NCBI GenBank assembly: GCA_950295325.1
Contig: OX485805.1
Coordinates: forward strand, 1,054,501-1,118,500
Source of the DNA: Polytrichum commune
Lineage: Eukaryota > Streptophyta > Polytrichopsida > Polytrichales > Polytrichaceae
Length of the DNA stretch: 64,000 bases
Direction of reading: 5' to 3'
The position numbers and the translations under genes are program-made. The first letter of the stretch is position 1. Every line of letters begins with the position of its first letter. The notes beneath the pieces are model-generated. The model saw nothing but the letters and a program-made list of their open reading frames with translations, ran no database searches and was not told the origin of the DNA. This document shows, in pieces, positions 1-64,000 of this stretch.

Positions 1-338
1 CGAGGCCGAACGGCAAGGCCTCCATGGGCTTTGGCCCATTGTGAGGCCATAGTTGCCTAGTATGGTTCGGGTTGTTGTAGTGTTGCTCCGGCAATGCGAT
101 GATCAACATAAGATGGGACTTCCATGGATGGAAGTCCACATCGAAGAAATGGGTTACCGATTAAGGGGTGAGTCCCGAAAGCAAAGTAGGAGGGTTGGTT
201 CCCCTCCTTTGAATTATATGGTCCGGGGTAAGAGGAGCTAACCATTAGCATGGCGGTATGCGAAGGCTTAGCGCTCGTAACCTTTGCTAGAAAGGAAAAT
301 TGGCAAGATTGCTAAGGGGGCTAGCAAGGGTTGCGACA
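1..338 (+). repeat. R1 5' LTR, 3' portion only
   Basis: The sequence ends in GGTTGCGACA, the inverted form of the LTR start TGTCGCGCAC. A primer-binding site follows three bases later. All 338 bases match the end of the 3' LTR (13164-13501) without a difference that I can find. Confidence 0.92.
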
Positions 339-340
339 CG

Positions 341-358
341 TGGTATCAGAGCAGGGTT
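341..358 (+). other. R1 primer-binding site
   Basis: TGGTATCAGAGCAGGGTT directly follows the LTR. TGGTATCAGAGC is the usual plant primer-binding site complementary to initiator methionine tRNA. Confidence 0.9.
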
Positions 359-469
359 CCAAGTTTTGAGCTCGCACTTTGAGGGAAACATGGCTATCAA
401 AAATGCGGGTTATGATGGTGAGCCCGGGGTTTCCAAAAGGTTGTGAGGCTCAAATTGGAACAAGGATCA

Positions 470-1442
470 TGTCGCAACCCTTGCTAGCCCCCCTTGACAA
501 TCTTGCCAATTTTCAATTCTAGCAAAGGTTACGAGCGCTAACCATTTGCATTCCGCCATGCTAATGGTTAGCTCCTCCTACCCCGGACCTTATAGTTCAT
601 AGGAGGGAACCAACCCTCCTACTTTGCTTTTGGGACTCACCCCTTAATCGGTAACTCATTTCTTGGATGTGGACTTCCATCCATGGAAGTCCAATCCTAT
701 GTTGATCATCGCGTTGCCGGAGCAACACTACAACAACCCGCACCATACTAGGCAACTATGGCCTCACAATAGGCCAAAGCCCATGGAGGCCTTGCCGTTC
801 GGCCTCGGGTGGGTGAGGCCACACCACCTCACCCATATAAGCCTCTAGGACTCTATGCGGGGCCCCTACCCCACCGTCAACCAACCTCTTGTCTCTCTAC
901 CAAGAGTTGGGGCCAAGTGGACATTTTCCCTTAGCCGCTGGGCCTAGAAGCCCCCACAGCTTCAGACCATCATAACTTCCTTGTATGATGTCTGATCATA
1001 ACAACCAACCACTCCATCCTCATCTACGCTTCACGTACATGCCGATGGACTCCTCACTTGCCCCATTCGGGCAAGTGGTGAGGAAGTTATGCCTGTTTGA
1101 ACCTTGGCAGTCCCGGGAATCACTCCCAGGCACTGCTGTACCAGGGCGCTGTCCCGGGACAGCGCCCCACTCAAATGGCCATAACTCCTAGCTCACACCT
1201 CCGATTGAGGTGTTCTTGAGCTTTCTAGAATCACCACGCCATGAGCTACGCATAGCTCATGGCCTTACCCTTGTGCCTCCTAGTCTTCGTGGGTGGGAGG
1301 CGTTCCCAACGCCCGGGGCCCTCACCCACACTAGGATCACTTGGGCCCTCTCACCAACGGCGCCACAAGTCCCGGGTGTCACTCCGGGGTCCCCCTTGTG
1401 CCCATGGTGTTTCGGCCACTCCTCATGGAGAGGTGCGCGACA
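470..1442 (-). repeat. R2 3' LTR
   Basis: The LTR is 973 bp and begins and ends with the inverted termini TGTCGC...GCGACA. Read on the minus strand it lies downstream of the integrase and of a G-rich polypurine tract. Confidence 0.9.
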
Positions 1443-2686
1443 CTCACCCCCACCAAACGGAGTCGATGCCTTCATCGACTATACTCGTAGTCGGCACACC
1501 AATTCTCAAGTTGCCATCCTCTATGGTGCGGCATTGTGTTTACCTTAGGGCGCGACCCCCACAATGCATCTTCAAATTTGGCATAGTCCCAAAGGTGTCG
1601 TTCCTAGGTGGTCCGTTAGCGACCTTGGATCTCTCATCCAAGGACCTAACCTATACTAGACCCACCTACTTTGGGACTCACTTGGGTTGCCCCTCCTTTG
1701 GGGCCTCCCCCGTTAGGCTCCACTAGCCTAACGTGACACATCTAGGCGAGACCTCAACGCTTCCACTAAGTTGTCTCGGTTGCAACTCCGAGATGGCTTT
1801 CCATTGTTAAGCCACGCCTCGATCGCACGGGGGTGATGCCAAGTCCCGCCCGACTCGGTTCCCACTTTGCTCTTTCGAGACATGGGTTCATGACTCCCAT
1901 GCGCCAACTCTCGTTAGCTCGCGGGTAGCACTTTTATGAGCACGCGCCATCACCTTGCCCCCGCCCGGACAAGCCCACAACTAAGAAGTTTCTTGGTTTT
2001 ATCCAAGGCCCCTCCAAGCCATGGCCCCCAATTACTCGGCTTACCCAACCTAGTTTGGCATATCTATTCCCCCTCTTCCATTAACCAAGCACAAGTACAA
2101 GACTAGGACCTCATCTCATACTTTTCTCTTTGCACCACTAAAGTTTGGACTTTATTCCCTCAAGCCAAAGAACAAGTTCATGTTGTGGAGTAATTAACCT
2201 CGAAGCTAAGTGTGCAACTAGCGTCTCTCCCCCACTAAAGGAGATTGATGTCCTCATCAATGCCTACGCTTCATTTTATTGGAATCCTTAGCCTTAGTTT
2301 CTTCAAAGTGCTTCACCAATTCATTGGTGTTCACCATGTCTCTTGCCGCCACCCAAGCGGTTTCTTTCTCATAGTATCCTCACCATTTCACCAAGTACTC
2401 GTTTGTACATTTTCTTTCATTTTCACTTGGGCTTCCTACACTTGAGGATGCCCTCCTACCTCATGTTCCAAATGACCTCCACAAGGTCGGGACGTGGCCT
2501 AATCACTTGCTTGTGTTCGGGCCACAAGGTGTCGTCCTAAAATGACTTTCGTAATGAGACATGAAATGTCGGATGCACTTTGATCTCGGGAGGTAATTCC
2601 AACTTATAGATGTCCTAGAACACTTGTTCCACAATGGGAAACGGAGTTCCAATTTTGGACATGAACTTTGGAGTGAGGCCTTCCGG

Positions 2687-3214
2687 CTAAGTGAAGTTGT
2701 TCACATTCAACAACACCTTTTGGCCCACCTCATTCTCCACTTCGCATCTTCCGGCATTGACTTGCACTTCGTAGCACCTTCGGGCTTTCTCCACCAACAA
2801 CTTGGTCATCTCCAAGACTTGTTTACCATCCTTGGCCAAGTCCTCACCATCTTGGTTGAACTCTAGTGTTGAATGTGCCCCCTCGAGAGCTAGGTTAATA
2901 GGTTGGAGCGCATCCACTCCATAAGCCACCACGAAAGACCACCCCTTGGTAGCCAAGTGCGTGGCTACATTGCAATTACACTCTGCTCGACCCACATAGT
3001 CCGCCCAATCTCCTTGGTCCGCCCCCACCAAGTTCCTCAAGTATTGCTTCAAGACTCCATTCACATGCTCCGCTTTCCCATTCATTTGGGAATGCAAGGC
3101 CGTGCTAAACCTTAGTTTCATTCCGACCTCCTTAGAGAAATGCATTGAAAATGCACTTGTGAACTTTGGATCTTGATCCCACACAATCACTCTTGGCAAC
3201 CCGTGGTGCCTCAA
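2687..3214 (-). pseudogene. R2 integrase fragment (Ty3/gypsy)
   Basis: The open stretch of about 175 codons matches the integrase core of plant chromoviruses. It has the DQDPKFTS motif (second catalytic Asp region) and the usual HSQMNG...E.VNGVLKQYLR helix. The later part runs toward the HPTFHVS motif typical of the integrase end. It belongs to a broken retroelement and is treated as a fossil. Confidence 0.85.
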
Positions 3215-4079
3215 CCATCCTTTGAGAAAAGGCTATGCGGTCTCCAACGCGGTGGCGGTTCCCACAATCGGCACCATGTGTGCCAACTTGGCAAACCGCT
3301 CTACCATCAACAAGATGACATCATACCCATGTGACTCCGGCAAACTTGTGATCAAGTCCATGCACATACTATGCCATGGCGCCGACGGGATAGGCAACGG
3401 TTGCAAGAAACCGCCTTGCTTTTGGTAAGAGGCTCGGTTCACTTGGCACTTTATTCACGCCTTCACAAAGTGGGTTATATCCTCCTTTATGCACCGCCAA
3501 TGGTACCTCCATGACACCATTCTATGGCGGTTTTTTCTTTCTCCTCTATGGCCGGCAATAGGACTATCACATTTTTCCTTCAAAACCGATAGCCTCAACT
3601 TGCCTTGAGGGACATACACCTGACTTTGCTTACACTTGAACAATCCGTCCACCAACTTAACCTCTTTGAGCACCTTGCTCTTGCGAAGCTCACCTAAAAG
3701 CTTTTGTGCCTCGGGGTAGTTAATTTACCCCTCCCGTATCTTGCATCACAAGTTTCCTTCGCCGGCACACATTAGCCACAAGGTTTGGATGGTTCTCATT
3801 GCTTGGAACTCATCCGGTCTACTTAGCGCATCCGGCACCACATTTCTATGGTCCGGTTTGTGGACCAAATCCACCTTCATAAGCGCCAAACTATCATGCC
3901 ACCGCAATGACTTGGCGCTCACTTGTGCTTGTATACGTTAAAATACTTTTAGGACACATTGTCCATGTAGACCTTTGCTTTGTACGACCCCAAATAATGT
4001 CGCCACATCTTCAAGCAATGCACTACGGCAAAGAAGTTCTTTGTCATGAGTTGGTTGTCTTCTTTGACAACCATCGAGC

Positions 4080-4760
4080 CTCAAGCCCCCATATGCAAAG
4101 GCCATCCATCTTACATTAACAATCCATCATTGGCATTGGCAAAGTTACTCGCCCCCGTATGCACCTCAAAAGGTTTGTCAAACTCCATGAACTTGAGCAC
4201 GGGCGGTGAAGAGAACTTGCTCTTAAGCTCCCCAAAGACTTGGTGACAAGGCTAGTCCCACTCTTGGGATAGTCATTTCTTTCACAAGTCGGACAAGGTC
4301 TTACAACCATCGAGCTTCATGCTCCCATATGCAATGGCAATCTTTTTTTTTATATCCACATCCGCCAAATAAAGTCTCTCGCCCCCGTATGCACCTCAAA
4401 AGGTATGTCAAACTCCGCGAACTTGAGCACGGGCGGCGAAGAGAACTTCGTCTTAAGCTCCTCAATGGCTTGGTGGCACGGCTCATCCCACTCTTGGGAT
4501 AGCCATTTCTTGCACAAGCCGGACAAGGTTCGACAACCATGGAGCTTAATGCTCTCATAAGCAATGGTCATCCATCTTGGATCAACATCCGCCAATGATA
4601 AAGTCCTTCGTCTCCATGTGCACCTCAAAATGCTTATGAAAACCCGGAAATTTAACCACATCTTGTGAAGGGAACTTGCTCTTGAGCTTCCCAAGGGCTT
4701 CGTGACAAGGCTCATCCCACTCTTGGAATAGCCATTTCCTCAATAAGTCGAGTAAGGCCC
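4080..4760 (-). repeat. Tandem ~230-bp units in R2 polyprotein region
   Basis: The phrase CACTCTTGGGATAG recurs at about 4258, 4489 and 4719, a spacing of about 230 bp. Each unit encodes the RNase H entry segment (FEVHTGA). Comparable arrays occur in R1, R3 and R4, so the duplication predates the spread of this subfamily. Confidence 0.8.
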
Positions 4761-5589
4761 TAGCAACCTTAAAACAAATCTAGAATGAAGTGGTGGTAGT
4801 AGTTGGCTAGGCCAACCAATGACCTAAGCTTTTTTTTTTGAGTCAAGGACCAATTCTCCTCTTGGATTGCCTTGAAATTCTTCATGTTTGTCCACCAACT
4901 TCCTTTGTCACCACATGCCTCAAGAACTCAATTTCTTCTTGAGCAAAGTTGCAATTCACTTCTTGGCGGTAACATTTTGAGCAACACATTGGTGAATACA
5001 TCATTGTATCTCACCAACATCCCACAAGTATGGTTTGGGGGAGGCCCATCTTTCCTAGCCTCCCCATGAGTTCCTTGGAGTTGCTTCAATTGAACCACAA
5101 CCATTATATTTACCATATTTCATTTGGTCCATTAAGACCAAATTCAACTTGGGTCCTCCTACCATAGGAGTCCTTGTCAATTTGAACCTCAATTCTTTGC
5201 CATTATGACACATCATAATGCACGGCAAGCACACCGGCTTGCACCTCACATCTATCATGTGAGTTTCAAAGAAGGCGGCCTTCACAATGACATGCATTTC
5301 ATCTATTTCACATGATGTGAGATTTTGACAAAATTCCAATGTCCCACATTGAAAGGTTACATGCATCGCGGCCTCCTTTGTCTCATGCGGTTCGCCCTTT
5401 CCAAACCGCACCTTGGTGGGGTTCACCACTCTACCAATCGGCAAACCCCAACTCCCTTGTGAGCTTTGGGGTCATGAAAGAATGCCTTAACTCTTTGTCA
5501 ACCCATGAGACAAGCCTCCCATTCATTTGAGCCTCAAGGTACAAAATACTTGGCCTCGGCTTAAGGCTACTAGCCTTGGCCACAAAGCC

Positions 5590-5905
5590 ATCGTCCAACA
5601 TTTGGTCCTCGGCAACTTGGCTTGGCTTGGTCCGCAAAGCCAACTTTAAACATTTCGTCCGCGGGACAAATTGGTTTGGTGCCACAAAACCAATTTCTAA
5701 TAATTTGTCCGCAAAACAAACATGTTTTGCCTTGGTAGCACAAAGCCACCTTCCCACACTCCGTCCGCGGCACGAACATGAATTGCCTTGGTAGGACAAA
5801 CCCACCTCCCAACATTCCGTCCGCGGCACAAGTATGATTTGCTTTGGAAACATAAAGCCACCTTTCAACATTCCGTCCGCAGCACCAACATGTTTTGCCT
5901 AAGTA
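5590..5905 (-). repeat. 57-60-bp tandem repeat in R2 gag/protease region
   Basis: About six diverged units carry the motif CGCGGACGGAATGTTG or its complement, spaced roughly 57-60 bp. The array lies just before the protease-like stretch. The same array is in R1 (about 8095-8410) and R3 (about 21265-21580). Confidence 0.75.
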
Positions 5906-6544
5906 AAATGGACCAAACAATTTGCACTCATTTCTTTGGGACCTACTTTGGCTAAAGCCACTTGTGGTGATGCGCCGCCGAACTTCTCTTTGGGACCATT
6001 GGCTTCAATGCTCTTGTAAACTTGATGGTCCCCACCGTGTCCTCAAGAAGCCTTGGGGACTTAAACAAGGCATCCACCACCCGCTTTTAAAACCCCACCT
6101 AAAAGGATGCATTTCTCAGAAAGCTCGTCCGTTTTAGGTGTATCCTTCATTTGTGCGTTTGAATAGCGCACATAGGCCTTAAGAGGCCCCGGGTGCCTCA
6201 TTAGCACCAAATTCATTCCAACATCAATACCTTCCAAGCATTTCGAATTGGAATTTCAATCCAACATTAATGCCCTCCAAGGTTTTGGGTGCTTTCGGTA
6301 TTCTAGGCCCCAAATGTTTTTTGAGGTTTGCGGGAGCCCTTTTCAAAGCACTCCTCCATTTTCCTTACCAAATCCACCCTCATGCCCACCATTGTCATTT
6401 GAACCAATGGTATGGTCAAATTCCACTTGCACATGATCCTTGTTCCAATTCGAGCCTCACAACCTTTTGGAAACCCCGGGCTCACCATCATAACCCGCAT
6501 TTTTGATACCCATGTTTCCCTCAAAGTGCGAGCTCAAAACTTGG

Positions 6545-6562
6545 AACCCTGCTCTGATACCA
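6545..6562 (-). other. R2 primer-binding site
   Basis: The reverse complement reads TGGTATCAGAGCAGGGTT, two bases inside the 5' LTR. It is the Met-tRNA type site. Confidence 0.88.
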
Positions 6563-6564
6563 AG

Positions 6565-7538
6565 TGTCGCAACCCTTGCTAGCCCCCCTTGACAATCTTG
6601 CCAATTTTCAATTCTAGCAAAGGTTACGAGCGCTAACCATTTGCATTCCGCCATGCTAATGGTTAGCTCCTCCTACCCCGGACCTTATAGTTCATAGGAG
6701 GGAACCAACCCTCCTACTTTGCTTTCGGGACTCACCCCTTAATCGGTAACTCATTTCTTGGATGTGGACTTCCATCCATGGAAGTCCAATCCTATGTTGA
6801 TCATCGCGTTGCCGGAGCAACACTACAACAACCCGAACCATACTAGGCAACTATGGCCTCACAATGGGCCAATGCCCATGGAGGCCGTGCCGTTCGGCCT
6901 CGGGTGGGTGAGGCCACACCACCTCACCCATATAAGCCTCTAGGACTTCACGCGGGGCCCCTACCCCACCGTCAACCAACCTCTTGTCTCTCTACCAAGA
7001 GTTGGGGCCAAGTGGACATTTTCCTTTAGCTGCTGGGCCTAGAACCCCCTAGCAGCTTCAGACCATCATAACTTCCTTGTATGATGTCTGATCATAACAA
7101 CCAACCACTCCATCTTCATCTACGCTTTACGTAGATGCCGATGGACTCCTCACTTGCCCCATTCGGACAAGTACTGAGGAAGTTATGCCTGTTTGAACCT
7201 TGGCAGTCCCGGGAATCACTCCCAGGCACTGCTGTACCAGGGCGCTGTCCCGGGACAGCGCCCCACTCAAATGGCCATAACTCCTAGCTCACACCTCCGA
7301 TTGAGGTGTTCTTGAGCTTTCTAGAATCACCACGCCATGAGCTACGCATAGCTCATGGCCTTACCCTTGTGCCTCCTAGTCTTCGTGGGTGGGAGGCGTT
7401 CCCAACGCCCGGGGCCCTCACCCACACTAGGATCACTTGGGCCCTCTCACCAACGGCGCCACAAGTCCCGGGTGTCACTCCGGGGTCCCCCTTGTGCCCA
7501 TGGTGTTTCGGCCACTCCTCATGGAGAGGTGCGCGACA
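6565..7538 (-). repeat. R2 5' LTR
   Basis: The LTR is 974 bp with TGTCGC/GCGACA termini and is followed by the target duplication GATCA. It differs from the 3' LTR of the same element at about twenty sites. Confidence 0.9.
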
Positions 7539-8094
7539 GATCATGTGCAAGTGGAATTTGACCATACCATTGGTTCTAATGACAATGGTGGGCATGAGGG
7601 TGGATTTGGTAAGGAAAATGGAGGAATGCTTTGAAAAGGGCTCCCGCAAAAAAAAAAAAAAAAAAAAAAAAAAACATTTGGGGCCTAGAATACCGAATGC
7701 ACCCAAAACCTTGGAGGGTATTAATGTTGGATTGAAATTCAATTCGAGATGCTTCGAAGGTTCGGATGTTGAAATGAACTTGGTGCTAATGAGGCACCCA
7801 TGGCCTCTTATGGCCTATGTGCGCTATTCAAACGCACAAATGAAGGATACACCTAAAACGGACGAGCTTTCTAAGAAATGCATCGTTTTAGGTGGGGTTT
7901 TAAAAGCGGGTGGTGGATGCCTTGTTTAAGTCCCCAAGGCTTCTTGAGAACATGGTGGGGACCATCAAGTTCGCAAGAGCATTGAAGCCGATGGTCCCAA
8001 AGAGAAGTTTGGCGGCGCATCACCACAAGTGCCTTTAGCCAAAGTAGGTCCCAAAGAAATGAGTGCAAATTGTTTGGTCCATTTTACTTAGGCA

Positions 8095-8410
8095 AAACAT
8101 GTTGGTGCCGCGGACGGAATGTTGAAAGGTGGCTTTATGCTTCCAAAGCAAATCATACTTGTGCCGCGGACGGAATGTTGGGAGGTGGGTTTGTCCTACC
8201 AAGGCAATTCATGTTCGTGCCGCGGACGGAGTGTGGGAAGGTGGCTTTGTGCTACCAAGTCAAAACATGTTTGTTTTGCGGACAAACTATTAGAAATTGG
8301 TTTTGTGGCACCAAACCAATTTGTCCCGCGCACGAAATGTTTGAAGTTGGCTTTACGGACCAAGCCAAGCCAAGTTGCGGAGGACCAAATGTAAGACGAT
8401 GGCATTGTGG
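8095..8410 (+). repeat. 57-60-bp tandem repeat in R1
   Basis: About six units contain CGCGGACGGAATGTTG-like cores. They are near-identical in order to those of R3 and inverted relative to R2. Confidence 0.75.
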
Positions 8411-9244
8411 CCAAGGCTAGTAGCCTTAAGCCGAGGCCAAGTCTTTTGTACCTTGAGGCTCAAATGAATGGGAGATATGTCTCATGAGTTGACAAAGAGG
8501 CAATGGACTCTTTCATGAGCCCAAAGCTCACAAGGGAGTTGGGGCTTGCCAATTGATAGAGCAGGCAAGCCCACCAAGGTGCGGTTTGGAAAGGGTGAAC
8601 CGCATGAGACAAAGGAGGCCGCGATGCATGTAACCTTTCAATGTGGGACATTGGATTTTTGTCAAAATTTCACACCAAGTGAAATAGATGAAATGCATGT
8701 CATTGTGAAGGCCGCCTTCTTTGAAACTCACATGATAGATGTGAGGTGCAAGCCGGGTGTTTGCAATGCATTATGATGTGTCATAATAGCAAAGAATTGA
8801 AGTTCAAATTGACAAGGACTCCTATGGTAGGAGGACCCAAGTTGAATTTGGTCTTAATGGACCAAATGCAAAATATAAACATAATTGTCGTGGTTCAATT
8901 GGAGCAACTCCAAAGAACGTATGGGGAGGCGAGGAAAGATGGGCTCCCCCAATCACATTGGTGGGATGTTGGTGAGATACAAGGATGTATTCACCAATGT
9001 GTTGCCCAAAAAAATTACCGCCAAGGAGTGAAAAATAACTTTGCTCAACGAGAGATTGAGTTCTTGAGGTATGTGGTGACAAAGGACGTTGGTGGATGAA
9101 CATGAAGAATGTCAAAGCAATCCAAAAGGAGAATTGGCCCTTCATTCAAAAAAATTCTTAGGTCATTTGTTGGCCTAGCCAACTACTACCACCACTTCAT
9201 TCAAGAGTTTTTGAAGGTTGCTAGGACCTTAATCAACTCATGGA

Positions 9245-9900
9245 GGAAAATGTCTATCCCAAGAGTGGGATGAGCCTTGTCACCAAGCCTTTGGGGAGCT
9301 CAAAAGCAAGTTCTCTTCACAAGATGTGGTTAAGTTTCCGGATTTTCGTAAGCATTTTGAGGTGCACATGGAGGCGAAGGACTTTACCATTAGCGGATGT
9401 TGATCCAAGATGGATGACCATTGCTTATGGGAGCATTAAGCTCCATGGTTGTTGAACCTTGTCCGGCGTGTGCAAGAAATGGTTATCCCAAGAGTGGGAT
9501 GAGCCTTGCCACAAAGCCTTCGGGAAGCTTAAGACCAAGTTCTCTTCGCCGCCCGTGCTCAAGTTCGTGGAGTTGGCAAACCTTTGAGGTGCATACGGGG
9601 GCGGGTGACTTTACCATTGGCGGATGTGATCCAAGATGGATGCCCATTGCATATGGGAGCATTAAGCTTAACGGTTGTCGAACCTTGTGCGACTTGTGAA
9701 AGAAAAGGCTATCCGAAGAGTGGGATGAGCCTTTTCACCAAGTCTTTGGGGAGCTTAAGAGCAAGTTCTCTTCGCCGCCCGTGCTCAAGTTCGCGGAGCT
9801 TGACAAACCTTTTGAAGTGCATACGGGGGCGAGTGACTTTGCCAATGGTGGATTATGTGTAAGATGGATGGCCATTGCATATGGGAGCATGAAGCTCGAT
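9245..9900 (+). repeat. Tandem ~230-bp RNase H-entry units in R1
   Basis: Repeated CCCAAGAGTGGGATGAGCCTT phrases at about 230-bp steps mark copies of the same coding segment (FEVHTGA). Confidence 0.78.
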
Positions 9901-10756
9901 GGTTGTCAAAGAAGACAACCAACTCATGCCAAACAATTTCTTTGCCGTAGTGCATTGCTTCAAGATGTGGCGACACTATTTGGGGTCGCACAAAGCAAAG
10001 GTCTATATGGACAATGTGTCCTAAAAGAATTTTGACATTCAAGCGCAAGTGAGCGCCAAGTCATTGCGGTGGCATGATAGTTTGGCGCTTATGAAGGTGG
10101 ATTTGATCTACAAACCGGACCGTGGAAATGTGGTGCCGGATGCGCGAAGTAGACCGAAAGAGTTCAAGCAATGAGAACCATCCAAACCTTGTGGCTAATG
10201 TGTGCCGGCGAAGGAAACTTGTGATGCAAGAAACGGGAGGGGTAAATTAACTACCCCAAAGCACAAAAGCTTTTAGGTGAGCTTCGCAAGAGCAAGGTGC
10301 TCAAAGAGGTTAAGTTGGTGGACGGATTGTTCAAGTGCAAACAAAGTCGGGTATATGTGCCCCAAGGCAAGTTGAGGCTATCGGTTTTGAAGGAGGAATA
10401 TGATAGTCCTATTGCCGGCCATAGAGGAGAAAAATAAAACCGCCATAGAATGGTGTCAAAGAGGTACCATTGGCGGTGCATAAAGGAAGATATAGCCCAC
10501 TTTGTGAAGGCTTGAATCAAAGTGCAAAGTGAACCGAGCCTCTTACCAAAAGCAAGGCGGCTTCTTGCAACCGTTGCCTATCCCGTTGGCGCCATGGCAT
10601 GGTATGTGCATGGACTTGATCACAAGTGTGCCGGAGTCACATGGGTATGATGCCATCTTGTTGATGGTAGAGCGGTTTGCCAAGTGGGCACACATGGTGC
10701 CGATTGTGGGAACCGCCACCGCGTTGGAGACCGCATAGCCTTTTCTCAAAGGATGG

Positions 10757-11164
10757 TTGAGGCACCACGGGTTGCCAAGAGTGATTGTGTGGGATCAAGA
10801 TCCAAAGTTCACAAGTGCATTTTCAATGCATTGCTCTAAGGAGGTCGGAATGAAACTAAGGTTTAGCACGACCTTGCATTCCCAAATGAATGGGAAATCG
10901 GAACGTGTGAATGGAGTCTTGAAGCAATACTTGAGGAACTTGGTGGGGGCGGACCAAGGAGATTGGGCGGACTATGTGGGTCGAGCGGAGTGTAATTGCA
11001 ATGTAGCCACGCACTTGGCTACCAAGGGGTGGTCTTTCGTGGTGGCTTATGGAGTGGATGCGCTCCAACCTATTAACCTAGCTCTCGAGGGGGCACATTC
11101 AACACTAGAGTTCAACCAAGATGGTGAGGACTTGGCCAAGAATGTAAACAAGTCTTGGAGATGA
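10757..11164 (+). pseudogene. R1 integrase fragment
   Basis: The 135-codon open stretch carries WDQDPKFTS and the VNGVLKQYLR helix of Ty3/gypsy integrases. It is almost identical to the R3 copy. It is part of a broken element. Confidence 0.85.
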
Positions 11165-12527
11165 CCAAGTTGTTGGTGGAGAAAACCCGAAGGTGCTACG
11201 GAGTGCAAGTCAATGCCGGAAGACGCGAAGTGGAGAATGAGGTGGGCCAAAAGGCGTTGTTGAATGTGAACAACTTCACTTAGCCGGAAGGCCTCACTCC
11301 AAAGTTTATGTCCAAAATTGGAGCTCCGTTTCCCATTGTGGAACAAGTGGTCAAAGACATATATAAGTTGGAATTACCGCCAGAGATCAAAGTGCATCCG
11401 ACATTTCATGTCTCATTACGAAAGTCATTTTAGGACGACACCTTGTGGCCCGATCACAAGCAAGTGATTAGGCCACCTCCCCACCTTGTGGACGTCATTT
11501 GGAACACGAGGTAAGAGGGCATCCTCAAGTGTAGGAAGCCCAAGTGAAAATGAAAGAAAATGTACAAAGGACTACTTGGTGAAATGGTGAGGATAGCATG
11601 AGAAAGAAACCGCTTGGGTGGCGGCAAGAGACATGGTGAACACCAATGAATTGGTGAAGCACTTTGGAGAAACTAAGGCTAAGGATTCCAATAAAATGAA
11701 GCGTAGGCATTGATGAGGACATCAATCTCCTTTAGTGCGGGAGAGACGCTAGTAGCACACTTAGCTTCGAGGCTAATTGCTCCACAACATTAACTTGTTC
11801 TTTGGCTTGAGGGAATAAAGTCCAAACTTTAGTGGTGCAAAGAGAAAAGTATGAGATGAGGTCCTAGTCTTGTACTTGTGCTTGGTTAATGGAAGAGGGG
11901 GAATAGATATGCCAAACTAGGTTGGGTAAGCCGAGTAATTGGGGGCCATGGCTTGGAGGGGCCTTGGATAGAACCAAGAAACTTCTTAGTTGTGGGCTTG
12001 TCCGGGCGGGGACAAGGTGATGGCGCGTGCTCATAAAAGTGCTACCCGCGAGCTAACGAGAGTTGGCGCATGGGAGTCATGAACCCATGTCTCGAAAGAG
12101 CAAAGTGGGAACCGAGTCGGGCGGGACTTGGCATCACCCCCGTGCGATCGAGGCGTGGCTTAACAATGGAAAGTCATCTCGGAGTTGCAACCGAGACAAC
12201 TTAGTGGAAGCGTTGAGGTCTCGCCTAGATATGTCATGTTAGGCTAGAGGAGCCTAACGGGGGAGGCCCCAAAGGAGGGGCAACCCAAGTGAGTCCTAAA
12301 GTAGGTGGGTCTAGTATAGGTTAGGTCCTTGGATGAGAGATCCAAGGTCGCTAACGGACCACCTAGGAACGACACCTTTGGGACTATGCCAAATTTGAAG
12401 ATGCATTGTGGGGGTCGCGCCCTAAGGTAAACACAATGCCGCACCATAGAGGATGGCAACTTGAGAATTGGTGTGCCGACTACGAGTATAGTCGATGAGG
12501 GCATCGACTCCGTTTGGTGGGGGTGAG

Positions 12528-13501
12528 TGTCGCGCACCTCTCCATGAGGAGTGGCCGAAACACCATGGGCACAAGGGGGACCCCGGAGTGACACCCGGGA
12601 CTTGTGGCGCCGTTGGTGAGAGGGCCCAAGTGATCCTAGTGTGGGTGAGGGCCCCGGGCGTTGGGAACGCCTCCCACCCACGAAGACTAGGAGGCACAAG
12701 GGTAAGGCCATGAGTTATGCGTAGCTCATGGCGTGGTGATTCTAGAAAGCTCAAGAACACCTCAATCGGAGGTGTGAGCTAGGAGTTATGGCCATTTGAG
12801 TGGGGCGCTGTCCCGGGACAGCGCCCTGGTACAGCAGTGCCTGGGAGTGATTCCCGAGACTGCCAAGGTTCAAACAGGCATAACGTCCTCAATACTTGTC
12901 CGAATGGGGCAAGTGAGGAGTCCATCGGCATGTACGTGAAGCGTAGATGAAGATGGAGTGGTTGGTCGTTATGATCAGACATCATAAAAGGAAGTTATGA
13001 TGGTCTGAAGCTGCTAGGGGGTTCTAGGCCCAGCAGCTAAAGGAAAATGTCCACTTGGCCCCAACTCTTGGTAGAGAGACAAGAGGTTGGTTGACGGTGG
13101 GGTAGGGGCCCCGCGTGAAGTCCTAGAGGCTTATATGGGTGAGGTGGTGTGGCCTCACCCACCCGAGGCCGAACGGCAAGGCCTCCATGGGCTTTGGCCC
13201 ATTGTGAGGCCATAGTTGCCTAGTATGGTTCGGGTTGTTGTAGTGTTGCTCCGGCAATGCGATGATCAACATAAGATGGGACTTCCATGGATGGAAGTCC
13301 ACATCGAAGAAATGGGTTACCGATTAAGGGGTGAGTCCCGAAAGCAAAGTAGGAGGGTTGGTTCCCCTCCTTTGAATTATATGGTCCGGGGTAAGAGGAG
13401 CTAACCATTAGCATGGCGGTATGCGAAGGCTTAGCGCTCGTAACCTTTGCTAGAAAGGAAAATTGGCAAGATTGCTAAGGGGGCTAGCAAGGGTTGCGAC
13501 A
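12528..13501 (+). repeat. R1 3' LTR
   Basis: The LTR is 974 bp, starts TGTCGCGCACC after the G-rich polypurine tract GGTGGGGGTGAG, and ends GGTTGCGACA. What follows (13502 on) is R4 internal sequence. Confidence 0.92.
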
Positions 13502-13929
13502 CCTATGGTAGGAGGACCCAAGGTGAATTTGGTCTTAATGGACCAACTGAAAAATAGAAAACATAATGGTCGTGGTTCCATTGGAGCAACTCCAAGGAAT
13601 GTATGGAGAGGCTAGGAAAGATGGGGCCTCCTCCAAATCACATTGGTGGGATGTTGGTGAGATACAAGGATGTATTCACCAATGTGTTGCCCAAAAAGTT
13701 ACCGCCAAGAAGTGAAAAATAACTTTGCTCAACGAGAGATTGAGTTCTTGAGGTATGTGGTGACAAAGGAAGTTGGTGGACGAACATGAAGAATGTCAAG
13801 GCAATCCAAGAAGATAATTGGCCCTTGACTCAAGAAAAGGGCTTAGGTCATTTGTTGGCCTAACCAACGACTACCACCACTTCATTCATGGTTTTTCTAA
13901 GGTTACTAGAACCTTAGTCAACATGTTGG

Positions 13930-14830
13930 AAAAAATGGCTATCCCAAGAGTGGGATGAGCTTTGTCACCAAGCCTTTGGGGAGCTCAAGAGCAAGTTCTC
14001 TTCACAAGATGTGGTTAAGTTTCCGGGTTTTCATAAGCATTTTGAGGTGCACATGGAGGCGAAGGATTTTACCATTGGTGGATGTTGATCCAAGATGGAT
14101 GACCATTGCTTGTGGGAGCATTAAGCTCCATGGTCGTCGAACCTTGTCCGGCTTGTGCAAGAAATGGTTATCCCAAGAGTGGGATGAGCCTTGCCACAAA
14201 GCCTTTGGGGAACTTAAGAGAAAGTTTTCTTCGCCGCCCGTGCTCAAGTTCGCGTAGCTTGACTATCCTTTTGAGGTGCATATGGGGGCGAGTGACTTTA
14301 CCATTGGCGGATGTTGAGGCAAAATGGATGGCCATTGCATATAAGAGCATGAAGCTCGATGGTTGTCCGACCTCGTCCAACTTGTGCAAGAAATGGCTAT
14401 CCCAAGAGTGGGATGAGCCTTCCCACCAAGTCTTTGAGGAGCTTAAGACCAAGTTCTCTTCGCCGCCCGTGCTCAAGTTCGCGGAGTTTGACATACCTTT
14501 TGAGGTGCATACGGGGGCGAGTAACTTTACCATTGGCGGATGCGATCCAAGATGGATGCCCATTGCATATGGGAGCATTAAGCTTAACGGTTGTCGAACC
14601 TTGTGCGACTTGTGAAAGAAAAGGCTATCCGAAGAGTGGGATGAGCCTTTTCACCAAGTCTTTGGGGAGCTTAAGAGCAAGTTCTCTTCGCCGCCTGTGC
14701 TCAAGTTCGCGGAGTTTGACAAACCTTTTGAAGTGCATACGGGGGCGAGTGACTTTGCCAATGGTGGATTATGTGTAAGATGAATGGCCATTGCATATGG
14801 GAGCATGAAGCTCGATGGTTGTCAAAGAAG
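13930..14830 (+). repeat. Four ~230-bp tandem units in R4
   Basis: The phrase AAGAGTGGGATGAG starts near 13948, 14175, 14406 and 14634, so the period is 227-230 bp. Each unit repeats the RNase H entry segment. Confidence 0.82.
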
Positions 14831-15672
14831 ACAACCAACTCATGACAAAGAACTTCTTTGCCGTAGTGCATTGCTTGAAGATGTGGCGACACTATTTGGG
14901 GTCGCACAAAGCAAAAGTCTACATGGACAATGTGTCCTAAAAGTATTTTGACATACAAGTGCAAGTGAGCGCCAAGTCATTGCGGTGGCATGATAGTTTG
15001 GCGCTTATGAAGGTGGATTTGATCCACAAACCGGACCGTGGAAATGTGGTGCCGGATGCGCGAAGTAGACCGGAAGAGTTCCAAGCAATGAGAACCATCC
15101 AAACCTTGTGGCTAATGTGTGCCGGCGAAGGAAACTTGTGATGCAAGATACGGGAGGGGTAAATTCACTACCCCAAAGCACAAAAGCTTTTAGGTGAGCT
15201 TCACAAGAGCAAGGTGCTCAAAGAGGTTAAGTTGGTGGACGGATTGTTCAAGTGCAAGCAAAGTTGGGTGTATGTGCCACAAGGCAAGTTGAGGCTATCG
15301 GTTTTGAAGAAGGAATATGATAGCCACATTGCCGGCCAAAGAGAAGAAAGAAAAAACCGCCATAGAATGGTGTCAAAGAGGTACCATTGGCGGTGCATAA
15401 AGGAGGATATAGCCCACTTTGTGAAGGTTTGGATGAAGTGCCAAGTGAACCGAGCCTCTAACCAAAACTAAGGTGGTTTCTTGCAACCGTTGCCTATCCC
15501 GTTGGCGCCATGGCATGGTATGTGCATGGACTTGATCACAAGTTTGCCGGAGTCACATGGGTATGATGCCATCTTGTTGATGGTAGAGTGGTTTGCCAAG
15601 TGGGCACACATGGTGCCGATTGTGGGAACCGCCACCGCGTTGGAGACCGCATAGCCTTTTCTCAAAGGATGG

Positions 15673-16349
15673 TTGAGGCACCACGGGTTGCCAAGAGTGA
15701 TTGTGTGGGATCAAGATCCAAAGTTCACAAGTGCATTTTCAATGCAATTCTCTAAGGAGGTCGGAAGGAAACTAAGGTTTAGCACGGCCTTGCATTCCCA
15801 AATGGATGGGAAAACGGAGCGTGTGAATGGAGTCTTGAAGCAATACTTGAGGAACTTGGTGGGGGCGGACCAAGGAGATTGGGCGGACTATGTGGGTCGA
15901 GCGGAGTGTAATTGCAATGTAGCCACGCACTTGGCTACCAAGGGGTGGTCTTTCGTGGTGGCTTATGGAGTGGATGCGCTCCAACCTATTAACCTAGCTC
16001 TCGAGGGGGCACATTCAACACTAGAGTTCAACCAAGATGGTGAGGACTTGGCCAAGAATGTAAACAAGTCTTGGAGATGACCAAGTTGTTGGTGGAGAAA
16101 GCCCGAATGTGCTACGAAGTGCAAGTCAATGCCGGAAGACGCAAAGTGGAGAATGAAGTGGGCCAAAAGGTGTTGTTGAATGTGAACAACTTCACTTACC
16201 CGAAAGGCCTCACTCCAAAGTTTATGTCCAAAATTGGAGCTCCGTTTTCCATTGTGGAACAAGTGTTCAAGGACATGTATAAGTTGGAATTACCGCCGGA
16301 GATCAAAGTGCATCCGACATTTCATGTCTCATTACGAAAGTCATTTTAG
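15673..16349 (+). pseudogene. R4 integrase region (two open stretches)
   Basis: Two overlapping open stretches (15673-16080 and 16071-16349) show WDQDPKFTS, the VNGVLKQYLR helix and the terminal HPTFHVSLRKSF motif of chromovirus integrases. They belong to a broken retroelement. Confidence 0.85.
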
Positions 16350-17440
16350 GACGACACCTTGTGGCCCGATCACAAGCAAGTGATTAGGCCACGTCCCGAC
16401 CTTGTGGACGTCATTTGGAACATGAGGTAGGAGGGCATCCTCAAGTGTAGGAAGCCCAAGTGAAAATGAAAGAAAATGTACAAAGGAGTACTTGGTGAAA
16501 TGGTGAGGATACCATGAGAAAGAAACCGCTTGGGTGGCGGCAAGAGACATGGTGAACACCAATGAATTGGTGAAGCACTTTGAAGAAACTAAGGCTAAGG
16601 ATTCCAATAAAATGAAGCGTAGGCATTGATGAGGACATCAATCTCCTTTAGTGGGGGAGAGACGCTAGTAGCACACTTAGCTTCGAGGTTAATTGCTCCA
16701 CAACATGAACTTGTTCTTTGGCTTGAGGGAATAAAGTCCAAACTTTAGTGGTGCAAAGAGAAAAGTACGAGATGAGGTCCTAGTCTTGTACTTGTGCTTG
16801 GTTAGTGGAAGAGGGGGAATAGACATGCCAAACTAGGTTGGGTAAGCCGAGTAATTGGGGCCATGGCTAGGAGGGGCCTTGGATAAAACCAAAAAACTTC
16901 TTAGCCGTGGGCTTGTCCGGGCGGGGACAAGGTGATGGCGCGTGCTCATAAAAGTGCTACCCGCGAGCTAACGAAAGTTGGCGCATGGGAGTCATGAACC
17001 CATGTCTCGAAAGAGCAAAGTGGGAACCGAGTCGGGCGGGACTTGGCATCACCCCCGTGCGATCGAGGCGTGGCTTAACAATGGAAAGCCATCTCGGAGT
17101 TGCAACCGAGACAACTTAGTGGAAGCGTTGAGGTCTCGCCTAGATGTGTCACGTTAGGCTAGTGGAGCCTAACGGGGGAGGCCCCAAAGGAGGGACAACC
17201 CAAGTGAGTCCCAAAGTAGGTGGGTCTAGTATAGGTTAGGTCCTTGGAGGAGTTCCAAGGTCGCTAACGAACCACCTAGTAACGACACCTTTGGGACTAT
17301 GCCAAATTTGAAGATGCATTGTGGGGGTCGCGCCCTAAGGTAAACACAATGCCGCACCATAGAGGATGGCAACTTGAGAATTGGTGTGCCGACTACGAGT
17401 ATAGTCGATGAGGGCATCGACTCCGTTTGGTGGGGGTGAG

Positions 17441-18412
17441 TGTCGCGCACCTCTCCATGAGGAGTGCCCGAAACACCATGGGCACAAGGGGGACCCCGGA
17501 GTGACACCCGGGACTTGTGGCGCCGTTGGTGAGAGGGCCCAAGTGATCCTAGTGTGGGTGAGGGCCCCGGGCGTTGGGAACGCCTCCCACCCACGAAGAC
17601 TAGGAGGCACAAGGGTAAGGCCATGAGTTATGCGTAGCTCATGGCGTGGTGATTCTAGAAAGCTCAAGAACACCTCAATCGGAGGTGTGAGCTAGGAGTT
17701 ATGGCCATTTGAGTGGGGCGCTGTCCCGGGACAGCGCCCTGGTACAGCAGTGCCTAGGAGTGATTCCCGGGACTGCCAAGGTTCAAACAGGCATAACGTC
17801 CTCAATACTTGCCCGAATGGGGCAAGTGAGGAGTCCATCGGCATCTACGTGAAGCGTAGATGAAGATGGAGTGGTTGGTTGCTGGAATCAGACATCATAC
17901 AAGGAAGTTATGATGGTCTGAAGCTGCTGGGGGCTTCTAGGCCCAGCTGCTAAAGGAAAATGTCCACTTGGCCCCAACTCTTGGTAGGGAGACAAGAGGT
18001 TGGTTGACGGTGGGGTAGGGGCCCCGCGTGAAGTCCTAGAGGCTTATATGGGTGAGGTGGTGTGGCCTCACCCACCCGAGGCCGAACGGCAAGGCCTCCA
18101 TGGGCTTTGGCCTATTGTGAGGCCATAGTTGCCTAGTATGGTTCGGGTTGTTGTAGTGTTGCTCCGGCAACGCGATGATCAACATAGGATTGGACTTCCA
18201 TGGATGGAAGTCCACATTGGGGAAATGGGTTACCGATTAAGGGGTGAGTCCCGAAAGCAAAGTAGGAGGGTTGGTTCCCTCCTATGAACTATTGGTCCGG
18301 GGTAAGAGGAGCTATCCATTAGCATGGCGGAATGCGAATGGTTAGCGCTCGTAACCTTTGCTAGAAACGAAAATTGGCAAGATTGTTAAGGGACCTAGCA
18401 AGGGTTGCGACA
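17441..18412 (+). repeat. R4 3' LTR
   Basis: The LTR is 972 bp with TGTCGC...GCGACA ends. It directly abuts transposase coding sequence of element C at 18413. Confidence 0.92.
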
Positions 18413-18912
18413 TACAAGCTTCGGAGGCTAGTCTTTTGAGTAATGGAGAGGTTCGCGAGGAGTTTGATATGGACGACCATTACGTTGGGCCTGCTAGTAG
18501 TCGTCCGCCACCATCTTTCCGCATTGCAGTGGATTGTCATGAAGGTTATATGCTCATTTTGCGTCCTGGAGATGAGACATATGCAAAGCCAGTGTGGGTG
18601 GCAAGAGCTTTGTCCAATCCAAATTTTGTATCTTCCAGCCCTCATTTTCGACAAATACAAGTAGAGTACTACCGACCGACAGCACGGAATGAAGATGTTG
18701 TTCGGCATTATACAGGCTGGGATACAAACCAACACTTTCGGTGGAAGGTGGATTCTGAGCACGGTCCATCTTGGGTAGATACAGATTCCATATTCATAGC
18801 ATGGAAACCACGGAAAAATCATAGTGGATCAGTGTCCATCCCTCAAAAGTACATAACTTTTGCAAAAGACAACCTTGCTCGGATCGGAGAAGAAGCAACC
18901 CACGTTGAATGA
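18413..18912 (+). pseudogene. Element C transposase, C-terminal fragment (DUF7869 family)
   Basis: From QASEASLLSNGEVREEFD onward the frame encodes the last ~165 residues of the transposase and stops at 18910-18912. The segment HEGYMLILRPGDET...VWVARAL...QVEYYRPTA resembles a BAH- or Tudor-like chromatin-reader fold and is identical to the element A copy. The upstream coding part is separated by the R4 insertion, so the gene is broken here. Confidence 0.8.
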
Positions 18913-19415
18913 GAAGTTGGTAGGATTGTGTTAGCATGATTATAGTGTAAACTGTGATTCGACGAATATATATTACTCATATGTGTGCTCCTCAAACTTG
19001 GGGCAAAGTTTGGGTAGAACTTGCGAATGCTATATTGTTTGGGGTTGGATGAATATCCATTTACTATATTTCAATACAATTGTGAAGTTCATTTTTTTAT
19101 TAAGTTTGGGACTAAATTTTCCATTGAAGAAAAATGCATTTATTGCATGCACTTTGTATGTTGCAATGTCTATATTTTATTGACCATGCTATTAATAGAA
19201 ATCATTTTATATGTTTTTTGGGTGAAACTAGTTTGGAGTGCTCTACCCAAAGTGTTTTTGTTGATGAAGTTGGTGTTGAGTGCTCTACCATATGTGCTTA
19301 TGTCCACACATAATAGATTTGGGATATTAGAACATATAATATATTTGAGATTGTTCGCAATATAGTTTCGGAACACGGAATGTTGTTTGATCCATATATT
19401 AATTTGAGACTAGAG

Positions 19416-19443
19416 AAAGTCTCAATTTAACGAATATAGTGTT
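19416..19443 (-). repeat. Terminal inverted repeat of element C
   Basis: The reverse complement starts AACACTATATTCGTTAAA, equal to the TIR of element A. The preceding AATTTGAGACTAGAGAAAGTCTCAATT region folds back on itself (TTGAGAC/GTCTCAA). Confidence 0.88.
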
Positions 19444-19621
19444 TTGTATACATTATCGCGGGGACTTAGTCCCGCATTGCCGATGGGGTTGGACCTAACA
19501 AAAAAGGGGATGCTACCAGCGTGGAGCACAAGCCTTCTAAGGTACGGCGCTAGCGTATCGACCAAAAATGTGTCCTTCCTATCGCCGGTCCATGTGTCGG
19601 GAAAGATGACGTTGCCCGGGG
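19444..19621 (-). pseudogene. B cargo gene exon 5, distal piece (HAD phosphatase C-terminus)
   Basis: On the minus strand this encodes GNVIFPDTWTGDRKDTF...PFFVRSNPIG...LSPRDNVYKTL. It aligns with the end of the A cargo phosphatase (NLIVCPTWTVEKVRDRF...NFVRNNPIGERYLDPRDHLYREL). The upstream piece is at 26904-27458, with R3 between them. The last residues are replaced by the TIR of element C, so the natural C-terminus is lost. Confidence 0.85.
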
Positions 19622-20594
19622 TGTCGCGCACCTCTCCATGAGGAGTGCCCGAAACACCATGGGCACAATGGGGACCCCGGAGTGACACCCGGGACTTGTG
19701 GCGCCGTTGGTGAGAGGGCCCAAGTGATCCTAGTGTGGGTGAGGGCCCCGGGCGTTGGGAACGCCTCCCACCCACGAAGACTGGGAGGCACAAGGGTAAG
19801 GCCATGAGCTATGCGTAGCTCATGGCGTGGTGATTCTAGAAAGCTCAAGAACACCTCAATCGGAGGTGTGAGCTAGGAGTTATGGCCATTTGAGTGGGGC
19901 GCTGTCCCGGGACAGCGCCCTGGTACAGCAGTGCCTGGGAGTGATTCCCGAGACTGCCAAGGTTCAAACAGGCATAACGTCCTCAATACTTGTCCGAATG
20001 GGGCAAGTGAGGAGTCCATCGGCATCCACGTGAAGCGTAGATGAAGATGGAGTGGTTGGTTGTTATGATCAGACATCATACAAGGAAGTTATGATGGTCT
20101 GAAGCTGCTAGTGGGTTCTAGGCCCAGCAGCTAAAGGAAAATGTCCACTTGGCCCCAACTCTTGGTAGGGAGACAAGAGGTTGGTTGACGGTGGGGTAGG
20201 GGCCCCGCGTGAAGTCCTAGAGGCTTATATGGGTGAGGTGGTGTGGCCTCACCCACCCGAGGCCGAACGGCAAGGCCTCCATGGGCTTTGGCCTATTGTG
20301 AGGCCATAGTTGCCTAGTATGGTTCGGGTTGTTGTAGTGTTGCTCCGGCAACGCGATGATCAACATAGGATTGGACTTCCATGGATGGAAGTCCACATTG
20401 GGGAAATGGGTTACCGATTAAGGGGTGAGTCCCGAAAGCAAAGTAGGAGGGTTGGTTCCCTCCTATGAACTATTGGTCCGGGGTAAGAGGAGCTAACCAT
20501 TAGCATGGCGGAATGCGAAGGGTTAGCGACTCGTAACCTTTGCTAGAATTGAAAATTGGCAAGATTATTAAGGGACCTAGCAAGGGTTGCGACA
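19622..20594 (+). repeat. R3 5' LTR
   Basis: The LTR is 973 bp, TGTCGCGCAC...GGTTGCGACA, and is identical to 25931-26903 as far as I can compare by eye. Confidence 0.93.
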
Positions 20595-20596
20595 CT

Positions 20597-20614
20597 TGGT
20601 ATCAGAGCAGGGTT
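20597..20614 (+). other. R3 primer-binding site
   Basis: TGGTATCAGAGCAGGGTT lies two bases after the LTR and is the Met-tRNA type. Confidence 0.9.
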
Positions 20615-21264
20615 CCAAGTTTTGAGCTCGCACTTTGAGGGAAACATGGCTACCAAAAATGCGGGTTATGATGGTGAGCCCGGGGTTTCCAAAAGGTTGT
20701 GAGGCTCAAATTGGAACAAGGATCATGTGCAAGTGGAATTTGACCATACCATTGGTTCTAATGACAATGGTGGGCATGAGGGTGGATTTGGTAAGGAAAA
20801 TGGAGGAGTGCTTTGAAAAGGGCTCCCGCAAACCTCAAAAAAAACATTTGGGGCCTAGAATACCGAATGCACCCAAAACCTTGGAGGGTATTAATGTTGG
20901 ATTGAAATTCAATTCGAGATGCTTCGAAGGTTCGGATGTTGAAATGAACTTGGTGCTAATGAGGCACCCATGGCCTCTTAAGGCCTATGTGCGCTATTCA
21001 AACGCACAAATGAAGGATACACCTAAAACGGACGAGCTTTCTAAGAAATGCATCGTTTTAGGTGGGGTTTTAAAAGCGGGTGGTGGATGCTTTGTTTAAG
21101 TCCCCAAGGCTTTTTTAGGACATGGTGGGGACCATCAAGTTCGCAAGAGCATTGAAGCCGATGGTCCCAAAGAGAAGTTTGGCGGCGCATCACCACAAGT
21201 GACTTTAGCCAAAGTAGGTCCCAAAGAAATGAGTGCAAATTGTTTGGTCCATTTTACTTAGGCA

Positions 21265-21580
21265 AAACATGTTGGTGCCGCGGACGGAATGTTGAAAGGT
21301 GGCTTTATGCTTCCAAAGCAAATCATACTTGTGCCGCGGACGGAATGTTGGGAGGTGGGTTTGTCCTACCAAGGCAATTCATGTTCGTGCCGCGGACGGA
21401 GTGTGGGAAGGTGGCTTTGTGCTACCAAGTCAAAACATGTTTGTTTTGCGGACAAACTATTAGAAATTGGTTTTGTGGCACCAAACCAATTTGTCCCGCG
21501 CACGAAATGTTTGAAGTTGGCTTTGCGGACCAAGCCAAGCCAAGTTGCGGAGGACCAAATGTAAGACGATGGCATTGTGG
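21265..21580 (+). repeat. 57-60-bp tandem repeat in R3
   Basis: The six-unit array with CGCGGACGGA cores is the same as in R1 and lies just before the protease-like stretch. Confidence 0.75.
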
Positions 21581-22419
21581 CCAAGGCTAGTACCCTTAAG
21601 CCGAGGCCAAGTCTTTTGTACCTTGAGGCTCAAATGAATGGGAGATATGTCTCATGAGTTGACAAAGAGGCAATGGACTCTTTCATGAGCCCAAAGCTCA
21701 CAAGGGAGTTGGGGCTTGCCAATTGATAGAGTGGGCAAGCCCACCAAGGTGCGGTTTGGAAAGGGCGAACCGCATGAGACAAAGGAGGCCGCGATGCATG
21801 TAACCTTTCAATGTGGGACATTGGATTTTTGTCAAAATTTCACACCAAGTGAAATAGATGAAATACATGTCATTGTGAAGGCCGCCTTCTTTGAAACTCA
21901 CATGATAGATGTGAGGTGCAAGCCGGGTGTTTGCAATGCATTATGATGTGTCATAATAGCAAAGAATTGAAGTTCAAATTGACAAGGACTCCTATGGTAG
22001 GAGGACCCAAGTTGAATTTGGTCTTAATGGACCAAATGCAAAATATAAACATAATTGTCGTGGTTCAATTGGAGCAACTCCAAAGAACGTATGGGGAGGC
22101 GAGGAAAGATGGGCCTCCCCCAAATCACATTGGTGGGATGTTGGTGAGATACAAGGATGTATTCACCAATGTGTTGCCCAAAAAAATTACCGCCAAGGAG
22201 TGAAAAATAACTTTGCTCAACGAGAGATTGAGTTCTTGAGGTATGTGGTGACAAAGGACGTTGGTGGATGAACATGAAGAATGTCAAAGCAATCCAAAAG
22301 GAGAATTGGCCCTTCATTCAAAAAAATGCTTAGGTCATTTGTTGGCCTAGCCAACTACTACCACCACTTCATTCAAGAGTTTTTGAAGGTTGCTAGGACC
22401 TTAATCAACTTATTGAGGA

Positions 22420-23320
22420 AAATGGCTATCCCAAGAGTGGGATGAGCCTTGTCACCAAGCCTTTGGGGAGCTCAAGAGTAAGTTCTCTTCACAAGATGTG
22501 GTTAAGTTTCCGGATTTTCGTAAGCATTTTGAGGTGCACATGGAGGCGAAGGACTTTACCATTGGCGGATGTTGATCCAAGATGGATGACCATTGCTTAT
22601 GGGAGCATTAAGCTCCATGGTTGTTGAACCTTGTCCGGCGTGTGCAAGAAATGGTTATCCCAAGAGTGGGATGAGCCTTGCCACAAAGCCTTCGGGAAGC
22701 TTAAGACCAAGTTCTCGTCGCCGCCCGTGCTCAAGTTCGTGGAGTTGGCAAACCTTTGAGGTGCATACGGGGGCGGGTGACTTTACCATTGGCGGATGTT
22801 AAGGCAAAATGCATGGCCATTGCATATAAGAGCATGAAGCTTGATGGTTGTTCAACCTTGTCCAACTTGTGCAAGAAATGGCTATCCCAAGAGTGGGATG
22901 AGCCTTGCCACCAAGTCTTTGAGGAGCTTAAGACGAAGTTCTATTCGCCACCCGTGCTCAAGTTTTTGGAGTTTGACAAACCTTTTGAGGTGCATACGGG
23001 GGCGAGTGACTTTACCATTGGTGGATGTTGATGCACGATGGATGACCATTGTATATGGGAGCATGAAGCTCGATGGTTGTCCGACCTTGTGTGACTCGTG
23101 AAAGAAATGGCTATCCCAAGAATGGGATGAGCCTTGTCACCAAGTCTTTGGGGAAGCTTAAGAGCAAGTTCTCTTCGCCGCCCGTGCTCAAGTTCGCGGA
23201 GCTTGACAAACCTTTTGAGGTGCATACGGGGGTGAATGACTTTGCCAATGGTGGATTTTGTGTAAGATGGATGGCCTTTGCATATGGGAGCATGAAGCTC
23301 GATGGTTGTCAAAGAAGACA
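22420..23320 (+). repeat. Four ~230-bp tandem units in R3
   Basis: The phrases ATGGCTATCCCAAGA or a near match recur near 22423, 22650, 22878 and 23107. Each copy repeats the RNase H entry segment. Confidence 0.8.
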
Positions 23321-24159
23321 ACCAACTCATGACAAAGAACTTCTTTGCCGTAGTGCATTGCTTGAAGATGTGGCGACATTATATGGGGTCGCACAAAGCA
23401 AAGGTCTACATGGACAATGTGTCCTAAAAGTATTTTGACATACAAGCATAAGTGAACGCCAAGTCATTGCGGAGGCATGATAGTTTGGCGCTTATGAAGG
23501 TGGATTTAATCCACAAACCGGACCGTGGAAATGTGGTGCCGGATGCGCGAAGTAGACCGGAAGAGTTCCAAGCAATGAGAACCATCCAAACCTTGTGGCT
23601 AATGTGTGCCGGCGAAGGAAACTTGTGATGCAAGATACGGGAGGGGTAAATTAACTACCCCAAAGCACAAAAGCTTTTAGGTGAGCTTCGCAAGAGCAAG
23701 GTGCTCAAAGAGGTTAAGTTGGTGGACGGATTGTTCAAGTGCAAACAAAGTCGGGTATATGTGCCACAAGGCAAGTTGAGGCTATCGGTTTTGAAGGAGG
23801 AATATGATAGTCCTATTGCCGGCCATAGAGGAGAAAGAAAAAACCGCCATAGAATGTGTCAAAGAGGTACCATTGGCGGTGCATAAAGGAAGATATAGCC
23901 CACTTTGTGAAGGCTTGAATCAAAGTGCAAAGTGAACCGAGCCTCTTACCAAAAGCAAGGCGGCTTCTTGCAACCGTTGCCTATCCCGTTGGCGCCATGG
24001 CATGGTATGTGCATGGACTTGATCACAAGTTTCCCGGAGTCACATGGGTATGATGCCATCTTGTTGATGGTAGAGCGGTTTGCCAAGTGGGCACACATGG
24101 TGCCGATTGTGGGAACCGCCACCGCGTTGGAGACCGCATAGCCTTTTCTCAAAGGATGG

Positions 24160-24567
24160 TTGAGGCACCACGGGTTGCCAAGAGTGATTGTGTGGGATCA
24201 AGATCCAAAGTTCACAAGTGCATTTTCAATGCATTGCTCTAAGGAGGTCGGAATGAAACTAAGGTTTAGCACGACCTTGCATTCCCAAATGAATGGGAAA
24301 TCGGAACGTGTGAATGGAGTCTTGAAGCAATACTTGAGGAACTTGGTGGGGGCGGACCAAGGAGATTGGGCGGACTATGTGGGTCGAGCGGAGTGTAATT
24401 GCAATGTAGCCACGCACTTGGCTACCAAGGGGTGGTCTTTCGTGGTGGCTTATGGAGTGGATGCGCTCCAACCTATTAACCTAGCTCTCGAGGGGGCACA
24501 TTCAACACTAGAGTTCAACCAAGATGGTGAGGACTTGGCCAAGAATGTAAACAAGTCTTGGAGATGA
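24160..24567 (+). pseudogene. R3 integrase fragment
   Basis: The 135-codon open stretch carries WDQDPKFTS and VNGVLKQYLR and is identical to the R1 stretch at protein level. It is part of a broken retroelement. Confidence 0.85.
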
Positions 24568-25917
24568 CCAAGTTGTTGGTGGAGAAAACCCGAAGGTGCT
24601 ACGGAGTGCAAGTCAATGCCGGAAGACGCGAAGTGGAGAATGAGGTGGGCCAAAAGGCGTTGTTGAATGTGAACAACTTCACTTAGCCGGAAGGCCTCAC
24701 TCCAAAGTTTATGTCCAAAATTGGAGCTCCGTTTCCCATTGTGGAACAAGTGGTCAAGGACATATATAAGTTGGAATTACCGCCGGAGATCAAAGTGCAT
24801 CCGACATTTCATGTCTCATTACGAAAGTCATTTTAGGACGACACCTTGTGGCCTGAACACAAGCAAGTGATTAGGCCACCTCCCCACCTTGTGGACGTCA
24901 TTTGGAACATGAGGTAAGAGGGCATCCTCAAGTGTAGGAAGCCCAAGTGAAAATGAAAGAAAAAGTACAAAGGAGTACTTGGTGAAATGGTGAGGATACC
25001 ATGAGAAAGAAACCGCTTGGGTGGCGGCAAGAGACATGGTGAACACCAATGAATTGGTGAAGCACTTTGGAGAAACTAAGGCTAAGGATTCCAATAAAAT
25101 GAAGCGTAGGCATTGATGAGGACATCAATCTCCTTTAGTGGGGGAGAGACGCTAGTAGCACACTTAGCTTCGAGGTTAATTGCTCCACAACATTAACTTG
25201 TTCTTTGGCTTGAGGGAATAAAGTCCAAACTTTAGTGGTGCAAAGAGAAAAGTATGAGATGAGGTCCTAGTCTTGTACTTGTGCTTGGTTAATGGAAGAG
25301 GGGGAATAGACATGCCAAACTAGGTTGGGTAAGCCGAGTAATTGGGGGCCATGGCTTCGAGGGGCCTTGGATAAAACCAAAAAACTTCTTAGTTGTGGGC
25401 TTGTCCGGGCGGGGACAAGGTGATGGCGCGTGCTCATAAAAGTGCTACCCGCGAGCTAACGAAAGTTGGCGCATGGGAGTCATGAACCCATGTCTCGAAA
25501 GAGCAAAGTGGGAACCGAGTCGGGCGGGACTTGGCATCACCCCCGTGCGATCGAGGCGTGGCTTAACAATGGAAAGTCATCTCGGAGTTGCAACCGAGAC
25601 AACTTAGTGGAAGCGTTGAGGTCTCGCCTAGATGTGTCATGTTAGGCTAGAGGAGCCTAACGGGGGAGGCCCCAAAGGAGGGGCAACCCAAGTGAGTCCT
25701 AAAGTAGGTGGGTCTAGTATAGGTTAGGTCCTTGGATGAGAGATCCAAGGTCGCTAACGGACCACCTAGGAACGACACCTTTGGGACTATGCCAAATTTG
25801 AAGATGCATTGTGGGGGTCGCGCCCTAAGGTAAACACAATGCCGCACCATAGAGGATGGCAACTTGAGAATTGGTGTGCCGACTACGAGTATAGTCGATG
25901 AGGGCATCGACTCCGTT

Positions 25918-25930
25918 TGGTGGGGGTGAG
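25918..25930 (+). other. R3 polypurine tract
   Basis: TGGTGGGGGTGAG lies immediately before the 3' LTR, where plus-strand priming would occur. The same tract precedes the other 3' LTRs. Confidence 0.75.
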
Positions 25931-26903
25931 TGTCGCGCACCTCTCCATGAGGAGTGCCCGAAACACCATGGGCACAATGGGGACCCCGGAGTGACACCCG
26001 GGACTTGTGGCGCCGTTGGTGAGAGGGCCCAAGTGATCCTAGTGTGGGTGAGGGCCCCGGGCGTTGGGAACGCCTCCCACCCACGAAGACTGGGAGGCAC
26101 AAGGGTAAGGCCATGAGCTATGCGTAGCTCATGGCGTGGTGATTCTAGAAAGCTCAAGAACACCTCAATCGGAGGTGTGAGCTAGGAGTTATGGCCATTT
26201 GAGTGGGGCGCTGTCCCGGGACAGCGCCCTGGTACAGCAGTGCCTGGGAGTGATTCCCGAGACTGCCAAGGTTCAAACAGGCATAACGTCCTCAATACTT
26301 GTCCGAATGGGGCAAGTGAGGAGTCCATCGGCATCCACGTGAAGCGTAGATGAAGATGGAGTGGTTGGTTGTTATGATCAGACATCATACAAGGAAGTTA
26401 TGATGGTCTGAAGCTGCTAGTGGGTTCTAGGCCCAGCAGCTAAAGGAAAATGTCCACTTGGCCCCAACTCTTGGTAGGGAGACAAGAGGTTGGTTGACGG
26501 TGGGGTAGGGGCCCCGCGTGAAGTCCTAGAGGCTTATATGGGTGAGGTGGTGTGGCCTCACCCACCCGAGGCCGAACGGCAAGGCCTCCATGGGCTTTGG
26601 CCTATTGTGAGGCCATAGTTGCCTAGTATGGTTCGGGTTGTTGTAGTGTTGCTCCGGCAACGCGATGATCAACATAGGATTGGACTTCCATGGATGGAAG
26701 TCCACATTGGGGAAATGGGTTACCGATTAAGGGGTGAGTCCCGAAAGCAAAGTAGGAGGGTTGGTTCCCTCCTATGAACTATTGGTCCGGGGTAAGAGGA
26801 GCTAACCATTAGCATGGCGGAATGCGAAGGGTTAGCGACTCGTAACCTTTGCTAGAATTGAAAATTGGCAAGATTATTAAGGGACCTAGCAAGGGTTGCG
26901 ACA
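25931..26903 (+). repeat. R3 3' LTR
   Basis: The LTR is 973 bp and is followed by the second copy of the duplicated target CGGGG. Confidence 0.93.
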
Positions 26904-27458
26904 CGGGGGGTTCAAAACGCTCTTGGCGGGGCTGTCGTCGACCAGGAGAGTGTTCTCCGGAGTAGGCCATCACCCGTGGGGGGTCCCCTGAAGCCGGGGG
27001 ACGCCGCGCCAAAGTCTGGACCTGAGGACCTTGAGGAACTGTTGTCCTCTGCCTTGGCCGCCGAACTTGGGAACCGGTAGACCCTTTTCGTCGAGTAGTT
27101 TATCACAGTCCTCTTGCCCGAGGACAAGGCAAGGGCTCGGGAGATCACGGAATAGGAAGTCGACGATGGGTTCCGTGTTCTCCATGACCATGGAGCTCCA
27201 CACAATGACGTGGGCGAACTCGACCACCTCGCGAAGGAAGTCGCGCAAGCCGGGACGGGCGCGGACAACCATGCGGTTTATTAGGGTGTCGAGCTCGCCG
27301 TCATAGTCCCTTTCGTCGGGGTGACGGAAGGGACGCGTGGGGACCCTCGGGATGTGTTCGGTGTGACACAACACCCCGTTGAGGTCAAACACGATGAACG
27401 GCTTGTTTCGGGTCTGAGGTCCACTGGTGGAGGGGTTGCGACCTATCTCCGGGGGGTC
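26904..27458 (-). pseudogene. B cargo gene exon 5, proximal piece (FCP1/NIF-like HAD phosphatase)
   Basis: The minus-strand exon starts after a TTAATCACAG acceptor at 27459 in phase 0. It encodes a short Pro/Ser-rich lead and then FIVFDLNGVLCHTEH, the HAD motif I in its plant 'DLNG' form. Next come VIVWSSMVMENTEPIVDF (motif II region) and, after an in-frame stop near 26990, ENTLLVDDSPAKSVLNP (motif III/IV). FCP1/SCP relatives dephosphorylate Ser or Thr on proteins such as the RNA polymerase II tail. Here the second motif I Asp is Asn, so catalysis is doubtful. The upstream exons are at 45973-50348, beyond the inserted element A. The piece ends at the R3 insertion. Confidence 0.82.
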
Positions 27459-27562
27459 CTGTGATTAACAATTCGACTAGTTTAATGCTATGATCCAATA
27501 AAGAATTTAGCAAACATGAAGATGCAGTATGGAAAAAGACGAAGGGCGAGAACAAGGGTACA

Positions 27563-27650
27563 TTTGCGAACGATCGTTCGTGAAAGGCCAGTAGTGACCA
27601 TGCGCACCATTCACGAACGTTCATTTGTGAATGAACCGTATAGTGCATTT
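27563..27650. repeat. B-type palindromes next to element A left end
   Basis: Two degenerate copies of the B palindrome lie here (cores GCGAACG-AT-CGTTCGT near 27566 and CACGAACG-TT-CATTTGT near 27612). They belong to intron 4 of the B cargo gene, which continues at 45570 on the other side of element A. Confidence 0.75.
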
Positions 27651-27678
27651 AACACTATATTCGTTAAATTGAGACTTT
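27651..27678 (+). repeat. Element A left TIR
   Basis: It starts AACACTATATTCGTTAAA and matches the right TIR perfectly over 28 bases. It is preceded by the duplicated target ATTT. Confidence 0.9.
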
Positions 27679-28181
27679 CTCTAGTCTCAAATTAATATAT
27701 GGATCAAACAACATTCCGTGTTCCGAAACTATATTGCGAACAATCTCAAATATATTATATGTTCTAATATCCCAAATCTATTATGTGTGGACATAAGCAC
27801 ATATGGTAGAGCACTCAACACCAACTTCATCAACAAAAACACTTTGGGTAGAGCACTCCAAACTAGTTTCACCCAAAAAACATATAAAATGATTTCTATT
27901 AATAGCATGGTCAATAAAATATAGACATTGCAACATACAAAGTGCATGCAATAAATGCATTTTTCTTCAATGGAAAATTTAGTCCCAAACTTAATAAAAA
28001 AATGAACTTCACAATTGTATTGAAATATAGTAAATGGATATTCATCCAACCCCAAACAATATAGCATTCGCAAGTTCTACCCAAACTTTGCCCCAAGTTT
28101 GAGGAGCACACATATGAGTAATATATATTCGTCGAATCACAGTTTACACTATAATCATGCTAACACAATCCTACCAACTTC

Positions 28182-31100
28182 TCATTCAACGTGGGTTGCT
28201 TCTTCTCCGATCCGAGCAAGGTTGTCTTTTGCAAAAGTTATGTACTTTTGAGGGATGGACACTGATCCACTATGATTTTTCCGTGGTTTCCATGCTATGA
28301 ATATGGAATCTGTATCTACCCAAGATGGACCGTGCTCAGAATCCACCTTCCACCGAAAGTGTTGGTTTGTATCCCAGCCTGTATAATGCCGAACAACATC
28401 TTCATTCCGTGCTGTCGGTCGGTAGTACTCTACTTGTATTTGTCGAAAATGAGGGCTGGAAGATACAAAATTTGGATTGGACAAAGCTCTTGCCACCCAC
28501 ACTGGCTTTGCATATGTCTCATCTCCAGGACGCAAAATGAGCATATAACCTTCATGACAATCCACTGCAATGCGGAAAGATGGTGGCGGACGACTACTAG
28601 CAGGCCCAACGTAATGGTCGTCCATATCAAACTCCTCGCGAACCTCTCCATTACTCAAAAGACTAGCCTCCGAAGCTTGTACATCGATACGAGTTTGTGG
28701 CCAAAATCCGTGCCTCAAAGTATGAGGGCTATCTTGGTGGAGATCTGCCAAGGCCGCACGAACACGTGTCCAATAATGTATCCAACTCCCATAACGATGC
28801 CAACATGATCCGCCAACATCCGCTATCTTCAAACTCTCCCAATATTGAATGAAGCCTGATATACCTTTCAAAATATCCTCCAAATTCTTCATGGTTATTG
28901 GCTTGCAAGGCCTAGGCTCTCCATCCGGTAACATGGTCTTCCCATCCGCATCCACGCACCACACAAGGAGACCCTCTGGCGGGCTCCAGTCTTGTGTCGT
29001 GCACAACAACTTGTATTGCATGGCCGGGACACCATCGTCACGCATGTAGAACCGGAATTGTTGTGCCTTCGTATGGCCAATCAATCGATGAGCTCCACTT
29101 CGAATATAAGGTTCTATAAATGCCTTGAAGTCTGGCACCTCCTCAATCATATGGGGGATGACGGGAACGTTCTCCAAATCCATGTACGACTTCATCAATA
29201 ACGGGATTGTAGGAAAATCCTCCTCCCGCAACTTCATGCTCCACCGTCCAAATGATGCATCAATATCGTCGTGCGTGTGGCCTACCAATAGGAAGGACAC
29301 AAAAACCTCCTTGAAAATGCCTTTCGCAACCAACAACGACCAATATGCAAATACATATCTACTTTTATTGTCCTTGGCACAATTGTCCAATTGGACACGC
29401 AAAGTGGGGGGCAACTTCTTGGCTATCACCGGTTCACTGGGTGGTTCGGGCAACGAATGCAAGCATACATCTTTTCCATCCATCACTGCTTCATATAAAG
29501 GTGTTGAACCCGTGTTTTCAAATAACAATCCTGAAGAATAGGCTGGCGGTTTCTCTAAATCACGCAAAAGCCTTGCAAATGACCCTATCGTGTGGTTTGA
29601 ATCTGCTGGATACAAATCAAGAGCATAATGGGCAAACTTGACATCACCGTGTCCATGTGCAATCATTCCTACAATGCCAACCCAAAGTGATTAGTACCTA
29701 TGTATGTCTAAATCGTTTTGAATGAATCAATGTTCTCAAGTACATCACAGAATAAAATACAACAATATTTAGGGTATGTCATAACATTGTTTCGAAGATC
29801 ACCTGTAACCGATACATGCAACTTAAAAAATCCATCCGTGGCCTTGATTCGTTTTGCAAAACATGGGGAGGCTGTCTTGGCATGGTCCATTTAGTCATGG
29901 ATGACCGTAAGAACTTCCAAGGGCCTGGAGATGGACAACGCTCTATTTGTGTAGTAATCATTACGGTGTGCCTCTTGCATGTTTACGTGCTTGAAATAGT
30001 TCAATTGATGCACCGCAAACGACTCGGTACCCATCGTGTGTGCATCCCGAAGGCGCTTCAACTTCTCGCAATTGGAGCACCTTGCAAATTTGTCCCCTCG
30101 TCTTTTTGTAATGTATTCGCTGAAGTTTGTTTTCTTGATTGCACTCAATTTTGACGATGAAATTGGCTCCAACCCAATCTTCTCCCCAACTGCATTTACA
30201 TCCAACAATATGTCTTTTCATTTTGTGCCTGTGGGAAGAACTTTCTCCACAACCTTTTCACCAGTTGTGAGTGTGCGTATTTTGTGCGGCATTGCATCGG
30301 CAAGTGGGACAATTATGGTTGCTAGAGTGGCCGTTGCTTGCCTTGTTGCTTCCCTAGGTTTCTTTAAACCCACGTTCCCATGGTGACGGGACCGGCGGCC
30401 TTCCTTGGCATAAGCAGCTTGTCTATAAAAGTCCGCTTTCGACACACCATGAATGGTGTACCATGCCTTGCAACACACGTCTATGCTCTCAATGGTGATG
30501 ACCTTGCGACCCGCCCCATTCACATGTATCGCCCTATGCACATCAAGTTTTTTGGTGGATCTTAGACGGAAATCACCAAGCCACATTTCTTCGCGGGTGG
30601 CCAACAATTTATCCCGGGGAAACAATTGGCAACAACGATGCACACAACAATCCTTTGTGGCAACTTCTCTAATGGACTCCTCCCCGAGCAACCTTTGACG
30701 TTTACAATCAGTTGCAGACGGAGCAGGACGTGCCAATGTATCGTACTTTCTTTGACCCTTGCGTGGCCGCATGTTTGATTGCTGCTCTTTTTCGATTTGC
30801 AAGTGTCGTTGCTCATGTTCATACAAACTAACTCCATCAATCGTGACATTCCTCAATGGCCACCTCCGGAGGGAGAACCTATGAGTGGGATCCACCTCGG
30901 AATGAACGAACGACTCCAATATGACAACCCCAACGTCCTCGGTGCCAAGCGGGTTTTCATCAATGCAATCTTGTGGATGGGTGTTGCGACAAATCCCCTC
31001 TGCCACAGCAACTCCACTGTCATTAAGAAGTACCACCTCCAAATTCACCCATGAAGCCCTTGAGAGTCCCGTACATTCAGCAATGGGACATTGCGGTACG

Positions 31101-31246
31101 GAAGGCGAAGGTATATCCAAATGATCTTCATCTGCACTGTCAGCCAAAGTATCCTCCCCGACAATGTCTATCTCATCCTCAGATGCAGATGGCGAAGTGG
31201 CCATATCTTCAGATGACCAATCCCCTCTTTCACTAAACCCATTCAT
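28182..31246 (-). pseudogene. Element A transposase (DUF7869 family), three exons, one nonsense change
   Basis: Exons are 31246-30262, 30189-29803 and 29668-28182, with lengths that keep frame through a 72-bp and a 134-bp GT-AG intron. The N-terminal part holds acidic stretches and then a Cys/His cluster (CCVHRCC, DVCCKAW). Exon b has CSNC. An RNase H-fold catalytic set typical of DUF7869 proteins follows: MDHAK, LDNCAKDNK and HTHDDID. The C-terminal ~150 residues look BAH- or Tudor-like (GYMLILRPGDET...VEYYRPTA). An in-frame TAA near 29891 lies just before the MDHAK motif, where element D has a Lys codon, so this copy is probably dead. A TGA near 30220 lies inside the proposed 72-bp intron. 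The gene reads away from the palindrome array and ends about 530 bp from the left TIR. Confidence 0.78.
30190..30261 (-). other. Proposed 72-bp intron of transposase A
   Basis: Minus-strand donor CTG/GTGAAA and acceptor AAATGCAG are both kept in element D (56854-56925). The segment contains the same TGA in both copies. Splicing in phase 1 restores one frame (...LTTV-GEKIG...). Confidence 0.55.
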
Positions 31247-31455
31247 TCTGCCTACACACATGAACATTGAACCTTATCAAGAAACCACAAAAATTGTAGG
31301 TTCCAATCGAATAATACAAAAACCATCTTATATAAAAAATATTGCAAATACTCAGTGTTCATACATGTTCGTATGACTGCTATGCCATTGGCTCTGTAAA
31401 GGTTTGGGTTGGCCAGTGGACACACTATCATTTAGAGCCCATCCACACGGTGGGT

Positions 31456-32840
31456 CTGGGTTTCGGTCGACCTACCCAAACCTTGTGGCACGATGGGATC
31501 ATGGTCATCCAGATTCCATCCAAACAGTGGGGATAAATTGGGTCGAGCGACCCAAACGTTTTCGCAAGATGGGTTCAGGCTCATCACAGAGAGCACCCAC
31601 ACAGCGGGGATGGATTGGGTAGACCGTCCCAAATTATGTAAGGGCACTGGGATGGGTCAAACCTAGTACATGCCCACTGTGGGATAAGGTTTGGGTCGAC
31701 CGACCCAAACCTTATAGGGCAGGAAGGGCTCAAAGTCCACCCTAGTACCTGCCTCACGTGGGGGTGGGTTTGGGTCGACCGACCCAAACCTTCAGGGGCA
31801 GGATGGGCTCCGTGTGCACCCTAGTACCTGCCTCATGTGAAGGTGGGTTTGGGTCGACCGACCCAAACCTTCAGGGGCAGGATGGGCTCCGTGTGCACCC
31901 TAGTACCTGCCTCATGCGAAGGTGGGTTTGGGTCGACCGACCCAAACCTTCAGAGGCAGGATGGGCTCCGTGTGCACCCTAGTACCTGCCTCATGTGAAG
32001 GTGGGTTTGGGTCGACCGACCCAAACCTTCAGGGACAGGATGGGCTCCGTGTGCACCCTAGTACCTGCCTCATGTGAAGGTGGGTTTGGGTCGACCGACC
32101 CAAACCTTCAGGGGTAGGATGGACTCCGTGTCCACCCTAGTACCTGCCTCATGAGGGTATAGGTTTGGGGCGACCGACCCAAACCTTGAGGGGCAGGATG
32201 GACTCCGTGTCCATCCTAGTACCTGCCTCATGAGAGTATAGGTTTGGGTCGACCGACCCAAACATTGAGGGGCAGGATGGGCTCAGTGTGCACCCTAGTA
32301 CCTGCCCCATGTGAGGGTGGGTTTGGGTCGACCGACCCAAACCTTGAGGGGCAAGATGGACTCCGTGTCCACCCTAGTACCTGCCTCATGAGGGTATAGG
32401 TTTGGGTCGACCGACCCAAACCTTGAGGGCCAGGATGGGCTCTTTGTCCACTCTAGACCCTGCCTCACGAGGGGATAGGTTTGGGTCGACCGACCCAAAC
32501 CTTGAGGGCCAGGATGGGCTCCTTGTCCACTCTAGATCCTGCCTCACGAGGGGATAGGTTTGAGTCGACCGACCCAAACATTGAGGGGCAGCATGGGCTC
32601 CATGCGCACCCTAGTACTTGCCCCATGTGAGGGTGGGTTTGGGTCGACCGACCCAAACATTGAGGGGCAGGATGGACTCCGTGTCCACCCTAGTAACTGC
32701 CTCATGAGAGTAAAGGTTTGGGTCGACCGACCCAAACCTTGAGGGGCAAGATGGACTCCTCAGATGATCAGGGTCAGGCTGAAACCCGCCCACACTAGCG
32801 GAGGGGTTTGGGTCGACCGACCCAAACCTGATAAGAGTCA
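31456..32840. repeat. Element A intergenic palindrome satellite (79-bp period)
   Basis: From 31689 to about 32740 the 79-bp unit repeats 14 times, and each unit carries the palindrome GTTTGGGTCG-AC-CGACCCAAAC. Looser copies lie at about 31460, 31540 and 32800. The free centre is AC in almost every unit. Spacers share AGGATGG.CTC and CTAGTACCTGCC. The array lies between the divergent transposase and cargo genes, where a shared control region or protein-loading site would be expected. Confidence 0.92.
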
Positions 32841-35740
32841 CCCTAAAACCCTCAAAATCCGGCGGATAATGCGGCGGATAATCCGAAATGTGTTGATTTT
32901 GAGCTCATTGCAAAGTTCACGGTGGGCTTCCATGCTGTGGATAGGTGCTCATGAACTTGCATGCTGTGGATAAGTGCTAATGAACGGAAGCATGCACGAA
33001 CCTTGAAGTATAGCTCCGACTAAGAGTTCTTTCCACGAATTCAAGAGTGGGAGAAGAGCAAAAAAGGACTGAATTTTGGGGGGTGCGTCCCTTTATACTA
33101 TCCACCTCCGTTTCTCGGACTTCCTCATTGGATGCCTTTCCCGCCTTGTTCTCATATTTTGATTATTTCAAAACCTCCTAACATAATTCCCCGTTTTTTG
33201 TTTATAGTGGAAAATGCGCATCTATCAATGCCCCTCTGATACCCCAGCCGTCATATGACTTAGTCTATGATATTTAATCTTCTTTTTTTTGTCTTTTGTG
33301 GATATGACATACGCCGTTGGGAGGAAGGGTGGCGGCCACATTAATTTTTTCAAGTGTCATGACGGTATATTTTAACCAATATTTTAACTCCATTCAATGC
33401 TTTCAAGTGTAAACCTATTTAGGTGGGGTTTGGGCCATTTGGAGGCTGCAATTATGAAAGGGTTTCCAAGGCTTGAGGCCATTGTCGTGATGAATAAAAT
33501 TATTTATTTGTCTCCCATAAACCCTAAACCCTAGAACATTGCTCTATTATCTCGCATGCAAGTGTGGCAATGAGGAACGTATGTGGACGTTGTTAAAGGG
33601 ATACTAACTACCAATGTGGCGTTTTAGTTCAATCTATTAATGATATTTGAATCCATCTTGAAGTTCACTTCAAGTTTACTAATGTGTGGCCTTCGTGGCT
33701 CTTCGTGGCGCCAACCATCAAATGACATTGCTAATTCCGTGATGAAATAACTACACAAAATATGGGGTGTGTGTTTCATTATATTTAGTGTTGTTACCAC
33801 TCTACTATGCTCAACATTAATTTTTAAATCTTTGACAATTATTGTTACACATAAATGTGTCGCTTACCTTCTACTTTCACGTAAATTTTTTCTTTTCACA
33901 TCCTTCCTAACACTAATTGCAAACATGTAAATTCTACATATTACCATAGATGATACTTATTGTGAGAGTTTACATTTTATGTCACTGACTTTCATATGGT
34001 TATTGATATTTAGTGCATGCGCTTGTATATAGGGTATCAAACACTAGATATCATATTTTGTGTAGTTGGATTTTGTAACTTAAGTTATTTGTGATTTGAC
34101 CTGTCAAAAAAATGTAGTTAACTTTATTTGTTTAAAAAAATGTTTGACAAAAAATGTAGTGTTGTAGTGTCCCTACAATAAATAACATATTTAGAGTTTG
34201 ATACAATAAATACGAACGCATCTACTCAATACTAATACCACTATGAAAGTAAGTAACATCAAATGTAAACTCAAACACTCAATATTATCTATGGTAATAT
34301 GTTGAAGTTACATGTTTGAATATAGTGTTAGTAAGGATATGAAAAAAAAATGATAAAGAAAGATCTCCAATATATCTTCCAATATCCTATAACAATATTT
34401 GTCAAAAAAATTAAAATTATTGTTGATGGGGGTAGACTGTCTCATTTTATGTGCCTATGACATGCACCATTGGGAAGAAAATGATATTTGATAAGTGATT
34501 TTGAGAACCCATCCTCCACAACTTCACATTGATGCATTGCATACAAATTAAATTATGTACTTCCAGGATATTACTCTACTTGGACTCAAATATTATGGTT
34601 TATTTCAAATAATATCTTGACAATATATGTGGGAACATTATGAAACTTCATATAGCCAAAGCCACCAAATACAATAATTACAGTTTATGTCATTATGAAG
34701 ACTTTCACATGAGGACTTATACATTGAAAACAAGGAATTGATCTCATGAAAAATTTGAATAAATTGGCCAACTTTCAATTTGCAACAATAAAATGAGAAA
34801 AGCTTTAAAAGAACATGTGACGTTTGTAATGTGTGCACACAACGTTGATCCATTGTCCAACATACAAGTGTGGCAATGGATAACCTATGTGAAAGGCATT
34901 AATGGGAATTCCATCACGAATAGGACTTTTTAGTTCACTCTTTCAAGGATGTTTGAAACTATCATGAAGTCCATTTGAAATCTAGTATGAAGATCATATA
35001 TACTATAATCAAGTTATTATACTCTTTTTTTTAGACAGACATTGTTATAACTTAATATTGGTTGACATGATCGTGAGCACATATGATTAGGATGTTGTCA
35101 AGACAATATACATTTGTATTGGAAACTACAAGCACTAAGGCCCTGTCATTTAACCTTATGTGCCATTCATTTAAGGCTTGCGGTGTGTAGGGTTTAGGGT
35201 TTAGGGTTTAGGGTTTAGGGTTTAGGTTGGAGGGATCATCGAACATCAAGCTTAATGCTTAAATGGCTTCATATGATGTTGAACTCCATGGGGTTGCAGT
35301 AGATAAATTTGTAATCTTTGTGTATCTCCCATGTACTTCAAATGTCAACTTCTATGTACTGATATAAATGTTGAATTTAATGCTACTTGGGTGGGTAATA
35401 TCCATTGTATGCTAGAGCCTTATCTTCTACGAACTTGGGTTATAGAAATTACAATAGAGAGCACTAAACCCTTGACCATGTAAATTGTCACCATATTTTA
35501 ATTGTTGCACCGTGCAATTGCATTGAGAATTGCAATATACTTATGAAATACTCCTCTTAGACTTTGTATCGCTCTCATCTTACTCCATATGACTACATTA
35601 TTCAAATACTAAAACAAATAATGGATTCATTCTATGATGTAAGCAATTCCAACGCGGGACCATTGAATTGAACACCATTAAAATCAGAGTTGGTGATGGT
35701 GTTAATTTTGTGCAATACCTTAGGCTATGTTGCTTTTCGA
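32841..35740. other. AT-rich spacer of element A without genes
   Basis: No convincing gene is seen in this 2.9-kb stretch. Its order matches element D (about 61930-63700), with shared phrases such as TCTTCGTGGCGCCAACCATC (33698 and 62132) and TAACTACACAAAATATG. This shows it is a true part of the element family. Near 33793-33800 (GTTACCAC) lies the empty site of the hAT-like insertion found in D. Confidence 0.7.
35187..35226 (+). repeat. Interstitial telomere-like repeat (TTTAGGG)n
   Basis: About five perfect TTTAGGG units lie inside element A. Shorter runs occur at 52834-52857 and 63656-63690. TTTAGGG is the plant-type telomere unit. Confidence 0.9.
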
Positions 35741-35748
35741 TTTTTGGG

Positions 35749-35774
35749 CTAAGCCGCTATAGATAGCGGCTTAG
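35749..35774. repeat. 26-bp palindrome with 12-base arms and 2-base centre
   Basis: CTAAGCCGCTAT, then AG, then ATAGCGGCTTAG: perfect arms around two free bases. It lies about 200 bp upstream of the likely cargo promoter. The architecture matches the 22-bp palindromes but the sequence is unrelated. Confidence 0.9.
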
Positions 35775-35978
35775 AAGGCCGGGGCCGGGCTTTGGCGGGC
35801 AGGAGGCCGGGTGGCCGCTAGGCGCCAAGTGTGCACCCCAGAAGCCTCGGGTAGCCACCATCACCAATAAGGTGTTGACACATGGCAGGGTGGCTGCCCG
35901 CGAGGCTTGTGAGCCGTAGATGGGCTCGGGGCGCTCCCATGGCCCAGATTGGGTCCCATGGCGACCCTTCGCTTTGTC

Positions 35979-35985
35979 TATTTAA
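35979..35985 (+). promoter_or_regulatory. Possible TATA box of the element A cargo gene
   Basis: TATTTAA sits in a short GC-rich block (35790-36070), followed by pyrimidine-rich leader sequence (CTCTCATTCTCTC) typical of plant 5' leaders. The first coding exon starts 1.6 kb downstream after a long leader intron. Confidence 0.4.
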
Positions 35986-36139
35986 CTCCCTCCGCGCCAA
36001 GCTCCCTCCTTTCTCTCCCTCATTTCTCACCTTGTCGTGAAGCGGCGCCTCCGCCTAACGCCGCTTCCCACATTCTCTCTCTCATTCCTTTCCACCTCTC
36101 TGATTCTTGTAACCCTCTTCTCTCATTCTCTCTTTTTCT

Positions 36140-36620
36140 TGTAAGGGTTTAGGAGTGATTGTAGAGTGTGTTTAGGGGTTGGGGAAGTGTTTTTGTGTAG
36201 AAATATGCGCATTGAGTGATTTCAGGGTGTGTATGTTGATTAGGAGTGTTGTTTTGTTTAAAAATACAAGCATTGAGTGATTTCAGAGTGTGTTTGTTGG
36301 TTAGGACTGCAAGCGGCGCCTTTCGACTTACACTCATTCTCTCATTCTCTCATTCTCTCATACTCTCCTTCTCTCTTCTCTCATTCTTCTCGCCGTCTCT
36401 CATTCTCTCTTCTTCTTGTAAGGGTTTAGGAGTGATTGTAGTAGGGTAGTGTTTTTGTGTAAAAGTATCCGCATTGAGTGATTTCATAGTGTGTTTGTTG
36501 TTTAGGAGTGTTGTTTTGTTTAAAAATACGAGCATTGAGTGATTTCAGAGTGTGTTTGTTGGTTAGGAGTGTGTTTTTGTTTTAAAGTGCGCCGTTGTAG
36601 TGATTTCAGAGTGCTTTTGT
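36140..36620 (+). repeat. Degenerate direct repeats in cargo leader
   Basis: The phrase GCATTGAGTGATTTCAG recurs near 36209, 36271, 36471 and 36531. GTAAGGGTTTAGGAGTGATTG recurs at 36140 and 36417. Nothing coding is seen, and the stretch probably belongs to the untranslated leader. Confidence 0.65.
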
Positions 36621-36776
36621 TGTTTTGAAGTGTGTGTGAGTTGTTTGTGAAATCTAGTGAGTGGAATTCTAGTGAGTGTTAGTGATATCTGAGTGTTCAG
36701 GTGTAATCAGATTCTAAGAATCAGATTCGCAAAACCTATTCGCAAAACAACATCAGATTGGTAGAGCTTGCATCAA

Positions 36777-37599
36777 GGTAACTTATCTCATTCAACATAA
36801 CCTGCTTCTTAGCCTTTAGGGTCTTCATGCGTATACAATGTATAAGCATTGTATATGCAGCGTAAAACATTATGGGTGAATATGGAAACACTACGGTTTC
36901 GGTAGACGCCCGAAACCTCTATATAAAACCCCAAACCCATAAAGAATTAACTGGGCAGCTAGTTTGGGTCGACCGACCCAAACTCTGCAGCTGGTTGGGT
37001 TCGAACGACCCAAAACCTGCAGGCGGTTTGGGTCGCTCGACCCAAACTCTGCAGCTGGTTTGGGTCGCTCAACCCAAACTATGGAGCTGGTTTGGGTCGC
37101 TCGACCCAAACTCTGCAGCTGGTTTGGGTCGCTCGACCGAAACTATGCAGCTGGTTTGGGTCGAGCGACCCAAACTCTGCAGCTGGTTTAGGGTCGCTCG
37201 ACCCAAACTCTGCAACCTACAAATCCAATATCCCAAGATAAACATCCTTCCCACCATCAACAAGAAATTATATTCAAATGGCTATAATTTGAAATCGTCT
37301 GATATTTGCTGGCATGTCCACATACGTCCAGCGCGGCTCTAGAAGGTCACCGAAAATTGCTCTCATGCTGGATAATTTGACCACTACACAATATTCAATA
37401 TATTCATATTCTTAAGACCCGAACTCTACCAATAATTCTTATAAGATTAGGCTATTCGAGGCTTGGGTTTGGGTCGGTCGACCCAAACCTCTTCATGATG
37501 GCCAGTAGAGCACCCTTCAATTCGCACTGATGTTCAATCCAAGTTGAAAAACTTTGGGTCGATCGACCTAAACTAACAATTTTGTTTCTGGACTTACAG
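36777..37599 (+). other. Leader intron (intron 1) of cargo gene A with palindromes
   Basis: A donor AAG/GTAACT at about 36777 and an acceptor CTTACAG at 37599 enclose ten or so A-type palindromes (36960-37216, 37463, 37553). Their centres are AC, CT or AG, GT and AT. The acceptor is immediately followed by the start codon, as in paralogue B (GATGCAG/ATG). Confidence 0.65.
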
Positions 37600-38973
37600 A
37601 TGGCCACTAAAAAGAGACCTGGAGAGAGGTGGTTCATGCTCGCCCCAGACTACCTTTGGGAGGAGTACGAAACTCCACAGGACGACTCATACGTCCCAAA
37701 GGATGGGATTGTTTTTGCGTGGTCCGTTCAGGTTGTGAAAGCCTCCCAGTACAAGCTCTTGTTCGTGGTGAAAGTGGGGACCCACGAGCAACACACCTGG
37801 GCAACGCTGACGGGATGGGAGGTTGCTTCCGTCCAAGCTCTCGGGGAGCACGTTGACGTTATTCTAGAGAACTCCGCAGTGCAGAACGTGCATATGTTCA
37901 TGCACCAATTCTCCGAGGCTTTCGACCCCCTATACGCCAAGGAGACGTGCGTTGACCCGGAGATAATAAAACCGGAGACCATCTTCATAGATGGCACTGT
38001 ATCGAACACCAAGGTCGCTAGCAGGTTCACAAAACTGAAACAAGCGATCACGGTTTTGAATAAGGCGTTGCAAAGCAAACCAAAAACGCAACAACCTGTC
38101 AGGCGGAAGGCCAAGACAGAAGAAGGAGCAGGTTCCTCCAGACCCCAATCTGTAAGGATTCCGCTGGCGGTTCCGGCAGATTCTAGAAGACCGAGCACTA
38201 CCTCGACTCCGGCTGACAGCGAGACGCCAACTCCTTCAGGAAGCCGGCTGACGACCCCCTCCGGGAGCCGGCAGACGACCCCGTCCGGAAGCCGGCAGAC
38301 GACCCCGTCGAAAAGGGCAAGAGAGTCATCAGTCATGACCACCGAGCCAGTTTCGCCAGAGTTGCGGATGCCCAAGCCTGGCCAAGAGGTTGATGCTGGG
38401 GAAATTCAAAAAATCAAGGACAATTTTGAGACGAAATGCCTCCATTGCTTCTTCATGGGCAGGGACTTCAAGTTCGAGGTGAACATTGGACAATGCCACC
38501 TTGCGCCACCTGAAAAGTGTGTCCGAGCCAAGGAGGATGCCTATGTCGACTGGATGGTCGCTCAAATCTTGGGAGGGCAGTTCAAGGACGACAGGCAGAC
38601 AATTGTCGTGATGCCCCAGGGCTAAAAAGAATGCCTACGGCTGATATGTGGCCGGCGATTTCTAAAGGAGATTTCTGGCTGATTGACGGCCAGCACAGTG
38701 TAGAGGCCTCCAAAAAAATCCAGCTGATGACTGAATGGGACGACCCCAACAACCAGAAGGAGAAGCTGAAGGTATGGAAGGCACTGGTGGTTTGGTCGGA
38801 CAACGAGACCGTCCTCAGTGACATCTCCAGGTTTTTCAACATGGGGAATAAAAAGAGGGCGTATCAGGCATCCTGGATTAGGAATATAATGGCCTTGAGG
38901 GATGTGTGGGAGTTCTAGGGCAGGCCGCCCAAGGAAAGGGAGAATGCAAAAGACAAGAACCCAAAATGGGAGG
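37600..38973 (+). pseudogene. Cargo gene A exon 2: N-terminal domain and ParB/DGQHR-like motif
   Basis: The start codon directly follows the leader-intron acceptor. About 150 residues of an unrecognised domain (MATKKRPGERWFML...) come first. A Ser/Thr/Pro linker with three PSGSR(Q)TTP repeats and the basic KRAR (possible nuclear signal) follows. Next is a second region (HCFFMGRDFKFEVNIGQC) and a motif GDFWLIDGQHSVEAS near 38670-38715. IDGQH followed by an A/S-rich helix is the signature of the ParB N-terminal/sulfiredoxin and DGQHR families. The exon ends at the donor GAG/GTGAGT. One frame change near 38620 and one in-frame stop near 38917 are absent from paralogue B, so this copy looks inactive. 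Paralogue B (50348-49053) is collinear. Confidence 0.7.
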
Positions 38974-39408
38974 TGAGTAAGTTTGGGTCGATCGACCCAA
39001 ACTCTTGTATTGTTTTATTTTCTTCCCAAGTTTTGTAGTTTGGGTCGATTGACCCAAACTCTTGGATTCATCAGATTTAAAGTTTGGGTCGATCGACCCA
39101 AACTATTGGCATGTTTTATAGTCTTCATCAGATTTAAAGTTTGGGTCGATCGACCCAAACTATTGGCATGTTTTATAGTCTTCATCAGATTTAAAGTTTG
39201 GGTCGATCGACCCAAACTATTGGCATATTTTATAGTCTTCATCAGATTTAAAGTTTGGGTCGATCGACCCAAACTATTGGCATGTCTTATAGTCTTCATC
39301 AGATTTAAAGTTTGGGTCGATCGACCCAAACTATTGGCATGTCTTAAACTGCTGTTCCATTTTTTTCATGATGTGTTCTCTAACATATGTTCTTGACTTC
39401 ATGTTCAG
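38974..39408 (+). repeat. Cargo gene A intron 2 with 57-bp palindrome array
   Basis: Seven A-type palindromes lie here, all but one with centre AT. The last five sit in an exact 57-bp tandem repeat (CATCAGATTTAAAG starts at 39069, 39126, 39183, 39240 and 39297). The donor is GTGAGT and the acceptor is TGTTCAG. Confidence 0.9.
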
Positions 39409-40740
39409 GACTTCAAATACCAGATGATCAATAAATTCTCCTCTATCGACAACGCTAGCCACAAGCAAAAAAAATATAACGAGCTAAGAGGAGAAATCTA
39501 CTTGATCACAGCGTCCGACTCCGTGTGGACAAAATGGAAGACTGTCTTCGAAAAACACGAAACGGGAGACCTCATCGATCCCGACACCGGTATTCTGTAC
39601 AACCAGACTGCGCGCTTCAAGCAAATGAAGCCACTAGTGAGGGAGTTCTTTAGAGCTCTTCAAGGTCTCTCAGAGACAGAGGTGGGAAAGGCGGCGTCCC
39701 ACATCCTCCACGTGGAGCCGACGGCGAAGAGATGCTGGGTTCACCCAAAGATCGTCTTCACGAAGCCAAAGATCTTCGTCCCTTCATGCTACACCTTGAA
39801 GGAATGGACGGAGAACAGGAAGAAGAAGACGACCATTGTCCAAGAGCTGCACAAGCTGGTGCCCGAGAAGAAGCTCATCGTGGACGGAGAGGTTGACGAG
39901 GCGCACTGGAGGGCATTCAAAGCCGAGTACAAGTTCACCAGTGCGTCCATGGCGGCACTCATGAGGGAGGCGGGAGACGACTTCCTCAGGTCCAAGTTCG
40001 TGAAGGGGGGGAGGAACCGGGCGCTTCCCGAACACTCCGCGCGTGCCTTCTCCAACTTTATAAAGGAGAAGAAGATCGTCAGCTTCGAGGGCGAAGCTCA
40101 CTTCAACTTGGTCTCCCTCGAACCTCTAAAGATCCAAGGTTGGCCGGGCTCTGAGTCCAGGATGGCGATCAGGACTGCAGCTGGGGACCGCTTCCCCTTC
40201 GGAATGATAGACTTCAGGAACATTCCTGGAGCCTCATTCGAGGGGACAATGAGCACCCCGTTTTACGAGCCGTTCTTCACCAAGTTTGTGGACTACGCCA
40301 GCCCCAAATTCAAGGAGGTCGACGTCTGGTTGTGGATTGTCGAGGACAGGAGGGCGGAGCAGGTGTACGAGATCGTGCGTAAATTGCAACCAGAGTACGC
40401 CGTCTCAAAATCTCATTACGTTGCTGCACCGGCGGAGGGGGCGTACAGCTCATTGAAAGACAAGAAGACGAAGATAGTCTGTGTGCTGTGCTTGTACTTC
40501 GTGTACAAAGCTGAGCTGCTGAAGGTGCCAAACCATCCTATAGCCCGGATGGAAAAGCTTTTCCAAGTCCCAGAAGGGTTGGGCACCAGCAGGAGCTTGT
40601 ACGACGAGGCGAAGTACGCCAACTACCCCGCGGATGAGCTGCGGATGGATTTTTACCTGCGGATGATGAGGACCCTCACGAAGAGGGGGGACTTCATCTT
40701 CAACGTCTTCGGGGGCTCCAAACCGATTTTTGCAGCAATG
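39409..40740 (+). CDS. Cargo gene A exon 3: degenerate DNA methyltransferase-like domain
   Basis: The exon is 444 codons in phase 0, fully open, and about one-third identical by eye to paralogue B exon 3. Conserved blocks are INKFSSID, LVREFFRALQGLSE, FGMIDFRNIPGAS, VDVWLWIVED and, at the end, GDFIFNVFGGSKPIFAAM. The end block matches the DPFGGSGTTLIAA motif I of ParB-linked N4/N6 DNA methyltransferases. There the motif also follows a catalytic DPPY, which here would fall in the WIVED region and is not kept. The next exon begins NIYSYVEDTDVQFY, like the GIEIDPKYV strand that follows motif I. I infer a methyltransferase fold used for binding rather than catalysis. Confidence 0.55.
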
Positions 40741-41091
40741 GTAAGAAACTAACCTCGTCGATCTATATGCCTAGTTTGGGTCGAGCGACCCAAACTATGG
40801 GCATGCTTGGTTTGGGTTGCTCGACCCAAACTAGGGCATGCTTGGTTTGGGTCGCTCGACCCAAACTAGGGGCAGGCACAGTTTGGGTCGCTCGACCCAA
40901 ACTAGGGGCAGGCACAGTTTGGGTCGCTCGACCCAAACTAGGGGCAGGCACAGTTTGGGTCGTTCGACCCAAACTAGAGCAGGCACAGTTTGGGTCGCTC
41001 GACCCAAACTAAGTATTCTTGTTTTGTTTTGGGTGTTATTTTTGCTTATTCTTCATTTGTGATCCTAATATTATTGATTTGGATTGTGCAG
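40741..41091 (+). repeat. Cargo gene A intron 3 with palindrome array
   Basis: The intron carries seven A-type palindromes between 40774 and 41009, all with centre CT (or AG on the other strand) and spaced by about 35-38 bp with GGGGCAGGCACA spacers. The donor is ATG/GTAAGA and the acceptor is TTGTGCAG. Confidence 0.9.
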
Positions 41092-42552
41092 ATGTCTGGG
41101 TTGAACATCTACTCCTATGTGGAGGATACCGATGTTCAATTCTACAGGACCCAGAAGGCTCTAGCGAAGAGAATGGACATCCTCGACTGGATTCCCGGAT
41201 CCTACGTCGAAGAGATCGTCGAGGGGGCCGAGAACCCGTTGGATATGGCCAGGCGAATCAACCCAGGCGAATTCGTCATGCAGGCCCCCGTTCAAATGCC
41301 AGAACCCTTCACCGGATTGCATCCGGGCAATCCGTCCGTGGAGGCAGGTGGCGAGGTTGCGGAGGAGGAAGAGGAGGAGGAGGAGGAGAAAGTGGAAGGA
41401 GAGGTGGAGGAAGGGGCAACAGGATTCACTCAAGAATCCGAGGCCCCTCAGCGGAAGAAGGCCATGCGGGCTGCCACGCCGCAGAGCAAGCTAGTGCCCG
41501 TCCTCACGGTGGCCGACGCGAAGGACATGTATTCGAGGGACGCGACGGCCACCTTCAGGGAGCGGCGAATGCTGAAGGGGAAGAAATTATATAGCGACTA
41601 TGCGGTGGAAGAGACGACCGCCATAAGCTCCGAGGACGAGGACGACATGGAGCTCGCAAAGAGGCTGAGGTCGGATCCTGCCTCCCCCACAGCGTTCGCC
41701 GGGATGGTGAGGGTGAAACCCGAGGTCCTCACCGTGGAGGAGGCCAACGCGAAGATGCTCCGGGACGAGGAGCAACGCATCCGATTGCAGAAGGCCGCCG
41801 CCGAGGAGCCCTCGGTCCGCAACGAAGTCGCGGAGTTGAGGGCTCTCCTGTTGGAGCAGGAGCGGCAAAGGGCGATGGCCCCACCTCCGTCCCAAGCGGA
41901 CCTGATCACGCAAGTGATCCAGGGCATGCTGGCGCAGGGATTGGTGATGGCTCCCCCGAGTTCATTCCCTCACTTGCCAGCAGGCTTCCCTCCACAGGAT
42001 ATCCGCCCGCGGCCGGCTACGCAGCAGTCCTTCAGCTTCGCGCATTTGCTGCAGCCTCACGCCCGCCCTTACGCGCCCATCCAGCAGGTGGACGACCCCA
42101 ACCTTTGGCGCGTCCCCGGAGCTTCCAGCCCGTTGGGACCCCCGCCGCTCCGGCCTCCCATCCTCTTGCCCCCACACCACCAGCGGGACGACCCCCACAT
42201 GTTTGGGTCGGCCGACCCAAACAGTGCCGACGTTGCAGCTTCCCAGAGCGACGCTCGCCAAACAACAGGGTTTGGGTCGGCCGACCCAAACCCCGTCCCC
42301 AATCAGACCCCGGTGGACGAGCCCATGTTAGATGTTGAAGGCCCGCAAGGGCCTGGTGATACCTCTACTCCTAACCCAGTCGATGAACCAATGCATGATG
42401 CGCATGCGGAGGTTGGGTTGGGACAAAGGCCTGACAGTCAGCCTTTGCATGAGCAGGTTGAGGCTGAAGTCGTTGTCGGAGGCGGCGGTGACAGAGGTGG
42501 GGCAGCACACGCGGTGACGGCATCCACGTCGTCAAGGCGCGACCAAGGCGAG
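41092..42552 (+). CDS. Cargo gene A exon 4: end of methyltransferase-like fold and long charged/proline linker
   Basis: The exon is 487 codons in phase 0, fully open. It begins MSGLNIYSYVEDTDVQFYRTQKAL, parallel to B's MLGLCVNTYIDAVDEEDYKFHRTKA. A Glu run (about residues 85-105), a predicted helical segment (EEANAKMLRDEEQRIRLQ) and a Pro-rich tail follow. Two A-type palindromes lie in the coding sequence (42201-42222 and 42270-42291). Both are read in frame as FGSADPN. The exon ends at the donor GAG/GTAATG. Exon B4 has nearly the same length (481 codons) and also carries two palindromes of its own type. Confidence 0.65.
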
Positions 42553-43067
42553 GTAATGCACTGACCCCACTCAGTTTGGGTCGGTCGACCCAAACTCCCT
42601 GGGTCTTTGTCTTCTTGCCTTGGTCGTGTCCCCTAGCTACCCTAAACTCACGCACACGTCGCGCCCCCCGGCACTCGCGCCCTTCGCCACATCCCCCCGA
42701 CCATTCATTCGTCCACATACCCCCGGCTTGCGACGAAGTCTTCATCACGGCGGCCCGTCTCTTTAATTTTTGCTAGATGTAGAAGTAGGCTAGTTTGAAC
42801 GCATCGTTCAACGCGGCTCCCCCCCAATCAAGATGTACATAGAGCATTGTATACAATATAATCACCATTTTTTACTCCTATATACTTGTATCCTGTGTTT
42901 GGATGTATGTTGTATGCTCTTGCCTCTCTTGTGTCCCTTGTTGCACCCCCTCCAAAATGAATCAAATGGTTTTGTGTTTGCACCGAGAACACTCGTTTCT
43001 TTAAATGCTTCGTTTGGACATAGCATGACATAAGTCGCCCACCGTTTTCTCTCGATCGTATCCGCAG
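42553..43067 (+). other. Cargo gene A intron 4
   Basis: The 515-bp intron has one A-type palindrome with centre GT (42574-42595). The acceptor is ATCCGCAG. The equivalent B intron (about 0.6 kb before insertion) holds five B palindromes and is where element A landed. Confidence 0.7.
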
Positions 43068-43880
43068 GGCTCAGAGCATAGCGTAGCGGCTCCCCGACGC
43101 TCTTCTCCAAGGAGTGGAGAGGGCAGCGCGGCGGCGCCCCCGATTTTACCCGTCCCGCCCCCGCGGCCGAAGAAACGATTCCTGGTGTTAGACCTGAACG
43201 GGGTCCTCGTCCAGTGCGTTCATTGCCCTAGGACCCCCACGGTGCCCTTTTGCAAGCCCGAGGATGCTAATTACGACGGGCCGCCCACATTCATAAAGAG
43301 CAAGCTAGTTCACCTCCGCCCGTGGCTTCGGACCTTCCTCCAGATGGCCCAACAGCGATGGTGGGTGGTCGTGTGGAGCTCCATGACGGCCGAGAACACC
43401 AATGCCGTCATGGAGTTCATCTTCAAGGGCATCGAGCCCCCCTGCATGGTCCTAGCACAGGAAGCCTGTAGAATATTGTACACACCGGACGGCAAAGTCG
43501 TCAAAAAACCAAACAACCCCGCTTCCCCCCAATACCTCAAGGTCTTGAAGCCCATTTTTTGGGACCAGCGTCCGTCATTGATAGGCGTCCCCTACGACGT
43601 CCGGCCCACCCGCGAGAACACGCTCATGGTGGACGACAGCGCCGCAAAGAACATGTTGAACCCGACGGCCAACCTCATAGTTTGCCCTACGTGGACGGTC
43701 GAGAAGGTCCGGGACCGATTTTTGTTAGACCTTGGTAAATACCTCCAGGCGCTCTGCGAAAGCGGACTGCCCGTAAACAATTTTGTTAGGAACAATCCGA
43801 TAGGCGAGAGATACTTGGATCCACGAGACCATTTGTACAGAGAGTTGTTATCTCACGCGAAATTTAACAAGCTCATTTGA
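43068..43880 (+). CDS. Cargo gene A exon 5: FCP1/NIF-like HAD phosphatase domain
   Basis: The exon is open in phase 0 to a TGA at 43878. After a Pro/Arg-rich lead it reads FLVLDLNGVLVQ (HAD motif I), VVVWSSMTAENTNAVMEF (motif II region), Lys-containing CRILYTPDGKVVKK, then ENTLMVDDSAAKNMLNP (motif III/IV). This order and spacing fit FCP1-homology (NIF) phosphatases. The DLNG form, with Asn in place of the second Asp, recalls a plant HAD subfamily with LDLNGLL, so a captured host domain is likely. The exon is well preserved. Its activity is uncertain because of that substitution. It could be a phosphoprotein-binding module. Confidence 0.75.
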   Translation, partial: GSEHSVAAPRRSSPRSGEGSAAAPPILPVPPPRPKKRFLVLDLNGVLVQCVHCPRTPTVPFCKPEDANYDGPPTFIKSKLVHLRPWLRTFLQMAQQRWWVVVWSSMTAENTNAVMEFIFKGIEPPCMVLAQEACRILYTPDGKVVKKPNNPASPQYLKVLKPIFWDQRPSLIGVPYDVRPTRENTLMVDDSAAKNMLNPTANLIVCPTWTVEKVRDRFLLDLGKYLQALCESGLPVNNFVRNNPIGERYLDPRDHLYRELLSHAKFNKLI

Positions 43881-43892
43881 GACACTACGTGT

Positions 43893-43910
43893 GTTTGTAT
43901 GTGTATGTAT

Positions 43911-43941
<31 letters not shown>

Positions 43942-43942
43942 C
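43893..43942 (+). repeat. GT/GC microsatellite
   Basis: About 50 bp of (GT)n turning to (GC)n lie just after the phosphatase stop codon. Confidence 0.9.
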
Positions 43943-44045
43943 CCGTTCATTTTGTGTAATATATGCTTCATATGTATCTTGATTTTCACGCGCTCTATCA
44001 AACCCTCCTCCCTTGGGTTTTGTTTCGTTTCCTTTTTTGCGCCAG

Positions 44046-44859
44046 CGTTTGGAGCCCTTGATTGACATCGTCAGCGAGTCGGACTTGGGGAGCTTCTTCT
44101 ACGAGACCGTCTACGACGCCGCGTCGACCATTGACTACTCCAAGGAGCCTCTTGACGCCGGCGTCGTCGATAGCCCCCCACCCAAGCAAATCTTCCGGCA
44201 TTCTCCGTCCCCGTCGCCGCTCAAGGGCATAAATCGCAAATGCGTCCGGACATCCCCCTCTCCGCCCGGCGGCAGTAGTACACCTCAACGGCGGCTGCGG
44301 ATGGACGCTCGGCCAACGAAGAGTGGAACCCTTCCTATTCCTTTGCGGGACGCATTGCCCCTCCTCGCCGACTCCGACGGGAACGCCCCCGGTGACAAGG
44401 TGAACCCCCCCCCAAACCTGGTTAACCGCGCATTACAATCATTTTGCACTTAAAAAATGAACGTGTGACACGTTTGGGTCTTCCTCCCTAAACTAACACA
44501 TGTGGTCTTGCATTGACGCGTTGCAGGTTGCTCCCACCCGTAAACCTATGCGGTCTAGTGCGTCCATCGAGTTCGAGCGTATGTACGCCATGACCAGAAA
44601 TGCGAGACAATCCACTTCATCGTATTCGAATTCTTCGACGTATATTTCGGGTGGCCGACGGACTCCAAAATGTGTTATGGATGGCGGTCACCCCAAGAAT
44701 GGCTATAGTCGCGGGGCGGAGATTTTCAGGAATGTTGAAGCAATGCGAGCAAAAGAAGCTGCAGCAAAAGAAAAAGAGGCAAAAGAAAAAGAGGCAAAAG
44801 AAAAAAAAGCAAAAGAAAATGAAGCAAAAGAAAAAGAGGTAGTCTCCGAGGCTAGATAG
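44046..44859 (+). CDS. Downstream two-exon coding unit with Lys/Glu-rich tail
   Basis: Exons 44046-44399 and 44527-44859 are separated by a 127-bp GT-AG intron (acceptor GTTGCAG), all in phase 0. The first starts after an acceptor TTGCGCCAG and reads RLEPLIDIVSESDLGSFFYET, then a Ser/Pro-rich stretch. The second ends with repeated AKEKE units, a charged helix. I do not recognise the product. No start codon is evident, so it may be the end of an alternative transcript of the cargo gene, or a separate gene with an unseen first exon. Confidence 0.4.
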
Positions 44860-44989
44860 TCCATAGTAGGCGTAGGGTTGTGGGCCATAGGCAAGAACAT
44901 TTTGGGTCGCACTATCCAATGGATGTGTGGTGTTAGCATGCTATGCATTTTACGTGCCATACTTTGTATGTTTTTTTTGCAATAATATA

Positions 44990-45420
44990 AGTGTCACATG
45001 ATTTTGCCTTCAATATGGTCTAAGGTTTGGAGTGCCTTATTGTGTGCATTAATATGAATGTTTTAAGATTTTCCCTTCAATAAGATCTATGGTTTGGATT
45101 GCCCTACCTAAATCATATTCATACAAGCTCTCATATTTTGTGTGCATTAATATGAATGTTTTAAGATTTTCCCTTCAATAAGATCTATGGTTTGGATTGC
45201 CCTACCTAAACCATATCCATACAAGCTCTCATATTTTGTGTGCATTAATATGAATGTTTTAAGATTTTCCCTTCAATAAGATCTATGGTTTGGATTGCCC
45301 TACCTAAACCATATTCATACAAGCTCTCATATTTTGTGTGCATTAATATGAATGTTTTAAGATGTCCCCTTCAATTTGGTCTAAGGTTTCGATTGCCCAC
45401 CCTAAACCATCACAAATATG
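44990..45420 (+). repeat. Subterminal 98-bp tandem repeats of element A
   Basis: The phrase GCATTAATATGAATGTTTTA starts near 45048, 45146, 45244 and 45342, an exact 98-bp step. The flanking degenerate units contain GGTTTGGATTGCCCTACC. Subterminal repeats next to the TIR are usual binding sites for transposases. Confidence 0.85.
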
Positions 45421-45541
45421 AGTTATTAATGGGGTTCTTGGTCTAAACACCCGCTTCAAAGTGTTTGCATCTTACAACTTTCACCAATATGTGTTCCATT
45501 TATCCTTGTTCTTATTTCTATGAATGTCTCAAAATGCCCAA

Positions 45542-45569
45542 AAAGTCTCAATTTAACGAATATAGTGTT
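45542..45569 (-). repeat. Element A right TIR
   Basis: The reverse complement equals the left TIR over 28 bases. ATTT follows as the target duplication and is at the same time the edge of a B palindrome. Confidence 0.9.
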
Positions 45570-45570
45570 A

Positions 45571-45972
45571 TTTACGAACGGGCGTTCGTGAAAGAGATCG
45601 TCGCGGGGTGGCATCCTCTTACGAGCGTCCGTTCGTGAACGAGGCAGAATTGCACAACAGATTTGAACCCGCATGAACATACACAAAACAACCAATGCGA
45701 GACAACGCGATTCGATGCAAAAAAATGTTTCATTTATATGAATTCCGTGAAAATTTACAGTTTGTCTGAGATGATAAACTATCGTACAGGTTCCTAGGGC
45801 AACAGGATGCCGTGTCCTACAAAACTGGTCAACCTAAGGAAGCACGCAAAAATGGGCTATCGGAGGTCTCGGATGCCGATGTATATAACGCGTCAAAAAT
45901 ACAACGCATGTGGTTAGAGATGTTACGAACGCGCGTTCGTAAATGCATGCGGTAGTCTCAAAGATGAGTTAC
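45571..45972 (-). other. Cargo gene B intron 4, donor-side part
   Basis: The minus-strand intron starts at the donor GAG/GTAACT (45972). It carries three B palindromes (about 45924, 45611 and 45571; centres CG, TC and GG). It is interrupted by element A and resumes at 27650. Confidence 0.75.
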
Positions 45973-47415
45973 CTCGTCATCGGAGGGAGGGGCAGCGGCG
46001 CTGGATTGAGCGGCAGCTCCCTCCTCAGCGATTAACGAACGCGCGTTCGTCACATCCGCCGCCGCAGGTGCCTCAGTCTCCATTAGGTCGTCAGCACGCG
46101 CCGCCTGAGACGCCTGGGTCTGCTGTATGTCGTCCTCCTCGCCACCCAGGTCGAGAGTCTCCATGTGCACGTCCCCAATGTATGCGGAGGGATGCCGGTC
46201 TTCCGCGGGGATGTCCTCGACGTCCATCCTCTGGACGCCTGCGGTGTCACTCGGGCTCCCCTGCGTGTCCTCCACAATGACCAAGTCAGTGTGTCGCGCA
46301 GTATCATCGCCCCTTGTCCTATCTAGTAAACTGGGGACGATGGTGAAAGGTGCCGTGTCCGTCTATGAAGGCAGTCCTACCCTTGGTGGGGGTGGGGTGA
46401 GGACTGTTGGACCAGAAGATTCACGAACGTGCGTTCGTAAATCCTCGTCCTCACGGATAGCCGCCGAGACTGCGTCGTGTATGTTGGCGGTGTCCATGGG
46501 CATTGTAGGGGGTGGAGGAGTCCCCACCGGCGTTGGGTGGGGCGCTAGCTGGTAGGAAGGTCCTCCCGGGAAAGGACCGTGCGTGGGGTATCCCGCAGGG
46601 AATGGGAATGCTGCCTGAGGGGCCACTGCAAAGTTTTGCAGTCTGGTTAGCATCGCCAGTATGGCGTCCGTCTTCTCGTTGGAGGACTTCAGCTCCTCTT
46701 CAATTTTTCTCATTTTCCGGGCATTCTCCTCTGCAGCCGCAGCCATGTCTTCCTTCATCTTCTGCTCGAGCTTTGCGTTAAGCTCGGCGACGGAAAGGGC
46801 CTCCTCCTTGACCCTCTTGTTCTTGTCGAACTCCACCCCAAGCTCGACCATAATGTCCATGTCCCCCTCGTCCTCGTCGGAGACCTCGATGATCGCCCCC
46901 TCGGGCAACTCCACGTACGGGGTCTTCTTCATCCTCCGTCGCGTGTTGCGGAACAGGTCCAACGTGGGACGGGAGTGTTGGTCGAGGACATCCAGGGTCT
47001 CCATTTTCGGGACCGCCAGCCTTTGCTTGGGGGACACTGACGTCGAACAGCCTCCTGGCGTGCCGAAGGGCTCCGCGCCTGAGGTAAGCGCGGGGAGGAC
47101 ATCCTGGGTGGCACCCGCCGAGGATCCAGTATATCTAGCTGGGGTCCCTTGGTATTCTGAAGGCTCCCCCGATGGGGCCAACAACCGGAGAGGAGTGACA
47201 TCCAAAGCCTGGAGGATGGCATCGACGTTGACGGAGGGGCCAGGCTCGTCGTCATCTGTTTCCATGGGCGGCATGCCTTCGTCGGCCGGCATGTTGAAGT
47301 CCGTTCTGGGCACGGACATGTCAGCTAGGTCCATCGTCGACGCTTTTGTCCTGTGGAACTTGTAATCCTCCTCGTCGACGGCGTCAATATATGTGTTCAC
47401 GCACAGCCCCAGCAT
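45973..47415 (-). pseudogene. Cargo gene B exon 4: linker exon
   Basis: The exon is 481 codons in phase 0 with one in-frame stop near 46363. It begins MLGLCVNTYIDAVDEEDYKFHRTKA, then a Pro/Thr-rich part, a segment VKEEALSVAELNAKLEQKMKED of coiled-coil character, and an acidic tail. Two B palindromes lie in the coding sequence, read as DLRTHVRES (46420-46441) and VTNARSLI (46032-46053). Its layout and length match A exon 4 although the sequence similarity is low outside the ends. Confidence 0.65.
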
Positions 47416-47603
47416 CTGAGATAAGAAGGCAAAGATTCAGTCATTTACGAACGCGCGTTCGTAAACATGAAGGCTTTGAGCGAGGAAATACTAACAAAAT
47501 AATTCACAAAACAATCATAAGTATCGGCTGCCCATGATAAATTGTTTGGAGCATGCAGTGTTTACGAACGAGCGTTCGTAAAAAGTGGTGTGAGATGGCT
47601 TAC
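47416..47603 (-). repeat. Cargo gene B intron 3 with two palindromes
   Basis: The 188-bp GT-AG intron holds B palindromes at 47444-47465 (centre CG) and 47561-47582 (centre AG or CT). Confidence 0.85.
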
Positions 47604-48929
47604 CATGGCCGCGTACATAAATTTGCTGCCCCCAAATACGTTGTAGACAGTCTCGCCAGTCATTGCCAAACCCTGCAATATGGAGACGTAGAACTCCATC
47701 CTTAGCTCCAGCGCCGGGAAGACAGTGTACAGAGTCTCCTGGAAGAAATCCTTTGGAGGTGGGTGAGGGATGCTGTATATCTTCTTGAATGTGTTGCTCG
47801 CCTTTATGGGTGCTCGCCCATTCCTAAGCGCATTGTACGTCAAGAAGATGAGGCTCACCGCTCCCACCTGCTTGTTGCCTCTGGCCTTGTTTACGGCAAC
47901 AATCCCCTCCGTCTTCGCTGGCACGTATGTGCTGTGGAAGATGTTGTACTCGAACTTGATCTTGTTCTCATACAAATCGATGACGACGGATTGTTTCTCC
48001 TGCTCCACAATCCACAGCCATACGTGCGGCTCCCTCATGGTCGGAGATTTGTGCTCCATGAATTTCGCCATGAAAGGGTTGTAAAAAGGCTCCCCCTTCA
48101 CGCCCTGTCGCGAGGCACCGGGGATCCCTCTGAAGTCGATGACCGCGAAGGGACAACCCCTTCGATCCTCCCTGACCTCGGACCTGCTGAAGGTGCCGTC
48201 CCACTTGGAAAACGTGGTCCTCTCCAGCCCCGTGGTCACCACACAAAATCTTGCCACGCCCTCGAAGGTGGCGTTCCTCTTCCTCTCCAAGAAGGAGATG
48301 TACTGTTGAAGCTCTTCAGGTTCCGTTTCTGTTTTTTTTGCTCTTTTGTTTCCCTTGAGCTTCAGGACGACGACATGCTCCTTCACCAGGCTGCGCATTG
48401 AGGCACCGTTGATATTGTACAGCACCTTGAACTCCTTCCATTTCGCCCAGTTGATATCCTCGTCGGCCTGAAAAAGGTGCATCTCAGGCAATAGGCCGCT
48501 AATCTCCCGCATCGCAGCGGTCTTCAGCTTCCTGTGGTCGCACCACTCTTTGATCGAGTACGTGCCGGGATTGTGCTTTGGTCTCTTCAAAAATATCTTG
48601 GGATAAGGGATGGTCCTTCCGACGGTGTTCCCAAGAACGTGAACCGCACAACGCTGCAACTCTGATTCAGTCAGTCCTTGCAGGGCCCTAAAAAATTCCC
48701 GCAGTAGAGGCGGGGCCTCTCCGCTCTTCTCTTGAGCGTACTTCTCTTCTGTGTTTGGGTTCACCAGATCGCCCGAGCTGTGAGCGTCGAAGAACTGGGT
48801 CCACAACTCCCAGGTGTCTCTGTTGCAGCAAATCAGACGGAGCTCACCTTTGAGCTCCAAAACTGATTTGGTGCTCGTGGACTTCATGTCGATGGAGGAG
48901 AATTTGTCCACCATCGCATCACAGAACAC
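47604..48929 (-). CDS. Cargo gene B exon 3: degenerate DNA methyltransferase-like domain
   Basis: The exon is 442 codons, fully open in phase 0. It is collinear with A exon 3: VDKFSSID, LLREFFRALQGLTE, FAVIDFRGIPGAS, PHVWLWIVEQE, and a terminal GETVYNVFGGSKFMYAAM. The FGGS...AAM end is kept in both paralogues and resembles motif I of ParB-associated DNA methyltransferases, while the DPPY catalytic motif is not visible. It follows the DGQH-bearing exon. The function is inferred only from the motif. Confidence 0.55.
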
Positions 48930-49052
48930 CTGCAACATACATACGACGACGTCAGTGTTCAATACTAAATACGAACGCACGTTCGTAAGTTGGAAAATTT
49001 AGAAATTGTTTAATGCAACATATGCTTTACAAACGCTCGTTCGTGAACTCAC
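48930..49052 (-). repeat. Cargo gene B intron 2 with two palindromes
   Basis: The 123-bp intron (donor GTGAGT, acceptor GTTGCAG) carries B palindromes near 48968 (centre CA) and 49027 (centre CT). Confidence 0.85.
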
Positions 49053-50348
49053 CTTCCACTGTGGAGATTGCGTCTTGGCGTTCTCCCTCTCTTTTGGCGG
49101 GCATCCGTGCGCGACCCACACGTCTCTGGCCGCCACTATATTCGCCGCCCAAGAGGCCTCGAATGCCTTGATCTTGTTTCCGGAATTCAAAAATGTAGAT
49201 ATTTTGCGGAGCTTGTCCTAGTCGTCAGACCAAACCAAAAACGCCTTCCAGTAGCGCAGGTCCGCCTTGAGCTCGTGCTGGAAGTTATCATCCTTTAGGA
49301 TGATCTGTGACGCCTCCAGACTGTGTTGTCCATCGATTATCCAGAACTCTCCATTCTGGATTCTTGGCCAATCCTTCTCTGTGGGGCGTGACAAAAAACC
49401 CTTGGGCATCACGCAGACGGTCTGCCTATCCCACTTGACGTTGTTCATGAGGTTATTAATCTGCCACTTCACCCCCCCGCTTTCACGAGACCTCACCATC
49501 CACTTGTTAGGGGATTTCTCGCACTTGAAACAATCCACGTTGAAAGTGAAGTGGCGTCCCATAGGCCAGCAATCCTTGGAGTAGTTGTTGAAGTCTCGAA
49601 GGATTTTTGTCGCTTTGGCAGCGTCTAGGTTTTCTCCCTTCTTCAAAGGGGTTGGCATCACTGGAGGAGAATTAACCTCAGCGCCTTCCGTCAATCCGGA
49701 CTTCTCCATCTTGTCCCTCGACCTCTTGGATGGAGTGGATTGTCTGCTGGGCCCTTCTGTCAACCTGCTCCCCGAATGCACAGGCCGCGGAGCACTTCTC
49801 GATCCTCCTGCCCCCGAAGCAGCTGGTTTTTTCGGACTTTTCTTTTTTTTATTTGCCTCCGCGGCAACACTGTTGTACTTCGAAACATTCAAGGTCAAGG
49901 CAGTCAACTTCCTCGCCGTCCAGTGTTGACTCAGGGCATATTTGGTAAAGAGAGCATCCAGGTTGAAATGTTTCGCATCGGATGCGACATTATTGCATGC
50001 ATAAGCATAAGAGAATGGGTGCAATAGGTAGTTTAAGAGGAGGTTCACATGGTCTTTTTTATTTTTCATATCCAGAATAACAAAGTCTCCTTGTGCCTCT
50101 ACGGACTCTATCTCCCAATTCTTTGTCTGCACCCATTGGTCTGGTTGGTCAGCCCTTGTCTGCAGCTCATAAGTGAATCGCAATGCAAACAACCCTTCGT
50201 CGGTCTTCGTGGGGATGGCCATCCACTCAGCCATGACTTCTTCTTTTGGGACATAGTTGTCGTTCCCATTGGTATCCGAGACTCCCTCTGGAAGGCGCTC
50301 CACTGGCACTGCGAACAAGTCGATGGCGTTTCTGCTAGCTTTAGCCAT
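49053..50348 (-). pseudogene. Cargo gene B exon 2: N-terminal domain and ParB/DGQHR-like motif
   Basis: The exon is 432 codons in phase 0 with one in-frame stop near 49218. The start codon (MAKASRNAIDLF) directly follows the acceptor GATGCAG. It has an N-terminal domain like that of A, a linker with SGSRLTEGPSRQSTPSKRSRD (possible nuclear signal), the MGRHFTFNVDCF block, and the motif GEFWIIDGQHSLEAS. The aligned A motif is GDFWLIDGQHSVEAS. ParB and DGQHR relatives bind or act on DNA and use such a motif for nucleotide binding. The product is probably a DNA-binding protein of the element. Confidence 0.68.
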
Positions 50349-50379
50349 CTGCATCACACAAGAGCAAATCAGAATCGCT

Positions 50380-50868
50380 TTTACGAACGTTCGTTCGTAA
50401 ACAACACCGTGCCATGCATACTATTTTCATAGTGTGGTTTTTGGAAATACGAAGTTTTGAATGCTTTATGCATTTCAGGGTGGTTTCCAATGCATTCACA
50501 TTGGTTCACATCTTTCACGAACGCGCGTTCATAATATGAGATACCTGTTTATTAGTATTTTGTACGTAACTATACGAACGCGCGTTCGTAATATCATGCG
50601 ATATTGTGTAACCTACTGAGTTAAATTTTAGTGTTGTGATTGGATTTAAGTACTTATATGAATTACAGCATGGATATATCCCTCCATTTTGGATTTAGGG
50701 TTTCGAACGCACGTTCGTAAACGTAGTCCTTGGGTTCCAAAGAATCTTTACGAACGCGTGTTCGTAAAATGGTATATATTTTGCGCAGCACATGCATTTA
50801 CGAACGTGGGTTCGTAAATGGTTGTATATTGTGTGCGGTAGAGGTATTTACGAACGCTCGTTCGTAAA
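50380..50868. repeat. B-type palindromes in leader intron of cargo gene B
   Basis: Seven copies lie at about 50380, 50514, 50571, 50701, 50748, 50797 and 50847, with centres TT, CG, CG, CA, CG, TG and CT. They match the position of the A-type palindromes in intron 1 of A. Confidence 0.88.
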
Positions 50869-50869
50869 T

Positions 50870-53800
50870 GAGCCTGTTGTTTGTTTTTATATATATAATT
50901 AATAATAACAATATAGTGTCCGTACATATACGGATTCGTATACATACGTATGGCCAGGTCTTGCTTGCTGTGTCTCAGCAAAGCTTGCACTTGTGCCTGC
51001 AAGTGTTCGTCAGAAATGTGAGATTGAAGAAAAACAATACAATCAAAACATATAGACTTGGAATGTGACAGAGAATTCAGAATGAGGATCCGAACTTGAC
51101 TTCCAAAACACATGCCATTCAATAATGAACAAATATAGACTGTGAAGGATTTGAGAATGGAAAGAATATTGTGCTTACTCTGAAATTTTACACACCCAAA
51201 AGTTGCTTGCTCCCTTGTTGAAAACCCCAGGAAACCCCAGGAAACCCCACAAAAGCAAGGTGATTTGAAAGTCAAATGCACCACTGCACCACTGAAATTG
51301 CCTTCACACTAGTTGTTGCATGCTATGTACAAACCCTAACTAAGACTCTGATGTATATGCAACTTCAAATGCAGTATCTCTCAAGCTGCTACTCTAAAAC
51401 TTGCAATTATCAAGCTTATAGCTTGAGTATCCTAATCTTAAGCTTCCAACTCTCAAGCTTTCAACTCTACAAACTTTCAACTCTCCAACTTTCAACTCTT
51501 CTAGCTCGAGTTCTCTATTCTTAAGCTGCAACTCTCAAGGGACTGTCAATAACTCTCAACACTTGCGCCTACAAAAGAAGTGCACCACACAAAACTAAAA
51601 ATTGCAAGAGCTTCGCCTCTAAACTCTAAACCAACGCGGCGCTCCTCCTCTCTCTGCTCCAAATGAGAATGAGGAAGGAGAGGAGGGGGCGCGGGGAGGT
51701 AGCCCGCGCCTCTAGGGTTTTCCCTCGGGCTGCCACATGGCTGCTTCCCATTGGGGAGGGAAGGGATGGGTCGGGCTAGGAAGATGAGGGGATGGGATGG
51801 GTGGATGGGGGGGATGGGTTGGAATTCATTGGGGTTTAGTAATTCAATGTAATCAAAGCACATAAATATATTCAATGTGACTTAATAAAGTGATTTGCAT
51901 GGGGGGCACTAACCGATTTGACATAAATATATGTCATCACAATAAGAAATGCAACTATATATTACACCATTTGCACTTAGTTTGAGACTTTCCCAACTCT
52001 CTAATTAACGAAAATAATCTAAGTTGGATGTATAAGCAATAAAGGCACGTTAATTTCAAGCTTTTTAATATGTATATGCCTCCATCACATAAACATAAGG
52101 AGTCCAGTACAAAACATGCATTTTAAATGCTACATCCCCTTCATCTACTTTGGATACATTGTAAACATCTTCTAGATAGGGAGTATGAATTCAATTTCCA
52201 CATTGCACATCATGTACTAGGGATTCGATGAAAACCCTACCCCCAACGATGTGTATTAATATGGTTGTTTAGAAATTCCCTATTTTGGGACGGGTTGTTT
52301 TTTCTTTAACCTTTCCATGGACGGGTTGGTTTAGAAATAATTACCAGTTTTGGGACGGGTTGCAATTTTTTTTGCATTTCAATTCAAGGTTTTTGGACGT
52401 GGACGGGCAAAACCTTTGTGAAAAATCAGCCTTCGGTGGGGGGGTTTAAAAAAGAACAACTATACAAAATGTACAAGTAACACTTGTACAACTAAAACCC
52501 TAAAACATGAACATTTATAGAATTAACACTAATTGTTTTTAAAAAGAGGACCCTAAGGTTTAATACAAAAAAAACATAAACGATAGTATATATAATTCAA
52601 CTTAACTATTAATTGAATGAAACATTCTACAATATGTAACACTTATAACGACTTGAATGTATAAGTAATGAGTTCACATTAAATTCATGATTTGTAAACC
52701 CTATATGTAATGGATGCGTCTATCACATTAACTTCAATAACTTAGTAAACATGCTTGAATTTTATTTATCGTCATTCATCTGAGGACATTTTAGATTGAA
52801 CTTGTGCATTGCAGCCATGTGGTCGAATACACTAAACCCTAAACCCTAAACCCTAAACACTATCACCAACCCTAAACTCTACATCCCTGCATCTTTGTAT
52901 CTTACATGGTAGTCTTGTATGTGGCCATGTTGTGATCTATGGGCATGTCAAAATGATCTACCGATGTTCGATGGATTGGAAATTGCTTTATTCGATTCAT
53001 ATCAATCGTAATAATTGAGAATCATGCCGATTGTCATTTGGAGATTCTAAATTAATTGAATTGAGACAAAAATTTGGTTTATGTGATTAATAAAACTTGA
53101 AACTTAAGAGTTTTGATGAAATAATAACTTAATAGTTATTATACAATTTGATCACACAATCCATACTTAATATTATTATAACTTGCATGTCTTAGGCTCT
53201 TGCTCTTAATTCATGCGTCAATGATTTTCTGTTCATGGGTCCATGAGTCCCACTCCCACCTTATTGAGTGATATAAATTTAGTTTCTAAATTTAGTTTCT
53301 TTTATATATCAAGGTTAAGAAGAGTTATGGATGGTATTTCCATTGAATTGATTCAAGTTCCATTAATTCTCGGTATGTTCCCTTCCTTTGGGGTCTATTT
53401 TTCATTTCATGTGCAAATATTTTCATGTAACTATATTTCATAATTTCGTTCACTTCAATGCCTTTATGTCTAATATAAGGTGTATCCGATTTGGAAACTA
53501 TACGTATGGAAGTTTTAGTTTGTAATTACAAGTCCATATTTGAAATTTAAAGTGCGTTCTTAAATAGTCTCCAATTACCAAATATACCATTATTGTATTA
53601 GATATGAATTGTTAATTAACTTGGACTTCACACCTTGGTTGCAAATCATTTCATTTTCTATGTCAAAATTCATAATATTTAAATATCATGAAACATATAT
53701 ATGTATATATATATATATATAGATTTGGTGGTTCAGACCTTGGTTACATCTAAGGTGTGCGACCGATTTACATTTTTTTCCAATATAATGTGCTTGCATG

Positions 53801-54090
53801 CAATACATGTTGCATACAAAATGCTATTTATATAATTGGTCATGGCGGGAATGGCATATTGGTAGGTCTAGGTAGGGGGCGGGAATCCGCTTTTTAAAGA
53901 GCATCCAAGAGATTTTGAACCACCGGGGGGAGGTACTTAAAGCTTTTCCCCCCACGGGAGAGCTCTTTTCTGCGGCTGACGGGAGGTGTGCGCTCTAGAG
54001 AGTCGTCGGAGCGCGCTCAAGCCACCCTCCTGTTCGCCAACCGTACTCCTCACAGGTACACGCCATAGCATATCCCGCATATACCGCCGC
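50870..54090. other. Upstream and intergenic part of element B, no gene seen
   Basis: The region includes a likely leader area with CTCTCAAC/TTTCAACTCT direct repeats (51390-51540), a GC-rich patch (51600-51830), an interstitial telomere-like run (52834-52857), and an AT dinucleotide tract (53698-53722). No convincing coding sequence is found. The short open frames look random. Confidence 0.6.
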
Positions 54091-54097
54091 AAATACC

Positions 54098-54290
54098 AGA
54101 TACTTACGAACGCTCGTTCGTAAGTATGAGGTCCCATCACTAGCACAGTTGGATTGGACGGAATGTTGTGGGTTTACGAATGTGTGTTCGTAACTACCAA
54201 AGTATACCAGAGTCGACGTTGTGACACATGTATATCAATCATTTGCAATGCAAATGGTGGTTCATTTACGAACGTGCGTTCGTAAATGTG
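54098..54290. repeat. B-type palindromes beside element D
   Basis: Three copies lie at about 54102, 54173 and 54265 (centres CT, TG, TG). They end 20-odd bases from the TIR of D. They are probably the start of the intergenic array of B, now cut by D. Confidence 0.85.
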
Positions 54291-54845
54291 GCATCTACGC
54301 TTTTATGTATGTAATACTATATTCGTTAAATTGAGACTTTCTCTAGTCTCAAATTAATATATGGATCAAACAACATGAAGATGCCTGAAACTATATTGTC
54401 AACAATTTCAAATATATTAAATGTTCTAATATCCCACACCTATGATGTGCGGACATAAGCACATATGGTAGAGCACTCAACACCAACTTCATCAACAAAA
54501 ACACATTGGGTAGAGCACTCCAAACAAGTTTCACCCAAAAATATATATATAATGATTTCTATTATGAGCATGCTCCATAGAATATAGACATTGCAACATA
54601 CAAAGTGCATGTAATAAATGCATATTTTTTCAATGGACAATTTAGTCCCAAACTTAATAAAAAAATGAACTTCACATTTGTATTGAAATATAGTAAATGG
54701 ATATTCATCCAACTCCAAAACAATATAGTATTCGTAAGTTCTACCCAAACTCTGCCCCAATTTTGAAGAGCACACATATGAGTAATATATGTTCGTAGAA
54801 TTACTGTTTACACTATAATCATGCTAACACAATCCTACCAACTTC

Positions 54846-57800
54846 TCATTCAACGTGGGTTGCTTCTTCTGCGATCCGAGCAAGGTTGTCTTTTGCAAAA
54901 ATTATGTACTTTTGAGGGATGGACACTGATCCACTATGATTTTTCCGTGGTTTCCATGCTATGAATATGGAATCTGTATCTACCCAAGATGGACCGTGCT
55001 CAGAATCCACCTTCCACCGAAAGTTAGGATTTGTATCCCAGCCTGTATAATGCCGAATCACATCTTCATTCCTTGCCGTCGGTCGGTAGTACTCCAATTG
55101 TATTTGTCGAAAATGAGGGCTGGAAGTTACAAAATTGGGTTTGGACAAAGCTCTTGCCACCCACACTGGCTTCACATATGTCTCGTCTCCAGGACGCAAA
55201 ATGAGCATATATCCTTCATGACAATCCACTGCAATGCGGAAAGATGGTGGCGGACGACTACTAGCAGGCCCCACGTAATGGTCGTCCACATCAAACTCCT
55301 CTCGAACCTCTCCATTTCCCAAAAGACTAGCCTCCGAAGCTTGTACATTGACTCGTGTTTGTGGCCAAAATCCATGCCTCAAAGTATGAGGGCTATCTTG
55401 GTGGAGGTCTACCAAGGCGGCACGAACACGTGTCCAATAATGTATCCAACTCCCATAACGATGCCAACATGATCCGCCAACATCCGCTATCTTCAAACTC
55501 TCCCAATATTGTATGAAGCTTGATATACCTTTCAAAATATCCTCCAAATTCTTCATGGCTATTGGCTTACAAGGGCTAGGCTCCCCATCCGGTAACATGG
55601 TCTTCCCATCCGCATCCACGCGCCACACAAGAAGACCCTCCGGCGGGCTCCAGTCTTGTGTCGTGCACAACAACTTGTATTGCATGGCCGGGACACCATC
55701 GTCACGCATGTAGAACCGGAATTGTTGTGCCTTCGTATGCCCGATCAATCGGTGAGCTCTACTTCGAATATAAGGTTCTATAAATGCCTTGAAGTCTGGC
55801 ACCTCCTCAATCATATGGGGAATGACGGGAACGTTCTCCAAATCCATGTACGACTTCATCAATAATGGGATTGTAGGAAAATCCTCCTCCCGCAACTTCA
55901 TGCTCCACCGCCCAAAAGATGCATCAATATCATCGTGCGTGTGGCCTACCAATAGGAAGGACACAAAAACCTCCTTGAAAATGCCTTTCGCAACCAACAA
56001 CGACCAATATGCAAATACATATCTACTTTTATTGTCCTTGGCACAATTGTCCAATTGGACACGCAAAGTTGGAGGCAACTTCTTGGCAATCACGGGTTCA
56101 TTGGGTGGCTCGGGCAACGAATGCAAGCATACATCTTTTCCATCCAACACCGCTTCATATAAAGGTGTTGAACCCGTGTTCTCAAATAACAATCCTGAAG
56201 AATAGGCTGGTGGTTTCTCTAAATCACGTAAAAGCCTTGCAAATGATCCTATCGTGTGGTTTGAATCCGCTGGATACAAATCAAGAGCATAATGAGCAAA
56301 CTTGACATCACCGTGTCCATGTGCAATCATTCTTGCAATGCCAACCCAACGTGATTAGCATCTATGTATGAATAAACCATTATGAAGGAATCCATGTTCT
56401 CCAGTACATCACGGAATAAAAAACCACAACATTTAGGGTATGTCATGACATTGTTTCGAAGTTCACCTGTAACCGATACAGGCAACTTAAAAAACCCATC
56501 CGTGGCCTTGATTCGATTTGCAAAACATGGGGAGGTTGTTTTGGCATGGTCCATTTTGTCATGGATGACCGTAAGAACCTCCAAGGGCCTGGAGATGGAC
56601 AAAGCTCTATTTGTGTAGTAATCATTACGGTGTGCCTCTTGCATATTTACGTGCTTGAAATAGTTCAATTGATGCGCTGCATATGACTCGGTACCCATCG
56701 TGTGTGCATCCCGGAGGCGCTTCAACTTCTCGCAATTAGAGCACCTGGCAAATTTGTCCCCTCGTCTTTTTGTAATGTATTCACTAAAGTTTTGTTTCTT
56801 GATTGCACTTAATTTTGACAATGAAATTGGCTCCAACCCAATCTTCTCGCCAACTGCATTAACGTCCAACAATATGTCTTTTCATTTTGTGCCTGTGGGA
56901 AGAACTTTCTCCACAACTTTTTCACCGGTTGTGAGTGTGCGTGTTTTGTGCGGCATTGCATCAGCAAGGGGGACAATGATGGTTGCTAGGGTTGCCGTTG
57001 CTTGCCTTGTTGCTTCCCTAGGTTTCTTTAAACCCACGTTCCCATGTTGACGGGACCGGCGGCCTTCCTTGGCATAAGCAGCTTGTCTATAGAAGTCCGC
57101 CTTCGACACACCGTGAATGGTGTACCATGCCTTACAACACACGTCTATGCTTTCAATGGTGATTACCTTGCGACCCGTCCCATTCACATGTATTGCCCTA
57201 TGGACATCAAGTTTTTTTGTGGATCTTAGACGAAAATCTCCAAGCCACATTTCTTCACGGATGGCCTTCAATTTATCCCTTGGAAACAATTGGCAACAAC
57301 AATGCACACAACAATCCTTTGTGGCAACTTCTCTTATGGACTCCTCCCCAAGCAGCCTTTGACGTTTACAATCAGTTGCAGATGGAGAAGGACGTGCCAC
57401 AGTATCGTACTTTCTTTGACCCTTGCGTGGCCGCATGTTTGATTGCATTTACTTTTCGAGTTGCATGTGTCGTTGCTCATGTTCACGCAAGCTAACTCCA
57501 TCAGTCGTGACATTCCTCAATGGCCACCTGCGGAGGGAGAACCTATGAGTGGGATCCACCTCAGAAGGAACGAGTGACTCCAATATGACAATCCCAATGT
57601 CCTCGGTGCCAAGCGGATTTTGATCAATGCAATCTTGTGGATGGGTGTTACGACAAATACCCTCCGCCACAACAACCCCATTGTCATTAAGAAGTAACAC
57701 ATCCAAATTCACCCATGAAGCTCTTGAAAGCCCGGCACACTCTGGAATGGGACAGTCCGGTACGGAACGCGAAGGTATATCGAAATGCTCTTCATCTGAA

Positions 57801-57910
57801 CTCTCATCCATAGTAGCCTCCCCGACAATGTCTAGCTCTTCCTCAGATGCAGATGGCCAAATGGCCATGTCTTCTCCAGACGAATACCCTCTTCCAGTAT
57901 ACCCATCCAT
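54846..57910 (-). pseudogene. Element D transposase (DUF7869 family), three exons, damaged
   Basis: The exon plan equals that of A: 57910-56926, 56853-56467 and about 56332-54846. The catalytic motifs MDHAK, LDNCAKDNK and HTHDDID are all present. The C-terminal part is BAH- or Tudor-like. Two faults are visible. There is an in-frame TAA near 57449, where A has a Glu codon. The second-intron acceptor also differs (TAG in A, CAA here), which moves the only nearby AG by one base. It therefore carries different lesions from A. Confidence 0.78.
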
Positions 57911-58094
57911 TTTGCCTACACACATGAACATGGAACCTTGTAAAGAATTGACAAAAGCTATAGGGTCCAATAGAAAAACACAGAAACCTTATCATAACAC
58001 ATGTTGTATGAATATTATATCGATGGGTTCCAAAAAGATGGAGCGCACAACAGTTTATTCAGGATCCGTCTATGCACATCCCCATTGTGTGCAT

Positions 58095-58945
58095 GAGGGT
58101 GGGTTTGGGTCGAGCAACCCAAACCTCGTGATAGGATGGGCCTGCTAATCCAGGCCCAACCCGTGACAGGGGTGGGTTTGGGTCGCTCGACCCAAACCTC
58201 ACAATGGAGGTGGGTTTGGGTCGCTCGACCCAAACCTCACAATGGAGGTGGGTTTGGGTCGCTCGACCCAAACCTCACAATGGAGGTGTGTTTGGGTCGA
58301 GCGACCCAAACCTCGTGACAGGATGGGCCTGGTAATCCAGACCCAGCCCTTGATAGGGGTGGGTTTGGGTCGCTCGACCCAAACCTTGTGACAGGATGGG
58401 CCTGCTAATCCAGGCCCAACCCCTGACAGGGGTGGGTTTGGGTCGCTCGCCCCAAACCTCACAATGGAGGTGTGTTTGGGTCGTGCGACCCAAACCTCAT
58501 GACAGGATGGGCCTGGCAATCCAGGCCCAGCGCGTGATAGCGGTGGGTTTGGGTCGCTCGACCCAAACCTCATAATGGAGGTGGGTTTGGGTCGAGCGAC
58601 CCAAACCTCGTGACAGGATGGGCCTGCTAATCCAGGCCCAACCCGTGACAGGGGTGGGTTTGGGTCGCTCGACCCAAACCTCACAATGGAGGTGTGTTTG
58701 GGTCGAGCGACCCAAACCTCACAATGGAGGTGTGTTTGGGTCGAGCGACCCAAACCTCGTTACAGGATGGGCCTGCTAATCCAGGCCCAGCCCGTGAGAG
58801 GGGGTGGGTTTGGGTCGAGCGACCCAAACCTCGTGACAGGATGGGCCTGCTAATCCAGGCCCAGCCCATGATAGGGGTGGGTTTGGGTCGCTCGACCCAA
58901 ACCTCACTATGGGGGTGGGTTTGGGTCGAGCGACCCAAACATTCC
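58095..58945. repeat. Element D intergenic palindrome array
   Basis: About 16 palindromes use the same arms as A (GTTTGGGTCG / CGACCCAAAC) but with centre CT or AG instead of AC. They alternate with spacers carrying a second palindrome GGGCCTG...CAGGCCC. The spacing is irregular (about 37 to 90 bp), unlike the exact 79-bp unit in A. Confidence 0.9.
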
Positions 58946-59079
58946 GCAAATTCCGCCTTAAATTGCGGTAATCTTCCATATTCAGCTACGTGGATACTAA
59001 TTGGAAGAATTCAGGCCGGGCATGGCTGTTGTAATTAGCTACTCATCAACGGATGCATACACGAACCTTGCACTCCACC

Positions 59080-61930
59080 ACTACTTGAGAGAGCTTGTGT
59101 GAACCCTTTGAGTGGTCCACCACTCTGCGGGATCACTTTTAGTTAGAATGTTAGCATTAAAAGTTAGAATTGATAGGGAATTTAGGGAAAATTAGTTCAT
59201 TTAGCATTTAGCCTAGAAGAAGGAAGGTCAAAATAAAACTAAGTAGTGCTAGAAGATAGCAAAGTAGAAAAAATATGCTAGCTAGTAAAAACAACTAGCT
59301 AAGCAAATATTAGTAGATGCTAGCTATTAAGCAAATGTTAGTAAATGCTAGCTAAGCAAGTGTTAGTTTATTAGTTAGTGTGAGGCACACAAGACTATTA
59401 GAGGTGGTTTAGGTAAGAAGATAAAATCGGCTTGAAGACTTTTGAAGACAAAAAAAAAAAAAGCAAGGGGGCTACTTGCCCACTTGCCCCCTTGCCAACT
59501 CGATGGCGGAAAAATTAGAAAGATTTCTAAAGGTTTTCTGTCGGAGCCACCTCGGCGAGAGGATGGCAACCTCAACCGGGAAAACCCCCGAGCCAAAATT
59601 TCGGAAAAGGGTTTGAAAAATGGATCCGGTGGAGGAGGGGTCCAACCCTTTTGTGAGAGGGTTTAAAAACCCCTCCATCCACCTTGTAGCTCTCTCTCTT
59701 TCTCTAGTTTTTGGGCGAAGCCCTGCTTCAATGTAGTTAGGAAAAAATTCCTTTAGCATGTATTCTCAATGGTCTAAAAGAAAGGCTTGAGAACCTCCTC
59801 TACTCTCTCTCTCCTAGTTAGGTTGTGTGTTTATTAACACACCAACAAAATTATTCCTTCTTTTGTAGAGGTAGGTTGGATGGTAGAGTTTTGAGTAGAG
59901 GCATTATAGACCTCATCTGCCAATGCCCTGAAGGCTTAGTTCAAAAGCTAGAACAAGATACTTATCATTTTTCTCTTAGAGAGATTTCATATAGCTATCC
60001 ATAGCCGTTTCCCATTTGTGATTTGGTTGAGATGACAATTAGTTATGGATTTTCAAAGATGGAGTAGAAAAACTGGGTGGTCTTGTGGGTAGCGGCTGCT
60101 GGATCAGACCTGCGAGCCCAATAGGAATTTTAATTCCAAGAAATTATATTTTTCCCAAGTAGAACTTTTGTGTAGCTTTCCAAAATGGCTTAGAACATTT
60201 GATTTGAGCATGATTTGAATTAGATATGAATTGTGCAAGATGGGACACATAGTTTGAGAACTTTTGGTTGACTGCTGCATTACAGAGGACCTGCTGGGTT
60301 CACTTCGGCTTACCTTTCTAATCACATATTTTTATCAAATACATCTTTTTAATATCTCTCCAGGGTCATATAGAACGTTTGATTTGACTAAGATTTGAAT
60401 TAGATATGAATTGTTGAAGGCGAGATACATAGTTTAAGCCTTCTTGATTGACTGTTGTGTTACAAGGAGTCCGCTGAATTTCTATTAGCTTAACCTGCTG
60501 ATGTCATAATTTTTCTAGTTAGAGCTTGTTCATAGCTTTCCAATGGTATAAGGAAAGCCTAGATCCAAGTAGTAAGGAATGTGCTATGAATTTTTGAAGT
60601 TAGAAGGTAGATAGGTGGGTTGGAAGGGTCGGTTGAATCGACCTCACACTTCCAACCCTCATAACTTTTGCATTTCTTATCCGATTAGAGTGATTTTTAG
60701 ATCATTGGAAAGATAATTTGGTGCACTAAGTATAAATATTATGCTTAGGATTAAATTACAGGGCAGAATAACACTTTATATTTTAATTGTTGACTAAGGT
60801 ACGCTTACTACCAAACTAGTTACAAAGAAGGAGGCAAGGTCGACGCTCGGAAAGTGGAGCAAGGAAGGAGGTAGCGGCTCGGCCTACATCAAGCCCAAAT
60901 CAACCGAGGAAAATTGAGGTAAATTAACTAACCTTAAGCCTTCCATTTAGGATTGGAGGGAGCACGGCTAAGGTACGCATCTCTAAACCCACTCACCTAT
61001 CTCGTAAGGTCAAGTGGCTTGACCACTTGACCGCCAAGGGAGTACCCAATTCCATTGTTTTCGGGGCCCTTGGTATGTTTTGTGGTAGTAGCTTCATTTA
61101 TTAGCAAGTTTCGTGTGTGGTAAGTCGGATTAATCACCGACACGACCACTCTGAATGTTGTTGGTGGAAAGGTGGGGTTAATGACCCGCGAATCCACTAT
61201 TATGTTGTTGGCCCCATAGATTGGGAGTAATGGCCCCAATTTATAAAGATTGCGCAACAGGTTGAACCTACAGGTCGCCCGTCACCCTGGTCCCATTGAG
61301 TTGCATTTCGTGGTCTATCCAGTGTAAACACATTTAACAATCAAAACATACAAAATAAATCGTAAACCCTTGTTGGCAAGAGACCCGAGGTAAGGGGTGA
61401 TGCCTAATATGTTAATGTAGTAAGTTAGGACGTGCAAACAAAAGTAAGTAATTAAGAAGGAATTTGTGTGAAGGGTGGGACTTAGGCCAAGTTCCCCCGC
61501 TTAGAAAACTAAATAGAACTAAATAAAGAAATAGGAAGAATTGAATGGTCCATCAAATTGTCGTTATTCCGTTCGTTGAGTTAGGGTGGTATGAGTCACA
61601 CCCGGTTGGGTGTATCAGAACCATCCCAATTCACAAATTATGATTGCCTTGGTTTCAAGGCTGGTGCGTCTGCGCGTAGAATAGGTTGTAGGTTAAGGTT
61701 AGAACTAGATATGAAATTGGTTAGTGGAGTTTAAAGCCACACTAGTAAAAAACTAAGGCCTAACCTCCGGAGGTACTACGACGCATATTTAATCTCCCTT
61801 AAAAATCTAACTACTCACGTTATACACCTATCATCCGGGTTCGGCTTGGGCGCCTGCAAATGCAGGCCACCTTCACCGAAGGGCTTGTGTGATACTTTTA
61901 GGCTCCCTCGAAAGGGGGTGGCCCAAAAGT
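59080..61930. other. 2.8-kb AT-rich segment present in D, absent from A
   Basis: The flanks (ACGAACCTTG near 59061; the GGAGAGATGAG region near 61957) match consecutive sequence of A at about 32998-33060, so this is an insertion or replacement. I see no reading frame or terminal structure that identifies it. It contains no convincing gene. Confidence 0.5.
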
Positions 61931-62252
61931 ACCACAGCTTGCAACCATTTCAGAATGGAGAGATGAGAAAAAAGGAGCAAAGTTTGGGGGGTTTGGTACT
62001 TTATACTACCCGCCTCCGCCTTGGCATTCCTCTTTGGATCCCTTTCCCGCCCGAACGTAAACCCTAAACCTAAGTTCAAACCTTCTGACAGAATTTCCCG
62101 CTTCTTGTTGGTAATAGAGCATCCATATTTAGCTTGCCTCTTCGTGGCGCCAACCATCAAATGACCTTGGACAACTAACCTCCTAATTCCGCTATTAAAT
62201 AACTACACAAAATATGATGTGTGGATTTGATTATATGTAGTGTTGTTGCCAC

Positions 62253-62999
62253 CAGTGTCCGAAAAGTTTTTGAAGTTATTGAGGTTAATTGCCTACCTCT
62301 TTAAAAGGGCATAGGCTATTTCCCTCATGGCATAGGTTGCATCCTACAATATCAAATTTTTGTAAGTTGAAAACCTTTTGAGTTTTTAAGTTACCTGCCA
62401 ATTGCCTTTAAAACTAATTTTTAGTAGGTTAAAATCCTTCATATCTTTTAATGTTGTAGGCTTTAAATTCAAAATTTGAGTACTAAGTGGTATCCTTGGC
62501 AGGAATTGAACCTGGCTAAGCCCTTCACCACGTTTGAAGGCCAAGGATTAACCAACTCCTTTTTAAAGAGTTGATTATAAGTTATGAAAGGTTGCTAAAA
62601 TTCAAATGAGTTTAAGGGTGAAAGTCCTCACCATCTTCTGATTCAACCTCTATGCGGTGATGGGGCTTGGGTTGTGGTATTTGTAAAGATCGACGGGGAG
62701 GGAGTCAGGGCTATTATTGATATCCGCCTATGTGCCACTCAAGAGCCCCGAGTATTAGCCTAAAGATATGTACTTAGGCCAACTAATTTCCCAATTTGAA
62801 GAAGGATGAATGGCTAAAATCTGCTCTTTTAAAAACTTTGTAGGCAAAATTTCCTATATGTTTTTTACCACATAGGTTGATATCCTATGTTTTAAAATTG
62901 TCCATAGGCTCTTTGTCCTACACTTTCAAAATTTTATAGGCTAAGTCGCAAATTTTGTAGGCTGCATTTACACTAGCCTTAGGCTCTTGGCGGACTATG
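62253..62999. mobile_element. Non-autonomous hAT-like element in D
   Basis: The 747-bp insertion starts CAGTGTCCG and ends CGGACTATG (imperfect TIRs, 10 of 14 matching). It is flanked by the 8-bp repeats GTTGCCAC and GTTACCAC. Element A has the empty site GTTACCAC at 33793. Short TAGGCT motifs near both ends are like hAT subterminal repeats. No coding sequence is found. Confidence 0.65.
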
Positions 63000-64000
63000 G
63001 TTACCACCCTTACATGCTCAACATTAATTTTCAATCCTATGACAGTTAGTGTTAGAAGTAAATGTGTTGCTACCTTCTACTCTCACGTATATTTCTTCTT
63101 TTCACATCCTTACTAACACTAAATTCAAACATGTCAATGCCACATATTACTATAGCTTGTATTTAATGTTTATTACTTTCATATGGTTATTGATATATTG
63201 TGTATTCACTTGTATTTAGTGTATCAAACACTAAATATCATACTTATTGTAGTTGTGTTTTGTACCTATAGTTTTTATTGATTTGGCTTGCCAAAAAAAA
63301 TGTAGTCAACTTTATTTGTTTTAACAAATGTTTGATGAAAAATCTAAACATATATAGTTGTATCTATTCAATGCAAGTTGAGCAGAACATGTCCTTAAAT
63401 ACATGTTGGTGTGTTCTAGTGTCACTACACTAAATAAGATATTTAGAGATTTATACACTAAATATGAACGCATCTACGACGTAACATAACATACATAACA
63501 AACATAACATGAAATGTAACCAACGTTCATGTTCATGAATTAGACTATTGTGATATCTATATACATTTGTTTTTAGAACCACAAGCGACTTGGCCCCCTC
63601 ATTTGACCTATGCGCCATTCATTTATGGCTTCGAGTGCAACAAGACACATTTATATACCCTAAACCCTAAACCCTACACCCTACACCCTCGTAGTTGTTC
63701 AGGGTTGCTTCCCACGGGCAGGTCACTTAGTGCATTTTAAAAACGACGTGCTGCATAATATAGAGAGGATTGAAATCATTTGAAATAAAAATTATAAAGG
63801 AATTCCAAATAATGAAGGGGCCATTAAATGTAGACAATCCCATTATAAGTAAGTTAGATGGACATAAAATGTGGGCCATTATTTTTTGTAAAATTAATAT
63901 AGGGGCTGAAGATAAGGTTCCTAGAAGGTATGTTTAGTATAATGTTTGCTATGGTCTCCTATGTGTTTTCTTCATAACTTTGTTTGCAATGATATTATTG
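63000..64000. other. AT-rich spacer of element D
   Basis: The spacer is collinear with 33800-35300 of A, including a telomere-like run (63656-63690). No gene is seen. Confidence 0.65.

Follow-up and report, generated by a model that had tools for sequence, protein, structure and literature searches.

The Polytrichum commune locus analysed here raises the question of why two related transposons carry unrelated 22-bp palindromes at corresponding places in their homologous genes, and what reads these palindromes.

Architecture of the nested elements

The window, that is, the whole 64-kb stretch of DNA that was analysed, is a nest, in which element A, element D, and the fragment at 18413-19443 all lie inside one element B. 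The elements and their genes are as follows.

18413..19443, minus strand: fragment comprising the left end of a third copy of the A family, inserted into the NIF coding region of element B
19444-19620 and 26905-27650: further pieces of element B
27651..45569, plus strand: element A (17.9 kb), bounded by TIRs and lying within element B
28182..31273, minus strand: DUF7869 gene of element A, probable transposase (open pieces 28182-29690 and 30218-31273)
37600..42561, plus strand: DGQH gene of element A (coding exons 37600-38972, 39409-40740, and 41092-42561)
43029..43877, plus strand: NIF/FCP1-type phosphatase-like gene of element A (Pfam NIF, E 6.5e-15)
45570..54312, minus strand: main visible segment of element B
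45973..50348, minus strand: DGQH gene of element B (coding exons 50348-49053, 48929-47604, and 47415-45973)
54313..64000, plus strand: left part of element D (A family), with its left end at about 54313
54846-57988, minus strand: DUF7869 gene of element D

Element A is bounded by perfect 28-bp TIRs (27651-27678 and, reversed, 45542-45569; the match can also be read one base longer, as 29 bp), which include CACTA (AACACTATATTCG), and is flanked by the 4-bp TSD ATTT at 27647-27650 and 45570-45573. Element B also continues leftward of element A, to include the palindromes at 27563 and 27610, and the left end of element D adjoins it. The DGQH gene of element D lies outside the window, from C3:1140271 onward. 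The fragment at 18413-19443 (1031 bp) is 100% identical to 27651-28681 reversed. Elements A and D share 92.8% DNA identity across 27644-31332, with a dS of 0.142 and a dN of 0.021 in the DUF7869 exons. The Pfam match to DUF7869, scored on the copy in element D, had an E value of 4e-41, and the product is probably a transposase.

The splice sites of the DGQH genes of both A and B were assigned by eye. The copy in element A contains a frameshift and a stop, both in exon 2, and the copy in element B contains an in-frame TAG in exon 2 and another in exon 4. Elements A and B have a plan in common, consisting of a transposase-like gene, a palindrome array, the DGQH gene, and a NIF-phosphatase-like gene, and are best explained as two ancient lineages of a single type of large DNA transposon whose plan is fixed.

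A B-type palindrome lies within 30 bp of the right end of element A and of the left end of element D, and the third insertion is without one. Three insertion events are too few to establish an insertion preference for B palindromes.

Each lineage carries its own palindrome at matching positions

At up to 3 mismatches, the A-type palindrome (GTTTGGGTCGNNCGACCCAAAC) was found at 60 sites in the window (shuffle mean 0.01), 44 in element A, 16 in element D, and none in element B, and the B-type palindrome (TTTACGAACGNNCGTTCGTAAA) was found at 20 sites (shuffle mean 0.00), all in element B. The two types separated exactly at the element boundaries for 80/80 sites, and the claim of the sequence-only reading that each element lineage has a 22-bp palindrome of its own proved real against these near-zero expectations. 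Both palindromes have a 10+2+10 format, in which the centre dinucleotide is free. The sites are distributed as follows.

27563..27631: 2 B-type palindromes beyond the A insertion, between the NIF and DGQH genes of element B; the second is degenerate
31460..32827: 17 A-type palindromes in the intergenic tandem array of element A, mostly as 79-bp units
36962..37573: 10 A-type palindromes ahead of the DGQH coding start (5' side), in a 32-bp array and at two single sites
38981..39331: 7 A-type palindromes in intron 2 of the element A DGQH gene, 57-bp units
40774..41009: 7 A-type palindromes in intron 3 of the element A DGQH gene, 36-bp units
42201..42291: 2 A-type palindromes within exon 4 of the element A DGQH gene, each at offset 2 of the reading frame
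42574..42595: 1 A-type palindrome immediately downstream of the element A DGQH reading frame
45571..50868: 16 B-type palindromes of element B, namely those at 45571, 45618, and 45922, in exon 4 of DGQH (46032 and 46420), in intron 3 (47444 and 47561), in intron 2 (48968 and 49026), and seven 5' of the coding start (50380-50868)
54103..54286: 3 B-type palindromes, intergenic group of element B, truncated by the left end of element D
58103-58940: array of element D, 16 A-type palindromes

The numbers of sites at matching positions in A and B were 7 and 2 in intron 2, 7 and 2 in intron 3, 2 and 2 in exon 4, 10 and 7 on the 5' side of the coding start, and 17 and 3 between the transposase-like gene and the DGQH gene. 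No sites were found in exons 2-3 of DGQH in A or B. For element B, at least two sites in each of introns 2 and 3 with none in exons 2-3 arose in 0/20000 random placements. The paired sites in exon 4 are spaced by 69 bp in A and by 388 bp in B, with a TAG between the pair in B. By coordinates, the B pair occupies reading-frame offsets 2 and 0, and this difference in frame places the constraint on the DNA and not on the peptide. The matching positions proposed earlier thus hold for introns 2 and 3, exon 4 (two sites each), and the intergenic region, but those in "intron 4" are doubtful: a stop follows within 3-4 codons of the proposed exon 4 donor in both genes (after GEVMH and DEVTHL, respectively), so that the last site (42574 in A, 45922 in B) probably lies just 3' of the gene.

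The information content was concentrated in the palindromes. The A-type arms carried 1.74-1.78 bits versus 0.09-0.15 in the 15-bp flanks (17 sites, hand-picked as representatives of the arrays), and the B-type arms carried 1.51 bits versus 0.00-0.04 in the flanks (every one of the 21 sites with 5 or fewer mismatches). The differing units of the A-type arrays (79, 57, 36, and 32 bp in A; 38/73/111 bp in D) have little in common beyond the palindrome, and simple satellite repeats were rejected for this reason. RNA hairpins were also rejected as the purpose, because the palindromes occur equally in intergenic DNA, introns, and exons, and because 2 central bases leave too little room for a loop. 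CpG decay gave no clear signal, with CpG transitions in 4/19 substitutions for A (P 0.03) and 7/34 for B (P 0.16).

Palindrome type and DGQH lineage in 22 genomic copies

The correspondence between palindrome and protein was examined in 22 DGQH copies from the host genome. The B-lineage sample comprised the copy in the window and 16 gene copies that were 83-97% identical, taken from 95 listed copies (1178 candidates) by protein match with the palindromes ignored. The A-lineage sample comprised 5 copies, of which 3 had been found through the A palindrome and element D was already known to carry A sites. The B palindrome was present in 17/17 B-lineage copies and the A palindrome in 5/5 A-lineage copies; none crossed, and each type formed one side of a branch with 100/100 support. 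The prediction that palindrome type follows the DGQH-protein phylogeny was therefore borne out in 22/22 copies, although A versus B is one deep split and represents one evolutionary switch.

For intron 3, in 11 of the 17 B-lineage copies, 20/22 palindrome columns were invariant, whereas the flanks and lengths had diverged. In this comparison, the palindromes outlived their surroundings. In exon 3, no perfect-armed 10-2-10 palindrome was present in any of the 22 copies.

Exact A-type sites number 9231 genome-wide, and they are not fully exclusive to DGQH elements. Among the first five places fetched around A sites, three were A-lineage DGQH genes and two belonged to a second transposon family, which encodes a GNHR-motif protein instead of a DGQH protein. 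This finding goes part of the way against the sequence-only reading, in which element-specific sites co-evolve with an element-encoded protein: the match to lineage stands in 22/22 copies, but it amounts to one contrast, and the A-type palindrome also occurs in GNHR elements.

Identity of the DGQH protein

The protein had been called ParB/methyltransferase-like. With hhalign, it matched a set of phage ParB-like/DUF6551 proteins at a probability of 94-95, the set having been chosen by a search with the same motif, whereas an independent ParB pair gave a nonsignificant 0.6. The comparison with the beta-class DNA methyltransferase YhdJ gave 0.5, with the alignment at a C-terminal FGGS/FAGS stretch. 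The ParB half of the description is thus suggestive, through one motif, and the methyltransferase half is unsupported.

No significant family match was found in Pfam, NCBIfam, or PHROGs (best E in PHROGs, 0.07), and an Rfam search returned 0 families. PDB sequence searches with DGQH exon 3 and DUF7869 yielded nothing convincing (best E 0.027 over 51 residues), pattern and protein scans of IMG/VR and scans of GTDB genomes yielded no relative, and tblastn against phages gave E values of 0.7-10. Structure models failed, with a mean pLDDT of 34 for exon 3 and 38 for exon 2. The I-D-G-Q-H motif resembles that of the ParB/Srx-fold DGQHR proteins such as GmrS and DndB, as described in PMC4619093, from which the protein differs in having DGQHS and in its lack of a significant family match.

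Comparison with known systems and alternative explanations

The sequence-only reading knew of no described plant transposon with this layout, but VANDAL21 and VANDAL6 of Arabidopsis provide a close precedent. As described in PMC5735166, each of these families has a motif of its own, tandemly repeated in introns and upstream regions, on which its VANC protein acts; this constitutes sequence-specific anti-silencing by a transposon. The likeness extends to the tandem arrangement of a short family-specific motif, to related elements with different motifs, and to a VANC motif in the unrelated transposon AT9TSD1, comparable to the A-type sites in GNHR elements (PMC5735166, PMC10398659). In contrast, the VANC motifs described there are 8-9 bp, in one orientation, and mainly non-coding, whereas the present sites are 22-bp palindromes that include exon 4. 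Unlike in VANDAL, no Pfam match to the VANC domains DUF1985 and DUF287 was found in the DGQH exons scanned, and the transposase-like gene is DUF7869. The DGQH protein may work like VANC, yet it is not classed as one. No description of the present transposon-palindrome system was recognised in the open-access literature.

It is quite unlikely that the sites are bound by a transposase or its partner for cutting and synapsis, in the way that TNPA binds the subterminal repeats of CACTA elements. CACTA/En-Spm elements do combine an element-encoded DNA-binding protein, putative here, with divergent family-specific repeats (PMC2613891), and CACTA lies within the element A TIR. In addition, the two end regions of element A contain six degenerate A-like sites at 4 places (up to 5 mismatches), whereas 300 first-order resamplings gave 0.03 on average and always fewer than 3. 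However, the intact sites are internal, in introns, exon 4, and the gene-gene interval, with none at up to 3 mismatches within 3.8 kb of the left end or 2.9 kb of the right end of A, whereas the CACTA repeats are subterminal (PMC2613891). Moreover, the TSD is 4 bp (one insertion) and not 3 bp, and the Pfam match is DUF7869 and not Tnp2.

A clamp of the ParB/parS type, serving to segregate an excised circle or maintain it as an episome instead of anti-silencing, is very unlikely. ParB/parS systems have palindromic sites in multiple copies. The DGQH motif, the hhalign match to the phage set, and the many palindromic sites in each element are in keeping with such a clamp, but the independent ParB comparison was not significant, many sites are intronic, and no ParA-like match was found among the window proteins scanned (part of the ORFs). 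Host-regulator targets, used by several transposon families as promoters or enhancers, are an unlikely alternative, in which the link to DGQH would reflect inheritance and not co-evolution. The A-type palindrome in two families with different proteins, and the single split between A and B, agree with host regulators; a host factor would not easily account for the occurrence of two unrelated palindromes at corresponding points in homologous genes. The 3/5 places with A-lineage DGQH genes against 2/5 with GNHR elements argue only weakly against it, because five places were classified among the 9231 sites.

Proposed mechanism and implications

The best overall explanation, to which we give about half of our confidence, is that lineage-own palindromes are bound by the DGQH protein for anti-silencing or activation. 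Some protein very probably binds the palindromes, and the DGQH protein is the probable binder. Each 10+2+10 palindrome would most likely be the binding site for a symmetric dimer of the lineage's own DGQH protein, which would load at many sites, both in introns and intergenic arrays and within exon 4. The loaded protein might then shield the element genes from silencing by the host, or activate them, in the manner of VANC on VANDAL; this role, drawn by analogy, is more tentative. The arrangement resembles a transposon that recognises its own address and thereby turns itself on.

A wider guild is rather unlikely, in which transposons of at least two families would each combine a private palindrome with a ParB-like protein, either DGQH or GNHR, the palindromes comprising GTTTGGGTCG, TTTACGAACG, GAGGCCTCGG, CCCTGTGCGT, and perhaps GGTGTCTCGG arms. 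The proteins would load at their own palindromes, spread as clamps, and hold off silencing, and some elements, bearing the palindrome of a second family, would thus exploit the protein of that family.

If the DGQH protein does act through lineage-own palindromes, the elements would represent a second anti-silencing system beside VANDAL, one whose proteins are unrelated and whose palindromes are long, and which comprises two clean lineages and thousands of sites. Such a system would open to study the residues that determine specificity, the joint evolution of one protein with dozens of dispersed sites, and the question of whether eukaryotic chromatin regulation has recruited proteins of the ParB type.

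Palindrome types and element boundaries

A-type and B-type palindromes, the 22-bp sites (10 + 2 + 10) of transposon lineages A and B, occur 60 and 20 times, respectively, in the window (≤3 mismatches), against shuffle means of 0.01 and 0.00, confirming that the two types described in the sequence-only reading are real. The A arms carry 1.74–1.78 bits, compared with 0.09–0.15 in the 15-base flanks on each side (17 sites, hand-chosen to represent the arrays), and the B arms 1.51 bits, compared with 0.00–0.04 (all 21 sites at ≤5 mismatches). Both central bases are free in either type. Across the 64 contigs of the host genome (407.8 Mb), exact A-type sites number 9231, against 0 for the reversed control.

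Elements and genes in the window
18413-19443: third A-family fragment, 100% identical over 1031 bp to the left end of A
19444-19620, 26905-27650, 45570-54312: pieces of element B
about 19621-26904: LTR retrotransposon, 5-bp duplication CGGGG, LTRs 100% identical
27651 to 45569: element A, 28-bp perfect terminal inverted repeats, 4-bp duplication ATTT
43029-43877 and 26970-27464: NIF/FCP1-type phosphatase-like genes of both lineages
about 54313: start of element D (A family)

ACTATATTCGTTAAATTGAGAC is shared by four element ends, three of them left and one right. The third A-family fragment terminates within the NIF gene of B, which is also split by the LTR retrotransposon, and the right-hand ATTT duplication of A runs into the margin of the B palindrome at 45571. 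A, D, and the fragment all appear to be insertions in a single element B. All 60 A-type sites lie in A or D and all 20 B-type sites in B, with zero exceptions across the junctions.

Positions 1-18412 are mostly filled by related LTR-element copies. One short plant-type telomere-like tract (TTTAGGG) was seen in each of A (35193-35220), B (52837-52857), and D (63658-63671), always in the spacer 5' of the DGQH gene, the cargo gene with the DGQH motif. Six degenerate A-type palindromes (4–5 mismatches; 0.03 expected) lie near both ends of A (27842-27863, 44472, 44900, 45092-45309), three of them within a 98-bp tandem array.

Matching site positions in diverged genes

Element A comprises the transposase-like DUF7869 gene (-), an array, the DGQH gene (+), and the NIF gene (+). 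Element B shows the reversed order, NIF, DGQH, and palindromes, followed by the start of D; no DUF7869 gene of its own was seen in the window. Between A and B, DGQH exon 2 is 30% and 55% identical (two pieces), exon 3 38% (dN 0.67; dS saturated at 2.2), and exon 4 30%. Despite this divergence, the palindromes of the two lineages are distributed alike: they occur 5' of the coding start, within both intron 2 and intron 3, in the intergenic region, at two places in exon 4, and just after the frame. Exons 2–3 contain none in either lineage. In 20000 random placements of the B sites, intron 2 and intron 3 never each received two or more while exons 2–3 stayed empty. The two exon-4 sites of B fall at reading-frame offsets 2 and 0, indicating that the DNA is what is conserved. 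The intron 4 proposed earlier is doubtful, because both frames reach a stop 3–4 codons past its start.

The usual NIF/FCP1-type motif is DxDx(T/V). Both lineages read DLNGVL at this position, and both proteins may therefore lack the second catalytic aspartate.

Palindrome type and DGQH lineage across the genome

A genome search with B exon 3 yielded 1178 candidates, 95 of which were scored (83–100% identical). All 16 of a subset hand-picked across identity bands have a B palindrome (≤1 arm mismatch) in intron 2, at a distance of 92 to 152 bases from exon 3, and 15 also have one in intron 3. The B element of the window has two intron-3 B palindromes and two more degenerate intron-2 sites, bringing the B-lineage copies with a B palindrome to 17/17. 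The A palindrome was present in 5/5 A-lineage copies (window A, the D gene at 79%, and three others at 82–93%), the three others having been chosen through their A sites and those of D being known beforehand. Crossed pairs were found in 0/22 copies, and exon 3 is free of perfect-armed palindromes in all 22. On the exon-3 tree, the two types occupy opposite sides of one 100/100 branch. The proposed comparison of palindrome type with protein phylogeny, run here in part, matched in all 22 copies; A versus B is one deep split, hence one switch of palindrome.

When 11 B-lineage copies, picked from the 17 for diversity, are aligned over intron 3, the palindrome is invariant in 20 of 22 columns, and the flanks and lengths have diverged. 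In one copy, L046, there is an additional site whose two arms show corresponding changes. Many of the 95 scored copies lie at 83% identity with an equal score of 869.9 bits and an exon 3 without a stop, suggesting that one subfamily has undergone a recent burst.

A second family carrying the A palindrome

Of five genomic regions first taken around A sites, three contain an A-lineage DGQH gene. The other two (L021, L022) represent a different family, in which minus-strand ORFs accompany a gene on the plus strand that shows the motif KMFFIWDGNHRF.AW (GNHR).

Regions with GNHR or related genes (C1 and C3, genome contigs)
C1 430-500 kb and 2136-2186 kb (L021, L022, L028-L037): GNHR-family regions with A-type palindromes and CCCTGTGCGTTAACGCACAGGG arrays
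C3 about 1119.6-1136.1 kb (L023 and L024:1-7700): element nested in D

Around C1 2.154-2.160 Mb, A sites are found between two ORFs on the minus strand and immediately 5' of the GNHR gene, adjoined by a CCCTGTGCGTTAACGCACAGGG array; this pairing of arrays recurs near C1 462 kb. An additional GGTGTCTCGGTACCGAGACACC array was seen at C1 467-472 kb. The A palindrome is therefore not restricted to DGQH elements: the earlier proposal of element-specific sites holds for the A-type/B-type split among the DGQH copies examined, and the shared A palindrome speaks against strict privacy. The neatest reading would be that GNHR elements borrow the A site, much as AT9TSD1 of Arabidopsis is described as carrying the VANC6 motif (PMC5735166).

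The element nested in D contains a relative of the GNHR gene (35% identical) and 34 copies of GAGGCCTCGGATCCGAGGCCTC (≤3 mismatches) between divergent genes, a plus-strand gene with motif FVWEGNHRLTAWW and a minus-strand ORF. The latter had zero Pfam matches and bears what we take to be a SWIM-like motif. In the three palindromes seen with or near the GNHR family the centre hardly varies (AT 35/38, TA 32/32, TA 22/25), whereas that of the A and B types is free.

Candidate binding protein and proposed function

The DGQH exons matched no significant family in Pfam, NCBIfam, or PHROGs; B exon 4 resembled a coiled-coil family below threshold (HAUS-augmin3, E 0.0019). In hhalign, DGQH scored probabilities of 95 and 94 against a phage ParB-like/DUF6551 set drawn from a search using the same motif, versus 0.6 against an independent ParB pair. 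GNHR proteins scored 21 against the phage set and 0.5 against the DGQH alignment, and one of them 0.2 against the independent pair. Both structure models of the DGQH exons failed. For the protein first called ParB/methyltransferase-like, ParB-like is thus a lead, not a result, and the methyltransferase part scored a probability of 0.5 against E. coli YhdJ, although the aligned stretch is the expected C-terminal motif.

The palindromes are very probably bound by a protein of some kind. Because the sites are symmetric, numerous, re-amplified within different tandem units, each time as their core, intronic or intergenic, and lineage-matched, we favor the DGQH protein as the likely binder, which would recognize its own lineage's palindromes in introns and between genes. 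Binding by the transposase would accord with the degenerate A-like sites near both ends of A, but is less likely, since the intact sites lie far from the element ends. The bound DGQH protein might then counteract silencing of the element or activate it, a role we put forward tentatively.

Comparison with VANDAL/VANC

VANC, the anti-silencing protein of Arabidopsis VANDAL transposons, is described as recognizing motifs specific to each family, which lie in tandem repeats within introns and upstream regions, and as stripping methylation from its own family (PMC5735166). This arrangement is a published precedent for the one seen here, of which we found no account in the open-access papers searched. 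Overall, the A/B system would be VANC-like in its working, yet would not be classed as a member of VANDAL/VANC, because no VANC domains matched, its transposase-like gene is DUF7869, and its sites are long palindromes, whereas VANC motifs are short and directional.
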